Assembly (NCBI GenBank): GCA_025617745.1 | Contig: CM046869.1 | Location: forward strand, 11,117,168 to 11,181,167 | Direction of reading: 5' to 3' | DNA: 64,000 nucleotides | Source: Heliocidaris erythrogramma | Lineage: Eukaryota; Echinodermata; Echinoidea; Camarodonta; Echinometridae | Part shown: piece by piece, positions 1 through 64,000 of the stretch | Position numbering within the stretch: the first letter of the stretch is position 1 | Layout: every line of letters starts with the position of its first letter | Program-made: the position numbers and the translations under genes | The notes under the pieces: model-generated | What the model saw: the letters and a program-made list of their open reading frames with translations, nothing else | Told to the model about the DNA's origin: nothing | Databases searched by the model: none

Positions 1-160
1 ATCGGGAAGCAAACCCATTTTTTACAGTTTGGGTTGCGATGACGATGATGATGACGATTACGATGATAGTGACGATGACGATGATGACGATTACGATGAT
101 ATTCACGATGACGGTGATTACGATGACGATGATGACGACTACGAGGAAGACTACTTCTAG
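1..160 (+). CDS. EXD1: Last exon (partial) of EXD1-like copy 1, acidic tail
   Basis: An open frame from base 2 runs to a TAG at 158-160. It begins SGSKP, matching the SGSKPSS segment in the last exon of copy 3 (50072-50288), and then becomes an Asp-rich tail with interspersed Tyr and a YEEDYF ending. The coding DNA is a run of GAT/GAC codons, prone to length change by slippage. The exon starts left of the window, so the catalytic part is not visible. Membership of the EXD1-like family rests on the shared last-exon sequence and on three further paralogues in the same window. The tail (about 39 residues after the shared SGSKP) is much more acidic and longer than in copy 3. No AATAAA is evident in the first 100 bases after the stop. 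Confidence 0.72.
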   Translation, partial: SGSKPIFYSLGCDDDDDDDYDDSDDDDDDDYDDIHDDGDYDDDDDDYEEDYF

Positions 161-471
161 TTTGTTCTAAATCTCTCAAAGCGACCCTCATACCAAGTAG
201 TAATCATGCTCTTCATTTCACGATATGCCTATCTTGTTTTATAAAGCAGGTTCTAGAATGTAGCCTTTTTAATTGTTCATATGACACCGCGTGACCGAGC
301 ATTTTTCTTCCCTACTATACCGTCATGACCGTGCAGAAAAAAATCCCATCAAAAGTGATAACGCACGGCAAAAAGTGATTGCACGGCTGAGATGCCCGTA
401 TGCGCATCTGGGGCGTACAGGTACTAACTTAGACGCGATGAAATGCTCGTAATTTCACATGGCATGACAAG
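161..471. other. Intergenic, 3' flank of copy 1
   Basis: Probable 3' UTR and flank of the copy 1 exon. No coding sequence or clear repeat ends are seen before the MITE that starts at 472. Confidence 0.4.
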
Positions 472-665
472 GGGTGGTATTCTGAGATTTATTTTATCTT
501 GATTTTTGTGAAATAATTTTAATTGTCATAACAAAATGTACACTTATGGCGCATCATTGGTTAATGGCTGCGCAAACACCAGTGAAATGTTGCAATGTAA
601 AATTTGTTATGATAGATAAAACTTTGCACTAAAATCAAGATAAAATAATTCTCAGAATTCCACCC
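472..665. mobile_element. Palindromic MITE with 3-bp TSD (AAG)
   Basis: Terminal inverted repeats of about 35 bp: the left end reads GGGTGGTATTCTGAGATT and continues into an ATTTTATCTTGATTTT segment, and the right end is its inverted counterpart. AAG occurs directly on both sides (469-471 and 666-668). There is no coding capacity. A 3-bp duplication suits Harbinger or CACTA type elements; the superfamily is not settled. Confidence 0.7.
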
Positions 666-668
666 AAG

Positions 669-1636
669 GTCTATATAGCAAGGAAACTGATGCGCCCATT
701 GAGACGCTCATTACACTTTTTGGCTGCGCTTATGTGATGTCATCAAGGAATGGAGGCCTCCATGACTGTGCATGTGCGATTCCTAGCTTTTCGAAGGGGT
801 GTGTAACCATTTTTAAAAACTTTATATTCATATTAAGATTCATATTCATAGTTTTATTAAACAAATAATTCATGTTTTTGGCTCATACATTTAAGTAGCA
901 GTGTTGTAGTCAAGGTCCAAAACCTCAACGCCATGGCTAAGGCCAAGGCTTGAAACCTCAATAAAGAAAGGAGGGGAAATGGAATATACAAAGACGGAGG
1001 TTCACACACAAAAAGAAAGTAGGCACTTGCCTTTAAAAACCAAATGCCATCAGGAGTGGCAGAACCACCTACAAAGACCTGGTGGAAAACAATGCATATT
1101 AATGTTCATAACCCCATTTTCTTGACCAAATCTTTGTACATGTATTGTTATATTCCTTTACATAAATAGCTGGTAATTAACTGGTTATTTATTTGTGAGC
1201 AAGCGAAGTGAGCTAACTAATAAAGATGGACTTATAGCGCTCTTTCCTCAAATATCAGGACTTTATATTTAACAATGCATGATTGGGAGTTTGCATTTGG
1301 CTAATAAAGTCATGCAAGGCACTGTATTTTATTATGATTCTAACAGGAGATATGTCACTGCTCTCAAACCCACAATGCCCCTTTTTCTCCAGCTGATTTT
1401 CCTGTTAGGCCCAATTCACAATTTTAGGCCTCTTGTCAAGATAGTGAATGTGAGGTCTCATTCGAGGTTGCATAGCAACTAGTGCTCTAGTGGTTTATAT
1501 TGGGATTATGGCGCTCAGAGCAAACAATGAAATTGCCCCCCCCCCCCAAAAAAAAAAAAAAAAAAAAAAAAAAAACATAAATAAATAAATAAATAAATAA
1601 ATAAAATTAAAAAATTAAAATAATTCAAAAATTAAT

Positions 1637-1671
<35 letters not shown>

Positions 1672-1719
1672 GAATAAATAAAAAAATAAAAAATTGAATG
1701 GATGTATGTAACTTTACAA
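669..1719. other. Intergenic, low-complexity DNA
   Basis: No gene is seen. It contains a poly-C/poly-A run near 1537-1575 and an A-rich (AAAT)n-like microsatellite from about 1573 to 1690. Confidence 0.5.
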
Positions 1720-2150
1720 GCGAGGGGGCAAAGCAACCGAGCAGTGAGTCTATTCACTTGACCTATTAAAGATAATTCGCAAAGGTGCACTGCAATCAAG
1801 CGGTATAGAGATTCGAATTATAAACATTAACGTTTTTCCTGAAATGATGCATCGAATTCATGAAAACCCAGGAGAATACTTGTCGAGGAATTTATTAAGG
1901 CAAACGAAAGTTTAGATTTCTTTCAAATGTTGAACCTTTGCAAGTGGTATTTTAGCTTTATCCTATATTCGGGACAAACTACTTGAAAAGATGCTGATGA
2001 AACTTGGCCTACATGTATATTAGGGGGCAAAGCAACGAGAATTACATTTTTCTTTTTTCAAATCTTGAACCCTTCAAAAACCATTTCTGAACTCTATCCT
2101 CATCATATGGATACTGGAGCGTGAAACTTTTACAAGATCCTGAAGCAACG
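1720..2150 (-). repeat. Dispersed hAT-like repeat family, copy 1 of 4
   Basis: In reverse orientation this resembles the repeats at 54833-55375 and 59270-59888 and the copy at 23645-24175. Shared words include 'gaggaatttattaagg' (around 1890), 'tgttgaacctttgcaa', 'atgctgatgaaactt' and 'gcaaagcaac'. It is diverged, with no coding capacity. The family ends in CAGTGGCGTATCTA where ends are preserved; they are not preserved here. Confidence 0.5.
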
Positions 2151-2174
2151 TTATGTGAGAAGAAAATTTAAGTA

Positions 2175-3091
2175 AATTAAAGTGGGTGACATTGCAAGAA
2201 AACAGAACAGAAAATGTAGCTATTATGATGTTCAAGATAATGACTGGCGAAGCACCATTATACCTAAATGACCGATTTTCATTCTACAACCATGCATATA
2301 ATACACGGTCAGGTCCCTTAAGCTTAACTATCCCTCAAGCAAAAACCGAATCTGCTAAGAAATATTTTATGTTCAGGGGGGCTTCTTGCTGGAACTCACT
2401 CCCAATTCAACATCAACAATGTAATACTGTTACCAGTTTCAAAAGGGCATTAGTAAATAACAGGAAATGAATGGAGGGGGGGGGGGGGGATTCGTCTCAA
2501 TTTTGCAATTTCTCATTTATCTCTTATGTTTTCTGCATTGTTATTTTACTTGAATTTACTGCCTGATGTGCTTGTGTGTGGTATGTAGAGATCTGTATGT
2601 CATGATGTGGAGTGGGTTGATAAATGTGTGATGAAGATGGGTGTTTCGGATCTCTGTGTGTACAGGTCTGTGTGTGTGTGTGTGTGTGTGTGTTTGCGTA
2701 GAGTTTGTTGAACTGAGTATGTATGAAGAGACGTGTTTAATTGTGCATTATATATTCTGGCCTTTATATGTAGTACCAGTATTTGCGTTTTATAATTATA
2801 TATATTTTATTACACGTATTTAGTAATTATAAGAATGTATAAGAAATAAAGAATTTCTTTAACTATGCGTATGTTTGTATTAATTTTAATTATTTTGTAT
2901 ACATTTGACCCAGTTTTATTTGTTATCTTGACTCGTATAATATGTTTCCGATGTGATTTATGTATTTTAATTTTGGGTGCCTTTAGTTTGTATATTAGTT
3001 TATGGCACGGCCCCAATGTAAATCAGACTTTGTATCTGTTTGGGTTTTTTACCGTGTGAAAATAAAATTTATCTATCTATCTATCTATCTT
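2175..3091 (+). mobile_element. 5'-truncated CR1/Jockey-group LINE, 3' end
   Basis: A GTG-opened frame at 2186-2470 encodes the typical LINE C-terminal block: YNTRSG, then a FRGASCWNSLP motif, then FKRAL. An untranslated 3' region follows with a poly-G run (about 2475-2490) and a (TG)n run (about 2669-2693). It ends in AATAAAATT followed by (TATC)n at about 3068-3091, the usual tail form for this group. The reverse transcriptase core is absent, so this is a dead 5'-truncated copy. Confidence 0.7.
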
Positions 3092-3169
3092 TAGAAAATC
3101 ATTCGCATTTTATACCCCCCCCCCCAAGACTGAATGTAATTTCTAACGCAATTTGCAGCATTGGGGCGT

Positions 3170-3420
3170 ATATCTATCTATGTTCCATAGCTTGGAGACC
3201 GTTGGGTTGACAATGTGATGGATATTGAGACACAGGTTCTTCATAACTTTATGTTTTCCTCTGTTACAGTTAGCTGCTTAAAAGACATTCCTGTCCACTG
3301 CTGGATGTTATCAATCCAGGTTTTAGTCGGTCTGTCCCTTTTTCTTCTGCCATTGGATCCTCTTTGCAAGATGTTTGCCAAGCTATTCTTCCATCTAGTT
3401 ACATGACCAAATAGGAGCGT
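3170..3420 (-). mobile_element. RTE-like LINE fragment, C-terminal end
   Basis: The minus strand encodes FGHVTRWKNSL, then GRRKRDRPTKTWIDNIQQW, the C-terminal signature of RTE-type LINE proteins (R-G-R-P-x-x-x-W-x-D-N-I). The same segment recurs at 60516-60640 and 60150-60241 on the minus strand, including the 3' end next to (ATCT)n. A poly-G run lies at about 3425-3440. Only the terminal piece is present. Confidence 0.65.
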
Positions 3421-3571
3421 AGATGGGGGGGGGGGGGAGATGCATCCCCTGCTTTTTGAAGTGGGAGGGATGGTGTATACAATCATCCCCCAGCTTTCAG
3501 GGGGAGGAATGAAGAAGAATTATATTCATGTACAATTCTGTCGTCGTTTTTTTAAATTAATAAATAATTAA

Positions 3572-3574
<3 letters not shown>

Positions 3575-3622
<48 letters not shown>
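3575..3622. repeat. (TA)n microsatellite
   Basis: Pure alternating TA run beside the palindrome that starts at 3666. Confidence 0.9.
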
Positions 3623-3626
<4 letters not shown>

Positions 3627-3665
3627 AAATCAATCAAGAAGGTCTGCGTCGGTGTGTTGAAATAG

Positions 3666-4145
3666 ATAGCAAACAATTATGTTGAAATAAAAACACCGCA
3701 AGACGTAAAATTTACTGACGATTCGGTCACAGACCTTTATCAAAGTAAAAGACTGAACACATTCAAAGTAATAATAATCAGATGCGTGAATTATGAAGAC
3801 GCGGGCAGTTGCTTGGATACAAAAAATTAGGCGCGAGAATTGAGATTTTGGGCGCAAGTGACGCCACAATGAAAAAATAAAAAATAAAAAATAAAAAAAT
3901 AATAAATATTTTTATTTTTTTATTTTTTTTTTAATTTTTCATTGTGGCGTCACTTGCGCCCAAAATCTCAATTCTCGCGCCTAATTTTTTGTATCCAAGC
4001 AACTGCCCGCGTCTTCATAATTCACGCATCTGATTATTATTACTTTGAATGTGTTCAGTCTTTTACTTTGATAAAGGTCTGTGACCGAAACGTCAGTAAA
4101 TTTTACGTCTTGCGGTGTTTTTATTTCAACATAATTGTTTGCTAT
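3666..4145. repeat. 480-bp near-perfect palindrome (211-bp arms)
   Basis: Arms at 3666-3876 and 3935-4145 are inverted copies differing at very few bases, separated by about 58 bp of A/T-only DNA. The arm contains a hammerhead-ribozyme-like segment (see 4062-4100). (TA)n lies on both sides. The arms give mirror frames with no family hit that I recognise. It could be a snap-back copy of a Penelope-like or retrozyme-type sequence, or a foldback element. Confidence 0.85.
4062..4100 (+). ncRNA. Degenerate hammerhead-ribozyme-like fold
   Basis: Reading 5' to 3': stem I strand TTTACT (4062-4067); core TTGATAA (consensus CTGATGA); stem II GGTC (4076-4079) with loop TGT and partner GACC (4083-4086); GAAA (4087-4090); minimal stem III; cleavage triplet GTC (4092-4094); then AGTAAA (4095-4100), fully complementary to the first stem I strand. 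This order matches the minimal type I hammerheads known from Penelope-like elements and retrozymes. The two core differences suggest it is inactive. The inverted copy at 3711-3749 has a further change in GAAA. Confidence 0.5.
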
Positions 4146-4296
4146 ATATATATATATATATCACTAGATCTTCGTTTGGAAGACACTTTGTCTCCCTCTT
4201 TGTCCATGGTGTCTTCCTAATACACCAGTCCCTATTATGCCGGAATAAACCGCATTGTCGTGTGTCTCCCTAATACCCGATGCAGTGGAATATATA

Positions 4297-4346
<50 letters not shown>

Positions 4347-4385
4347 AGTCTACCTTCGGAAAGGCCCCCTCGGGTAGACCAACCC

Positions 4386-4702
4386 CGGGTCGTTTAGGGA
4401 ACTTAAACATTTTACTTGTGTTTCTGGCCATTTAGTCAACCCAGGGTAGATAACACTTCCAACTATTTATATCACAGGTGTCCCAGATGTTTTAATTTAT
4501 TGTCAACCCAGAGTAGTATTTGTGGCCATTTAGTCCACCCAGGGTAGATAAGAATCCCAACTGCCTATATCACACTCATCCTAGACACTTTAGTTTATTG
4601 CCAACCCAGAGTTGGCTTTGTGTCCATTAAGTCAATTTAATGGACACAATTGACTAAATGGCCAGAAACATAGTAAAATGTTTAAATTCCCTAATCGACC
4701 CG
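4386..4702. mobile_element. Foldback element with internal 98-bp tandem repeat
   Basis: Inverted ends of about 55 bp: 4386 onwards reads CGGGTCGTTTAGGGAACTTA, and the reverse complement of 4702 leftwards reads CGGGTCGATTAGGGAATTTA. The middle holds two and a part copies of a 98-bp unit; TGGCCATTTAGTC starts at 4425 and 4523, with a diverged third near 4620. No coding. A (TA)n run at about 4295-4342 lies upstream. Confidence 0.7.
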
Positions 4703-5604
4703 ATCAGAATTTTCTTATTCCATTTCTCCCCTTTCTCTTTCTCAAATTATATTTTGCGCCCCATTCAAGAGGCACCCTGCAAAACAGTGCACACAAAAAC
4801 AAATGTAGGCCTATACCTAAACGTACAACAACGAGTTTTTTGCATACATGAAAATGAAAATAATATAGCAGAAGCCTTTGGCCAAATTCACCAAAATTTG
4901 TAAATACTTTGTTCAAACTTCCAAATGTTCACAGTTCAAAGACAAGAAATGCAAGTACATTTGTTCTAATCTGCACCTGTATTTCATACATTATTACTCT
5001 TATCATGATCATTATTATGATGATGATGATTACTATTATTATACTTGTCATCATCATCTTCATCACAGGGTTCGGACCCACTTTCTTTTGCTTTTTCTTT
5101 TTTTCTTCTTTTTTTTTTTCTCTTTTGCTTGTCATAGGTTTACGTGAATTGGACCCCCTTTTTGCTGATTGGACACTCTCTGATTATAATCTTTTTTTGT
5201 CTGGTTAGAATTTCTGTGAAGTAGGACTTCCTCCCCATTTTCCCAAATCCTGGATCAGCCCCTGTATTATAACCAGAGAATGTTTCGACACCTTTATGAC
5301 GTTGACATCTCAATGGCTCATCATTATTTTACAGTATAAACCAATAGAGGTAATTATGTCTATCCAATAATTTCCCTTTGAATGTAACATGGATAAGCGC
5401 GTCTAAGAATTGTATTGAATATTGTATATATTTGTGAATTTATATGTGAAACTGTGGGTAAGTCATTTCTTGGTTCGATCGTATATCAATAAAAATTCGT
5501 TTTAAAGCGCTTACATTTATTTACAGAAATATTTCCATTGTTAAGTCGTAGTATATAGGTATTTGAAGCGGAGAAACAGGGCAAAAGAGAAGAATCCTCA
5601 CGTG
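4703..5604. other. Intergenic, microsatellite-rich
   Basis: No gene is seen. It holds a mixed ATT/ATG run (about 4990-5060) and a T-rich tract (about 5085-5125). Confidence 0.4.
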
Positions 5605-5804
5605 CACTCTTAGAAATATTGGGCAAAATTTTACCCAACATGAGGGTCCTTATGAGTCCGACCAACTTTTGGGTTAACTTTACCAATTTCATTCTTATTT
5701 TTGACCAATGTTGGGTAAATGCATGTAAAAGTTGAGCAAGATTTAACCAACCTATGCCCAATCTTCATTTACCCAGTGGCATTTACCCAACATTTCTAAG
5801 AGTG
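5605..5804. mobile_element. MITE with CACTCTTAGAAAT ends
   Basis: A 200-bp element. The left end CACTCTTAGAAATATTGGG and right end CCCAACATTTCTAAGAGTG are inverted repeats of about 24 bp. TG lies immediately outside both ends. The interior is rich in TTGGGTAAA/TTTACCCAA motifs. The same first 12 bases end the element at 14980-15427. Confidence 0.75.
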
Positions 5805-6702
5805 TGATATGTTGCATGCATATGTTTAGTCATTGTTTTGTGTACATTTTATTGCTTGCATTAATGTCTATTATGTTTATTTTCAACTAATTTCAATTTT
5901 TAAGGAGAAAAGCATTGATTGGAACTGAATTGAATTGTAATCAAATTCATAGAGCAAACAAAAACAGTTTAATATTTCATATATAACAACTTCAATTGAC
6001 ATCGTAACAGTTTGTAAGAAATTAAACCAATAAAAGAAACGAATGAAGCATGGAGTTGCTGTGATTTTTTTTAAATTAACTCTGGAGATAAATTCATAGG
6101 CTAAAAAGAAACTCTTATTTTGTTCTTGAAATAATTCATTATTCATATAAGTTGATTACAGAAAATAGGACTACATATTTTATTCTCATTTTAATATTCA
6201 TTAAGATTATAAATCATAATGATACCCACTCCTGTAATACCAATCATCCTGAATAAACTTTAAAAAAAACATTGAAAACAGAAATTATTCTAGAAGTAAA
6301 TCTTATAAAGAGAGTTTCCCAGTGTCAGTAAAGCGATCACATGACATACATTTTATTTTTAATAGAGGAGGTGATAAATGTACTTCCTCTTGACAGTGCT
6401 TGAAGAAGAGTTAATATGACTTATTTGACCTGTGAAGAGAGAAGAGATTGAAAGAAAGAATAAAGTGAAGGGAGTGGATGAGGAAGAAAAGGAAAGATGG
6501 GGGGATCGAGGTGAAACATGATGTTTTGTACAATAATTATACTGAACGAACAGCAAAGCTAGACTATTGTGATTTTATCGAATTTCTTTACACCTTCTCC
6601 TATTCTTATATAATTACATGATATGTGATATCTCTATAACACATCATAGAATTCAGTGAAAATCTAAATTTATTTTTACATCGTTTCATTACCAAACGCT
6701 GC
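5805..6702. other. Intergenic, no gene seen
   Basis: AT-rich. The segment around 5880-6520 resembles, with divergence, 53560-54160 (shared words such as 'aaaacattgaaa' and 'gaagagattgaaagaaag'), which suggests an old dispersed repeat. Confidence 0.35.
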
Positions 6703-7370
6703 ACTCTTTAAAATGTTGGTCAAATTAAGTTGGGTAACCACTAGTTTGTTAAAAATTTACCACCTTCTGAGCTATATTTAATCAATTCACCTAAGGCAAG
6801 CTTGACCAATTTGCGGCAGTTATCTTACCGAATAATTGGAAATACATGTATATTTTAATACAAACAGTACTTGATAAATTAAGGTTGGGATAAATTTGCT
6901 CAATTTTTAAAATACTTTTATGAGGTTGGGTAAAAATTGTTGGTAAGTAATGGCATAAAAAATATCAAACTATGAAGGAGAAATTTTACCCAATCAGACA
7001 GGTTCAGACATTTAATACCAATATCAACACTCTAAACTATTGCGTAAATTGAGTTGGGTATTAAAACTACGGGTTAGTTAAAGAATTGTCTAAATCTAGG
7101 CTATTTTAACACTCTTGAAATATTTGGTGAATTATTAAGTTAGGTAACTACTGAGTTGGTTAACAAAAATGTCCAATTCTATATTCCAGCACTACAGGTA
7201 GTACAGGGTTAGACCAACTAGAACAACTTGAAAATGGTGATCACTTGAAGTATCTAAGGCCAACTATCACAAAGGTAGCAATTTACTTTACACAAATGGC
7301 GGTTAGATATTTACCATCAATATTTGTTAAATAGCCTTGGGTTGTTACCTACAAGTTGTACAATCTTCTT
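6703..7370. repeat. Cluster of decayed CACTCTT MITE fragments
   Basis: Starts resembling the 5605 element occur at 6703 (CACTCTTTAAAATGTTGG), about 7030 (ACACTCTAAACTATTG) and about 7111 (ACACTCTTGAAATATTTGG), each followed by TTGGGTAA-like motifs. This suggests several related insertions or rearranged copies. Confidence 0.5.
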
Positions 7371-9371
7371 TATAATTTGGTAAAATTGGCAATTACTGGT
7401 TCGTCAAAACGGTTTGGGGGAGGGGACAATCATTTGTTATCAAATTCACTAAAGTTTCCTCTATCAACGTTTACATTATCTGGAATGGAACTTGGACAAT
7501 GTCAGAACGCGTATGGTACTGGATTGATGATTTTGTTTTATTTATGCACTCATTCATTTATTCAATGATCCATCCACTCTGTCATCCATTTAAAAACACA
7601 CATGGGCCTACTAATTTGACAATGGTGTTTACTTAAAGTCATGAAAACGGTCCAAACAAAGAAATGAAATATACATGTATATTTTGCAAGATGATCGCCG
7701 ACCTTGTTTTTGTGAGGATAGTTATTGATATTAAGAGTCTGTCTGTACCGTTTATATGATTCAAAGAAATACCTATATAGTTATGAATGCTGTATTACAC
7801 ACTTTGGTTTCGTCGGCACAAACGTCTACGAAAACTTAGTAAAATAATAATAGGTCACATCTTCTTATTTTCTGCTTTTTTTTTGGGGGGGGGAATAACT
7901 TTGATTGATAATAACAAAATGATTGTGTTCATGATAATGTTGATTATATTGGTATAATAATGATGATTATGATTATGAGCGAGAGAGTGAAAGGAAGATG
8001 GGAGAGATAAGGGCGATGGTACTTTGATGATGAGGATGATGATCGAGATAGGAAGGAGAGCGAGAGGGGGCGAACGAGATAGGGAGAGGGAGAGAGAAGG
8101 GGAAGCTGGGAGAGTTTAATGGCAATGATATTAGAGATTACCATGATGATGATGATCGAGAAAGGAGAGAGAGGGGCGATATTGTGATGATGATTATGAT
8201 AGAGATAGAAAGCTTTTTTGTCAGTTGACATAAACGTTTTCTTTATTATCACACAATTGAAAAAATTAAGTTGGGGTATTCACAAAACACAAACAAACCG
8301 TCTACATTCATATAAAAAATTGATACTTCGATAATAAACGAAGTAATTGTTTTGCGTCGTATAGTTTTACTTTTACCCAATCATATGGCGCATGTGTCGT
8401 CCGACCTCTATTTGCATTTAATAATCATGATAATGTATGATCCTACATAGTAGGTACATATTATGTGTAGCTAGAGTGTCCAAGTCTGCGCACACGAGTA
8501 ACTGCGCGATTCTGATCAAACAAATCACGCAACGGAACACAAACTTTTCATCTTTATTATAGCAATCGGTATTCACGCGAAAAACGAGTCAAAATAATGA
8601 AAAAGGTCTTATTTCAGATATTTTCTTCACAAAAAAGCCTAGAAATGCTGTCTTTCACGTGAAAATTCCCGAACTGAGTGTAAAATAAATTAGTGCGCAG
8701 ACATAGGCACCATTGTTTTTTAACGTTGAAATGACATGGCGGTCGTTTCTTGTGAAAATGGCATTGTTCTTGTACTAATTTTGATGAGATTTCTTTCAAC
8801 ATACACTTTAGAATGTCAGAAATTATATAACATCAAGCATTAAAGGAATGTTGGATAAATTCTTGTTCATTTTCAGGTCAAATCTTAGGTGCGCAGACAT
8901 AAGGCTCTCCATAAACACTCCAATAATAATTTTTATTTAATTTTTACACATAATTATGAACTCTTCTCACAGAAAGTAACAGTTCAACATTTGGCCAAGC
9001 TCTGGCCGTCATCTTTCTTGTGATATGCTACTTGCCAAGGGAACAATTTGCAGACATATAACCAGATGTTCTGAAAATTGTCAAGGGTGGGGTATTGTGC
9101 ATGCCTCCATCGCATTAGCCTTCCTCCGACGTACAGGCATGCTAGAAATGCTAGAATGTATCTGTCTTTATAAAAATATTTAGAATATAATCTCTCAAGT
9201 ATTATCCTCCCCCCCCCCTTCCCCTTCCTCTTTCTCTCTCTCTCTCTCCCTCTCTCTCCCTATTGCATTTTATTACAATACTAATTTTCCTGTTTCTATT
9301 TATCTATGTTTCAAATAATATTCGACGTCTCCATCAAGCTTCGAAAAGAGCCCACATGGCTTCTTATACTT
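7371..9371. other. Intergenic, no gene seen
   Basis: Contains a GA-rich, GAT-interrupted low-complexity block at about 7955-8215 and a CT-rich tract at about 9205-9265. Apparent open frames in these blocks are repeat artefacts. Confidence 0.45.
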
Positions 9372-9448
9372 CGTGTGTTGAGAGCCAGAAGGGCGTTAAC
9401 TCATATGTTTTAACACAGAGTTAACGCCCTTCTGGCTCTCAACACACG
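9372..9448. repeat. Short perfect hairpin, copy 1
   Basis: Arms of about 32 bp containing GAGAGCCAGAAGGGCGTTAA, with a loop of about 13 bp. A second, slightly diverged copy lies at 52941-53009. Probably a tiny MITE. Confidence 0.8.
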
Positions 9449-9761
9449 ACTTTGTATATGACATTGAAAATGTAGTTATAATATTTTATTTAAGTATGTT
9501 GATGATATAACTATGTTGCATGTGAATGAAAATAAACTAAAGGAAAATAAAATATTAAGTATACAAGTATATGCCATAAAGTGTAAGGTAAATTCCCTCT
9601 GTGGATGATAATATATCATATCGTTTTAAAATTACTACAAATACATGAAGTGGTCAATATAGGAACATTTTCAGAGTAAACCCCAATTTATCAAATGCTT
9701 ATCGTGATTTTCATGACAATGCAGTCTATCTAAAACAAACATTTATATAGAAATCAAAATA

Positions 9762-9767
9762 TTTATT
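9762..9767 (-). promoter_or_regulatory. Poly(A) signal AATAAA for EXD1-like copy 2
   Basis: AATAAA on the minus strand, about 43 bases after the stop codon at 9810. It is a plausible cleavage signal for copy 2. Confidence 0.5.
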
Positions 9768-9809
9768 ATATTGTAATTATTTTGTCATTGTTCATTCTGC
9801 GATCTCAAG

Positions 9810-10203
9810 TTAAGGGTATTCCAAATGACTATAATAGCGACAGTCAAAAAGATAATCACCATCTTCGTCATCTTCGTAATCTTCGTCATCGAAGTCAACG
9901 TAGGGGGAAGCGGCGGAAGGCTGAGGACGATATCCATAATCAAAGTATTGGAATTTGACATAGGGGGAAGCGGCGGAAGACTGAGGATTATATCCATACC
10001 CCGATGTAGACTGTCCCGTACTAGAGCTGGGTGTGCTTCCCGATGCCCTCTGTCGGTTGCTTTGGTTGCCCTCTGGTTGCCTCCTTGGTTGCCTTGGCTT
10101 CCCTCTGTCTTTTGCCTTGTTACTTCTCTGCTTTTTTTGGATGCTTTCCATGGTGTCTTTGCACGACCAACTGAAAAGTTCCTGCCAAAGTGGTGTTAGC
10201 ATT
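9810..10203 (-). CDS. EXD1: Copy 2 exon 6 (tail and stop)
   Basis: Acceptor ATTGCAG precedes 10203. Together with GG from exon 5, the first base A completes a Gly codon. It encodes MLTPLWQELFSWSCKDTMES, a Lys/Arg/Gln-rich stretch, a 20-residue direct repeat (PQSSAASPYV / PQPSAASPYV) and an acidic YEDDEDGDYLF end. It is about 1.8 times the length of the copy 3 equivalent. Confidence 0.85.
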
Positions 10204-13200
10204 CTGCAATATATAAAATAAAAGTAAAAAACAAGTTTTCACTTTACTATGCCGAATTAAGGCAGATGTATGAACATGATTTCACCAAAGCTGTACAATT
10301 TGATAAAAAATATATTTTTATTGCTTGGATCCACATCTAAGAAGCTATAATGCACACACACACACACACACACAATGATGTATTATCGTTCATTTTATTT
10401 GCTGATGATTCCAGTTTGTATTACTCGCACAAAAATCCACAGGCTCTTTTAGAAACAGTTAACTTTGAACTAAGTAAAATTACTTTGTGGATCCAAGCAA
10501 ATAAATTATCTTTAAATCTGCAAAAGACAAACTATATGCTTTTTAGTAATACAATTAAAGTGCTTCCTGGAGATGTATTGTTTAATAATGTTTTGATAGA
10601 CAGAGTAACAACGACAAAATTCCTTGGTTTGCACATTGATGAGCAACTGAGTTGGAAAATTCATATAAATCATCTCTGTAAGACATAGTCAAAAAACAGT
10701 GGTGTAATACATAAATTGAAATCATTTTTTCCTAAAGACATTCTTCTTATAATGTACTCAACATTAATTATTCCGTCTCTCAATTATGGTGTCCTTGCAT
10801 GGGGTAATTCCCTTGAAACTCATCTTGAAAAATTATATTTGATTCAAAAGAGAGTCTTAAGAATTATTTGTAATGTCAGCTTTCGTACGCACACTAACCT
10901 ACTTTTTTATAGGCATAGAATTTTAAAGTTGCAAGATATTTATAACTTTCAACTGGGTGCTCTCATATATGGCTTCAATTCTGGTGTCCTACCACTGGCT
11001 CTGGCCAGCATTTTTAAGAAAAGTAGTCAAGTACATCACCATGATACACGAAATGCTTCTGCGTTTCACTTACCCCAAGTGAGGACAAAGTTTATTTTCA
11101 ATACATTGGTTTGCACTGGACCTAGATTCTGGAACTCTCTTGATTCTAGCGTTAAGCAATCTGTTAGCCTCTCTGCATTTCCGCGTACACTTAAGGTTTT
11201 TCTTCTTGATAATTATTGTGACTTTTAGAGTATCGGTATACTAATTGTAGTTATTTTGGTGCCTATTATTGTGAAGTTACTATGATGTGTATTTTCCTTT
11301 TATTGATATCTTGTGTCTAACTGTATATTTTCAGATTGTCAGCTTATTATTCCTTTGTTCCCTGTGTTTCTGTACTCGTCGTGTGATGTGCCTATTGTTA
11401 CTGTGTTGTACTCTTACTTTCACTATGAACACGATGACAAAGAGAGCGGACAAAATACACAGCGCCTCATTGTACCCTCCACAATTGCTCTGGTAGACAA
11501 AAGAACATCCCTTCATTACTATTATGTAAAATAAGCAGAACAGGTAACTTTGCATGTGACACCTGTTCAACATATTTTTACATAATAGCAATGAAGGGAT
11601 GTTCTTTTGTCTACCAGGGCAATTGTGGAAGGTACAATGAGGAGCTGTATATTTTGTCCGCTTCTTTGTTCGCCATGTTCATAGTGTTTTATCATTTCTC
11701 ATATTTTCTTTCTTCTCTCCCGTCTTGTTATGTATAACTTTATTCTCCCTTTCTGTATAAATAGCTCGTTTTGTCTTTTGTTTTGGGGTTTTGTTTTGTT
11801 GTGTTTTTCTTACATACCCAATTCTTTTCATAATGTACGTATTCTTAAGTAGTTATTAATGTATATACTCCCTTTAAATACATTTATTTCGTTTCTCATG
11901 TATGTACCAGCCAATTATTTTGGCGCAGAGGGGACCCTACATCTTACAAGCGTTGCTTTTACCAAGGTCTCCTTGTCTTTCTTTCAATTCACTTCATGAT
12001 ATTATTGTCATGCATGATTTTGTTTCCATTGTAAATATGTGTAATAATTGAGTGTAATGTTCTATATGACTTGTATAAAGGAAGAAAGATGAATAAAAAT
12101 ATCAAATATCAAATATCAAATGATGAAACCTAATTCTTCCTGTACAACTTGTATTATAAATTCCGTGCGAATCCCACTCTCAAAAATCGTGATAAATATA
12201 CCAAATACAAAAACTTATTGACGAAAATTTTACGACTTGAGAAACAGAAGTATTATTGTTCCCAGTTTGAAAAAAAGAAATGTAACTTAAAGGAAACGTG
12301 GGGAGTTATTAATGAAGCCCTGAACAAAAAAAGTAATCTAAAAAGCATAAATCAAATTCGCGAAGATAATAAGATCGTCAATAACGAAGAATCCATTGCT
12401 AACGTCTTTAATAATTACTTTTCAAATATTGGACCTGATCTTTCCAAGAAAATTAATGCAAGTAATAAACCATTTCATTCTTTTTTGCATAACAAAAATC
12501 AGAATTCTATATTTTTCAATCCTACTAACTCAACTGAAATCTTAAAAATTGTAAAAAACTTCAAAGATAAAAGAAGTTCGGGCCATGATGGCGTTAGTAA
12601 TTTTTTATTGAAAAAAATCATAAACGAAGTTGTTGTACCCTTAGAACACATTTTTAATCTATCCATGACCCAGGGTACTGTACCTGATAGCATGAAAATT
12701 GCAAAAGTTGTTCCGATCTTCAAAAAGGGCGACCCCTTAGATGCATGTAATTATAGGCCAATATCTCTCTTGTCTTCTATTTCTAAAGTTTTAGAAAAAC
12801 TTATCTATGATCGCACATTAACATTTTTAACAATTAATAACATATTCTCCAATTCTCAATTTGGTTTCAGACAAAAGCACTCGACAGTTCACGCTATTTT
12901 AAATTTCATAAATCATGTTGCTTCTGCAATTGATGATAACTGTCATACCCTTGGGATGTTTTTGGACCTTTCCAAGGCCTTTGATACAATTGATCATCAA
13001 ATCCTATTATATAAACTCTCTCATTATGGTATGCGTGGAAGGGCCTTGGAGTGGTTCGAAAGCTATCTCAGGGGTAGGACTCAATATGTATCCATTAATG
13101 GTGTAAACTCTTCTTTTCAACAGTTAGTTTGTGGAGTTCCGCAAGGGTCCCTGCTGGGGCCCCTTTTATTTATTTTGTACATGAATGATTTTCAAAATTC

Positions 13201-16200
13201 ATCTCACATTCTGTCATTCATACTATTCGCTGACGATTCTTCTGTCTTTTATTCACACAAAAATCCCAATGAACTTCTTGAAACCGTAAATCTCGAACTG
13301 AAGCGTGTTGAGGAGTGGATACGTGCAAATAAACTGTCTTTGAATTTAAATAAAACGCAGTCCATGCTTTTTAGCAACTCTGTTTCAAAGTTACCAGGCA
13401 ATGTCCTTATTCATGACACAGTTATAAAGTTAGTCAAGTCACTAAAATTTCTTGGTCTTACTATTGATAATAAACTCTCTTGGAAAGAACATAACATATT
13501 TTTAACTAAAGCTATTTCAAGGAACATTGGAATAATTAATAAACTAAAAATGTCGTTTCCGAAATATATTTTGAAAAGTTTGTACTCTACTCTTATCTTG
13601 CCCTACCTCAACTATGGGATACTTGCATGGGGAAATTCTTATGATTATCAGCTGGACAAATTACTGATACTTCAAAAGCGCGTCATACGAATAATCAACC
13701 ACACTGATAGGCTTAGCCACACAGATAGCCTTTTTTTCAGACAATAATATATTAAAGGTTCAGGATTTATACAACTTCTTTTTAGGATGTTTTATGTTTC
13801 AGTTAAATTCAAACGATCTTCCTCATGCTATCAAATCAATATTCATAAAGAATCAAGAAATTCACAATTACCCAACCCGACAGTCCTCATCTTTTCATTT
13901 ATATAAACTCAGAACCTTAATGAGGAAAAAGACATTGATTTATACTGGTCCTGTATACTGGAACTCCCTAAATATGTCACTCAAAGTACTTCCTAATTTA
14001 AAAACGTTTAAATATCACTTGAAACGAAATCTCCTACTCATGTATAATGAAGGTTAAACATGGAAGCTTAAGTTGTTCGTTTATTCTCTTTTAGTCATTG
14101 CAGAATCTTCAGTAAGTACAACAATGGGTTGGCTGCACCGCACACTCACACCCCCCCCCCCCCCCCCGGTTTGTTTTATGTTATAGTTACGCAATTACGT
14201 TTTGTAAAGGGAACCTTATTTACAAGCTGATGCTTCCGAGGTTTCCTCCCCATCGCTGCTTGTAGTTCGTCTATATATATATACATGTATATGTGCTCTT
14301 AAATAGTTTTTTCACTTATTTGGAGATTATTAATGGAGATCTTCATTTGTTCAATTATTTCATATGTATACTTTTGATGCAGTTGATGTGGAAATAAAAC
14401 CTAAATGAAATGAAATGAAGTACGTAATGCTATAACAATGCTAACATTTTGCTAAATTTATATATACAGTCTAATAACCATATACGAAAAAGGTATAAAA
14501 CAGAAAAGGGGATATTATTACAAACACAACCTTCAGAATGGGAAATGACATATAGGAAAAGATAAAGAAAGACAATTCCGTTTAACACATCATGAGAGAG
14601 ACAATATGAAGCAGATGGTATGGTTATATTGTAGCTCGATCCATAGCAAACTGACTCTGTGGAAGTCCATGGTAGTTTACTATGGAATTCGTTATCCACC
14701 TCAGTCTCTGAAAATGCGTAGCTCAAAAGAAAAAGGGGGACAAAGAGAAGAAATATTGGATTCCTATTATTAAATAAGTAGCATAAACAATAAAAACTGA
14801 TATATTTTGTAAATTTTGATCATTGATTGCACCATTATTTGAAATTCTAACAATATTTTATGACACCCATTTAGAGTCATAAGTGGCATGAATAATATAT
14901 TTTTATTTATCTTGAACAACACAGCTATTATACCTTTTTATTGAGTCATGGGTCTCTTTGTTTTCCCTTAGTGTCTCTGCACTCTTAGAAAAAAAGGTTT
15001 GTTTTAGCACCTTTAAAAGGTGCTTTTGCCACACCAGTGCCACCTTTTAGGGTGTCCCTAAGCACCTTTTGAAAAGGTTTTCATCGACACCTTTACGAGC
15101 TAGCCTACTCTTGGGCAATATTTTATCGTCAATACAATATATCCATAGTAACTGAAATCAATAAATTATAACAACATGCAATAGAACACATTTATTCAAT
15201 TTGTATCAAACCAAAGTATTGAAGATGACGAATATAGATCGATATTATCGTGGACATGTTTAAATAATATCTACAGATTGTGATAAAGACTAATACGCAT
15301 AATAAAAGGTGGAAAAATCTAAGCTCAATGGCCAAGGTCCTTTTAATGGAACTTGTAGACACCTTTTCAATCCGGCACCAGTTTAGAGCTAATGAGTACC
15401 CCATAAGCACCATTTTTTCTAAGAGTGTGGCATTACTTCTTTCTGTTCTCTACGTACTTCTTATTAAACCAATTATCAATGTTTGTTTATGTATATTTAC
15501 TGTATCATGTCTATGCTATCAATGTTTGGTTTTATGAATGCTTTGTCTTTGTTATAATTATTACGTGCTTTTATATATCTGTGATTTAAACATTTTATCT
15601 TATATGTGTAATAAATGTTGAATTGAATCGAACTGAAATTGGATAATGTTGGAACATACCCGTTGAGTCTCAGGTAGACGCTGGGAACCAAACACAAGGC
15701 ATCGGACGCGGCGTAATAGATCATATCTTCTGTTAAAGGTCGGAGCTTCCAGAAATCTGGCGTTACAAACATCTTCTTCACAAAGTCATCATCTTTGTGA
15801 GAAGCGCCCTCTCCAAGGAGTTCACAGAGAGCTTTGAAGCCGATTCGGTAGGAGTGAGTCATGTTCATTTGCTCCATCAAACTGCGCATTGCAATCTGGG
15901 AGGAAGAAAATATGTATTACTGAAGGCTTGTTGCACATAGTACTGATCAAGGAAAACAATCTTGAACAAGGACTGCCATATTTGATTTAAAAATCAATGA
16001 CTTGTGATATGAGGTGAGTTAATATGCGTTAATTTATACAGCACACTCATACATTCATACATATAAATAATGTTTAAACTAAGTCCGATGGTCCTGCCTT
16101 AGAATATCAATAAAAATACGGAAGACAAGCAAAAAAGGCGCACTGCTTTGGTAAATCACTTCATTATTTTCCTGCCTAATCACGTGGCCGAAACTCTTCC

Positions 16201-19200
16201 CTTTAGCTTAGGAATTCTTTATTAATCTGTTTTTCCCACACACACACACACAATTATAATTATAAACTTTAACTGGTACTCTTACCGACGTGTCAAACAC
16301 GTTCTTGAGTGTCACACTAAATCCACGGTACAGGGAGTATGTGTCGCTTTTGCAGTCATGGATCACCTCAATAATGACAAGATTGGAAGAATACAAAGAT
16401 ATTATTTTTTAAGATTGTGTAAAAATCAATGCAATCATTTGTAATATATTGAAATATTGATTGTTGCAGTTCTGTTTTCCCATTTTGTCATTTTTTAAAT
16501 GTATTTTTGATTGATTTATATTTTCCGTTTCAATATAAGCAGACAGGATACATATCGGTTCGGAGGCAATGTAATAAGTTTGTACATCAAACAAAGATGA
16601 AGGTATTGAGAAGCCAACAAATAGTTGAAAAAAACGAATCATTATTCACCTAATGATATGTGATAATAAGACCAAGTTCACATTTATCAATAAGTTCTCA
16701 CTACTTTATCAATACATCGACAGGAAATAAACAGGAAGCTTAAATGTTTACGAACTTCACACTTCTTCAAAAACTTTAGTGATACAACTTCCAACTAAAG
16801 CTATGACGCAATTGTCACTTTATGGTCTTCTTACTCACAACATCACTCCTTCCAGATAAAAGCCCCACTCCCCGATACTGAGTAAAAGTTATGACTTACT
16901 TATGGTCATTTGGTCAATGACTCAATTTTGACTAACTCCCAAGAGAGGTTTTGCCCCTTATAAAACGGGTTCTCTTTAGGACTCCAGTCGTGAGAGTATA
17001 TTCACCATCAGACTTGCTATAGAGTACCGAAGTGTGACGTCATCAAATTTTGATTTTTGTATTTCAGTATTTTATGACCATATTTAGGTAGAGCATGATG
17101 GAAAACGTTCACACATCAAATTTGACATGAATCAGTTCATGGTGGCCCAAGTTATGGCTATATGAATATCTAATTAGCCCCATTGAAGTCAGTGTAAATT
17201 GGCCTGGTTCTTAACAGTTTAGAACCAGGCCAATTTAACACTGACTTCAATGGGGCTAAGGAGGTATTCATGGGGTCATATTTCGGGGCCCAATGAGCCA
17301 ATTGCCATAAAATTTGGGCTCTGGATGTTTTTCACCATGTTCCTTTGAGATATGATATTAAAAATGTCAAAATGAAAAAATAGCTTTTTGTGACGTCATC
17401 ACTTCGGTATACTCTATAGGCTTCATCGTTGTTAAATTCATCCGTATATTCATGTTATACTTCATCTATGAATAAATGCTATGCTCTATATATAGCTTCT
17501 AACTAACTGTAACTGACTTGTGCCACAGTTCATCATATTATGTATTCTCTCTATACTCGAGAAAGCAAAGTGTAACATATCTATTCCCTACAACACTGAA
17601 CATACTGTACATAGTGAAACAAAGTTGCATGTAATAGAAAGCAGTTCTTGTGTGGTTCGTGTCCCCAAGATTTAGTTACCGCCCATAACTAGGGGGGTTC
17701 AGGGGGTTCGAACCCCCCCCCCCCCCAAGCTGGCGAGCAGAAATCTGCTTCAACAACAACAAAAAGGAATCAAAAGGCGAAAAAATTTCTCCAAAGTGAC
17801 ATCAGAGGTCCGCTTGAAAAAAAAGATAAATAAAAAAAAGCGAGGGGAGAGATGATGGAAAGTGAAAATAACGTGATAAAAATATCGGTCTTTCCGTCTA
17901 TTTTAATACATTTGATTTTGATTTTTTCCCGTAACTTCCTAATCTGGCAAATCTATAATTAATCAATGTCGTCTTTCACCATTCATTTTCGAATTTTGTA
18001 CGTTATACCAAGTTGCAATCGATTTTTTCAAAGCGTCATTCAAAGAATTATTCAAATTCGTTTGTTGTATCCATGGCAGGCCTGTAACGAGGCGGGGGGG
18101 GGGGGGTTCAGAGGGTTCGTACACCCCCCCCCCCCCCCCAAGCTGGCGAGCAGAAATCTGCTTCAACAACATCAAAAAAGAATCAAAAGGCGAAAAAATT
18201 TCTCCAAAGTGACATCAGAATAATGATTTTTAGGTTAAAGTTTTAAAACATATCCATATACCAACTGGCTTAGATAGGGGAGGGCGCACAAGGGGGTCAG
18301 GGGGTCACAATTTGAAAACTTTTTTTATTTGCTTTTGTCCTGCAACTTCATTATATGCCTAGTCAATATACGTCTTTGGCCATTCATTTTCGGAATTTAT
18401 TTTTCATTTTGCTATCGAATTTTTTCAAAGACTGAAAGAGTTCAAAGAGTTCTTCCAAATCGTCACCCACTCGTTGTAAGGTCTTGTCTATGTGACGAAT
18501 TTGAGTGACAATTTCTTGAAATCGACTTCCCAAAGATGGATTTGATGATAAAATTTTGCAGCGGATTGCTAGGTCTGACGAATTCGATTCAAATCTGACG
18601 AAAATGGAGATATGTTGAAGTTGATTGACCACTGAACCTGTTAAATGACATTGGGTGATTTCACGCTCGGTGTTGGTGTTTGGTGTTAGTGTCTATTTTG
18701 CCCCGAAATCGTGATCTAACACCGACTATGAAATGAAAAAAAATCAGTCGGTGTTAGGTGTTGACCTCTGATTTTTTTGACGTAGTTCCGGTTGCCGGTG
18801 TTTGTTTTTTGTTAATAATCGTCTACTGAACCGAGCTCGACCGTCGGTGTTTAATTTCATGTACAAATTCCCATTCACTAACACTATACCCCTAGGGATT
18901 AAGAAATACCGATTTCACGGTCGGTGTTGGTGTTGGTGTTTCTAGCTATGGGAAATTTTGCTGATTAGTCATGAGAAATAAAGACAGTAGGCGCTATTCG
19001 AAGTGTAATTTCATAGGCGTTAAGAGGTATTATGTTCATATAGGCCTGATATTAGATCTAGGCCAGCATTTGGTCTAACGTTCGATCTAGAGCACACGGA
19101 AAGGAACTACTTTTGCTTTTTAATGGGTTTGAAGGAGTGAAGAAAAATTCCGACCTAATTTTCTTTTTATGATAGATTTAATAAAAATGACGTTAGATAT

Positions 19201-22200
19201 TCCGTAGTTAAAGACCCAGAGAATCCACATCATTTATCAGGATGAGATCTAAATCAGCATTTACAATTCAAAAGCCATGAATCTTCACGGCTAATCTGTG
19301 CCAAGGCCTGAAATTTGGCTGTTTGCCCTGTACGCGCTACGCCGTCCGATCCGGCGTCTAGCTGCATTAGCTACCGCAGCATTTTCTGCTGCAAGTGAGA
19401 AATTCGAGAGAAATCATATCTAAACTTACTGTTCCTGTCAAGACCATCCATTTCTGTGAAGTTTCTTACCACACTCTAGATCAAATAATTATTTATTTTA
19501 GAATTGCCGGACTACTCGTGTAATTTAAGGATATTCTAGACTAATAATTAAATAGTTTTAAACAATTTTCTTTCCCTTCGTTAAAAACGGTGCTGACGCC
19601 ATGACCAGTGTTAAGTTATCGATGCGCTTTGTTGGGATATCGGTATCGGCTCCTTAATCTGAATAGCGGTGTTTGAGCTCGATTTTAGGAGAATTTTCGC
19701 TCTAAACACCAACACCAAACACCAACACCGAGCGTGAAATCACCCATTGTAATTATTAAACTATCTTTGACATCTGACATTTGGATGATTATTGATTCCT
19801 ATCAGCCTATAGGACGAAATCGAATAGCATTTTGATCAAATGTGTTAGATTAGACAGGAAATCCTGACAAAACAAGGAAATAGATTGCTTAAAACACCAT
19901 ACAAAAATAACGTGGAAAGATAAGCAGTGATAAGCATGATAAGACTCAAATGAAAGTTGTGGTAATGGAATATATTAAAAGTCAAATATAGAAACCATAC
20001 TGGAAAAGAGAGAGGGGTATTCAATGTGTCTGTTCACTTTAAAATGGAAAATCTTCCCGCTCTCAAGTTGCTTGGAGTACTCCTGGCGGACCCGGTCTAG
20101 TCATTCAGGCCCTTAAATTATGGCCCTCTAATCCAGCCTGTTCAACCGGAGTGCCATGAGAGTATTTTATAAAACATCGACTTCTTGGAAACTATAATCA
20201 GAAATAACAACATGCCCCGATATAACACTTGGGGTGTTTTGGAAATAACATTTGGGAGATAGAAAAGTGCGTTTTCCGTTGATCGCTTCGCTCATTCACA
20301 AAACTTTGAAACGGGATAGTTTCAGGCAGAGCGCGTTGATAGTGATATGGACAGCTCTAGTTTCAGGCAGCGAGGACCATGAATATTTCCATAGTATGTT
20401 ATTATGATATTCCATGGTATGACAATTTTCGGGCACGTCATTGCCTTATCGCCATGGCGCCCAGAAATTAGGGTTACCTTACTTTCCTTACCTTACTTTC
20501 TATATTTAAATGAGCAATGAATTGAAGTGTATTTTCTTGCGCTCGCTGGTAAATCTTAGAAACGAGATAGTTTCAGGCAGCGAGGTCCATGAACATTTCC
20601 ACAAGGATGTTATTGCAGTATTCGCGCAGGTCGCTGCCCTATCGCCATGGCACCCGAATACTTGTTAGGTCCACTTTTCTATACTGAAATGAGCAACAGC
20701 AAAGTAAAGTACATTTTTCCTCGCTCACACCTTATAAACGAGATAGTTTCATGCAGCGAGGTCCATGAATATTCAGTGACCTATCTCCATGGTGCCCAGA
20801 TATTAGGGTTACTTTCTATAAAAGAACATCAGCAAAGTGCCCCCCCCCCCGTTCGCTTCACTTCCTAAAAACTTTATTAATGTGAATGATTCCTGCTTAT
20901 GGCAACAAGATGACCGGAGATATAGCTCTACATTTCACCTATTGGTGACTAATGAAATAATATTTTGCCATTTAAAAGTACATTTTTATTTTTCTCTCGA
21001 TCGCTTTGCTCGCTCGCAGTATTTGGAATCCTACACAGTGGTAGCATAATTTATATTCGGGCTTCACATTTGACCCACCCCTGTCACATAATTCTGAATA
21101 CGCTCGTGCCCATACCCTTCGAGGGGCTGTCGTACATAATAGTATAAGGTCAATCATAAAAGTTTTGATAGATAATGGCGAAAGTTACAAACAAATTCGC
21201 TGTATGTTAGGTTTATAATGAGAGAGAGAGAGAGAGTGTGTGTTATATAATAAGAGGCGGGGAAAAGAAAAGAAACAGGAGCGTGAAGATTGGGAACAGA
21301 AGCAAATCAATATCAATGGCTTACAAATTTTAAGAAAAAGAGCTGTGTTAGGCCATTTCAAAACCTGAAATGAAATCAATTTGTATTTCAGTCGAATTTG
21401 GGTAAAATATAGGATATATACATATGGCTTTTTAAGAGCAGTATTAATGAAAGAACTATGCATGAAATTAATAAATATGACATTGATATTAATGTTTTAA
21501 TTTTTTTAGAAGACGTATTATAGGTGCTATATAGATTCAGAATATTACTATTGTTATCATTAAAATTGGATGACATACCTTTAAGATGCCATTATCTTCT
21601 AGAATCTCTTTGAGGCTAGAGTCTCCTTTGAGGAGCTGAGGGTTCTTGAAAGCATCGAAGAGGAAAGCTCTCCCGTCCCAAGTTGAGATCTGAACAAGTG
21701 TCAGGCTGCCTTTCGGTTTCCCTGAAACATACACGTGATATTGCCATAGAAAGTGTTTGACTTAGTTGTCTTTAAAAAAAAGGTTGTTTGAAAGAAAATA
21801 TGAAAATAAAGTTTGAATAAAATTTATTCAGGGTTAATATAACAAATAAATTTGCAAAATCAAAATAAGTATTCTCTTTACAAAATCAACCCCCGCAGGG
21901 AAAATAAATCTGCTGAACATAGATGATTACAATAGGTACGTTCAGATGTAGAGCGATAGCATCTATGCTATCTAGGTTTCGAGACTATTTTGGTGATGAC
22001 CAGATAGTTTTAAGACCAAACGATGTCTGAACGCAGATAGTCACGAGATAGAAACGAGTTGGAGCTAGGTTTCGAAACTATTCTGGCAGCGAGTTTGGCA
22101 GGAGTAAATCTCAGGATCCAGCGACAAATCATCGATGTTTTGCCGTAGACCACCCACTGCGCTTGTGACTAACCCCCTGTTCAGACGCTATTCAGTTTAT

Positions 22201-25200
22201 ACCGAAACTCGATAAAGAAACGACGTATAAAGAATCATCGTATAGCTAACGGGTCGTTCAGACGCATATTGCGACCGTCGTGAAAAAGGTGGTATAGATG
22301 CACAGTTTCCCACTGCGCGTGTTGTTATGATCACGAGGTATCCGCTAGCCCCCCTGCCTGGATTTCCTCTTCCACCTTTCACGCGCGCTCCCGTTAAGCC
22401 CCGCCCAGTTATACCGTTCTATGGTCGCCATACGTTCAGACGGACACGGAACAGTGATTCTTTATCGAGTTCTAGTTCGAAACGATGCTCTGACCCTCGT
22501 TTCGCTATACGTCGTTTCGCTATACGTCGTTTCGTTAGTCAGCGTTCAGACGCAAAATTTCATCTTATAGCTATACCGTTCTAGTATAGCTATACCGTTT
22601 TGGTATAGATTTTTAGCGTCTGAACACCCTGTATTTGTAATGTGAGCGCAATCGCTGCTTCACTCGCTGCTATCTTCACTCGCAACTTCGCATGATATGA
22701 TATGTGGCGCAGTAATTATTGTTGTTGGCTGTGTTGGCTCAGTCAGTAGAGCGTCCGCCTCACTATCGGGAGGTGGTGGGTTCGAACCTCGGCCGCGTCA
22801 TACCAAAAGACGTTAAAAGATGGGAGTTGCTGCTACCTTGTTTGGCGTTCAACAATTGAAAGGATAGAGCAACGTCGATCTGGCGCTGCACAGTGGCTGC
22901 CGGGCCCACGATCAATTGGGCAAAAAGAATTTTCATTTCGGTTAATAAAATTTGGAATGGACTTTAATTGGATTATTATTATTATTATTATTATTTGGCA
23001 GCGTGTGAGCGATGAATAGTCACGAGTGGGTGATAGAAGCAAGTCGATCATGGCCTGTCTTAACGTACTGGAAATAGTTTCGAGACTTACATAGCATCGA
23101 TGTACTACGTATAAACATAACTAATATAATGAAAATACTATCAGCAATGGTGGATGCAAAAAGACAAATCGTTTCTTCTATGTTCTCAACAACAACAACA
23201 TTATCGCGTCGCGTAAGTCAAGGACACTTAAGTGGTGAATTCTGAAGTTGAAGATGATTACGGTGATTGCGATAGATGAATGTCTTTTTCTTTCCGGTGT
23301 AGAGCTACGTCGCAAGACGAAATGTCCGACCGAGCCATTTTTTGAATTTCTAACCCCCCAAAACGCAATTTCTTAGAGATTCGCATTTTTTACTTTGAAG
23401 CCGCCATCGACATCAAGCAAATCGCTCATGATGACGGTCTCCTGCGTTAACAAATCCTGTTAATTGTAAAATGTTAATTTCCCATATTGTATAGGACTAC
23501 ATATTTTCTTTGTATTCAAGAAGTAAATTGTTAATTTCTGACAATATGCTTATATTTTTTTTTTAATTTGTAATACATGTATTACTATATTTTGTATCAT
23601 GCTATTGAACGCAGAAATAAAATCAATCAATCAATCAATCAATTTTGAACACTGATAAACGGTATTGTATTCACTTCCTTCTTAATTGAAGCGTAAAACC
23701 TACGAAATCCCTTGAGAAATTTCGAGTAATTTAGCAAGGCAAAAAGAAGTTGAGATTTTTCCTTTAATTGTTGAACCTTTTGCAAATTTTATACACTTCA
23801 TCCTATATTGGGGGCGCAATATTTAACAAGAGGCTGATGAAACTTAAATGACAGCGAGCAAAAACTGAGAATTACATTTTTATTTTTAAAATGTTGAACC
23901 CTTTAAAACCACCATTATAAACTGTATCATGGGGTGCGAAATAACGAGATCCTTCAACAACATATGCGAGGAAGCAAAGCAACAGAGCTTTAAAAAAAAT
24001 GTATTTCTAATGCATTTACACGGTGGAACTAGAGCGCATAATTTTTAATTATCATAATTCTTCGTAATTTTCTCCTCTAGTATTTTTTCTCTTTTGCATT
24101 TTGTGCGCCCTTCAAGTGCCGCCCGGGGCACGTACCCCGTGCCCCCCCCCCCCCCCCTGTAGATACGCCACTGTTGTCGAAATAAAGCCTGGGGCACCTG
24201 TCGTCGGGGCAAATTTCAGAACTATGTTCCAGACTTTCAGGTTTGTTATCAAAATAACAAAATGACAATGATAAACTTAATTGCTCTCTAGTTGATTTTT
24301 TCGACTCCATTCTCTGTTTATTCATTATCTTTCAGAAATTACATTAAAATGAAAATCTGTAAATATGTATTACTTTTTGGTTAAACTGAAGCCTTTGTCA
24401 TGTTCGTGGTTACTTACCCAGTTTAACACCTTCACAGTCCAGTCCAATTACAACAGTCTCCCTTTTTGACTTATCCAGGATTGGCTCAAGAACTCGCTTG
24501 CATTCCTCCACAGATTCGATGACTTGAGTTCGACTTAGCACGTCTTTAATGAAGAATTATGTTTAAAAAGTTATCTTTTGGCAGGTTCATATCTTTCAGG
24601 GTTTAAAATAATCATACGCAGCGCTTTAATAGGCCCAGCTCACACGAGGCGTCATTTCGATTGCGTCATTACTTGCGCTAATCGAGCGTGTGAAGGCAAT
24701 TATCCCAGGTATTAAAAGAATTGTTTGCCCTGTTCCTTTTGCAATCACTTTTAAATGACATCCCTCTTATAAGACCGTATAAGACTCTGACGCGGTCCTA
24801 ATGTCAGTACAAGGATAAAAACGACAGCATAAAAACAAAGAATAACATAAGGAAAGATAGAAAGAGAAGAAGATAGAAGGGTAAAAACACAGAAAAAATC
24901 TTTCCTTATTTTATGTTGTTTTCCTTCTATTTTCTTCTCTTTCTATCTTTCCTCATGTTCTTTGTTTTCATCCTTCTATTTTCATTTTATTATTCTTCGT
25001 TTTATCTTATACCTTATTTTTTTTCCAACTTTCCTTATGTTATTCTTTGTTTTTGTCCTTTCTTCATTTCCTCTTTCTAACTTTCCTTATGTTATTTTTT
25101 TGTTTTTGTCTGTCTTTCATTTCCTCTTTGTACATGTATCTTCATTTTTCAATTCTTTGTTTTCCCCCTTCTATCTTCTTCTCTTTCTATCTTTCCTTAT

Positions 25201-27004
25201 TAGGTGGGCTGTACTTCAAATACACATCACCCCATGTATTTATACAAAATTTTCTTTATTATTATTTATTAATTTAAGTTTTTAAAAAGAGAGGGGGAAA
25301 ATAACAAGAAAAAAGGGGGATGTGAACAGTACTGGAGAGAGAGAGAGAGAGAGAGAAAGGCAAACACAAAAAACAACAAAATGTTTTGAAGAAGCAATAC
25401 GGGGGGATAAGGAGGCAGAGATTATTAGGAGAGATGGAGGAATAGAAAGAGATAGAGGGAACGAAGTAAGAAATAGGCCGTCTGGTACATTTGGTTTAAA
25501 TCTATGAGTATACATTTACGTTACGTTTCTTGATTTTTGTAGCTATCCAACAAGGACAATTTATATTTACGTTTAAATGTGATAAATTTGGGGGTTGATT
25601 TCAACGCCGATAGTGACAAAAAGTTCGTGGGAAAAAAAGTTCGCTACCGGGGCTTGTCCCTCCAGAATTATACTCGCCTTTTAATAGAATAACTCATCAC
25701 ACGTTTGAACTTTTATTGTAACAACACTTGCATTATCCATTGACATTTTTTTTATTTTCGTTAAACATTTTGACATTGAGGGTCTTTGAGTTTGACTCAC
25801 TATTAAGATTTAAAGTCTATCATCTGTCATAACTCAAGCGTGACATACAGACTTCAATGAATTCTTAATGTGCTACTGTGATAGAATTGTCTTTCCACTT
25901 GTGGATTAATAACTTTTAGACATTTTTACCGGTGACATTTGGTGGATACTCGTTTTTCCGAAGGCACATATTTCCGATACACAAAATTCCCATACCACGG
26001 CGTTCATAATTCCGAACACTTGTTGCATTACTCCTAAGGTTCATAATTCCGAAAATTAAATAGGGTTCGTAATTCCGAAAATGAAAAAGGGTTAATGATT
26101 CTGGAAATGAAATAGAGTTCAGTATTCGGTCGGTTCGTAATTCCGAAACATGATGTAGAGTTCTATTACATGTTCGGAATTATGAACCTTCGGAAAAACG
26201 ACATGTAACCAGCATTTTGACCTCTGACATTTTAACACATAATTACGACTGACCCAACGTGTAATTACCTTTATAATCAGCTGGCTCGCCACTAGCAGAT
26301 CCAGAAGCCGTCTGGCCAGTAGTTTTGCTACCCTTCTTTGCAGTGCTAGGAGGATAAATTTCCAAGGCTTTCTTGGAAATAACTGCGTTGAAAACCACTT
26401 CGTTAAACCCGGAATATCGGTGCACATTGGTTCCTGAAATGTTGAAGTACTGGGGTTGACTTTTGATAATGTTCTTGAGCTTACCCTCTGTCGCTAAATA
26501 CTGACGGATATTCGGGAGGTCTTTGACCTTGAAATTTGACTTGACGAGAGGGAGAAGCGTAGACAAACTGATAGTTTTTAGTGTAGATGTGATTTCGAGG
26601 AGTGCAGAGATGATCCGTCCTATGGCTTCCCTTGGCAGGCCACATGAGGTGCCACTTTCTACAAAAAGCCGTTCAGGACTGTTGTATTGAGCTGGATGTG
26701 GCGCTGGATGGATGTCTTTCTTGAAGAACTTGACAACCCATTGACAGTGCATCCTCACTTCCTGCCGGGCATGTGCAGGAATCTTTGACAGGGCCCCCTC
26801 AGACATCGGGGTGACTCGCACAATAATTCTTTCATGGATTTGAAGAATGTCACGAAGATCGACAATGCTCGCACAAACTATTTTCCGAGCAGATGATATA
26901 CCGAGGCGAGCAATTCCAGGCCGACCCGATACCGATACAGATACATTGGCATAATTCCTTCCAATTTGCACAATGCAAGCACACAGTTCCTCGTTGTTGG
27001 CCAT
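9810..27004 (-). CDS. EXD1: EXD1/Egalitarian-like 3'-5' exonuclease, copy 2 (complete, 6 exons)
   Basis: Joined exons 27004-26269, 24543-24418, 21721-21579, 16366-16286, 15895-15660 and 10203-9810 give 571 residues with no internal stop. All introns are GT-AG with consistent phases. Order of parts: an N-terminal small beta-barrel-like region (about 5-110, GRxxxN..ANVSVS pattern); a winged-helix-like module (about 135-230, SLSTLLPLVKSNFKV..LPNIRQYLAT..); then a DEDDy exonuclease with D281-C-E283 (exo I), HDCKSD with D339 (exo II) and Y423-x3-D427 (exo III), all intact. The tail has two PQxSAASPYV repeats and ends acidic. Known relatives are EXD1 (piRNA pathway, with an N-terminal LSm-like domain) and Egalitarian (mRNA transport); the specific role here is inference. 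The first ATG of the frame is at 27004; a good splice acceptor at about 27022 suggests an upstream 5' UTR exon. It is divergent from copy 3. Confidence 0.88.
10375..12120 (+). mobile_element. CR1/L2-like LINE, 5'-truncated (in copy 2 intron 5)
   Basis: Encodes the end of the reverse transcriptase from LSFILFADDSSLYYSHKNPQ (the catalytic A-D-D), broken by one TAG at 10687-10689, then LGLHIDEQLSW, LNYGVLAWGNS, QKRVLRI, NTRNAS-like and GPRFWNSL blocks to a stop at 11226-11228. The 3' UTR is interrupted by the MITE at 11421-11686. The element ends in a three-fold ATATCAA tail at about 12098-12120. A (CA)n run (10352-10373) abuts the 5' break. It is the same lineage as the LINE that follows immediately. 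Confidence 0.85.
11421..11686. mobile_element. CACTA-like palindromic MITE, copy 1, inside a LINE
   Basis: 266 bp, ends CACTATGAACACGATGAC and its inverse, with the rest largely palindromic. TTT occurs directly on both sides, consistent with a 3-bp duplication. The CACTA termini and 3-bp duplication suit the CACTA/EnSpm superfamily. A second copy at 60242-60515 has the same internal sequence. No coding capacity. Confidence 0.75.
12121..14418 (+). mobile_element. CR1/L2-like LINE, 5'-truncated, long RT frame
   Basis: An open frame of about 532 codons (12149-13747) carries the EN-RT linker and reverse transcriptase: YRPISLLSSISKVLEKL, QFGFRQKHST, DLSKAFDTIDH, GVPQGSLLGPLLFILYMNDF, FILFADDSS, LGLTIDNKLSW and YLNYGILAWGNS. 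One frameshift near 13740 separates the last about 100 residues (to 14054), which resume with LYNF..GCFMFQLN and end TGPVYWNSL. A poly-C run is at about 14151-14167. The 3' UTR has the conserved ACAAGC..GCTT..AGGTxxCCTCC motif at 14222-14250, and the tail is (AATG)n-like at 14400-14418. The APE endonuclease is missing. Confidence 0.88.
14419..14979. other. Intron 5 DNA of copy 2, nothing recognised
   Basis: No repeat ends or coding signal are seen between the LINE tail and the MITE at 14980. Confidence 0.4.
14980..15427. mobile_element. MITE with CACTCTTAGAAAAA ends
   Basis: 448 bp. The left end CACTCTTAGAAAAAAAGG and the right end, whose reverse complement is CACTCTTAGAAAAAATGGTG, form the inverted repeat. 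Subterminal AGCACCTTT / AAAGGTGCT motifs recur. TG is found directly outside both ends, as in the element at 5605-5804, with which it shares its first 12 bases. Confidence 0.72.
15540..15640 (+). mobile_element. Probable LINE 3' end remnant
   Basis: ATAAATGTTGAATTGAATCGAA at the end looks like a LINE poly(A) signal plus short tandem tail. It lies about 20 bases beyond the exon 5 donor of copy 2. Too short to classify. Confidence 0.35.
15660..15895 (-). CDS. EXD1: Copy 2 exon 5 (exo III motif)
   Basis: Acceptor TCCCAG, donor GTATGT, 236 nt. Encodes the GFKALCELLGEGASHKDDDF block and IYYAASDALCLVPSVYLRLN. The Y-x-x-x-D pair places it in the DEDDy subgroup. Confidence 0.9.
16286..16366 (-). CDS. 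EXD1: Copy 2 exon 4 (exo II motif)
   Basis: 81 nt, phase 0 at both ends, acceptor TTGAG, donor GTAAGA. Encodes VIHDCKSDTYSLYRGF through VFDTS, including the exo II Asp. Confidence 0.9.
17017..17419. mobile_element. 403-bp foldback MITE in copy 2 intron 3
   Basis: Ends CTATAGAGTACCGAAGTG and its inverse. The centre is an almost perfect hairpin around 17215 with arms containing TTGGCCTGGTTCTTAA. GTGACGTCATC lies just inside both ends. TA is the likely target site. No coding. Confidence 0.75.
17690..18450. repeat. Two tandem diverged copies of a ~400-bp unit
   Basis: A block starting in poly-C followed by AAGCTGGCGAGCAGAAATCT and ending AAAGTGACATCAGA occurs at 17706-17807 and 18125-18220. A downstream block with CCATTCATTTTCG then occurs in both (17978 and 18379). 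Confidence 0.7.
18384..18640 (-). other. Orphan exon-like open frame
   Basis: The minus strand after a good acceptor (CATTTAACAG, about 18642) reads about 85 codons with heptad-like Leu/Ile spacing (DLEELFELFQSLKKFDSKM), ending in a stop at 18384. There is no ATG. I do not recognise the family. It overlaps the 3' part of the tandem unit above, so it may be a fragment of a mobile-element gene or of a host gene. It lies antisense-compatible with copy 2 (same strand, within intron 3) but is not part of it, because the frames and phases of copy 2 join perfectly without it. Confidence 0.3.
18653..19745. mobile_element. 1.1-kb non-autonomous DNA transposon, TSD ATT
   Basis: Inverted ends of about 40 bp starting GGGTGATTTCACGCTCGGTG and ending with the inverse at 19745. 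ATT lies directly on both sides (18650-18652, 19746-19748). TCGGTGTT-type motifs recur inside near 18741, 18842 and 18929, resembling subterminal binding sites. There is no transposase frame. Confidence 0.78.
20290..20870. repeat. Degenerate tandem repeat, ~180-bp unit, three copies
   Basis: AGTTTCAGGCAGCGAGGTCC-like words followed by CCATGAA, CATGGCGCCC-like and GCTCGCTC-like words recur at about 20365, 20568 and 20746, with variable spacing. Short open frames here are repeat artefacts. Confidence 0.55.
21579..21721 (-). CDS. EXD1: Copy 2 exon 3 (exonuclease beta strands)
   Basis: 143 nt, acceptor TTTCAG, donor GTATGT. Encodes GKPKGSLTLVQISTWDGR through GILK, the second and third strands of the exonuclease fold. 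Confidence 0.9.
22174..22631. mobile_element. MITE with TGTTCAGACGCTA ends
   Basis: The left end CCCCTGTTCAGACGCTATT and the right end, inverse CAGGGTGTTCAGACGCTAAA, share TGTTCAGACGCTA. Internal words (TATACCGTT, GTTCAGACG) repeat several times in both orientations, including a direct duplication of TTTCGCTATACGTCG at about 22500-22530. A related piece with GTTCAGATG lies at about 21945-22050. Confidence 0.55.
22727..22996 (+). mobile_element. tRNA-derived SINE
   Basis: The head has an A box (TGGCTCAGTCAGTAGAGCG at about 22735) and a B box (GGTTCGAACCTC at about 22779), followed by a tRNA-unrelated body (CGTTAAAAGATGGGAGTTGC, GCTGCCGGGCCCACGATC) and a (TTA)n tail at about 22970-22996. It resembles SINEs I associate with sea urchin genomes. 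It is not a tRNA gene: the acceptor stem does not pair and the body continues into the SINE. It lies in copy 2 intron 2. Confidence 0.8.
23440..23643 (+). mobile_element. LINE 3' end with (AATC)n tail
   Basis: Ends GAAATAAAATCAATCAATCA (tail to 23643), a LINE poly(A) signal plus tandem tail. No coding part remains. It abuts the next repeat exactly. Confidence 0.55.
23645..24175 (-). mobile_element. hAT-like dispersed repeat, copy 2 of 4
   Basis: On the minus strand it starts CAGTGGCGTATCTACAGGGG (24175 leftwards) with a poly-G run, then GCTTTGCTTCCTCGCATA, then shared words such as TGTTGAACCTTTT, and is cut at 23645 by the LINE tail. The CAGTGGCG terminus is typical of hAT MITEs. Confidence 0.6.
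24418..24543 (-). CDS. EXD1: Copy 2 exon 2 (exo I motif)
   Basis: 126 nt, acceptor ATTAAAG, donor GTAAGT. Encodes VLSRTQVIESVEECKRVLEP through VVIGLDCEGVKLG, holding the D-x-E metal ligands. Confidence 0.92.
24835..25205. repeat. CT-rich ~60-bp minisatellite with inverted first unit
   Basis: Units built on TTTCCTTATGTTATTCTTTG repeat from about 24900 to 25205. The segment 24835-24895 is the same unit inverted (AAGGAAAGATAGAAAGAG). A (GA)n run follows at about 25335-25357. Open frames over it are artefacts. Confidence 0.6.
25925..26215. repeat. TTCATAATTCCGAA repeat element, copy 1
   Basis: Ends TCGTTTTTCCGAAGG and its inverse (CCTTCGGAAAAACGA at about 26198-26212) enclose five or six copies of the TTCATAATTCCGAA motif. 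Other copies lie at 36810-36935, 51655-51730 and 63375-63425. Confidence 0.7.
26269..27004 (-). CDS. EXD1: Copy 2 exon 1 (N-terminal barrel and winged helix)
   Basis: ATG at 27004-27002 (MANNEELC) aligns with MADSDELS of copy 3. Donor AAAG/GTAATT. Encodes 245 codons plus one base; phase 1 matches the other copies. Confidence 0.88.
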
Positions 27005-28136
27005 ATTACCTTCCACCTTTTCTGTAGACAAAAATTATTCTCGAAATGTATGTGATATGGCTCTTGTTGAAGCAGATTGATGAATACCCAGTGCCTTATC
27101 TCATGTAAACTGTATAGGAATACGTCGTTAGTCAATATATTAAGTAAAGAGACAAACATTATGTCCATATTCTTGTAGATTAAGAAATAAAAAGAAGAAA
27201 GACGATGCATTTAATCTTTCATAATTCTTAAGTACATAAGAATTTATTTCGAATAAATTCAGGGATAGGATCTGCACAAAAGAACAAAAATAAATATAAA
27301 ATCCTATATTCTGTAAATCGGTGCGAAAGGATGTCGAAAACTATGTCGCAATATACCTTCTAGTATCTTCGTGTAGTTAATGTATTACGAAATACCTGAC
27401 TATAGCCTATCGTAATCATTTTCCTCTTTCTTTAACGGATTGGAACATTATTATTTACGACCATGGCTATACGCATCGCAGTTGGGGGGTTAACCTATAT
27501 TTCCATCCAAATCAAATTATTTAAAAAAAAGTTCCAAGCCCCAATCAGAAAACTAGCAGCTCCTTCATTTGGGGGTACAATATTTAGCTTCATTTTGTGT
27601 TGAAATGGTGCATTTTAAGACATTTTCGTCATTAAATGTGCACCTTTTGGTAGCCTTTGGCATAATTTTGTTAAATAGCTCTTGTAAATGACAAATTGTG
27701 TTAACAGAAAATAGTCTGTTACAAACTGTTGTAGGGAAAATATTCAGAAATACTTACCATACACTAAGCTAAATTTGGTGCAAGTTTATGGTTTTTGAAA
27801 CCTTATTAGCTGCAGTGCTATTTTTATTTAGAACTAATCTTTTAAAAGGGTTTATCGTTATTAATGTAGTTTTTAAAAGATACAAACATTTCCTCAATTA
27901 CATGAGACCCTCAAAGGGTTTGAAGTTTGAAGTTTTCTTTGTTCCATTTTTACATTAAAAAAACAATTAAGTTATTACAATCATAAGTTTCAATTTCTAA
28001 ACGTCAAAGTAAAGGACTCAAATCAAGTACAATGTACGGTAAGTAGGTATAAAGTTTCGAGAGATTTGGGAAGGACTGGGAAAAAAGAAGATAATGTAAA
28101 ATGTAGGGAGCCTAAATAGAAAGCATAGCTATCAAC
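27005..28136. other. Upstream region of copy 2, no repeat recognised
   Basis: An acceptor-like TTTTTGTCTACAG ends at about 27022 on the minus strand, 18 bases before the ATG, so a 5' UTR intron is likely. No promoter motif can be named with confidence. Confidence 0.4.
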
Positions 28137-28139
28137 CAG

Positions 28140-29114
28140 TACCGGCCGCACAGAAACGTTGTTAGCGCTAACAGCGCACTAACAGTATCGATAGCAATGA
28201 TTTGGCCGCACAGAAGAGTAATGTTAGTCAAATTCACTAACAGCGCGGTTAGCCTAACATTTCAAGGCCGCACAGAAGCTAACATTAGTGGAAATGTTTA
28301 AACAACTTACTAACAGTGCCAGGGGCACCAATAGTGACAATGTTAGTGACTAATTTCTTGCGTGCGCTATAACTTAATTGTCTCTCGGGTTTTTTTTTTT
28401 AATACCAAGTACTTAAACATAGACCTAGACTAATTACTAATTAAGAATGTGGCGGGTAGCGGGTGACATAGATTTTGCTGATAACGGCACGAGGAGACCA
28501 AGATATGATCCTTTTCAGGAAGAAAATGAACATGGCTTTTTCAAGAAGTATAGGTTTTCCAAAGCAGTGTTTGAAGACCTTGTTAACATTGTAGGCCCTG
28601 CTTTGGAAAGAAGAACATTACGGTGGGTAGTAGCTGATAGTGTGATATTGTGAGTTTAACCTATGTAACTCCAGTGTAATTGTAGTTAAATTATGTGCTA
28701 CCTCTGTAACCTCACAATCACAAAATCAGATGTATCTTAAGATGAAAGGGGGGGGGGGCACTTGATAGTGAAAAAGGGATGATAATAAAACAACACACAC
28801 ATTAGCGCATATGAAATTATGAATACTGATACTCGTTACGCAGTACTCGCAGGGAGAAAAATTGTGATATCAGCAATTCAAGATAGCCCCCTTGGGCCTA
28901 GAAATAGCCCCTGTAAAATTGTCCACAGGGGCTACTTTTTTAGAAAGAATAGCCTTCATGAAAAAGTATTGTTTACCCTGCCATGTACCATACCTTAAGT
29001 ACAGTCAGTGTAACTGAATAGTGTAATAGCCACTGATGATGAGAAGCATCATGATGAAAATCATCATTGGCAAATAGGCCTATACTCCCATGAGTGAAGA
29101 GCTAAACACTAAAA

Positions 29115-29145
<31 letters not shown>

Positions 29146-29971
29146 GATGAGAAGTGGGCTTACATTTTTTTTTGTGGTACAGTATCTTAATCTGAAAACT
29201 AAATGCTAGTAGTTGCAGCGAGCAATAATTTCACGGAAAGTCTTTGGAATCAAAGTTAATTGTTCACATATTGTCTTAGCTATAGATCTAGAAAGTTTAT
29301 GCAATCAGAAACTTCAATAACCTTTGTGAAAGAATGGAACAAACGCTGAAAACCAAACACACAGTCGACCACCAACATAGATAAATGTGGGAACGTGTAG
29401 TATTATTGATTAGAAAAAGACACGTCACCAGGCAGGAATGCCATGTTTATTGCAGCAAATATACATTTTCCGAAGAGAATCACTTGGCACATATAATTAT
29501 TTTTACATACAAACACTTAGGTGGTCATTTTATTGCATTCTGTGAGAATGAACTTTGTGATCATTACCAAAACTAGAGGTTAAATTTTATATAAACATTC
29601 CACTGGGGCGGGGAGTGCTCGGGACGTGGTGCATGTTCTCTATCACACAAGTGGGATTAATTGCGGTGCATCCCCCCAGTGATCCCCCTTCCCCCCTCTC
29701 ACCCACCCCTCCCACCCACACACACTGACTCTGAGTGATCTTGTGATCCACGCGCACTGTGCTATGCTGCATCAACAAGATTCATCAATCTATACATAGA
29801 TTACTACGCACAAATCATAGGTTTTGCCTAACTATATGGCTCAAATCCACTAACAGCGCCCTAACAGCTCTTTCTGTGCGGTCATCTTACCCGTGTTGTT
29901 AGTGGCTGATTTGTTTGTGACTTGTTAGCGCTAACAAACTTGCTACTAACAGCGTTTCTGTGCGGCCGGTA
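28140..29971 (+). mobile_element. Harbinger-like DNA transposon, internally deleted, TSD CAG
   Basis: Inverted ends TACCGGCCGCACAGAAACG, flanked directly by CAG on both sides (28137-28139, 29972-29974). GGCCGCACAGAA followed by a TTAG-type word recurs at 28142, about 28204 and about 28265; on the right the inverse recurs near 29870 and at the tip. The remaining coding piece is at 28447-28653. At 1.8 kb it is too short for an autonomous Harbinger with both transposase and Myb-like genes. Confidence 0.82.
28447..28653 (+). pseudogene. Harbinger transposase N-terminal remnant
   Basis: About 68 codons: NGTRRPRYDPFQEENEHGFF, then KKYRFSKAVFEDLVNIVGPA, then LERRTLRW. This is the typical opening of PIF/Harbinger transposases (F-x-x-x-Y-R-F-s-k..v..L). 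The DDE catalytic region is not found downstream. It is coded inside a transposon whose ends are preserved. Confidence 0.7.
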
Positions 29972-29975
29972 CAGT

Positions 29976-30187
29976 TCGTTATTCAGGCTGCTCCAGAATT
30001 TGGGTCCAGTACATGGTAAAGGGGATTGTTTTGTTTGGAAAAACTTTGCGAGTTCGGGGAGGTGAAAATGGTTTGTCTGTCTAGTTGGGTAGGAATGTAC
30101 ATAAATATTCCAAGATTGTATAAGTACAAGTCAGATATCTTAAGAATATTACGATTACATATTTGTATGTGCATGAAATCCAAAAAT
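29976..30187. other. Short intergenic stretch
   Basis: Flank between the transposon and the LINE tail; nothing recognised. Confidence 0.3.
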
Positions 30188-30972
30188 TATGTATTTATTT
30201 ATTTATTTATTTATTACTGATATTTATACAGGGTGACTCATTATCACCAATATTGGTGGTCTTCCATGAGGCCCTGATAGCAATAGTAAGTAACAATAAT
30301 AGCCAACAAAATCATGAAAATAAACTCATAACCAAAAATAAATAAGAACATACATAAATATATATATACATGTATATACAAAGAATATGGTATCCTCGTA
30401 ATCAAAATTGGTTTTACGAAAATGTTGAAATTGTTGCACATTCCTATCATCTTAATTCATAATGTATAGACGGTGATATTTTCAAAAATCTGTTGAAAAA
30501 TGACCATTTATATATGGGTTATTTTGAAATGGCATTGTACAATTTTGAAAGTACATACAAGAAGTATAAAGACTACTTTAGCTCAGTATAGAAACAAAAT
30601 TGTTATATACATATTTACAAAACATATTATAGGGTAGTATACTTATTCAAAGATTACACAATGATTGCATGTAATATAGTATAACAATCGAATGTACAGT
30701 GTCTCTAATGAAACAATAAAATGCAAATTATTTACTGATTATAAATGATATGAAATCATTCATACATTTTGAAAAGCATTATGTCATCGTACATTTTTGG
30801 GCAAAGAAACAAACCATCAAACATATTTTGCAAATCAGGGCAACAAAAAATGACATATTACTGATGAAGACAAATATAAAATAGCATCAAGTGAAATTTT
30901 CTAGCACTAAGAATGAATATGACTCATTTACCATGCTGTTATGTAAACGAATCAAACCAATCCTTTGTTTAT
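30188..30972 (-). mobile_element. LINE 3' end, same family as 43984-47045
   Basis: Read on the minus strand it matches about 46465-47040 closely (TTGATTCGTTTACATAACAG onward), then continues to GTCACCCTGTATAAATATCA and a (TAAA)n tail at about 30188-30220. This supplies the true 3' end that the 47-kb copy lacks. Confidence 0.7.
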
Positions 30973-30975
30973 GTA

Positions 30976-31790
30976 TCATTCGTACGAACCCGTTTTTGTA
31001 CAACATGAATGTTTTTCCATTAGGGTTATGGAGCTATTAGGGTTATGGAGCTATATGGAGCTATAGAGTCATTAAAATAAGGCAAAGATCAGGGCAGAAT
31101 CGAGTATAAGCATAACATTAGAAGGTACAAAAGGTTTCAACTTTTTCATTATTGTTGCGAGACACCCCAAAATTTTGGTAGATTCAACCTGTCCAATATA
31201 TTTATTGTTCACTTGTACATTACCTGGTAAGGATGATATAGAATTACTAAATAGCATGACATTTTTTTTATTCGTGTTGAGCTTGAATCAAGTCAATAAA
31301 CGCACTTTAATTCGGTGCTTACAATGTTCAGAAGTGCATCGGGGTTATGGCGAGAGCAAACAAAAATTGGAGTCATCGGCAAAGAGGATAAAATAACACC
31401 ACAAGTAACTGATTAAAGGGTCGATTTACCAGTGATGTATACATATTCTTTTCTATCTATGAGGTAGTTCCTGAACCACTCAAAGGCCTTCCGGATACCA
31501 TAGTGAGGTAACTTTAAGTATATATACAACGGTGTATCATGATTGATAGTATCGAAGACCTTGGAGAAGTCCAGGAAAATACCTCCAGTGCGTGACATAC
31601 TGTCAATAGCTCTAGCAATTTCATTAATGAATAATAGAAGGTCGTGCGTAGTTTAATGTTTTTTGTAGAAACCAAATTTAGACCCGGAGAGGACATTATT
31701 ATTTAAAAACGTAATGAGGCGAAGCGATAATATGCAGAATATATTAAAAGGATCCATCAGAGCCAACAAAAACTTTTTTCGAATTTTAAG
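30976..31790 (-). mobile_element. CR1-like LINE reverse transcriptase fragments
   Basis: Minus-strand pieces FLDFSKVFDTINHDTPLYIY and MLFSNSISSLPGNVQVNNKY match the RT of the LINE at 12121-14418 (LDLSKAFDTIDH; MLFSNSVSKLPGNV). Several stops and shifts separate them. It is rearranged next to the preceding LINE end; a short local GAGCTAT triplication is at about 31029-31063. Confidence 0.65.
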
Positions 31791-32156
31791 CTATAAATTA
31801 CTGCTGTATGGTGAAAATTTGGTATTGGAATCAAATAATTTGTGATAGTTTGAACATTAATTACATTGAGAAAAAAACAAAATCGATGCATCTTTAGATG
31901 GCTGTCTCTGCCCTTAACTGAATACAAATAGATATTTTCAAAGGGTGCAAGAAATTTGTTCACTGTCGTACATTTAAAGTTCCATTGGTCATGTTTAACG
32001 GTGCACTGTCATTCCAAAATCACTGCTTTCCGGAAGGTGTTGTTTTTGGATCACTACAAGGATTAAATAGAGCCCTTTTAAACGTGTGCGTGTAAATTGA
32101 CAATGGAGGTACGTTGGAACTCGGTCAAGGGACCATGAAGAAACAGAAACAGAAAT

Positions 32157-33420
32157 GCAACGGGCATTTAGAATGTTAAATTTGTTAGACTACAAGCTCA
32201 TTAGCAAGTCCAAAAAGTATGAAACCTTATTTCGAATACAGTGTTGTTGGACAATAAAACTGAGAAGCTTAAAAGTTGGCAATTGTCGTCTCACATTGTT
32301 TATCACATAACATAATTATTTTTTAATGTAACTCCAGGAAAGCCTTGACAAGCAACACTGGATATTTATGTCTGCTTATTAATAGCTCATTTTTTCTGAA
32401 CGGATTGCATAGTTTCAGCTCAAGAGAACAGGAGAATTAAGTTTCTCTATTTTTGCCTCCTGTCACATTAACGCAATGTGAACACATGACTCTTGCATTG
32501 CTAGTGTTTTTCTTTCCATCAGACTTTAATAGATGAAATTATTTCTCCGCGAAGGGCATTTAGAATGTTAAATTTGTTAGACCACAAGCTCATTAGCAAG
32601 TCCAAAAAGTATGAAAAATTATTTGGAATACAGTGTTGTTGGAAAATAAAACTGAGAAGCTAAAAAGTTAGTAATTGTCGTCTTATGACATTAGTGATCT
32701 TTATCATGCACATAACATAATTATTTTTAATATAACTACTAGACCTTTACATTTTTATGTATTCAGCGGGGTTTTCCATGTGGTTTTCCCCAGTAAATTG
32801 CGGAGAAGTGTGTGTGAGGGTGTGTGTGTGCGCGAAGTTGTTGTTTTTGTTGTTGTTTTTGGTTTTTAAGGGGTTGGAGGAAGCTCTTATAATATGGAGA
32901 CGGAAATGTCAGTGCGTTACGAAAGCATATCATAGACAATAATATATTATTTCTTTATTGTTTTCATTTGATTTGATTATCGTCCCTCTTAGGAAGATAT
33001 TAAGACAAACATTATTCCATACTCTTTGAGAAAAAAAAAATTGGTCAAATTTTACTGTTCAGAAAATCTGTAAACGAAATGTAATGTTGCTTATTTAACT
33101 GTATTTGCCCTGACAATAAACTGAGAAGCTTCAAAGGTATGCTGCAATTGCCATCTCATAGTACTAGTGATCTTTATCACTGAAAAGAATGTTTTTAATT
33201 TAACGACTAGACCTTGACGTTTGTATTCAGCGGATTTTCCATGTGGTTTTCCCCAGCAAATGGCGCAGAGGTGTGTGTGCGGGGTGGGGGGGGGGGTAAT
33301 TTTAAGGACACGGAAATGTGATATCGTACACAATACATCATTTCTTTATCGTCTGCATATGATTTGATTATCGTCCCGCATTGGGGGATATGAGACAACT
33401 ATTTTCCAGGACTCTTATGA
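32157..33420. repeat. Diverged tandem duplication (three units, ~390-560 bp)
   Basis: GGGCATTTAGAATGTTAAAT recurs at 32161 and 32550. AATAAAACTGAGAAGC-like sequence recurs at about 32254, 32645 and 33115. CCATGTGGTTTTCCCCAG recurs at about 32775 and 33238, each before a TG-rich run. ATTTGATTATCGTCCC recurs at about 32972 and 33362. Confidence 0.65.
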
Positions 33421-33964
33421 CAAACTATTTTTTTGTCACATTTCACTGCTCAGAGAAGCTGAAAACGGATTGTAATGTTCTTTATAGTCACCTTTTTATG
33501 CCCTTATGATGATGATATTTGTTTTAAATTGTGTATTTTTTCCCTCTCTATTTGTGTCTTAAGTTCGCATGTCAGTCCAACACTTAAATTCAAATCAAAT
33601 TAATTTAAAGAAAAACATATTTATTTCCTTCTTATAATTAAAAAAATACTAAATCAATGTTTACATTTTACATACGTGGTGGAAGGAAGCGATATACTTT
33701 GAAAGTACACGGCTTGCGTTGGGGTAGTTGGAGTAGCAGTGACGTAATGAGCCACAAATTTTGAGGGGGCTGTGCCAGCAAGAATTGAAGAATTTTCTAA
33801 AGCGTCAGGATCAAAATGTATACTATACTCGTATATAAATCATTTGAATGGGGGCCGGGGTAAAAGGCACAATTTGAAACAATTTTATTTTCCCTGGGGA
33901 TCCACAAATTACAACCACTGCTTTTTAGTGGATCCCCCACATTTACTCAGAAATTAAGAATTTC

Positions 33965-34138
33965 TTTTAATAATTCATTATAATAATTTATTTATATGTA
34001 CAGTGTACTTCTACACTTATCAAGGTATATTGAATTTGTACATATATTTTTCATATTTTCTGTAACAATATATGTAATGCCATTGTCTTTTCTTTCTGTT
34101 GGAAATGAAATAAATACGAATTTGAATTTGAATTTGAA
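33965..34138 (+). mobile_element. LINE 3' end with (GAATTT)n tail
   Basis: GAAATAAATACGAATTTGAA leads into a three-fold GAATTT tail. Only 3' UTR sequence is present. Confidence 0.5.
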
Positions 34139-34859
34139 AAAGGGAAAGGGTACTAACCATATACATGTTTCACATATCTGTATGCATAAAATATCTAACA
34201 GGTAATAAAAAAATATTTTTAAAAGGAGGAAATATAATCTGTTATATGTACTAAGGACTATATTGTTTGAAAAACTACTCCTTTTATACTAGGAGTAAAG
34301 TAGTTAGTGAATGGTATATTTTAACATTGAAATCTTAAAATTTGAAAATTTGAGTTTGGGACCAGTAAAGTGAATATTTTATTGCAAGGAAACTGTTCTA
34401 TGTCCAGGAATATGGATGTCTCTCTCAGACCTTGTTGGATAATTTTGTATATCACGATTGAAATCAAACAGATGACAAGACCTTGGGATTATTGTATATG
34501 AACTTATACACGTACATGAAAACGTAATGTTGATATGTGACAATGGCCCGTATTCTGAACTCCGGTTTAATTAACCCGAGGTGTAAATGTGGTTAAAACC
34601 CAGGCTAAACCTGTCCTGTTCAGCCACTAAAAAAAAAGCGAGAGCGAAAAAGCGGGGGAAGGGAGAGAAAAGGGCCTAACAAGGCGCTAAAAAAATGCAT
34701 GATTCATGAACGACTTACTGATGACAAAATTATCGAGATATCAAGCACAGACTCTCTAATTTTCCTCCTTTCAGAAGCGGCACTACCGGGGGCAGGGGGC
34801 ACAACACCTCCAGTTTTCCAAGTACCCCAAAATGGTCCCTTTTATTAATGAAGAAATGC

Positions 34860-36540
34860 CCACTTTCTCTCTGATAAGTGCCCTTTTTACTACTAAATTT
34901 CCCCCATTTCTTTTCTAATAAGTACCCTTTCCCTTCTGATAAATGCCCTTTTCCTCCTTCTGATAATCGCCCCTTTTAAATCTGATAATTGCCTCTATCT
35001 CTAATAAGTGCTCATTTCTCCTTCTGATAAGTGCACTTTTACTTCGGATAGATGCACCTTTTTCTTTCTAATAAGTGCCCTTTCCCCTTCTGATAAGTGC
35101 CCCTAATTTCTTTCTAATTTGTTCCCTTTTCTCCTTTGATAAGTGCATTTTTAGCTCACCTGAGCCTAAGGCTCGAGTGAGCTATTGCGATGGAAATTTG
35201 TCCGTCGTCCGTTAACTTTTTACATTTTCATCTTCTTCTCCAAAACCCATGATCGGAATTCAACCAAACTTGGTAGGAATCATCCTTAGGGGTAGGGGAC
35301 CCAAAGTTGCTAAAATGGTACATGTGGCCCCCAGGGGGGCCCAGGGGGAGGCCCCCAATTGTAAAAGCTATGTAAATTTCAAACATCTTCTTCTCCAGAA
35401 CCAGGCATAGCTCAGACTTGGTATTATGTATGGAGATACCTCTATAGATGAAGAATGAATGTTGTTCATGAAATTTCTCTGAGTGGCCCTATAGGGGCCC
35501 TGTGGGGGTAACATACCGGAGGGGGGGGGGGCGCTGCCAGCCAAAATGTACATTCTGATCTTCTCCAAAACACATGATCGGAATTCAACCAAACTTGGTA
35601 GAAATCATCCTTAGGGGTAGGGGACCCAAAGTTGCTAATGTGGCCCCGGGGGGGGGGGGGGGCAGGGGGAAGGCCCCCAATTGTAAAAGCTATGTAAATT
35701 TCAAACATCTTCTTCTCCAGAACCAGGCATAGCTCAGACTTGGTATTGTTTATGGAGATACCTCTCTAGATGAAGAATGAATGTTGTTCATGAAATTTCT
35801 CTGAGTGGCCCTATAGGGGCCCTGTGGGGGTAACATACTGGAGGGGGGGGGTGCTGCCAGGCAAAATGTACATTCTGATCTTCTCCAAAACACATCATCG
35901 GAATTCAACCAAACTTGGTAGGAATCATCCTTAGGGGTAGGGGATCCAAAGTTGCTAAAATGGTACATGTGGCCCCCAGGAGGGCCCAGGGGGAGGGCCC
36001 CCAAGTGTAAAAGCTATGTAAATTTCAAACATCTTCTTCTCCAGAACCAGGAATAGCTCAGACTTGGTATTGTGTATGGAGATACCTCTATAGACGAAAA
36101 ATGAAAGTTGTTCATGAATTTTTCTGGGTGGCCCTATAGGGGGTCTGTGGGTGTAACATACTGGGGGGGGGGGGGGGAGTTGTCCGCCATCCATAAACTT
36201 TTTACATTTTCAGCTTCTTCTCCAAAACCCATGATTGGAATTTAACCGAACTTGGTAGGAAGCTCAGACTTGGTATTGTGTATAGAGATACCTCTATAGA
36301 TGAAGAATGAAAGTTGGTGGTGCTAGAGAGAACATGCACCAGATGTGAATTGATCCACCTCAGGTGAGCGTCGTGCCCCCTGGGGCTCTTGTTAATTATG
36401 ATAGGTGCCTCTTTCCCTTTTAACAAGTGCCCACATTCCCCTTCTGATCAGTGCACCTTTTCAAATCGGATAAGTGTCCCCTCCTTACTTCCAATAAGTT
36501 CCTTTTTCCTCTTCTGATAAATGCCCCCTTTTACTATATT
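34860..36540. repeat. ~25-bp minisatellite split by an insertion
   Basis: A CTTCTGATAAGTGCCCTTTT-type unit repeats about a dozen times at 34860-35150 and resumes for about six units at 36393-36540. The break is filled by the element at 35153-36390. Confidence 0.75.
35153..36390 (+). mobile_element. Element with GCTCACCTGAG ends and ~325-bp internal tandem repeats
   Basis: GCTCACCTGAG at 35155 is matched by CTCAGGTGAGC at 36359-36369. The first 30 bases also form a hairpin (GCTCAC..GTGAGC). Internally TTCTCCAAAACCCATGA-like starts occur at about 35236, 35562, 35880 and 36214, a period of about 325 bp with poly-G runs between. The 3' end has a GCCCCCTGGGGC hairpin. I recall similar sequence as common in marine invertebrate genomes; the superfamily is not certain. 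Proline-rich open frames here are artefacts. Confidence 0.7.
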
Positions 36541-36809
36541 TCCTACTGTTCTAACAAAAAAGAGCCATACAGATTCAAGTAAGGGCAGTATTTTTCTGAA
36601 AATTTCCCGCAAACTAATGTTAATGTACAAATAAAAAGATCATTCGATATTCCTCCAACTAACTGATGTTGTCATTTTGGTTCGATCTTTGTGTGACGGC
36701 CTGTACATTTACTGAAGAAGGGAGAACTAAAAAAATGCAGGTACAAGTAGAGATAACGAAAAGCAAACTAGTCAAGATCATTTGGTACAAGTTATTTTAC
36801 TACAGGTAC

Positions 36810-36935
36810 AGGTATTTCCGAAACACTAATTTCCCATGCCTAGGTGTTCAAAAATTCCGAACATTTGTTGCATTATTCCGAAGGTTCGTTTATCCAAAGG
36901 TTCATAATTCCGAAAATTCCGAAAATTCATAAAAG
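36810..36935. repeat. TTCATAATTCCGAA repeat element, copy 2
   Basis: ATTCCGAACATTTGTTGCAT, GTTCATAATTCCGAA and close relatives, matching 25925-26215. Confidence 0.6.
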
Positions 36936-37082
36936 GGACTGTCCCACATTAGGGTGATGTCATTTTTGCATACCTCCTTTCCCTTCTCTAAACCTAAAAT
37001 TCAGTTGCAGACTCGTTCCAAATTCCATTCGGGATAATGAAATAGTATACGTCGATTAAAGAAGGCCGGGTCTACGATCTTT

Positions 37083-38150
37083 TCAATTCAATTCAATTCA
37101 ATTTTATTTCGCAAGGTAAAATCAATATACATGGTAACAATAGATTAAAATACATGTACAAAATTATGCGAGGCTTTCCATGAAGGTTAGGGAACCTGTA
37201 GAGTTTGGATCGCTATTTAGACAATAAAAAACAGAACCAAATTATTTTAGGCATAAAAACAATATGAACTTAAACACACACAAACATCTAAATTATAACA
37301 GAAAACAGAATACAAGAATTACAACCAAAAAAAAAGGGGGAGAAGAAGAGAACAAAATGTAAGGGAATTCGAATATAACATCAAAATTAACTGTGTGATT
37401 AATAATTATTTACTAATAATGTTTTATATTGTTTCCTAAAGAAAGATACAAATTGTGATTTTGTTATGTCATGGGGAATAGTATTCCAATGTTTAGGACC
37501 TATGTAACTCATTGACTTAGCTTGATGACTTGATTTAATGGACCATAAATGAAATTTATTTGACGATCTAGTATTATAATTATGAACTTGACTATTATAT
37601 TGAAAGATGTCTAAAAAGGTGGTAGGTAATAACCTATTTTTATATTTATACATAAACGTTGCAATTTCTTGCTTTTTTATATCAGATATATTCAATAATG
37701 ATAATTTCTTAAAAATAGGAGCAGATGGCGCTAAATAGTCAGAATTAGTAATTATTCTTAAACATTTTTTGAACTTTAAATAATGTGTCTAGTTCAGTTT
37801 GAGCTGCATTTGTAGCCCATACAATATTACAGCATTTCAAATAAGGAAAGATAATGGAATGATATAATGTTATAAGATTTTTTGACAAAAAAATACACTA
37901 GTGTCGTCAGCAAATTGATAGAAAGTTAACAAACTAGATGATTTAGAAAGGTCATTTATGTATAAAAGAAATAGCAAGGGACCCATAATTGATCCTTGAG
38001 GTACACCAATAGAGATATTTAAAGAAAAAGATAATGTACCGTGAACAAAACTATGTTGAATTCTGTTTGAAAGATAATCCCTAAACCAATCTGGAGTCCA
38101 GAGTCCAACAGTTCGACAAGAAAAATAGTCTAAAAAGTAAAATACAAACA
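37083..38150 (-). mobile_element. CR1-like LINE, 5'-truncated
   Basis: The minus strand carries GVPQGSIMGPLLFLLYINDL and QFADDTS (about 38010-37900), then after shifts a 98-codon frame (37695-37399) with VHNYNTRSSNKFHL and GPKHWNTIP. The 3' end is AATAAAATTGAATTGAATTG (tail at about 37083-37110). The RT palm is degenerate. Confidence 0.8.
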
Positions 38151-38284
38151 GATGTCAGGTCTGCTTCTTGACCTTCTTTATATTTCACCTCTTGATTTTT
38201 CACCTATATTCTCCTAGTATGCAGCTGGCATATTTTGCCTCTTTTCTTTTTGTTCCTGACATCACCCATCGCTTGTTTATCTCT

Positions 38285-38416
38285 GCCATGTTACCTCTGG
38301 CATTTTTATCTCTGACATTTTTTGCTCTGGCATTTTTTGCTCTGGCATTTTTTCCTCTGGCATCTTTACCTCTGGCATTTTTTTCCTCTGGCATTTTTAC
38401 CTCTGCCATTTTTACC
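38285..38416. repeat. CTCTGGCATTTTT minisatellite
   Basis: About eight imperfect 15-18 bp units. The open frames (ALAFF repeats) are artefacts. Confidence 0.8.
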
Positions 38417-38984
38417 TTGCACCGTCATTTTCATTATTCAGCTGTAAATAATGCACAAACAAAGGACTTCAGCGTTAGAAAAAAGCTTCGCTCGCTCGCA
38501 CGTGGATCGGATCATTAGACCATCACATACAACTGCTAATTAGGGAAGCTAAAACAGTATCCAGAACCACAATAAAAAGGAAGGATGCTTGATAATGTAT
38601 TAATCATGTTAATTAGACTGTAGTGTAATATCAATGTAACAAAATTGTCCCTTTTCGCTTTATGTTCACCCCTTATAGGTGCACCCATTCCCCCCAAATT
38701 TCTTTTCTTTTGCTGGTGCCCCCCCCCCCCCACCCCACTTTGAAAGACACCCCGTCCCTGCCTGCTTCATGTAACCCTGGAGAAGCTTGTAATTTTTTGA
38801 GGCGATTAAAAAATCACGAAGGGTACCTTCATTGCCCCCCCCCCCCAATCCGAAAAAAAAAAACGTATCGACGCCCCTGCCTGACAATGCTGGTGTAGTG
38901 ATAACAGCATGACTCTGAGGTAGAACAGTATTAAGACCATATTATTTGTATTATTATTATTATCATAGCTGTTGTTTCTTCTAT

Positions 38985-39080
38985 TATTGTCATTCTTATT
39001 ACTATTATTATTGTCATTCTTATTACTATTATTATTGTCATTCTTATTACTATTATTATTGTCATTCTTATTACTATTAG
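38985..39080. repeat. 24-bp minisatellite
   Basis: Four near-identical units of GTCATTCTTATTACTATTAT plus ATT. Confidence 0.85.
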
Positions 39081-39419
39081 TGGTGTCATTATCAATATTA
39101 TGATCATCATTAGGCCTATCAACATTATTTTAATTCTCATCATTATTATCATTATCATTATTATGTTTTTACAGAAATAATAGAGGCCTATTTCTGTAAA
39201 AAGAAATGTTGATAATTTGTTTCCACTTGTTTGTGAAAAGGATAATGGAAACAAAGAAAAACAATACATGAAAACCTACCTTTAGAAATTAGTTTTCATA
39301 ACTTTATAGGTTTTTTTTATTATTTCTGCCCGCATTTTAAGCTTGTAAACTGAAAATATAAGATAATAATATATCAAGGTCTTCATAAACAACTTGGCGG
39401 TCATTTACTATTACCCAAT

Positions 39420-39540
39420 CAGTGGCGGATCCAGGATTGAGTAAACGGGGGGCACGCACCTCCAAAAAAAAAAAAAAAAAGGGTCCTCAGTATTTTTGTG
39501 TCTCTCCCCCTGTGCCCCCCCCCCCCCGGATCCGCCACTG
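39420..39540. mobile_element. Small hAT-like MITE
   Basis: Ends CAGTGGCGGATCCAGG and CCGGATCCGCCACTG. The middle holds a poly-A run and a poly-C run. Confidence 0.65.
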
Positions 39541-40070
39541 TCAATGATCAAAAACACACTCTTTTCATTATAGTCCGTTTTTATGCCTATGCATACAAGG
39601 AATGCGATAGCACTGTCTGCCTGCACGTCGACTCTTGTGCAGCGTTGCAATCATGGTTGCTACGCAACTTCTGCGCTTAGTTTAAGTGCTATAATTATTC
39701 ATCCTTTCATTCATTAAAAGTTTCAGTTTATGGTTTTGTTGTGATGATCATCAACTTATGCTAAATGATATTGCTTGGTTATAATTTATAATTAGTCTGA
39801 CACTGCAGACAGAATGATATTCATCTAACAGATCATACTTGAAAAATATGTTCTTGATCAACGATGAAAAATTAGAGCGTTGAGTCTGAAAATTTAGACT
39901 ATCCTCGCATCGAGTCACCGCCAGATTATGAGGTACGGGGAATCCCCAGTTAGGTTCATCAAGTTACAACTGCAAGTATCTCCGATGCAGCATACAGAAT
40001 CGCATTATGAAGCCATGATACAGCACGTAATTTCATTCCGACTGTGAAACATTGGCTTCATCAAAGGAAT
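39541..40070. other. Upstream region of EXD1-like copy 3
   Basis: No repeat ends are recognised. It should contain the promoter and 5' UTR of copy 3; no TATA-type motif can be assigned with confidence. It faces the copy 2 upstream region across 13 kb. Confidence 0.35.
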
Positions 40071-40791
40071 ATGGCAGACAGCGATGAATTGTCCGGTCGC
40101 ATTGTGCGAATCGACAAAAATTTTGCGAATATATCGGTATCGGGTCGGGCAGGAAATGCTCGTCTCGACACGTCGTCTGCTCGCCGAATCACGGGTGCAT
40201 ACATTGCTGATCTCCGCAACATTCTGGAAATAAATGCTCGACTTAAGGTTCGGATTGTTCCAATGTCTGAGGAGATTTTATCCAAGATTCCTCAGCAGGT
40301 TCGACAAATTGTGAGGCGAAATTCTCAATGGGAAGTCAAGTTCTTCAAGAAAGACATCGAACCAGCACCGCAACCCTTTCAATTTAATGTCCCCGAGCGA
40401 CATTTTAAAGACGGTAGCAGCCCCAGTGGTGTGCCACCGGACACCGTAGGTAGGATCATCTCAGCGCTTCTGCAGATTGTGTCCATGCTCAATGACATAC
40501 GTCTATCGAAGCTTCTTCCTCTTGTAAAATCACATTTCAAGGTTAAGGGCATCCCTGGTCTTGATCGCTATTTGGGGACAGAGGTTGATCTGGAAAGATT
40601 CATCCGTGGTTTTCCTCAGTATTTCACGATTTCATCAATGAATGTCAAGCGCTGTTGCGGGTTTAGCGAGGATGTTTTCAGTGCAGCCATTACCGAGAAA
40701 GCCCTGGAGATATACCCTTCTAGCAATGCAGGGAAACCGACCAGACCGGCAGCTGCGGCATCTGCTGTTAGTGATCCTGTTGACTTCAAAG
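40071..40791 (+). CDS. EXD1: Copy 3 exon 1
   Basis: 240 codons plus one base. The donor AAAG/GTTCCTATAC is a poor match to consensus, though the phase and position equal those of copies 2 and 4. Without splicing the frame runs on about 39 bases to a stop at 40830. Confidence 0.85.
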
Positions 40792-43700
40792 GTTCCTATA
40801 CTTTGTTTCTTTTTTTCCCCTGCCCTTTCTAAATAACTTTCATCATTTCATTATCATTACTATCATAATCATCGTTGTTATAATAATAATAATAATAATA
40901 AAAGTAACTTATATAGCGCCAAATCCACTCTGTGGAGTGCTCAGGGCGCATGTAGAAATTAGTTACGAATTGAGCAGAAATATTTTTACATGATTTTTTA
41001 AAAGAATCAGATGTTATGCACTTTTTGATGTCTTCAGGAAGGCTATTCCATAATTTAGGACACGCATGGGCAAATGATCTTACCCCCAAGATTTTGCGAC
41101 CTTAGGGATCACAAGAGAACTGGAAGTGGATGAGCGCAAAGATCTCGCAGGGGTGTAATTTTGAATTAAAGAGGTATTGTATTGGGGAGCAGAACCATGA
41201 ACGCAGTGAAAAGTGGGCAACAAAATTTTGAAAATAATGCGATGTGTGACAGGGAGCCAGTGTAGCGACTGCAAAACAGGGGAGATATGAGTACGCTTGG
41301 TGGACAGAGTAACAATGCGAGCTGCAGCATTTTGAAGCTTCTGGAGCATGAACAACATATTTGGGGTAAATTGAACAAGAAGGGCATTGCCAAAGTCGAG
41401 ACGAGAGAAAATTAAGGCGTGAACTTTTCAGTGGCAGACTCGGACAAATATAATTATCATTATTACTAGTTTCATTTTCGTTATATGTAGGCCTATTAGA
41501 ATTATTGTTATATTTTAATAATTATAATAATTATTATCATCATCTTTACTTCTATTAGAAAAGATATCATTGTTATTATGGTCATCATGATTATCTTTTT
41601 CATTACTGTGATTATTAGTATAGGTATTATTATTATATTATTTTCATTATTATTATTTAATAGATATTATTATCATTATCATAATTATCATTATTATAAT
41701 TATAATTATTATTATTATTATCATCATCATTACTATCGTTATCATTAGTTTTCCTTTTGTTTTTAAAGATGTGCTAAGCTGCACCCAAATCATCGAATCT
41801 ATGGAGGAATGCAAGCGAGTTCTTGATCCGATCCTTGACAAGTCCAGAAGAGAGTCTGTTGTCATTGGACTTGATTGTGAAGGTGTTAAACTGGGTAAGT
41901 GAATTTACGTTGTGAATCACGTATATTCAATTAAAACAAAAAAAAGCTACGTTAAATGCTGTGGTAAAATGTATGGTTTACAATTATCATAATTTCGTTA
42001 CTAATTGTTGGTAATATGGTGCTAATGCAACAGATTATAATAGCAACAATAAATAATGATAATATTGATAATAATACAATAAGTATAATTAATATAGTTT
42101 ATTATTATCATTATAGTAATAGTAGTAATATTAATAATAATATTGATAAATGTAATGAATATGAACACATTTTAATAGTAGTAATGATAGTGATATGAGA
42201 ATAAATATAGATGTAATAATCATAATAGTAATATTAATAATGGTAATAATAACAATGATAATTATAATAATACCCCCTCTACTACCTGCACCATGACGTC
42301 TACTGTAATGATTCTATAGCCCATTCTGTTTGTACAATTGTAATTATGGAATGGCATTGGTGGTACACCATACACGAATCAAAGAAATCTGGCAATTTGA
42401 TTTGAGGCCGGATTACCATTAAAGGGGAAGTCCACTCCAGTTAGTAAGTTGATTTGAATAAAAAACAGAAAAGAAGATAAACAGATTAGTGCAAGCTTGA
42501 GCAAATTCGTTAAGAAATAAGAAAGTAATTAATTTCTGAAGTTGTAATTAATCAAATACAAACTGGCAACTCCATGACGTATCTTGCGAGCTTTTCTCCC
42601 ATTTGCTCTGTACAAAAACTTTCATAGATTTTCTTTTTCTTAGTTATTGATGAAAGGCTAGATTTGTTTTATATAGGTTGTGTGTAAAAACATATTTGCA
42701 AAAAATATATCTAGGTAGCATGTATGATTAAATATTTTCTTTAGAAAAATTGATATATTTTTTTTCGTACAGTCATTAACGGTTTATGAAATCTTTATTT
42801 GTTTTTAAGATGTATTTTATTGTTTTCTCTCAAATCAAATACATAAAATGCAATTTTCATTAAACAAATTGTACAAATTATTTGAACAAATATTTTAACA
42901 AAATAATGCAAATATACATCAAACATTGAAAAAAATCTGAAAATAATGAAGAAAATATTACTTGTATCTTATACATAAATATTGAAATAACGTATTGTTT
43001 TAAAGGATAAGAGAGAAAACCGAAAAAATAAAATCAGGTGCTGTTCTCATACACATGGAAGGGATATAATTTCCTATTTCTTATACCGTCTCTGTAAGGA
43101 AAAAGAGAGAAAAAAGAATATTTGGCTCTTGCTCAACCTTTACCTCTACCTCTTTGAAGTAATCGATCACACAAAGTGGCAACTCCGTGACGTATCTCGT
43201 GAAGTCCTCTCCCATTTGCCCTGTACGAAAAAATCGTAAATTTCCATATTCTCTATGACTCTAAAGAAAATATGTAATCATACATGCACCCTAGATATAA
43301 TCATTTCACTCATGCTTTTACACAAAACCTGTATGAAACAACTCTATTCCCTCATCAAAAACCAAGAAAATGGAATTTTATGAAATTTTGTGTACATGTA
43401 GCAAAATGGGAAAGGAACTCGCAAGATACGTCACCGAGTTTTGATTGATAACAACTTCAGAAATTCATATAACTTTCTTAATTCTTAACGGATTTTTCTC
43501 AAACTTTCACTGATCTCTTTTTCAATGCTTCTACTTCATTTAAAACCAACTTGATATCAGGGTGGACTTTAAGAGAGAAATGTAGGCTGACATAGAAAGA
43601 ATATATGAATGGAATACATTAGTGGCGTGAACTCGTTTTAGGACATTCTAGACCTATTTTAAACATTTTGATAGCATTACAAAGAGAAAATTTTTACCCT

Positions 43701-46700
43701 TATCAGAGTCACTTATATCAATTTTGTCAAAATGATTGATTTTTGTCTTGAAAAGTGGAGATATTTGTATATACAACCCCTCCCCCTCCCTCAAAAGTGT
43801 ATGGGGCATATACCCCCCTCCCCGGGATTTACGCCCGTGACATGAATATAAAATGAAACGCCTGGCCAGTGGAACAACACGGGCTCGTCACACGCCTTTT
43901 ATTCTAACTTTTCGTTTTCGTATAATGTGGTTAAATATTTTGCAAACAAGTTTTTAAGCCCAGCTCACAAGAGGCGTCATTTCCCGACGTGCTGATGTGA
44001 GCCGTGTTGCAACCGGTAATGACACAATGACTCAAAGCTATATGGTTAGTCAATTGATCAACAGCCCAACTCGAGTTACTAACAGCTCGAGTACAATAAT
44101 TGATCTTATATTTGTTTCCGATCTTGAACTCTACCGTGAAGCAGGGGTTTGTCACATTAGTATTAGCGATCATTTTTTCGTCTATGCAGTAAAATCCATC
44201 AATTTTAGTAAAAGAAAAAATCCCACCTCGGTTGAATTTCGTTCATTCAAGAATTTTGATCAAGAAAGGTTTCTTGATGATTTAAAAACTATGCCTTGGC
44301 ATGTTTTCAAAGATATTAGAAACGTTGATCTTGCCTGGAAAACCTGGGAACATCTATTTTTCAAGGTCGTGAACAAGCATATTCCGTTATGCCACAAGCG
44401 AATTCGTAAAAATGCTTGCCCATGGATAACGGACGATATTGTTCATTTAATGAAACGGCGTGACCATGTTCACAGAGCTGCTATTCTTACAAAAGACGAT
44501 GAGTTATGGAATACTTACAAATCCCTTAAGAATAAAGTTACACATCTTATTAGAAAAAGGAAGAAAGAATACCATTGTAACTTTATTGGAGAAAATCATG
44601 GAAATTCTTGCAATATATGGTGTCTGAAACGTGTCATTCCAAAATCCAGCAAAATATCGCCGCATAGTTTGGAAATTGATGGTGCTCGTATATCAGATCC
44701 ACCTAAAATAGCTAATGCTTTCAATAGCTTTTTTACTACATGTGCTGCCAATATAACAAAAAGCTGAAAAGTTCTACAACTGAATCTCATATCGGTGACA
44801 ATACTCCGATTAATCATATCTCACAATTTGATTTGGACTGTGTGTCTGAGGATTTCGTCATTAAGGAAATTGATCGCATGTGTAAAGATAAAGCTACTGG
44901 CGATGACCACATTTCTTGTCGTCTTCTAAAAATGATGAAACAGGTGATAGCAAGCTCGTTAACCTATATCATAAATGTATCTTTGACCACGGGATGTGTA
45001 CAAAAGGGTTGGAAAGAAGCTCGAGTAATTCCAATTTTTAAAGCTGTTGATATGTCTGATCCAAGCAATTACCGGCCAATTTCTATTTTGTCTATTATTA
45101 GCAAAATCATAGAGAGGGCTGTACATCGCCAACTTTCTGAATTCATTGACGATAATAATATATTGAACTCCAGTCAGTGTGGTTTTCGAGCAAAGCATTC
45201 TACCGCAACAGCACTCATGAAATTTGTTAATAATTTGTCAAGGAACATTGAAAACAGACAGATCTTTGGAGTCGCTTTCATAGACCTTCGTAAAGCATTT
45301 GACACAGTTGATCACAATCTTTTATTAGAAAAGTTATCTGCTATTGGATGTTCACATGAATGTGTAAACTGGTTCAGATCTTATTTAACCGGTCGTGAAC
45401 AGTCTGTTCATTTTAAAGGTGCAAAATCTAATCCATTAACTGTATTGATGTGCGTACCACAGGGGTCTTGTTATTTTGGGTCCGTTATTATTTCCCATCT
45501 ATGGGAATACTTTACCTAATTGTATATCTGATGGTTATGTATATGTATGCGGACGATACCACTTTAACTGTGAGTGGAAGTAGCGTAGCTGAGGTTGAAG
45601 AAAAACTTTCTTTCGCATTGGAAGAATTAATGGTATGGATTAATCAAAACCGCCTTGTACTAAACACGGAGAAGACACGCGTGATGGTCATAGACTCACG
45701 TGCTAATTTAAACAAAATAACATCCTTCAATGTTTCTATAAATGGAAAGTTATTGAAAAGAGTAAATGTCGCCAAATGTCTTGGTATATTAATTGATGAA
45801 GAATTGAATTGGTCCAAACACGTTGACAAAGTAACAAAGGTAACGCAGAGAAATGTCAGTGTAATAAAACGAGCGAAGGATTATTTACCATTAACATCTT
45901 TAAAGATGCTGTATAATGCACTCGTGTTGCCTCACTTTGATTATTGTTCCTCTGTGTGGTCAAATCGATATCAGGAACAAACGTATAAGCTTCAGAAAGT
46001 TCAAAAACGACCTGCTAGAATAATTTCAAACAAAAGTTATGACACTCCATCAAGTGAATTAATTAGCAATCTGAAATGGATGCCAATTGAGAAACGATTT
46101 GAATTTCAGCGTGTTCAAGTGTTCACACAATTTGGCACCATCCTATTTACAAGGAAGTTTAGTTAAAGTAAGTGACATTCATCAGTATCATACGAGGCAG
46201 GCAGATGAAGGTTTACTTTCTGTGCCAAAGTATAAAACAGAATGCTTTAAACATAGCCCCCTCGTATCTTCAATTATAGCATGGAATCAGTTGGACAGAT
46301 CACTAAAAATGGCAAGCTCTGTGAACACATTTAAATATATGTTCAAAAGATCTTGCAATATCTGTTCGCAATAAGAATGGCAAGAGGAATTTTATTCAGT
46401 TTCTTAGCTGAAGTTTTACTCTCATTCCTTATCGCATTTCTACGCATTCTCTTGTGAAAACAAGGTATTGGTTTGATTCGTTTACATAACAGCATGGTAA
46501 ATGAGTCATATTCATTCTTATTGCTAGAAAATTTCACTTGATGCTATTTTATATTTGTCTACATCAGAAATATGTCATTTTTGTTGCCCTGATTTGCAAA
46601 ATATGTTTGATGGTTTGTTTCTTTGCCCAAAAATGTACGATGACATAATGCTTTTCAAAATGTATGAATGATTTCATATCATTTATAATCAATAATAGAT

Positions 46701-47048
46701 AATTTGTATTTTGAGAGACTCTGTACATTCGATTGCTATAATATATTACATGCAATCATTGTGTAATCTTTGAATAAGTATACTACCCTCTTATATAATA
46801 TGTTTCGTAAATATGTATATAACAATTTTGTTTCTATACTGAGCTAAAGTAGTCTTTAAACTTATTGTATGTACTTTCAAAATTATACAATGTCATTTCA
46901 AAATAACCCATATATAAATGGTTATTTTTCAACAGCTTTTAGAAAATATCACCGTCTATACATTATGAATTATGATGATAGGAATGTGCAACAATTTCAA
47001 CATTTTCGTAGAAACCAATGTTGATATACCATATTCTTTGTATATACA

Positions 47049-47082
<34 letters not shown>

Positions 47083-50000
47083 CGCCTATGGACAGAAGTA
47101 AAACTTTCTATCACACATGTGTCATTTGGAAGTCCATATCTTGCTATGTCGTTCACAGGATTAGAGAAAGGTTGCCTGACTCTTGTTCAGATTTCAACGT
47201 GGGAAGGGAAGGCTTTCCTTTTCGATGCTTACAGGAATCCTCAGCTTCTCAAAGGTGACTCCAGCCTCAAGAAGATTCTGGAACATAACATGGTCCTAAA
47301 GGTATGTATACGATTAGTAACGGTCTATCAGATGTATGGCATGATTGTTAACTTGGCAATCAGGGAGTATAGATTTCAGGGGAGCGTTTCATCAAGTGTT
47401 TTGTCAGTGATTTTTACCGGCAAATTTGCTCTCAGCCAATCAGATGCGAGGATTTCAGTAGCTTATAACAGTTGTCGGTAAAAATTACTGACAAAACACT
47501 TGATGAAACGCCCCCAGAAAGATCATCTCTTCCATAAACGAACTCTTTTCCTGAATGACCAATCCAAATGAGAAAATTTCTCCCGTCCTCATTTCGTTTT
47601 GTAAATCTAAATAAAAGTATAGCTTCCCTTATAACACAGTTGATGAAAATTTTTATTCTACATTTTCGAGGGAAAACGAGTGTTAACTCGCACTTTTTTT
47701 TTTTAATAGTTTCATGCATTTTCACGATCCTATAGTAACCCACTTGTCTAGAACTCATAAAACGTCCATGTATAAATTCAAATAAGAAGTCAAATAACAT
47801 ACTCAACTTATAATACTCCGTTGCATTATATTAATATCTTTCAAATGCGGTTATCTCGAAATAGTACACTTTGGGTTTAGCAATTTTTTGCACAGACCCC
47901 TTAAAATACTATAGTATTGCATAATTTCAAACAAAATAATTGTTGACTATAGTGGACTGTGACTGATGCCGTATGCTACATTAGTTTATGAAGCTCATTT
48001 AGTCTAAACTTTAAATTAACGTTCCCTTCTCAAAATATTTTTTAACTCAATTAGGTGATCCATGACTGTAAAAGCGACACATACTCCCTGTACCATGGGT
48101 TTGGTGTGACTCTCCAGAATGTGTTTGACACGTCGGTAAGCATAATACTGTTTTCTCCGTAGTGTGTAAGGTCGGTACAGATGTCGGGGGGGGGGGGGTG
48201 GCTAGCCTAGTTGGGAGTGAACAGATATGTAAGGCTAATACATTCAACCGTTCAAATTAGTAAGTTCATTTATTGCAACATGATTATGATCGCATTTTGT
48301 AAATTGTCACCAGTAAATTGTATGATAAGGAGGTCATACGCATTCCCAATTTTAAAACTTGATGTGATGAGGAAGTATAGGCCGTCATTTTTTTTATGTT
48401 CACGTAGATTGTGATGCGTACTCTGATGGAGCAACTGAACAGGTACCGATCCTACAGAATCGGCTTCAAAGCTCTCTGTGAGGTCCTTGGAGAGGGTGCC
48501 TCTCACAAAGATGATGATTTTGTGAAGAAGATGCTTGAAACGCCTGATTTCTGGAAAATCCGACCTTTCACAGATGAGATGATCTACTACGCCGCATCCG
48601 ATGCGTTGTGTTTGGTTCCCAGTGTTTACCTGAAACTCAACGGGTATGTTTTAGCAAAAGTCACTCACTCTCATAGCCCCGCCCCCCCCCCCCACTCAGT
48701 ATTATTTAGGGTACGCGTGTGCTTGTTCCCTCCCTTTGAAAGCACCCCCCCCCCCCCCTATCTCAGGGCTGCCAAAATTTCTGAGCCCCCCTATCGCGGG
48801 CTTTGCGCGGGTTTTTCCTGCCCTGGAGACCCCCCTAAATTCTGAACACTGCTCAATGTACCCCCTATCTCAGGTGAGCTCTCATTCCAACCCCATATCT
48901 CAGGACAGACACCAACTCCCCTGTCAAGTAAGCTGTCATTACAATACTTTGGAAAAGATCGTTTTTTATGTTCAAAATGGTATCTCAGAACTCAATGCAG
49001 TCATAAGAAATCAAACAAAAATGAAAATCTCATGACATAAAAGTTTTTTTAATGGTAAGATATTTCATAACCCACCTTTTTTAATTTCTCAGGTGTCGAA
49101 GAGAGAGAGAGAGAGAGAAAGAAAAACACCCCCTTTTTTAATGATATCTCCGGGTGAAAGATAAAAAACACCCCCTTTTTTTACAATTCACGGGCCGGAT
49201 TGCGTCGCCCAAAAAATACCCCTTTACCGGAGATTTTGGGAACACGCATGCGGTCCCTTCGACCTCCGAGTGGGGGGGGGGGGGGCTCATAGCACAGCCT
49301 AAGCAACATATCTAATCAACTAAAACTTTGCAAATCGAATTTGATCATAGTTTTATTTATTAGTATTATTACCTCTTCGGAAAATGAGCAATTATTTATT
49401 CCAGAATGACCATCTTGCTATTCTTTTCACACTCTATGGTCCAAGTCATATTTGTTTTTAATAATTAATAATTACACCGCTTTATATATTATTTACTATG
49501 AGTAATTATATTGCTACTTTATTTGAGCATTTTAATTAAAAACAACAGAAGTATAAAAAGGAACGCTTGCCTTCTTAATTGTGAAAATTACACAACAGTG
49601 GTTTGGCAGTGAAATTTGTTTGCCTAGGTATGATGCAGAGCTTTAAATGGGTGCTGCGTTTATCAGATAAAACATCTAATCTGACGGTCTTCAAAGCATT
49701 CAGATGATTCTTGCACATTGCCCAACCCAGATCACTGTCCGCGGACAACAACCCTCAATAAAATCACTACCCTAGGCCCTTCAGACATTCTATTCCTCAA
49801 GGCAACCATCCTCCAACCGCCAACTACCCACCTAAGGTAGGGTAGTAAAAAATGGAAAGTCGCTCTATAGGGGACAGTGAGGTGTCCGATGTAAATATCC
49901 TGGGGTTGTATTCCTAGATATATTCTGAGGGTTTATTGTCCGGGGTGTATAGTGCTAGGGACATTATTGTTATCGGGACACCTATGTAAATTATCTCAAA

Positions 50001-50288
50001 CAAGATTTGCTGAATAATCCACACTTTAATTGCACAGATCGTGACTTAATTTGCCTTGAACATACTTCCAGAATGCTGACTCCGCTTTGGCGTGCCTTGT
50101 TCACGTGGTCTTGCAAAGACACCATGGAGAGCATCCAAAAACCACGACAGCAAAGAGGTTACCAAGGCAACAGACTGGTGGCATCAGGAAGCAAACCCAG
50201 TTCTCTCAAACGCCATCATGGAGATTTCATGCTTTACAGCTTTGGTTATGATGACGATGATGATAGCGACGACGACGATTTTTTCTAA
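40071..50288 (+). CDS. EXD1: EXD1/Egalitarian-like 3'-5' exonuclease, copy 3 (complete, 6 exons)
   Basis: Joined exons 40071-40791, 41769-41894, 47159-47301, 48055-48135, 48408-48643 and 50072-50288 give 507 residues without a stop. Parts: N-terminal beta-barrel-like region (about 5-105, GRIVRIDKNFANISVSGRAG to WEVKFF); winged-helix-like module (about 130-225, LSKLLPLVKSHFKVKG..LDRYLGTE..FIRGFPQYFTIS); DEDDy nuclease with D276/E278, D334 of HDCKSD, and Y418-x3-D422, all present. EXD1 relatives work with Tudor partners in piRNA biogenesis and some have lost catalysis; here all ligands are kept, so activity is likely (inference). The tail is short and acidic (DDDDDSDDDDFF). Oddity: the exon 1 donor is GTTCCT, where the paralogues have GTAATT and GTAAGT. 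The start is the first ATG aligned with copy 2. Confidence 0.88.
40878..41435 (-). mobile_element. L2/CR1-like LINE 3' end in copy 3 intron 1
   Basis: The minus strand encodes LQKLQNAAARIVTLSTKRTH, LHWLPVTHRIIFKILL and, after one shift, RSFAHACPKLWNSLPEDIKK, the classic C-terminal blocks of L2/CR1 proteins. The 3' end reads GGCGCTATATAAGTTACTTT followed by (TTA)n. Confidence 0.85.
41769..41894 (+). CDS. EXD1: Copy 3 exon 2 (exo I motif)
   Basis: 126 nt. Acceptor TTTTAAAG, donor GTAAGT. Encodes VLSCTQIIESMEECKRVLDP through VIGLDCEGVKLG. Confidence 0.92.
42423..43568. mobile_element. Kolobok-like palindromic element flanked by TTAA
   Basis: Diverged inverted arms of about 330 bp (42423-42760 and 43240-43568). 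TTAA is present at 42419-42422 and 43569-43572. The left end is AGGGGAAGTCCAC; the right end has lost a few terminal bases (AGTCCACC). GACGTATCT with GCTTTTCTCCCATTTGC-like sequence occurs in both arms and once more directly at about 43190. No transposase. Confidence 0.7.
43984..47045 (+). mobile_element. Jockey/CR1-group LINE, 5'-truncated, in copy 3 intron 2
   Basis: Starts inside the APE endonuclease (STIIDLIFVSD, then ISDHFFVYAV with the SDH motif). It continues through the linker and RT: NYRPISILSIISKIIERAVH, SQCGFRAKHSTATA, FIDLRKAFDTVDHNLLLEKL, CVPQGS, MYADDTTLTVSG and LGILIDEELNW. Frameshifts near 44760, 45470 and 46120 break it. The C-terminus ends at 46372. The 3' UTR matches the inverted copy at 30188-30972, but the final tail is absent and a (TA)n run (47051-47079) follows. 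It differs in subfamily from the LINEs at 10-14 kb. Confidence 0.85.
47159..47301 (+). CDS. EXD1: Copy 3 exon 3
   Basis: 143 nt. Acceptor GTTCACAG, donor GTATGT. Encodes LEKGCLTLVQISTWEGKAFL through VLK. Confidence 0.9.
47379..47515. mobile_element. Palindromic MITE (GCGTTTCATCAAG), copy 1
   Basis: 137 bp. Arms of about 45 bp starting GGGGAGCGTTTCATCAAGTG; the centre is GCTCTCAGCCAATCAGATGC. A relative lies at 57313-57438. Confidence 0.75.
48055..48135 (+). CDS. EXD1: Copy 3 exon 4 (exo II motif)
   Basis: 81 nt. Acceptor AATTAG, donor GTAAGC. Encodes VIHDCKSDTYSLYHGFGVTL through VFDTS. Confidence 0.9.
48408..48643 (+). CDS. EXD1: Copy 3 exon 5 (exo III motif)
   Basis: 236 nt. Acceptor CACGTAG, donor GTATGT. 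Encodes IVMRTLMEQLNRYRSYRIGF, then GEGASHKDDDF, FWKIRPFTDEMIYYAASDAL and VPSVYLKLN. Confidence 0.92.
48655..49290. repeat. Poly-C and CCCCTATCTCAGG-type low-complexity block
   Basis: Repeated CCCCCTATCTCAGG words, CACCCCCTTTTTTT words and a (GA)n run at about 49100-49120, in copy 3 intron 5. Proline-rich frames here are artefacts. Confidence 0.55.
49291..50071 (+). other. Rest of copy 3 intron 5
   Basis: No element ends are recognised. The acceptor CATACTTCCAG ends it. Confidence 0.4.
50072..50288 (+). CDS. EXD1: Copy 3 exon 6 (short acidic tail)
   Basis: 217 nt. The first A completes the split Gly codon. Encodes MLTPLWRALFTWSCKDTMES, a basic stretch with SGSKPSSLKRHH, and the DDDDDSDDDDFF end. 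Confidence 0.88.
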
Positions 50289-50357
50289 AATCTCAGAATG
50301 CTCCACATTTTTTGTACAGTACAGTAATTTTGTTTGAATACAAGAATAGGAACATCT

Positions 50358-50812
50358 TTATAAGTCCACTATACGATCGGTCTGCGATCCGATTTTGGTA
50401 GAACATGTAATACTAGTAATAGCATTAGATATAAACAGTTAAACCATCGTTCTCTCGATGAGTTAAATACATGAAATAGTTATGTTTGATTGAGGTCCTG
50501 AATAGTCATAAAGATATTTAAATCCAAATTACGGCCTATTACGAGCCTTCTATTCGGAGGAAAGGCTAAATCGGCTCCGAATCGTAGTGACGTCAGATCA
50601 GTCCTGCGATTGTCTACGAATCGAAACTGATTTGGCCCTTATTCCGGATATAAGGGTGACTTCCCACCAAATTCCTATTTTGAGTATTTATTTTATTGTT
50701 CAGTACCTGAATCATGTGGATTTTATTTGTTAAAATGCCTATATTTAATGATACTGCGATTGATTTACCAAATCGGATCGTAGTCGATCGTATAATGTGC
50801 GATGGGCTTTAT
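50358..50812. mobile_element. MITE with TATACGATCG inverted ends
   Basis: The left arm contains ACTATACGATCGGTCTGCGA and ATCCGATTTTGGTA. The right arm, reversed, contains ATTATACGATCGACTACGAT and CCGATTTGGTA. It lies 70 bases past the copy 3 stop and may form part of its 3' UTR. Confidence 0.6.
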
Positions 50813-51654
50813 AGACCCTTTACTGACTCAGTACTGAGCAGTAAACATATTCTTTATTGCACGATTTGTTTATCTTAATTGTTATGATAGCAAACTTAAT
50901 TCATATCAAACCCGACTGAAAAAAGAGATGACGTCACATTGGCTGCACTGAGATGATGATGACTTCCACCGTTAGCGCCATATTTCTTTAAAAACATTTC
51001 AATGAGCCGCCTCCTTCGACTGTAAGCCAGCATTTACATATGCAGAAATCGGTGAGCCTGAAACATGGCTTTAAGATGTTCTAGAAATTTTGTTAAAGAC
51101 TGTAAGGAATTTCTCGAAATTTCCACCCCTTCAAAGATTATCACGCACATAGGAAGAGCAGCTTTTTCGGGCTTTACTCATGTAATTAGTTAATCGTGGA
51201 ACAAAAATTCAAACAAACTATTCCAATATGATATCTTAAGATAACACTACTCAAGACAACACGTGTATGATAGATTTTCGTGATTGATGTTAAAATAAAA
51301 TTGAAAGCAATGAAATTAAATGCCTGTATATATTGTACTTAATATTTCGGATATGAATTTATAGACATTGGGGAGTGGTTCTTTATATATATACAACCAA
51401 TGTTTAGGTAGGTAACCACTGTTCTGTATGTTTTGTAGACGTTTTTAGCAACTTTTAAAAAATCAGTCCAAGCATTTAATGGAGGCATATAATTGGCTTG
51501 TTCTCAGAGTAATGACCAACCGTCCATATTGGCAATTCAATTTTGGAAAAACTGACAAGATTATCAAAAATAAGAATTTACTATAATTAATTTTCTTTTG
51601 ATGTCTGAGCCTTCCAAGTACAATAGTATATCACCTTACCGGCGATGGGATGTA
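50813..51654. other. Intergenic, nothing recognised
   Basis: No gene or element ends are seen. Confidence 0.35.
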
Positions 51655-51730
51655 CTCTTTTTCCCGAAGGTTCGTAATTCCGAACCTTTGTTGAATTACT
51701 CTGAAGGTTGATAATTCCGAAAAAGAAATT
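51655..51730. repeat. TTCATAATTCCGAA repeat element, copy 3
   Basis: TTTTTCCCGAAGGTTCGTAA, then ATTCCGAACC and GATAATTCCGAA. Confidence 0.55.
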
Positions 51731-51935
51731 GTAGACATGGTCAACCTTTCCCATTTCATTTGAGACAGTTTCTTTCACAATAGAATTGCATAACCAGAAC
51801 TCTACTTTATCTTTAATATCAAGATGAGAATTATCCAAGGTTTATTGTAAATGACTGCAAATAGTTATTAGCAAAGCAATGAATAATAATAATACTATAC
51901 CCAATGTAACGCTGTGACTATAATGCCCCTTTTAA

Positions 51936-52251
51936 AGGGAGCGACAAGTCGCAATCTATGGGCGGTTTTACAGTTGGCTGCTCCTTTCTGTGGATCAAAG
52001 TTCAAAGCGACTTCAATTTATCGCGCGCAGCTAATAAAAGTTCGTACATTGACCCAAATTTGAGTAAACAAGATCGCGCGTTCTTTATTCCAGTATTTGT
52101 CGGTTACGTATGTCGGGATTCGAGTTAACGATCACGCGAGGAATTCGGCAATAACATTCCTTCGGTAGCGCACGATTGGACCTGATTGTATCCGAATTTC
52201 CCCGAGTCAGGCCAACTGGTCAGGCCCATGGATTACGACTTGCCACTCCCT
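51936..52251. mobile_element. MITE flanked by TTAA
   Basis: Ends AGGGAGCGACAAGTCGCAAT and, reversed, AGGGAGTGGCAAGTCGTAAT. TTAA lies on both sides (51932-51935, 52252-52255). Suggests a Kolobok or piggyBac type. The flanking sequence around 51855 is repeated, diverged, near 52355. Confidence 0.78.
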
Positions 52252-52940
52252 TTAAAATGATCTATGACCATACAGTTACAGGGGCGAGTTCACGGGGGTC
52301 CGGACCCCTTTTTTTTTTCTTAAATGCGTATTAACATACCGATATTTATTATAAATAGTAATTAGCGAAACAATCAATGAATAATTATATTACCAGTGTA
52401 TTGGCGGGACTATAATACCAGTTTGAAAATTATCTGTGTCCATACAAATACAGAGCAGGGACTATGACATAATATGTGTGTCAACTCCATCAGTAATATG
52501 TACAGAATAAAAAAATATTACAGGCTCCAAATAGGTAAATTATCTGTAAAAGTACGGAACACGATAAAAACTACTTTCGAAAAATAACTCAAGACAGTTT
52601 CAATAGCCCTGTCTATCACCTTTAGAAATGTGCGAACATTTACAGCGGTGTATTACATAATCCGAACCTGATTTTCTATGGGCAGTACAATAGGTCTTTG
52701 AAATTCCCCTTGATTTTATTTTTCGAAAGTAGTTCTTATAGGAAGAGTTTGGCAGGAGGTCCACAAGTCATGTATATTGGATTTTCTTTGTTAGAGATTT
52801 TGGGGAATAAGAACGACTCCCAATTTCCAAACTTCTGGGTCCACCTCTGAATTATAACCAGATAATGTTTCGTTAACTTTACGACTTGGAAATACATCTC
52901 AATGATCCAGAGGAATCTCACCTTTTGGATTTACTTCTCT
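52252..52940. other. Intergenic, contains a diverged repeat of 51850-51935
   Basis: AATAGTAATTAGCGAAACAA and TGGCGGGACTATAATACC parallel AATAGTTATTAGCAAAGCAA and GCTGTGACTATAATGCCC upstream. No gene. Confidence 0.4.
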
Positions 52941-53009
52941 GTTGAGAGCCAGAAGGGCGTTAGCTCTGTCTTAAAGAATATGAGTTAACGCCCTCCTGGC
53001 TCCAAACAG
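52941..53009. repeat. Short hairpin, copy 2
   Basis: GAGAGCCAGAAGGGCGTTAG and its inverse, with a loop of about 20 bases. Homologous to 9372-9448. Confidence 0.75.
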
Positions 53010-54228
53010 AATAAATAAATCAAAGGTGATAATGTGTATACAATTAGTTTCATTTGCTTTAAGATACATGTATAATAGTATTATGATAATTAATAATCGG
53101 TGTCACGCGAGTTGTAGTGAATATTGTACATATTATATTTGTATTTCTATGTGAAACTGTGGTTATCTTAATGCTAGTTTTGATTCAGTTATAGAAATAC
53201 AATTCTAAAACACTATTAAGAGCTTACAAATATTTACAAAAATATATCCATTGTTGAGACCTGGTATGCCTCTTTGAAGAGAAGAAACAGGGAAAAGAGG
53301 ATTCCTTGATAAATTAAATGTAATCATGATCATTTCGGGTCATTACACTACTGTTTACCATTGTATAGCACATGTAAGAGCCACGTCGTTATGTCATGAT
53401 AATATATAATGATATCATTATACCGGTATAATGATATTATGTTTAGTGATTTTTTTGTGTACATATTGAAACATATATATTTGTTGCGTATATATATATT
53501 TGTCTGCAATCTTGTTTCTTTGTCTTATTCACATAATCCTGTCTATTATGGAGAAAAACATGGAATTTAATTCTTAATTGAACGATACAATGCAAATCAA
53601 AACATTTCATATCTCATACACAATTTCAGTTGACATCCTAAAAGTTTGTACCAAAATAAACAAATTGGAAAGAGTTTGGAGTTACTATGATCGTTAGATA
53701 TTGAGATATATTCTTATGGGTCTATAAAAAAAAATGCGTAGTACTCTGTTGTTGAAATACTTCCTTATTAATATCAGTTTCTAATTTAAAGGAAATATCT
53801 CTAGGACTATGTATTTATCTACAACATTTCATGTCTTTGATATTAACTTCGTTTATATAATATAATAATTAAATATATTATTGAGATAATAAGTTACAAT
53901 GATGCCCACTTCTGTGAATTATCATGAATAAATTAAAAAAAACATTGAAACAGTAATTATCATGATTATTGAAGGATATATTGTGATGAGCGTCCGGAAA
54001 TATATCAAATGCCGGACAGGTACATGAGAGATCAGAAAAGAGGAGGAAATACTTTCTCATGAAGAAGAGTGAACATGACCTGGTGAACCGTAGGAATAGA
54101 GAAGAGATTGAGAGAAAGAAAGAAAGTGAGGGGAGTGGATGAGGAAGAAAAAGAAACATGGGGTAGATTTTAGAGATGCTGTATCGTAGTACAGTTGTTT
54201 AATCAAGTCTTTATTTCAAAAGAATTTG

Positions 54229-54259
<31 letters not shown>

Positions 54260-54301
54260 GAGGAAATAACATATACAACAGCTTTGGCAACTCTCGTGGA
54301 A
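53010..54301. other. Intergenic, old dispersed repeat
   Basis: Parallels 5400-6520 in places (for example GTGAAACTGTGGTTA and GAGAAGAGATTGAGAGAAAG), which suggests two copies of a long diverged repeat. A (TA)n run is at about 54230-54256. No gene. Confidence 0.35.
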
Positions 54302-54409
54302 ATATATATACAATGCGAAAGGAAATGAGAGAATAATGGTTGTGTAACTTAAAACAAAGTTCCCCAGAGCTGTCCTCCCTTTTTGAAATTTTTGCAAAGG
54401 CCGAAAAAA

Positions 54410-54481
54410 TGTCTCCGCCGGGAATCGAACCCGGGTCGTTGGCTTAGAACGCCAATGCCTTAACCACTAGACCACGGAGAC
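54410..54481 (-). tRNA. tRNA-Arg (UCU)
   Basis: 72 bases including discriminator A. Acceptor GTCTCCG pairs with CGGAGAC; D arm GTCT/AGGC; anticodon stem TTGGC/GCCAA with loop GTTCTAA (anticodon TCT); T arm CCGGG/CCCGG with loop TTCGATT. No intron, no encoded CCA. A T6 terminator follows directly. Confidence 0.93.
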
Positions 54482-54615
54482 GGGTTAGTGGTTTCGGCGA
54501 CACCAGATTCAATTGACCGACAGATTGACAAATCTTCAACCTTATTAATTAATTCCGTTGTCGGGGGCAGGTGAGTTTGAACAATTGAATCTGGTGTCGC
54601 CGAAACCACTAACCC

Positions 54616-54687
54616 GTCTCCGTGGTCTAGTGGTTAAGGCATTGGCGTTCTAAGCCAACGACCCGGGTTCGATTCCCGGCGGAGACA
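54616..54687 (+). tRNA. tRNA-Arg (UCU), inverted twin
   Basis: Same 72-base sequence as the copy at 54410-54481, in the opposite orientation, so the two genes diverge from the central spacer. A T6 terminator is at 54688-54693. Confidence 0.93.
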
Positions 54688-54832
54688 TTTTTTCGGCCTT
54701 TGCAAAAAATTTCAAAATGGGAGGACAGCTCTGGGGAACTTTGATTTAAGTTACGCAACCATTATTCTCTCATTTCCTTTCGCATTGTATATATATATAT
54801 ATATATATATGCATAAAAAAACCTTTTTTGGA

Positions 54833-55375
54833 GAGTTTGAAATGTGACATTTTCTGAAGCTAGGTCGCTTTGCTTCCTCGCATAATTTTGCTCCAGGATT
54901 TCGTAATTTCGCTCCCTAGTATGTAGAGTATAGGATTTTTTAAGGATTCAAGATCGATAAATAATTCTCATTGCTTTGCTCGCTATCATGTAAGTTTCAT
55001 CATCCTCTTATTATATATTGGGGGATTAAGTGTATAAAACCGCTTTTGCAAAGGTTCAACATTTCAAAGAAATGTCAACTCTCGGTTGTGTTCCAAAATT
55101 CCTCGACGATTTTTTAATGGTTTCCATTAATGCTGCGCCCCATTTTAAAAGGAAGTGAATAGAAAACCGTTTATCAATGTTCAAAACTCGGATCTCTACC
55201 CCTCGATCGCAGTGCTCAATCGCCAATTTTCCTGGGTAAATTGCATAAGAGTTTTGGTGTTAAACATGCAAAACATAATCTACAGCTCAGTCGCTTTGCT
55301 CCCTCTCTTGTACAATAGCGTGTACAAGTTGGGGCGGAACTTCATTGTTTGCCCCGGGCGCCATAATTCCTAAAT
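54833..55375 (+). repeat. hAT-like dispersed repeat, copy 3 of 4
   Basis: Shares AAGCTAGGTCGCTTTGCT, CGCTATCATGTAAGTTTC, AAACCGTTTATCAATGT and GGGCGCCATAAT with the copy at 59270-59888. Contains no gene. Confidence 0.65.
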
Positions 55376-55623
55376 AAGCAACTGAATTTTAAAAAATAAA
55401 ATCTGCTCACAGCACCCCCAGTAAAAGGAAAATCGTTCCCAGGAGCCTGTTATAGTTAGATACAAAATACAAAGTTAACTATAGCAATGGGAGGCTTTAC
55501 TTCGGTTAAAAAATTCTGGTCAGATTCTGTATCACACACGTACCTGGCGATTTCCAAGGGCGTAGTCGACTATAACACATCGCAACAATCATTCCAGATT
55601 TTGAAACAATGATGTATTACAAA

Positions 55624-55735
55624 GGAATGTGGCGAATAAATGATGAAACAATGCGGACTTATCAATGCGAATCAAAAAGAATTATGAAAGTGTGTTGGTG
55701 TCGGGTGGAGCGGAAATATGATATGTCGTAATCTC
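55624..55735 (+). pseudogene. Decayed N-terminal module of EXD1-like copy 4
   Basis: Aligns at DNA level with 40068-40170 of copy 3 exon 1. In the matching frame it reads RIKKNYESVLVSGGAEI, against RIDKNFANISVSGRAGN, then hits a stop; two stops also precede it. The rest of the N-terminal barrel (copy 3 residues about 30-115) is not found before the intact part at 55907. Confidence 0.6.
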
Positions 55736-55906
55736 GGTGAATTAAGGTGGGTGTAGGCTATGTCGTTGCCAATACTGGGTATGATAAAACAAACAAAAAA
55801 CAGTGACATGCTGAGTATACTGCCCAGCTGACAACTAAGTTTTTATGACACTATATACCTTTATGTGAAAAGAAAAGGTCTTCGTACTATAGGGCTCATT
55901 ATCACG

Positions 55907-56351
55907 ATGTACTCGCACTTGTACAGGAGAGACACTGCTCATTCTGATGGTCCCGACCGGCTCTTTGCCGATATCGGAACCCCCAGTGGTGTGCCTCAGG
56001 AAATTGTAGGGCGCATCATTTCGGCAATCCTGCATCTCATTCACACACAAAACACATATCTGCCGAGGCTCCTTCCTCTTGTTACATCACACAGGGCCGT
56101 AAACAGGATCCCAAACATCGGTCTGTACTTGGCGACACAGAATGACCTGGAAGAATTCATCCAAAGTCTGCCTCAGTACTTCACAATTTCGGGAAGCGAT
56201 GTGTGTAGATGTGCTCAATTTACCGAGGAGGTTTTCAATGCCGCCATTACCAAGAGAGCGCTGGAGATTTACCCTCACAGCATTGGGAGAAAGAATAGCA
56301 AATCTACCAGTTGGACTGCTGCAGCTGTTGGCAAACCAGATGATTTCATTG
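55907..56351 (+). CDS. EXD1: Copy 4 first recognisable exon
   Basis: Donor ATTG/GTAAGT at 56351/56352 equals the exon 1 donor of copies 2 and 3. Winged-helix-like segment intact. The left boundary is uncertain. Confidence 0.7.
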
Positions 56352-59300
56352 GTAAGTACAATAAAGTTCTGCATATTTTTATCATATTTCATTGCACAAT
56401 AATGATCGCATTGTACTTTTCCCATGAGTTCCATTCATCATTATACATGGATATAACTTATTATGTTCCTGAGAAATAAGAAACTCGATATTTTAAGAAC
56501 GTTTCAATATTTTCAATTAAAATCTGGTTGCCCTAACTATAGATATAGATAACTATATAACTTGTGGAAGTAACTTCTGTACATTTTCACTACGAAAAGT
56601 TCAAAAGTTTGAATTGAAAAGTCGATATTCAGCAAAAGGCGTCCTACTTCGGCAATGGCATGCAGCTACCCCCCCCCCCCCCTCCCGAGGATTTTCAAAG
56701 TTCCGATATTCGGGAAACCACCACTTCATATTTGGGCAGCGAGGTGCCAAAATATCCATATATTTGTGCAGCGAGGTTCCCAGATAATTATGTAAAATAA
56801 CTTCTGTACATTTTCACTACGAAAAGTTAAAACAAAATGCTCTCTCGCTTCGCTTGCTTGCAAAAAAATTAGAAATTGAAAAGTTGATATTCGGGAAAAA
56901 GGCGTCAGGCCCCTCCTTGCGAAAATGGGCCCGTGTGATCAAGATCTCTATATAGGTCTGCGGTATTCTTTTATTATTATTTATTATTATTTGTGGGGGA
57001 GAGGTATTAGGGTGCAGCATTTTTGTCAGCAAATTTGGATATCACACCCTAAAAATTTGTCCGCAAATTTGGGTGTCACCCCCATGCCCCATTCAAAATG
57101 TTCTAGCGACGCCCCTGAATACGGGTCCATGTTGTCCTGATTTTGCTTCAAAACTGATTGAAGAAAATTATTATTCAATTGCTTTAATTTAGATTTAGAT
57201 GAACACACCAACCAAAAATTACCAAGCCCTTATCAGTAACTAAAACTGTGTATCATAACCAAACATTAAAAGACATAATAATCGGGATGTGTGTTAAAGA
57301 TCAAGTTTGTCGGGGGGGGGCGTTTCATGAAGAGACTTGTCAGATATTTGCTCTCAGCCAATCAGATGCAAGGATTTCAGTAGCCTATAACACTTGTCGG
57401 ATAAAATATCCGGCAACTTCCTTTCGTGAAACGCTCCCATGGTCACGAGACTGAACAGTAAAAGAAATTGTCTCAAAGCAATTGGGAAAGGGTGATTATA
57501 TAGCACATAAGAATTGGTGTATGCTGTAATGTTTTGGAATCATCAAAATTATTAAAAAATTGACTCATTCCTGCTGAAAGACACATGCACTGCACACAGA
57601 AATGTGTATATGGAACTACACACAAATGTTCGGCCCGAACATTTTAGTTGTTTCTTGTCATATTTTGAATGTGAGAGCATTGAAGACCACTCCTTTTCAG
57701 GGAACCTATCTACTATGATAATCTTCCAAACTAACAAAAAGAATGCGAAAGCTCACAAATTATTTCTCATCTTTCCCATGACTCAAGCTTCCCTTTAAAT
57801 ACGCGGTTATTTCATAGCATATAGGATATCATTCGTTCACTTCCTTGCAATATATGTGATTTTTATTACCCGATATTGCACTCTTGTGGGGTGTTGCAAG
57901 AAAGTTGCAATCAATTGCAAATTGTAAAGCAAATTAGAACAACCATTCTGAATGGTTCAGGGTCTGCCCATTCAAGAAGATGCGCCTGCAACAATGATTT
58001 TGATTGGTCAGTACCGATCAGTTGCAACTTGCAATCAATCGCAACTTTCTTGCAACACCCCATTGGATTTGTATCATGAGTAGTTGCTCAATATATCAAA
58101 GTGCTGGTCAGTCTGAGCAAAAAACGTATTTCATTTTTTTCATTGAAGATGTGCTGAGCTGCACCCAAATCATCGAATCTGTGGAGGAATGTAAGCGAGT
58201 TCTTGATCCGATCCTTGATAAGTCCAGAAGAGAGACTGTTGTCATTGGACTGGATTGTGAAGGCGTAGGTCTAGGTAAGTGAATGATTTTATTATCCCCT
58301 CGCCAACGAAGTCGGATGGGGATATAGTAACGCTGCAGTCCGTCTGTCTGTCCTTCCGTCCGTAACAAATCTTGTGAACACTGGTTTCCGTTCGATAACT
58401 TTAGTAATATTTGACGGATTTTAATGAAATTTCATATGAAGGTACATGGTATCAAAAATACAGCCTAAGTTCGATTTCGGAGTATGTAGGTCAAAGGTCA
58501 CAGATCATTAAATATGCAATAATTGCTAATTATGTACATAAGAAAGTTTATTTTCAGATCTTCTCATGGGTCATTCCATAAAGTAGTAAACTTCCTGTAC
58601 ATCCAATCCCCAGGTTTTCGTAACTTCCTTACCTAATATAATAGTATCAGGCCGGGAGCCTGTCCCGAAATAGTCACCCCATTTTACATATGAGATTTGA
58701 CCCCCTAACATGACATGGACCATCCATGTCATTCACAAAAAGCTTGTCAGCTTGAACGAAGCTGCCGGGTTCACACTTCGATATAACGTGACTGAACTTT
58801 ATTCACGCCATTTTGCACAACGAATGATAGTCTTACTTCAGACTATGACTATAGGGACAAAAGAAAATTTTCGCCAAACCTTCAAAAACCTTCCAAAAAC
58901 CGCTCAGTAAGAGGTTATGGGGTCCAGTTTCCCTCCATAATTCCCTGACAAGCAACAAAAAAAAAAAAAAAAAAAAAAAAAGTGCTGGGATAACAGACCC
59001 ATGTCTAAGGATTTTTTTGGGGGGGGGAAATGGGACCCATGTCTAAGGATTTTTTGGGGGGAATGGGACCCATGTCTAAGGATCTTTTTAATGAAAAGGG
59101 GACCCATGTCTAAGGATCTTTCTTCAAAAAGTCACCCTTCCCAGCGGCACATCCCCGTATACCCAATATACGTGAGTACCCCCCACGAAAATGTGGTCGA
59201 ATGTTGGGTTGCCCGATTGGCCAAGAGCAACTCCAGTGTAGCTTCTTTCCACGGCTTCTGCTCATTTTTTGCGATTCGGGGGCTTTAAAATGCGAACATT

Positions 59301-62300
59301 TTCTAAAGCTAGGCCGCTTTGCTCCCTCGCATAATTATTTGCTTTCAGGATCTCGGAATTTTGCTCCCCCCCCCCCCCCCCCCCCAGTATATAGTTCTTA
59401 AATAGCTTTTTTAAGAGGTCAACATTTTAAAAATAAAGATGTAATTTTCGTTGCTTTGTTCGCTATCATGTAAGTTTCGTCGGCCTTTTGCTAAATATTG
59501 CGCCCCCAATATAGGATGAAGTTCATAAAACGGCATTTTGGAGAGGTACAGCATTTAAATGAAGTCTCAAATTTCAGTCGACTTGCTAAATTCCTCGACT
59601 ATTTCTCAAGGGTTTTCATTAATTTAGCTCCCAATTTTAGAAGGCAGTGAATAGGAAACCGTTTATCAATGTACAAAATTCGAACTTCTCTACCACTCAT
59701 TTGCACGGGACAGTTGCAAAGTTTCCTGGGTAAAATTCGCAAAGAAAATGCAAAAGACATTACCGCTCCGTCGCTTTGCTCCTTCGCTTGATCAATAACG
59801 GGATTGGTTTTGGGCACTGGTGGCCGGGGGGGGGGGGGCGCAACTTCATTATTTGCCTCGGGCGCCATAATGCCTAGATACGCCACTGATGTGTACCAGA
59901 TTTAACCAAAATATTACATCCCAAATTACATTTTATCATGTTCAGGATCAGCGAAAGGTTGCCTCACTCTTGTCCAGATTTCAACGTGGGAAGGGAAGGC
60001 TTTCCTCTTCGATGCTTGCAGGAATCCTCAGCTTCTCACAGGGAACTCTAGCCTCAAGAAGATTCTAGAACATGACAGCATCCTAAAGGTATGACGTCAT
60101 CCCATGCATGCATGTTACTCTTTCCCTGTTATCTATCTATATCTATCTATCTATGTCAGCTTCGAGGTCGTTGGGTCGACAATGTGATGGATCTTTAGAC
60201 ACAGATTGTCCATTACTTTCTGTCGTCAGCTGCTCAAAATTCACTAGGAACACGATGACAAAAGAGAGCGGACAAAATATACAGCTCCTCATTGTACCCT
60301 CCACAATTGTTCTGGTAGACAATAGAACATCCCTTATTCCCTTCATTGCTATTATGTAAAATAAGTAGAACAGGTGAATATGCGTGTGACCCTGCTCTAC
60401 ATAATCTTACATAATAGCAATGAAGGGATATTCTTTTGTCTACCAGAGTAAGTGTGGAAGGTACAATGAGGAGCTTTATATTTTGTCCGCTTCTTTGTTT
60501 GCCATGTTCATAGTGATTGCTTTATGATTTAAATGCAGGCCTTAGTCGGTCTGCCCCCTTTTCTTCTGCCATTGGTTCCTCCTTGCAAGATTAGGTTTGC
60601 CAAGCTATGCTTCCCTTCTAGTTACATGACCAAATCACTGCAGATGTCTCTTTTTTTCAAAATTGTGAAAAGGTGATCTTATTTCCCCCTTATAAATCTT
60701 ACTTCCTTGTTGGACGTATGCGAAGTGTAGTGGATATGCAGTAGCCTTCTGATACAATTCATTTCAAAAGAATTTATTCGTTTTTTCCATCTCTGTTTTC
60801 AGTGTCCACGATTCACATCCACACAAAAAGACTGGTGTTACCAGTGCTCTCAACAGGCTCAGCCTAATACTCATGGATATGTTCTCATCATATTTATAAA
60901 AAAAACCTAGATATATTAGGTTTTTACAAAAATTGCAGTTACAACTTTGAGCATCAATAACTTAAAAGTTAGAAGTTGGAAAGGTGAAGGATGTCAAATT
61001 TTTATGGAATTTAGTTTTTTGAAAAAATCAAGGCCCCAGAAACTGTGTGAATCGATGATTAATTCAAAACACCACCATTGCCATTGCGCATTGTAGCTGA
61101 AATTCCAGAGCATCCCTTTTAACCTTGAGGTATGAATCATTAATAACACTGTTGGGACATGGCAAAATTTACAAATGCAAGGCACAGTGGTATTATGGTG
61201 TTATGAATTAATTACTGGCGTCAATTTGTCAAAAAGTGAAAATCTAGTTAAATCTCCAAAACCTTATTTTTAGAACATTTTCATAAAACTTACTCCAAAT
61301 AATTTTGACATCCTTCAACTTTTCTCTGAGGAAAGCTCAATTTGGTACAAGTCATAACTTTTGAGTTATTAACGATCAAATGTGTCAAATGTTTTTTTTT
61401 AACACCTTGTATTTTATAATAATTACATGAGTTTTGTAAACTTTAAGTTTTGCTAATGTATTTTTATTTTAATTCATTCAGTGAATTTGAATGACGAATA
61501 TCAGCACAAACGAAGATAATAACAATTATTCACTGTGAAATAATATGAAGACTGGGTTCTCATCAAGAAAAAAGTAGTACGAACTTATTTAAACAGGAAA
61601 TGTTATTAATAAAATGAAATGACACAATAACTGTTTTTCTTTCCAGCTTCTCATTCCTCTCTCAGCCCCCTCTTTCTCTTTCTCACTCATCCCGCCTTTT
61701 TGTACACCTTCTCTAAGAAGTTAATAATTGCAATATTTCGCTTTTGTATAATTCATACATTTCTACCAGTTTGTTTGATGTTTAATTGATCAACTTTTAT
61801 TTTAGTTGAAATTAACGAAGAGTTTTTTTTAATTATGATTCAGGACTACGAAGGAAAACAGCCTTGTGCTCATTGTCTTTATCCTATATAAATATTTTAT
61901 TATACAAAAAAAATCGTTTTCACCTAGTATGAGTTTGGGTTGTTTTTGTTTGTTTTCTTTTATTTGTGAAATTAAAAAAACAACAATATTTTCATGTGTT
62001 TACGTATATTTGCTTGTGCAAATTACTATCGCGTCATGTTTGTCTTGTTAATAACGTTTTGAATTGTTTGGAAATATGAGGGGGAAATGACACTGAGACC
62101 AGTTGTTTTTGTTTGTTTAATTCTCTGATTCTCTGTTTGGCGTTTGCCAATTTGCTACTCATTTGCAACTGAATAACATAAAATCAAACAATGGATTTAT
62201 CTGAATAAAAGAGAAATATGTAAATGATGCAGTAATTATTTCGTTTTCATTCAATTCAGGTGATCCATGACTGCAAGTCGGACACCGCTGCATTGTACCA

Positions 62301-62340
62301 TGAGTTTGGCGTGGTACTCAAGAATGTGTTTGATACACAG
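55907..62340 (+). CDS. EXD1: EXD1-like copy 4, N-terminally decayed, runs off the window
   Basis: Exons 55907(or 55921)-56351, 58149-58274, 59946-60088 and 62260-62340 join in frame with GT-AG introns and the same phases and lengths as copies 2 and 3; exon 5 would lie beyond 64000. The kept part starts DGPDRLFADIGTPSGVPQEI, covers the winged-helix-like module (LPRLLPLVTSHRAVNRIPNI..FIQSLPQYFTISGS), then exo I (VVIGLDCEGV) and exo II (VIHDCKSD). The N-terminal barrel is missing and a decayed remnant lies at 55624-55735. The start is uncertain: an ATG at 55907, or an acceptor ACTTGTACAG at 55920 joining an upstream exon. Nuclease exons look under constraint, so it may be a shortened functional protein and not a dead gene. 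Confidence 0.72.
57313..57438. mobile_element. Palindromic MITE (GCGTTTCATGAAG), copy 2
   Basis: Same layout and centre (GCTCTCAGCCAATCAGATGC) as 47379-47515; the arms are more diverged. Confidence 0.7.
57897..58062. mobile_element. 166-bp MITE with TSD TTG
   Basis: Ends TGGGGTGTTGCAAGAAAGTT and its inverse. TTG directly on both sides (57894-57896, 58063-58065). It ends 86 bases before exon 2 of copy 4. Confidence 0.8.
58149..58274 (+). CDS. EXD1: Copy 4 exon 2 (exo I motif)
   Basis: 126 nt. Acceptor CATTGAAG, donor GTAAGT. Encodes VLSCTQIIESVEECKRVLDP through VIGLDCEGVGLG. Confidence 0.92.
58295..58600. repeat. CTCGCCAACGAAG-type repeat
   Basis: Starts CCCTCGCCAACGAAGTCGGA and TCCGTCTGTCTGTCC, then AAGGTCACAGATCAT. 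I recall this form of sequence as a common marine-invertebrate repeat; ends are not defined here. It lies 20 bases after the exon 2 donor. Confidence 0.4.
58996..59125. repeat. ~38-bp minisatellite
   Basis: Four units of GGGACCCATGTCTAAGGAT plus a T/G run, preceded by a poly-A run at about 58957-58981. Confidence 0.8.
59270..59888 (+). mobile_element. hAT-like dispersed repeat, copy 4 of 4
   Basis: Right end CCTAGATACGCCACTG at 59888 is the inverse of the left terminus seen at 24175. Contains poly-C (about 59367-59387) and poly-G (about 59826-59838) runs. Confidence 0.65.
59946..60088 (+). CDS. EXD1: Copy 4 exon 3
   Basis: 143 nt. Acceptor TGTTCAG, donor GTATGA. Encodes SAKGCLTLVQISTWEGKAFL through SILK. 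Confidence 0.9.
60124..60880 (-). mobile_element. RTE-like LINE 3' part, interrupted by a MITE
   Basis: On the minus strand, 60880-60780 reads as RT (VTPVFLCGCESWTLKTEM; FLCGCESW is typical of RTE/BovB types). 60640-60516 and 60241-60150 match the fragment at 3170-3420. The 3' end abuts (AGAT)n at about 60124-60155. The MITE at 60242-60515 sits inside it. Confidence 0.7.
60242..60515. mobile_element. CACTA-like palindromic MITE, copy 2, inside a LINE
   Basis: Ends CACTAGGAACACGATGAC and, reversed, CACTATGAACATGGCAAAC. ATT directly on both sides. Near-identical interior to 11421-11686, including GAGCGGACAAAAT and CAATGAAGGGAT. Confidence 0.78.
60881..62259 (+). other. Copy 4 intron 3, remainder
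   Basis: No element ends are recognised. Several AT-rich segments; a CT-rich tract at about 61655-61690. Ends in the acceptor TCAATTCAG. Confidence 0.4.
62260..62340 (+). CDS. EXD1: Copy 4 exon 4 (exo II motif)
   Basis: 81 nt. Donor GTAAGT. Encodes VIHDCKSDTAALYHEFGVVL through VFDTQ; the VFDTQ ending matches the form I expect of EXD1 proteins. Confidence 0.92.
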
Positions 62341-62369
62341 GTAAGTCATGTCCCTTGTGATACCATTCG

Positions 62370-62690
62370 CCAGGTTTGTTAATTTTTCTTTTTTCCCTCT
62401 AATCACGCTCAGCGGTCTAGGAATGTTATCTTTTTCTTTTCTGTATGTATTGGAGTTATTTTCTTTTTATATATTTATTATGTACTATTATGTACTAAGG
62501 GCACCCTCACCCCAAGCTTTTGCTTTTAGAGGTGTGTCCTCCAACTGTGTATGTACCACATGAATGTATACTTTGTCATATTTTTGTTTAAAATACAATT
62601 ACATTATTTTTCTCATTTACTACTTTGTACACTTATATTGAAAAGTTGGAAATAAATGTCTTTAAATTGAAAATTGATTGAATTATCTAA
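62370..62690 (+). mobile_element. LINE 3' UTR with conserved hairpin motif
   Basis: GGGCACCCTCACCCCAAGCT, then TTTGCTTTTAGAGGTGTGTC, then CTCC parallels the 3' UTR motifs of the LINEs at about 11930-11975 and 14208-14250. Tail AAATAAATGTCTTTAAATTG. Confidence 0.55.
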
Positions 62691-63374
62691 TTCCCAGTTG
62701 GGCGTGTGTCAATTTGCTGACACAAAATACTAAATACCATAACGATGTCAATAAAATAAATAACGTGCAAGAAAAGATAAAGAGGTCCTAATTTATAGCA
62801 TTAATTGACATTTAAGAAATCGTCACAATATTTTTTTTAGAAAAAAATCAACGCAAAACTATACATGTAGTTTTAGGTCCTACCATTCCAATGGTAGTCA
62901 TGATCAAACAATCGGGTTCTTAAATTTATAAAGAAATGATAGACTCCCTTTTCTAATGTTTTACATTGGTATCCAAATCGATAATGTTATATAATTTGTT
63001 ACAGGTTAAACTTGAGTAGTAATATTATGATTTGCTATATTTTCTCTTTCTTTCCATTTTATTTCCATTATGATTGTTACTTTTCTTTATACTAATGCTT
63101 TTTTTGTAAAACAAAATATTCATGTCAATGTCAATGAAGTTTCTCAATGAAATACCAAAATACCATGGCGAGAACTGAAGAGTGGCGGATAAAGACCCAC
63201 CACTTTGAACATTCATAACCTTTTGGTATAATCATTCAACTCTCTAACTTGAACTAGCATGGTTTGAAGTACATATTATTGTTACTTTAAGTTTAAGACA
63301 TATAATGCCCTTGTCGTTGAGATGAAAATGCTACCTGAAAAAGGACATAATTTAATAACCCTGACCTTTGGTTA
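62691..63374 (+). other. Copy 4 intron 4 (presumed), nothing recognised
   Basis: No coding or repeat ends are seen. Confidence 0.35.
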
Positions 63375-63425
63375 CATGTCGTTTATCCGAAGGTTCATAA
63401 TTCCGAATGTTCAGAAAACGACGAC
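63375..63425. repeat. TTCATAATTCCGAA repeat element, copy 4
   Basis: Compact form: TGTCGTTTATCCGAAGG, GTTCATAATTCCGAA, then an inverted end TTCAGAAAACGAC. Confidence 0.6.
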
Positions 63426-63435
63426 CCCCTTACTA

Positions 63436-64000
63436 TTATTTGATTTGATTTGGATTTTTTTATTTACCATCAACGACATTTAAGTACAATACATATTTAC
63501 ACAATGATATTTACATATAAAGGAAGAAAGCATTGGTTGGTGAAAGGGGCCAGATGATAGCATATGTGCTAGTCGAGCCTGACCCACAACAGAAAAACAA
63601 GTATTTCGCTAAAGTTCAGCATACAATTATTAACAAAAAATAATAACAGTTAACAATGGAAGTAAAAAAAGTACAAAGTAATGTTAAATACATTTCCTGT
63701 ATATACAGAATATTTGCAAGGATGTTTTCATTTATGATTCATACTCAGCAAGTGTGTTGTAATAGAATTCCGAAAGCCACTTCTAGACCTGGGTAATCTC
63801 ATTTTAAGAGGTAATCTATTCAAAAATTCACTGCCCGAGAAAGACAATGAAAATTGACCTTGTGCCCCTCTTTGCTTTTGCCTTGTATAATGTCACAGTA
63901 ATGTACTGAAGTATGATGCAAGTTGTTATATAAATCATATATGAAGTAGAAATTGACAAATCATGCAAATCATATACATTAAGGGTTCGCAAACGTTGAA
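63436..64000 (-). mobile_element. CR1-like LINE 3' end, continuing past the window
   Basis: Minus strand: about 63890-63740 gives broken C-terminal blocks of the form QGKSKEGHKVNFHCLSRAVN followed by PGLEV-like residues; the 3' end AAAAATCCAAATCAAATC forms the tail at about 63436-63460. Confidence 0.5.

Follow-up and report, generated by a model that had tools for sequence, protein, structure and literature searches.

EXD1 is a piRNA biogenesis factor in the mouse and is usually a single gene, and Egalitarian (Egl) serves mRNA transport. The work consulted on fly Egl and mouse EXD1 handles each as one gene, and from the titles and abstract openings of the EXD1/Egalitarian literature, sea urchin and echinoderm papers included, we recognised no cluster of the kind described below. 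Passages on an EXD1/Egalitarian homologue in a mosquito paper have no bearing on copy number. The present locus, a window of 64,000 nt of Heliocidaris erythrogramma (CM046869.1, 11,117,168-11,181,167; the contig is called C17), raises the question of what several such genes are, and how they came to lie side by side. We give a probability of about 0.6 to the reading that they are protein-coding paralogs, arrayed in tandem and derived from one gene of the Egalitarian/EXD1 superfamily, and encode putative RNA-binding DEDDy 3'-5' exoribonucleases.

Genome searches recovered 11 copies on C17, in addition to matches on another contig, C1. The block around the window consists of six genes (R1, R2, A, B, C and D), all on one 120-kb stretch without Ns, and a second block of five genes lies 0.4 Mb from it; EXD1 is described in the first-pass annotation as usually a single gene, a rule from which this family departs. 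Genes A and B lie whole in the window itself, gene C for the most part, and of a fourth gene, R2, there is a 160-nt end, as detailed in Table 1. Exons 2 to 5 measure 126, 143, 81 and 236 nt in all 11 copies on C17; their borders follow the GT-AG rule, their frames are open and no DEDDy residue is missing. The lengths first reported (126, 143 and 81 nt for three copies, 236 nt for two) are exact, GT-AG borders and frames agree, and the D-x-E, HDCKSD and Y-x-x-x-D residues said to be conserved are indeed kept, LDCEG, HDCKSD and YAASD being intact wherever genes A, B and C have the corresponding exon in the window. Four loci had been described as sharing this code: it does hold for the fourth, R2, but what the window contains of R2 is the last 160 nt of the final exon, exons 2 to 5 lying before position 1.

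Exons 1 and 6 were missing from that annotation. From ATG to donor, exon 1 is 721-736 nt long in genes A and B. Exon 6 was located by motif search, an all-against-all translated comparison for conserved downstream exons having been swamped by repeats. It ends in an acidic tail in half of the copies where it is known (5 of 10); for R1, none was found within 9.9 kb downstream, and in L1, a gene of the second block, the frame of exon 6 is broken when compared with that of D.

Table 1. Exons of the exonuclease genes in and next to the window (window positions, unless given on C17)
Feature	Position	Strand
R2 exon 6, 3' end (acidic Asp-rich tail and stop)	1..160	+
R2, remainder including exons 2-5 with the same code	C17:11100455-11117167, upstream of window	
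Gene A exon 6 (MLTPLW... and acidic end)	9810..10203	-
Gene A exon 5, 236 nt, YAASD	15660..15895	-
Gene A exon 4, 81 nt, HDCKSD	16286..16366	-
Gene A exon 3, 143 nt	21579..21721	-
Gene A exon 2, 126 nt, LDCEG	24418..24543	-
Gene A exon 1, ATG to donor, N-terminal region and winged helix	26269..27004	-
Gene B exon 1, ATG to donor, N-terminal region and winged helix	40071..40791	+
Gene B exon 2, 126 nt, LDCEG	41769..41894	+
Gene B exon 3, 143 nt	47159..47301	+
Gene B exon 4, 81 nt, HDCKSD	48055..48135	+
Gene B exon 5, 236 nt, YAASD	48408..48643	+
Gene B exon 6, exonuclease-adjacent stub and acidic tail	50072..50288	+
Gene C exon 1, open part with winged helix; possible start ATG at 55907	55907..56351	+
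Gene C exon 2, 126 nt, LDCEG	58149..58274	+
Gene C exon 3, 143 nt	59946..60088	+
Gene C exon 4, 81 nt, HDCKSD	62260..62340	+
Gene C exon 5	just beyond window end, near C17:11181316	

The copies on C17 are far closer to each other than to their relatives on C1, which supports a local expansion, in both orientations, as first proposed; it may be specific to the lineage. Identity to B per match is 55-98% on C17 versus 28-52% on C1, where the matches look like two diverged paralogs, each present twice at least in part. The C1 paralogs reach only 28-52% identity to the cluster in the catalytic exons, and their N-terminal and winged-helix exon is weakly alike (27-31% identity, E 4e-4 to 0.06); one of them has YAAGS where the cluster has YxxxD. 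The paralog that was checked has exons 3 to 5 of 137, 81 and 248 nt and the same intron phases, and because such a diverged gene has identical phases, shared phases alone are no proof of a recent expansion. Against one C1 paralog as outgroup all 11 copies group together; a single outgroup is unable by itself to prove monophyly, but the identities to B on the two contigs favour a single group.

Within the block of the window, the six genes are separated by a mutual dS of 0.20-0.70, and dN/dS, a comparison between copies already proposed in the first-pass annotation, is 0.15-0.27 in the catalytic exons. Between A and B, these exons carry synonymous changes at 47 of 135 sites versus nonsynonymous changes at 39 of 447 (p 4e-12). 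Purifying selection on the catalytic exons is supported by these values and, judged from sequence, R1, R2 and A to D are distinct, long-diverged genes with intact catalytic exons.

As for the kind of enzyme, the exonuclease domain of gene B matches the Pfam 3'-5' exonuclease family PF01612 with 73.5 bits against a cut-off of 23.6 (E 2.3e-20), and DxE, the second Asp and YxxxD, the motif set of DEDDy enzymes, are all present in the 11 copies. The label 'EXD1-like' is right as to the superfamily, but Egalitarian is far closer: among sequences of solved structures, Egalitarian chains are the best relatives of the catalytic domain, gene B matching Egalitarian with E 5.6e-39 and EXD1, represented by one entry, with E 4e-6. 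The exonuclease homology domain of Drosophila Egalitarian aligns over its full length with the cluster, the four acids and the Tyr being present in both. EXD1 (PDB 5fiq/5fis, from silkworm) belongs to the same exonuclease superfamily, but its aligned stretch is without the LDCEG acids and the final Asp of HDCxxD, which the 11 copies have. EXD2, Rrp6/EXOSC10 and NrnC are likewise of this superfamily by sequence, with E 4.5e-8 or weaker.

Exon 1 is less easily placed, no Pfam family exceeding its cut-off there. The WH_Egal family scores 16.3 bits against a cut-off of 27 for both B and C in this exon, and is not listed at E 1 for gene A; when solved structures were searched with a profile of six of the 11 exon-1 sequences, the best E was 0.64. 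An AlphaFold2 model of exon 1, built with three window sequences, has a mean pLDDT of 47.6, too low to be of use for the fold of the N-terminal region, and the winged-helix model has a mean pLDDT of 67.6. Egalitarian-BicD chains appear at ranks 3, 4, 5 and 7 of the Foldseek list of the winged helix (best Egalitarian E 0.13); cullin winged helices outrank them, and no match reaches E 0.001. We infer an architecture of an N-terminal region, one Egl-like winged helix, an exonuclease core and, in about half of the copies, an acidic tail. Compared with Egalitarian, the cluster differs by this tail, by its unmatched N-terminal region and by its many copies.

We propose that local duplication and inversion of one ancestral Egalitarian/EXD1-superfamily gene built the array. 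The full-length protein would hold RNA through its single winged helix, the core would act as a divalent-metal DEDDy 3'-5' exoribonuclease, and the branch of C and D has lost the usual N-terminal region and acidic tail. In the 11 pairs compared, dN of exon 1 is 1.4 to 4.0 times that of the catalytic exons, and this faster change, together with the losses in C and D, is as expected if the paralogs share their chemistry and differ in targets or partners.

The second block complicates the count of genes. In it, L1, L2 and L3 twin D, C and B in mirror image and differ from them hardly at all (dS 0-0.03), about 34.5 of 42.2 kb being aligned in pieces of at least 800 bases at 95-99% identity. It starts exactly at a 500-N gap, two of six RNA-polymerase control genes are also twinned, and so are exonuclease loci on C13 and C1. 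The dS of the twins, the gap and the control genes make it most likely that L1, L2 and L3 represent the other, unpurged haplotype of D, C and B and inflate the copy number, a case of unpurged haplotypes swelling gene-family counts over a real expansion in a chromosome-scale assembly. For R1, R2 and A, none of the 11 copies found is a near-identical counterpart. Should the second block be the other haplotype, B, C and D would be common to both haplotypes of a single animal, which would otherwise differ in their paralogs: in the interval between two anchors common to both, A would lie on one and L4, in opposite relative orientation, on the other, and one would have an extra B-like gene, L5. It is on this ground a tentative possibility that the cluster is a structurally polymorphic, fast-turning array of an Egalitarian-type RNA exonuclease, its members present or absent in the manner of immune or genome-defence genes. 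Between clades, synonymous divergence of the catalytic exons is about half that of exon 1, as old gene conversion in such an array would give.

It is rather unlikely that the genes serve piRNA biogenesis in the manner of EXD1 and have diversified to control transposons. Reverse transcriptase matches do occur in five of the eight window ORFs scanned, three of them over the Pfam cut-off, but repeats of the R2 stretch that was tested lie on many contigs and are not specific to the locus, and both the weak match to EXD1 and the acids missing from its aligned stretch speak against such a role.

A role as Egl-like RNA-localisation adaptors, which would link stem-loop mRNAs to dynein via BicD and use the exonuclease fold for binding only, is favoured by Egl being the closest solved sequence and by its keeping catalytic residues that it can do without, yet appears improbable. 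Egl has three N-terminal winged-helix (ED) domains, of which ED1 binds BicD and ED1 and ED2 bind RNA, as well as a four-helix exonuclease-adjacent domain, and the equivalents of the catalytic residues are reported to be dispensable for RNA binding in vitro and for Egl function in vivo (PMC13186709). Because Egl keeps these residues all the same, their retention in the cluster is no proof of nuclease function. The cluster, by comparison, has one recognised winged helix in exon 1, a count that further 5' exons or the folded N-terminal region might raise. Of the exonuclease-adjacent domain, some 25 residues align before a low-complexity tail; neither difference is conclusive. Loss of the N-terminal region in C and D fits a fixed adaptor poorly, and a family of active 3'-5' RNA exonucleases seems likelier to us than transport adaptors of the Egl type. 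An array of long-lived paralogs that keep their catalytic residues would offer a natural system on the ancestral Egl/EXD1 activity, and opens the question of whether the ancestor was a working RNA exonuclease before it came to serve, in some lineages, as an adaptor for transport or as a scaffold lacking the acids.

Decay of the second and third copies into pseudogenes is highly improbable. In gene C, stops interrupt every frame of the part equivalent to the N-terminal region of A and B, and in gene D one frame of this part is open for about 100 codons, but it is not the frame of the winged helix and resembles A and B over some 18 residues only; the catalytic exons, however, are all open, splice sites are conserved, and the pairs B-C and C-D have a catalytic dN/dS of 0.27 and 0.22. 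It is barely credible that the entire cluster is an assembly artefact of unpurged haplotypes, as the twinned genes and loci and the gap might suggest, given that R1, R2 and A to D share one N-free stretch, that their dS far exceeds that of the twins, and that an inner 4-kb stretch of R2 has, among the 40 candidates scored of 1972, no near-identical full-length twin but repeats and, nearby, two partial copies. For exon 3 of L5, gene conversion was also considered and dropped; the same residues occur in D and R2, so they look ancestral.

Three genes in the window, A on the minus strand and B and C on the plus strand, carry splice-consistent exons of 126, 143 and 81 nt, followed in A and B by one of 236 nt; for C, the first three lie within the window. 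Each exon has AG upstream, GT downstream and an open frame, and the residues of LDCEG, HDCKSD and YAASD are kept wherever the corresponding exon is present. The exon lengths reported in the first-pass annotation proved exact for all three genes when splice borders and frames were checked. Its claim that a fourth locus shares this code was right about the locus, here called R2, but only the last 160 nt of R2 fall inside the window, so that the shared code emerges when sequence beyond the window is included and not from the window alone.

In the 1.064 Gb assembly (26 contigs), a search with B's catalytic exons (2 to 5) returned, from 55 candidates scored, 52 matches at E <= 0.01: 44 on contig C17, 11 of which are exon 5, and 8 on C1. 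Its exon 1 gave 14 at E <= 0.1, 11 on C17 and 3 on C1. Under labels coined in this analysis, the C17 copies are R1, R2 and A to D in a right block, and L1 to L5 in a left block about 0.4 Mb away. In all 11, exons 2 to 5 have the four lengths given above, are bordered by GT-AG and contain no stop, and all keep LDCEG, HDC[K/R]xD and YA[A/S]SD.

Positions of the loci, alignment points and other features discussed
Feature	Contig or frame	Position	Strand or order
Window	C17	11117168-11181167	
Right block	C17	11.09-11.20 Mb	R1 -, R2 +, A -, B +, C +, D +
Left block	C17	10.66-10.80 Mb	L1 to L5, all -
500-N gap	C17	10664211-10664710	
Mirror alignment, end past L3	C17	L 10719787 / R 11148613	
Mirror alignment, resumption	C17	L 10744941 / R 11125628	
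4-kb stretch in R2	C17	11110001-11114000	
L5 exon 6, two occurrences	C17	10752362 and 10758662	
Diverged paralog	C1	1340501-1341600	
Same-contig twins	C17	10.66/11.20 Mb	
Same-contig twins	C11	18.50/18.66 Mb	
Same-contig twins	C19	8.37/9.16 Mb	
Same-contig twins	C13	17.67/17.77 Mb	
Same-contig twins	C1	1.34-1.36/1.69-1.71 Mb	
RVT_1-matching ORF	window	10341-10688	+
RVT_1-matching ORF	window	12134-13747	+
RVT_1-matching ORF	window	37870-38154	-
RVT_1-matching ORF	window	44728-45519	+
RVT_1-matching ORF	window	45432-46166	+
Predicted tRNA-Arg(TCT)	window	54410-54481	-
Predicted tRNA-Arg(TCT)	window	54616-54687	+
322-base tandem unit	window	35234-36175	

Not all of these copies are separate genes. 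L1, L2 and L3 align in mirror image to D, C and B, in 11 pieces of at least 800 bases and 94.9-99.1% identity that together take up 34.5 kb of the 42.2 kb between the 500-N gap and the start of L3; identity drops to 93-95% in pieces farther out. Over the catalytic exons, dS is 0 for D-L1, 0.027 for C-L2 and 0.030 for B-L3. The left-block match begins at the first base past the gap, and the right block continues past the corresponding point through at least 1.3 kb of gap-free sequence. As a control for doubling we took six loci of the two largest RNA polymerase subunits (PF00562 and PF04998), for each of which three genes are expected in animals. For PF00562 the C11 gene has a mirror-image twin, and C16 and C18 each carry one copy; for PF04998 the C19 gene has a twin in the same orientation, and C20 and C7 each carry one copy. 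Of six loci that should be single, two are hence doubled within one contig. An exonuclease locus on C13 is doubled as well (inverted, 91-98% identical), as are the diverged exonuclease paralogs on C1; a weaker PF01612 match on C4 has no twin. The most economical reading is that parts of the assembly retain both haplotypes, so that gene counts will be inflated; false duplications of this kind, and the overestimated gene-family expansions that result, are described in the excerpts of PMC9516828. L1, L2 and L3, being read as a retained second haplotype, were therefore dropped from the gene count, while R1, R2, A, B, C and D stay in it because they lie in one N-free stretch and differ from each other by a dS of 0.20-0.70. 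Same-contig doubling of housekeeping and other genes amounted to five cases, three of them in mirror image.

When filtered for length (at least 200 bases) and near-uniqueness, the mirror alignment extends past L3, stops and picks up again, and the interval holds gene A in the right block and L4 in the left. L4 is not the counterpart of A, and runs in the opposite direction with respect to the alignment. A further B-like copy is L5 (dS 0.09 to L3 and 0.11 to B), in which exon 1 was located and exon 6 is present twice, about 6.3 kb apart. For a 4-kb stretch in R2, the 40 of 1972 candidates that were scored yielded only repeats at 71-83% identity and two partial copies no more than 3 kb away; none was near-identical over the full length. 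Should the left block be the other haplotype, the two haplotypes would differ in gene content.

The genes are completed by two further exons. In A and B, exon 1 extends over about 240 codons, counted from an ATG, and exon 6, which starts with MLTPLW or a close variant, was located in 10 of the 11 copies; that of R1 was not found within 9.9 kb downstream. It ends in an acidic stretch in R2, A, B, L3 and L4 (5 of 10), and lacks one in C, D, L1, L2 and L5. Across the counterpart of the first part of exon 1, all three frames are interrupted by stops in C and in L2, its twin. In D and its twin L1 about 100 codons there remain open in one frame, but that frame does not join the frame of the winged helix, and its likeness to A and B is confined to about 18 residues. 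All four copies have an open winged-helix part.

Against a eukaryotic comparison set (Protein Data Bank and Pfam), gene B matched Egalitarian at E 5.6e-39, EXD2 at 1.8e-7 and the one solved EXD1, a silkworm protein, at 4e-6. In its aligned stretch this EXD1 has neither the DxE acids nor the closing Asp of HDCxxD. The second half of exon 1 is modelled as a winged helix of order helix-helix-helix-strand-strand-helix (mean pLDDT 67.6, three sequences); the top Foldseek matches of this model were winged helices of cullins, along with Egalitarian-BicD chains, and every match had an E above 0.001. According to the excerpts of PMC13186709, fly Egl carries, after three winged-helix domains, an exonuclease homology domain with a helical domain next to it; stem-loop RNA is contacted by these last two domains together with two of the winged helices, BicD is bound by ED1, and the putative catalytic residues are dispensable. 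In the cluster genes one winged helix is recognised, with a stub of the adjacent helical domain, and we therefore filed them as Egalitarian/EXD1-superfamily exonucleases rather than as Egl or EXD1 orthologues. Exons 3, 4 and 5 of a C1 paralog measure 137, 81 and 248 nt, lengths that agree modulo 3 with 143, 81 and 236; since the intron phases are common to both, the exon layout predates the cluster, and the exact lengths are specific to it. One diverged C1 paralog has YAAGS in place of the expected YxxxD, a substitution by which it has probably lost catalysis.

Over 194 catalytic codons, dN/dS was 0.14-0.40 in 54 of the 55 pairs of the 11 copies, the remaining pair, D-L1, being identical; dS exceeded dN in all 11 chosen pairs (Fisher tests, p <= 8.1e-7). 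The DNA tree, with midpoint rooting only, grouped (R1,A), (B,L3,L5), (C,L2) and (C,D with twins) at 100% bootstrap and left R2 and L4 unplaced; five of the eight inner branches of the protein tree were open. Exon-1 dN was above catalytic dN in all 11 chosen pairs. In the seven between-clade pairs, exon-1 dS (0.90-1.51) also exceeded catalytic dS (0.43-0.70); the 95% intervals were separate in A-B, B-C, R1-B, A-D and R1-D and overlapped in A-C and B-D, so that silent divergence of the catalytic exons between the main clades is about half that of exon 1. The two were alike in R1-A, R2-B and L4-B, and in C-D catalytic dS was the higher, with overlapping intervals. These values suggest old gene conversion of the catalytic exons, which would explain their lower dS; constraint at silent sites is the alternative cause. 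Among the 10 copies compared for exon 1, some close pairs had higher ratios (for example 0.68 for the N-terminal part in R2-L4 and 0.64 for the winged-helix part in R1-A), and constraint on exon 1 is therefore looser.

From residue conservation and low dN/dS, we infer that catalysis is kept in the cluster proteins. They would most likely be RNA exonucleases whose targets are chosen via the winged helix, with the faster-changing N-terminal region perhaps sharing in the choice. By kinship with EXD1, as treated in the excerpts of PMC4982230 and PMC12497819, a role in the piRNA pathway or in transposon control would be plausible.

Reverse transcriptase (RVT_1) matches were found in five of the eight window ORFs scanned, three of them above the cut-off; these ORFs sit within introns of A and B and between the two genes. 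The window also holds two predicted tRNA-Arg(TCT) genes in opposite orientation, about 130 bases apart, and a 322-base unit repeated in tandem (2.9 copies, 89% matches). Elsewhere in the assembly, and in keeping with the echinoderm source supposed in the first-pass annotation, mitochondrial COX1 (C24) scored best under the echinoderm/flatworm code, at 512.2 bits against 500.4 to 507.5 under the four other codes tried.
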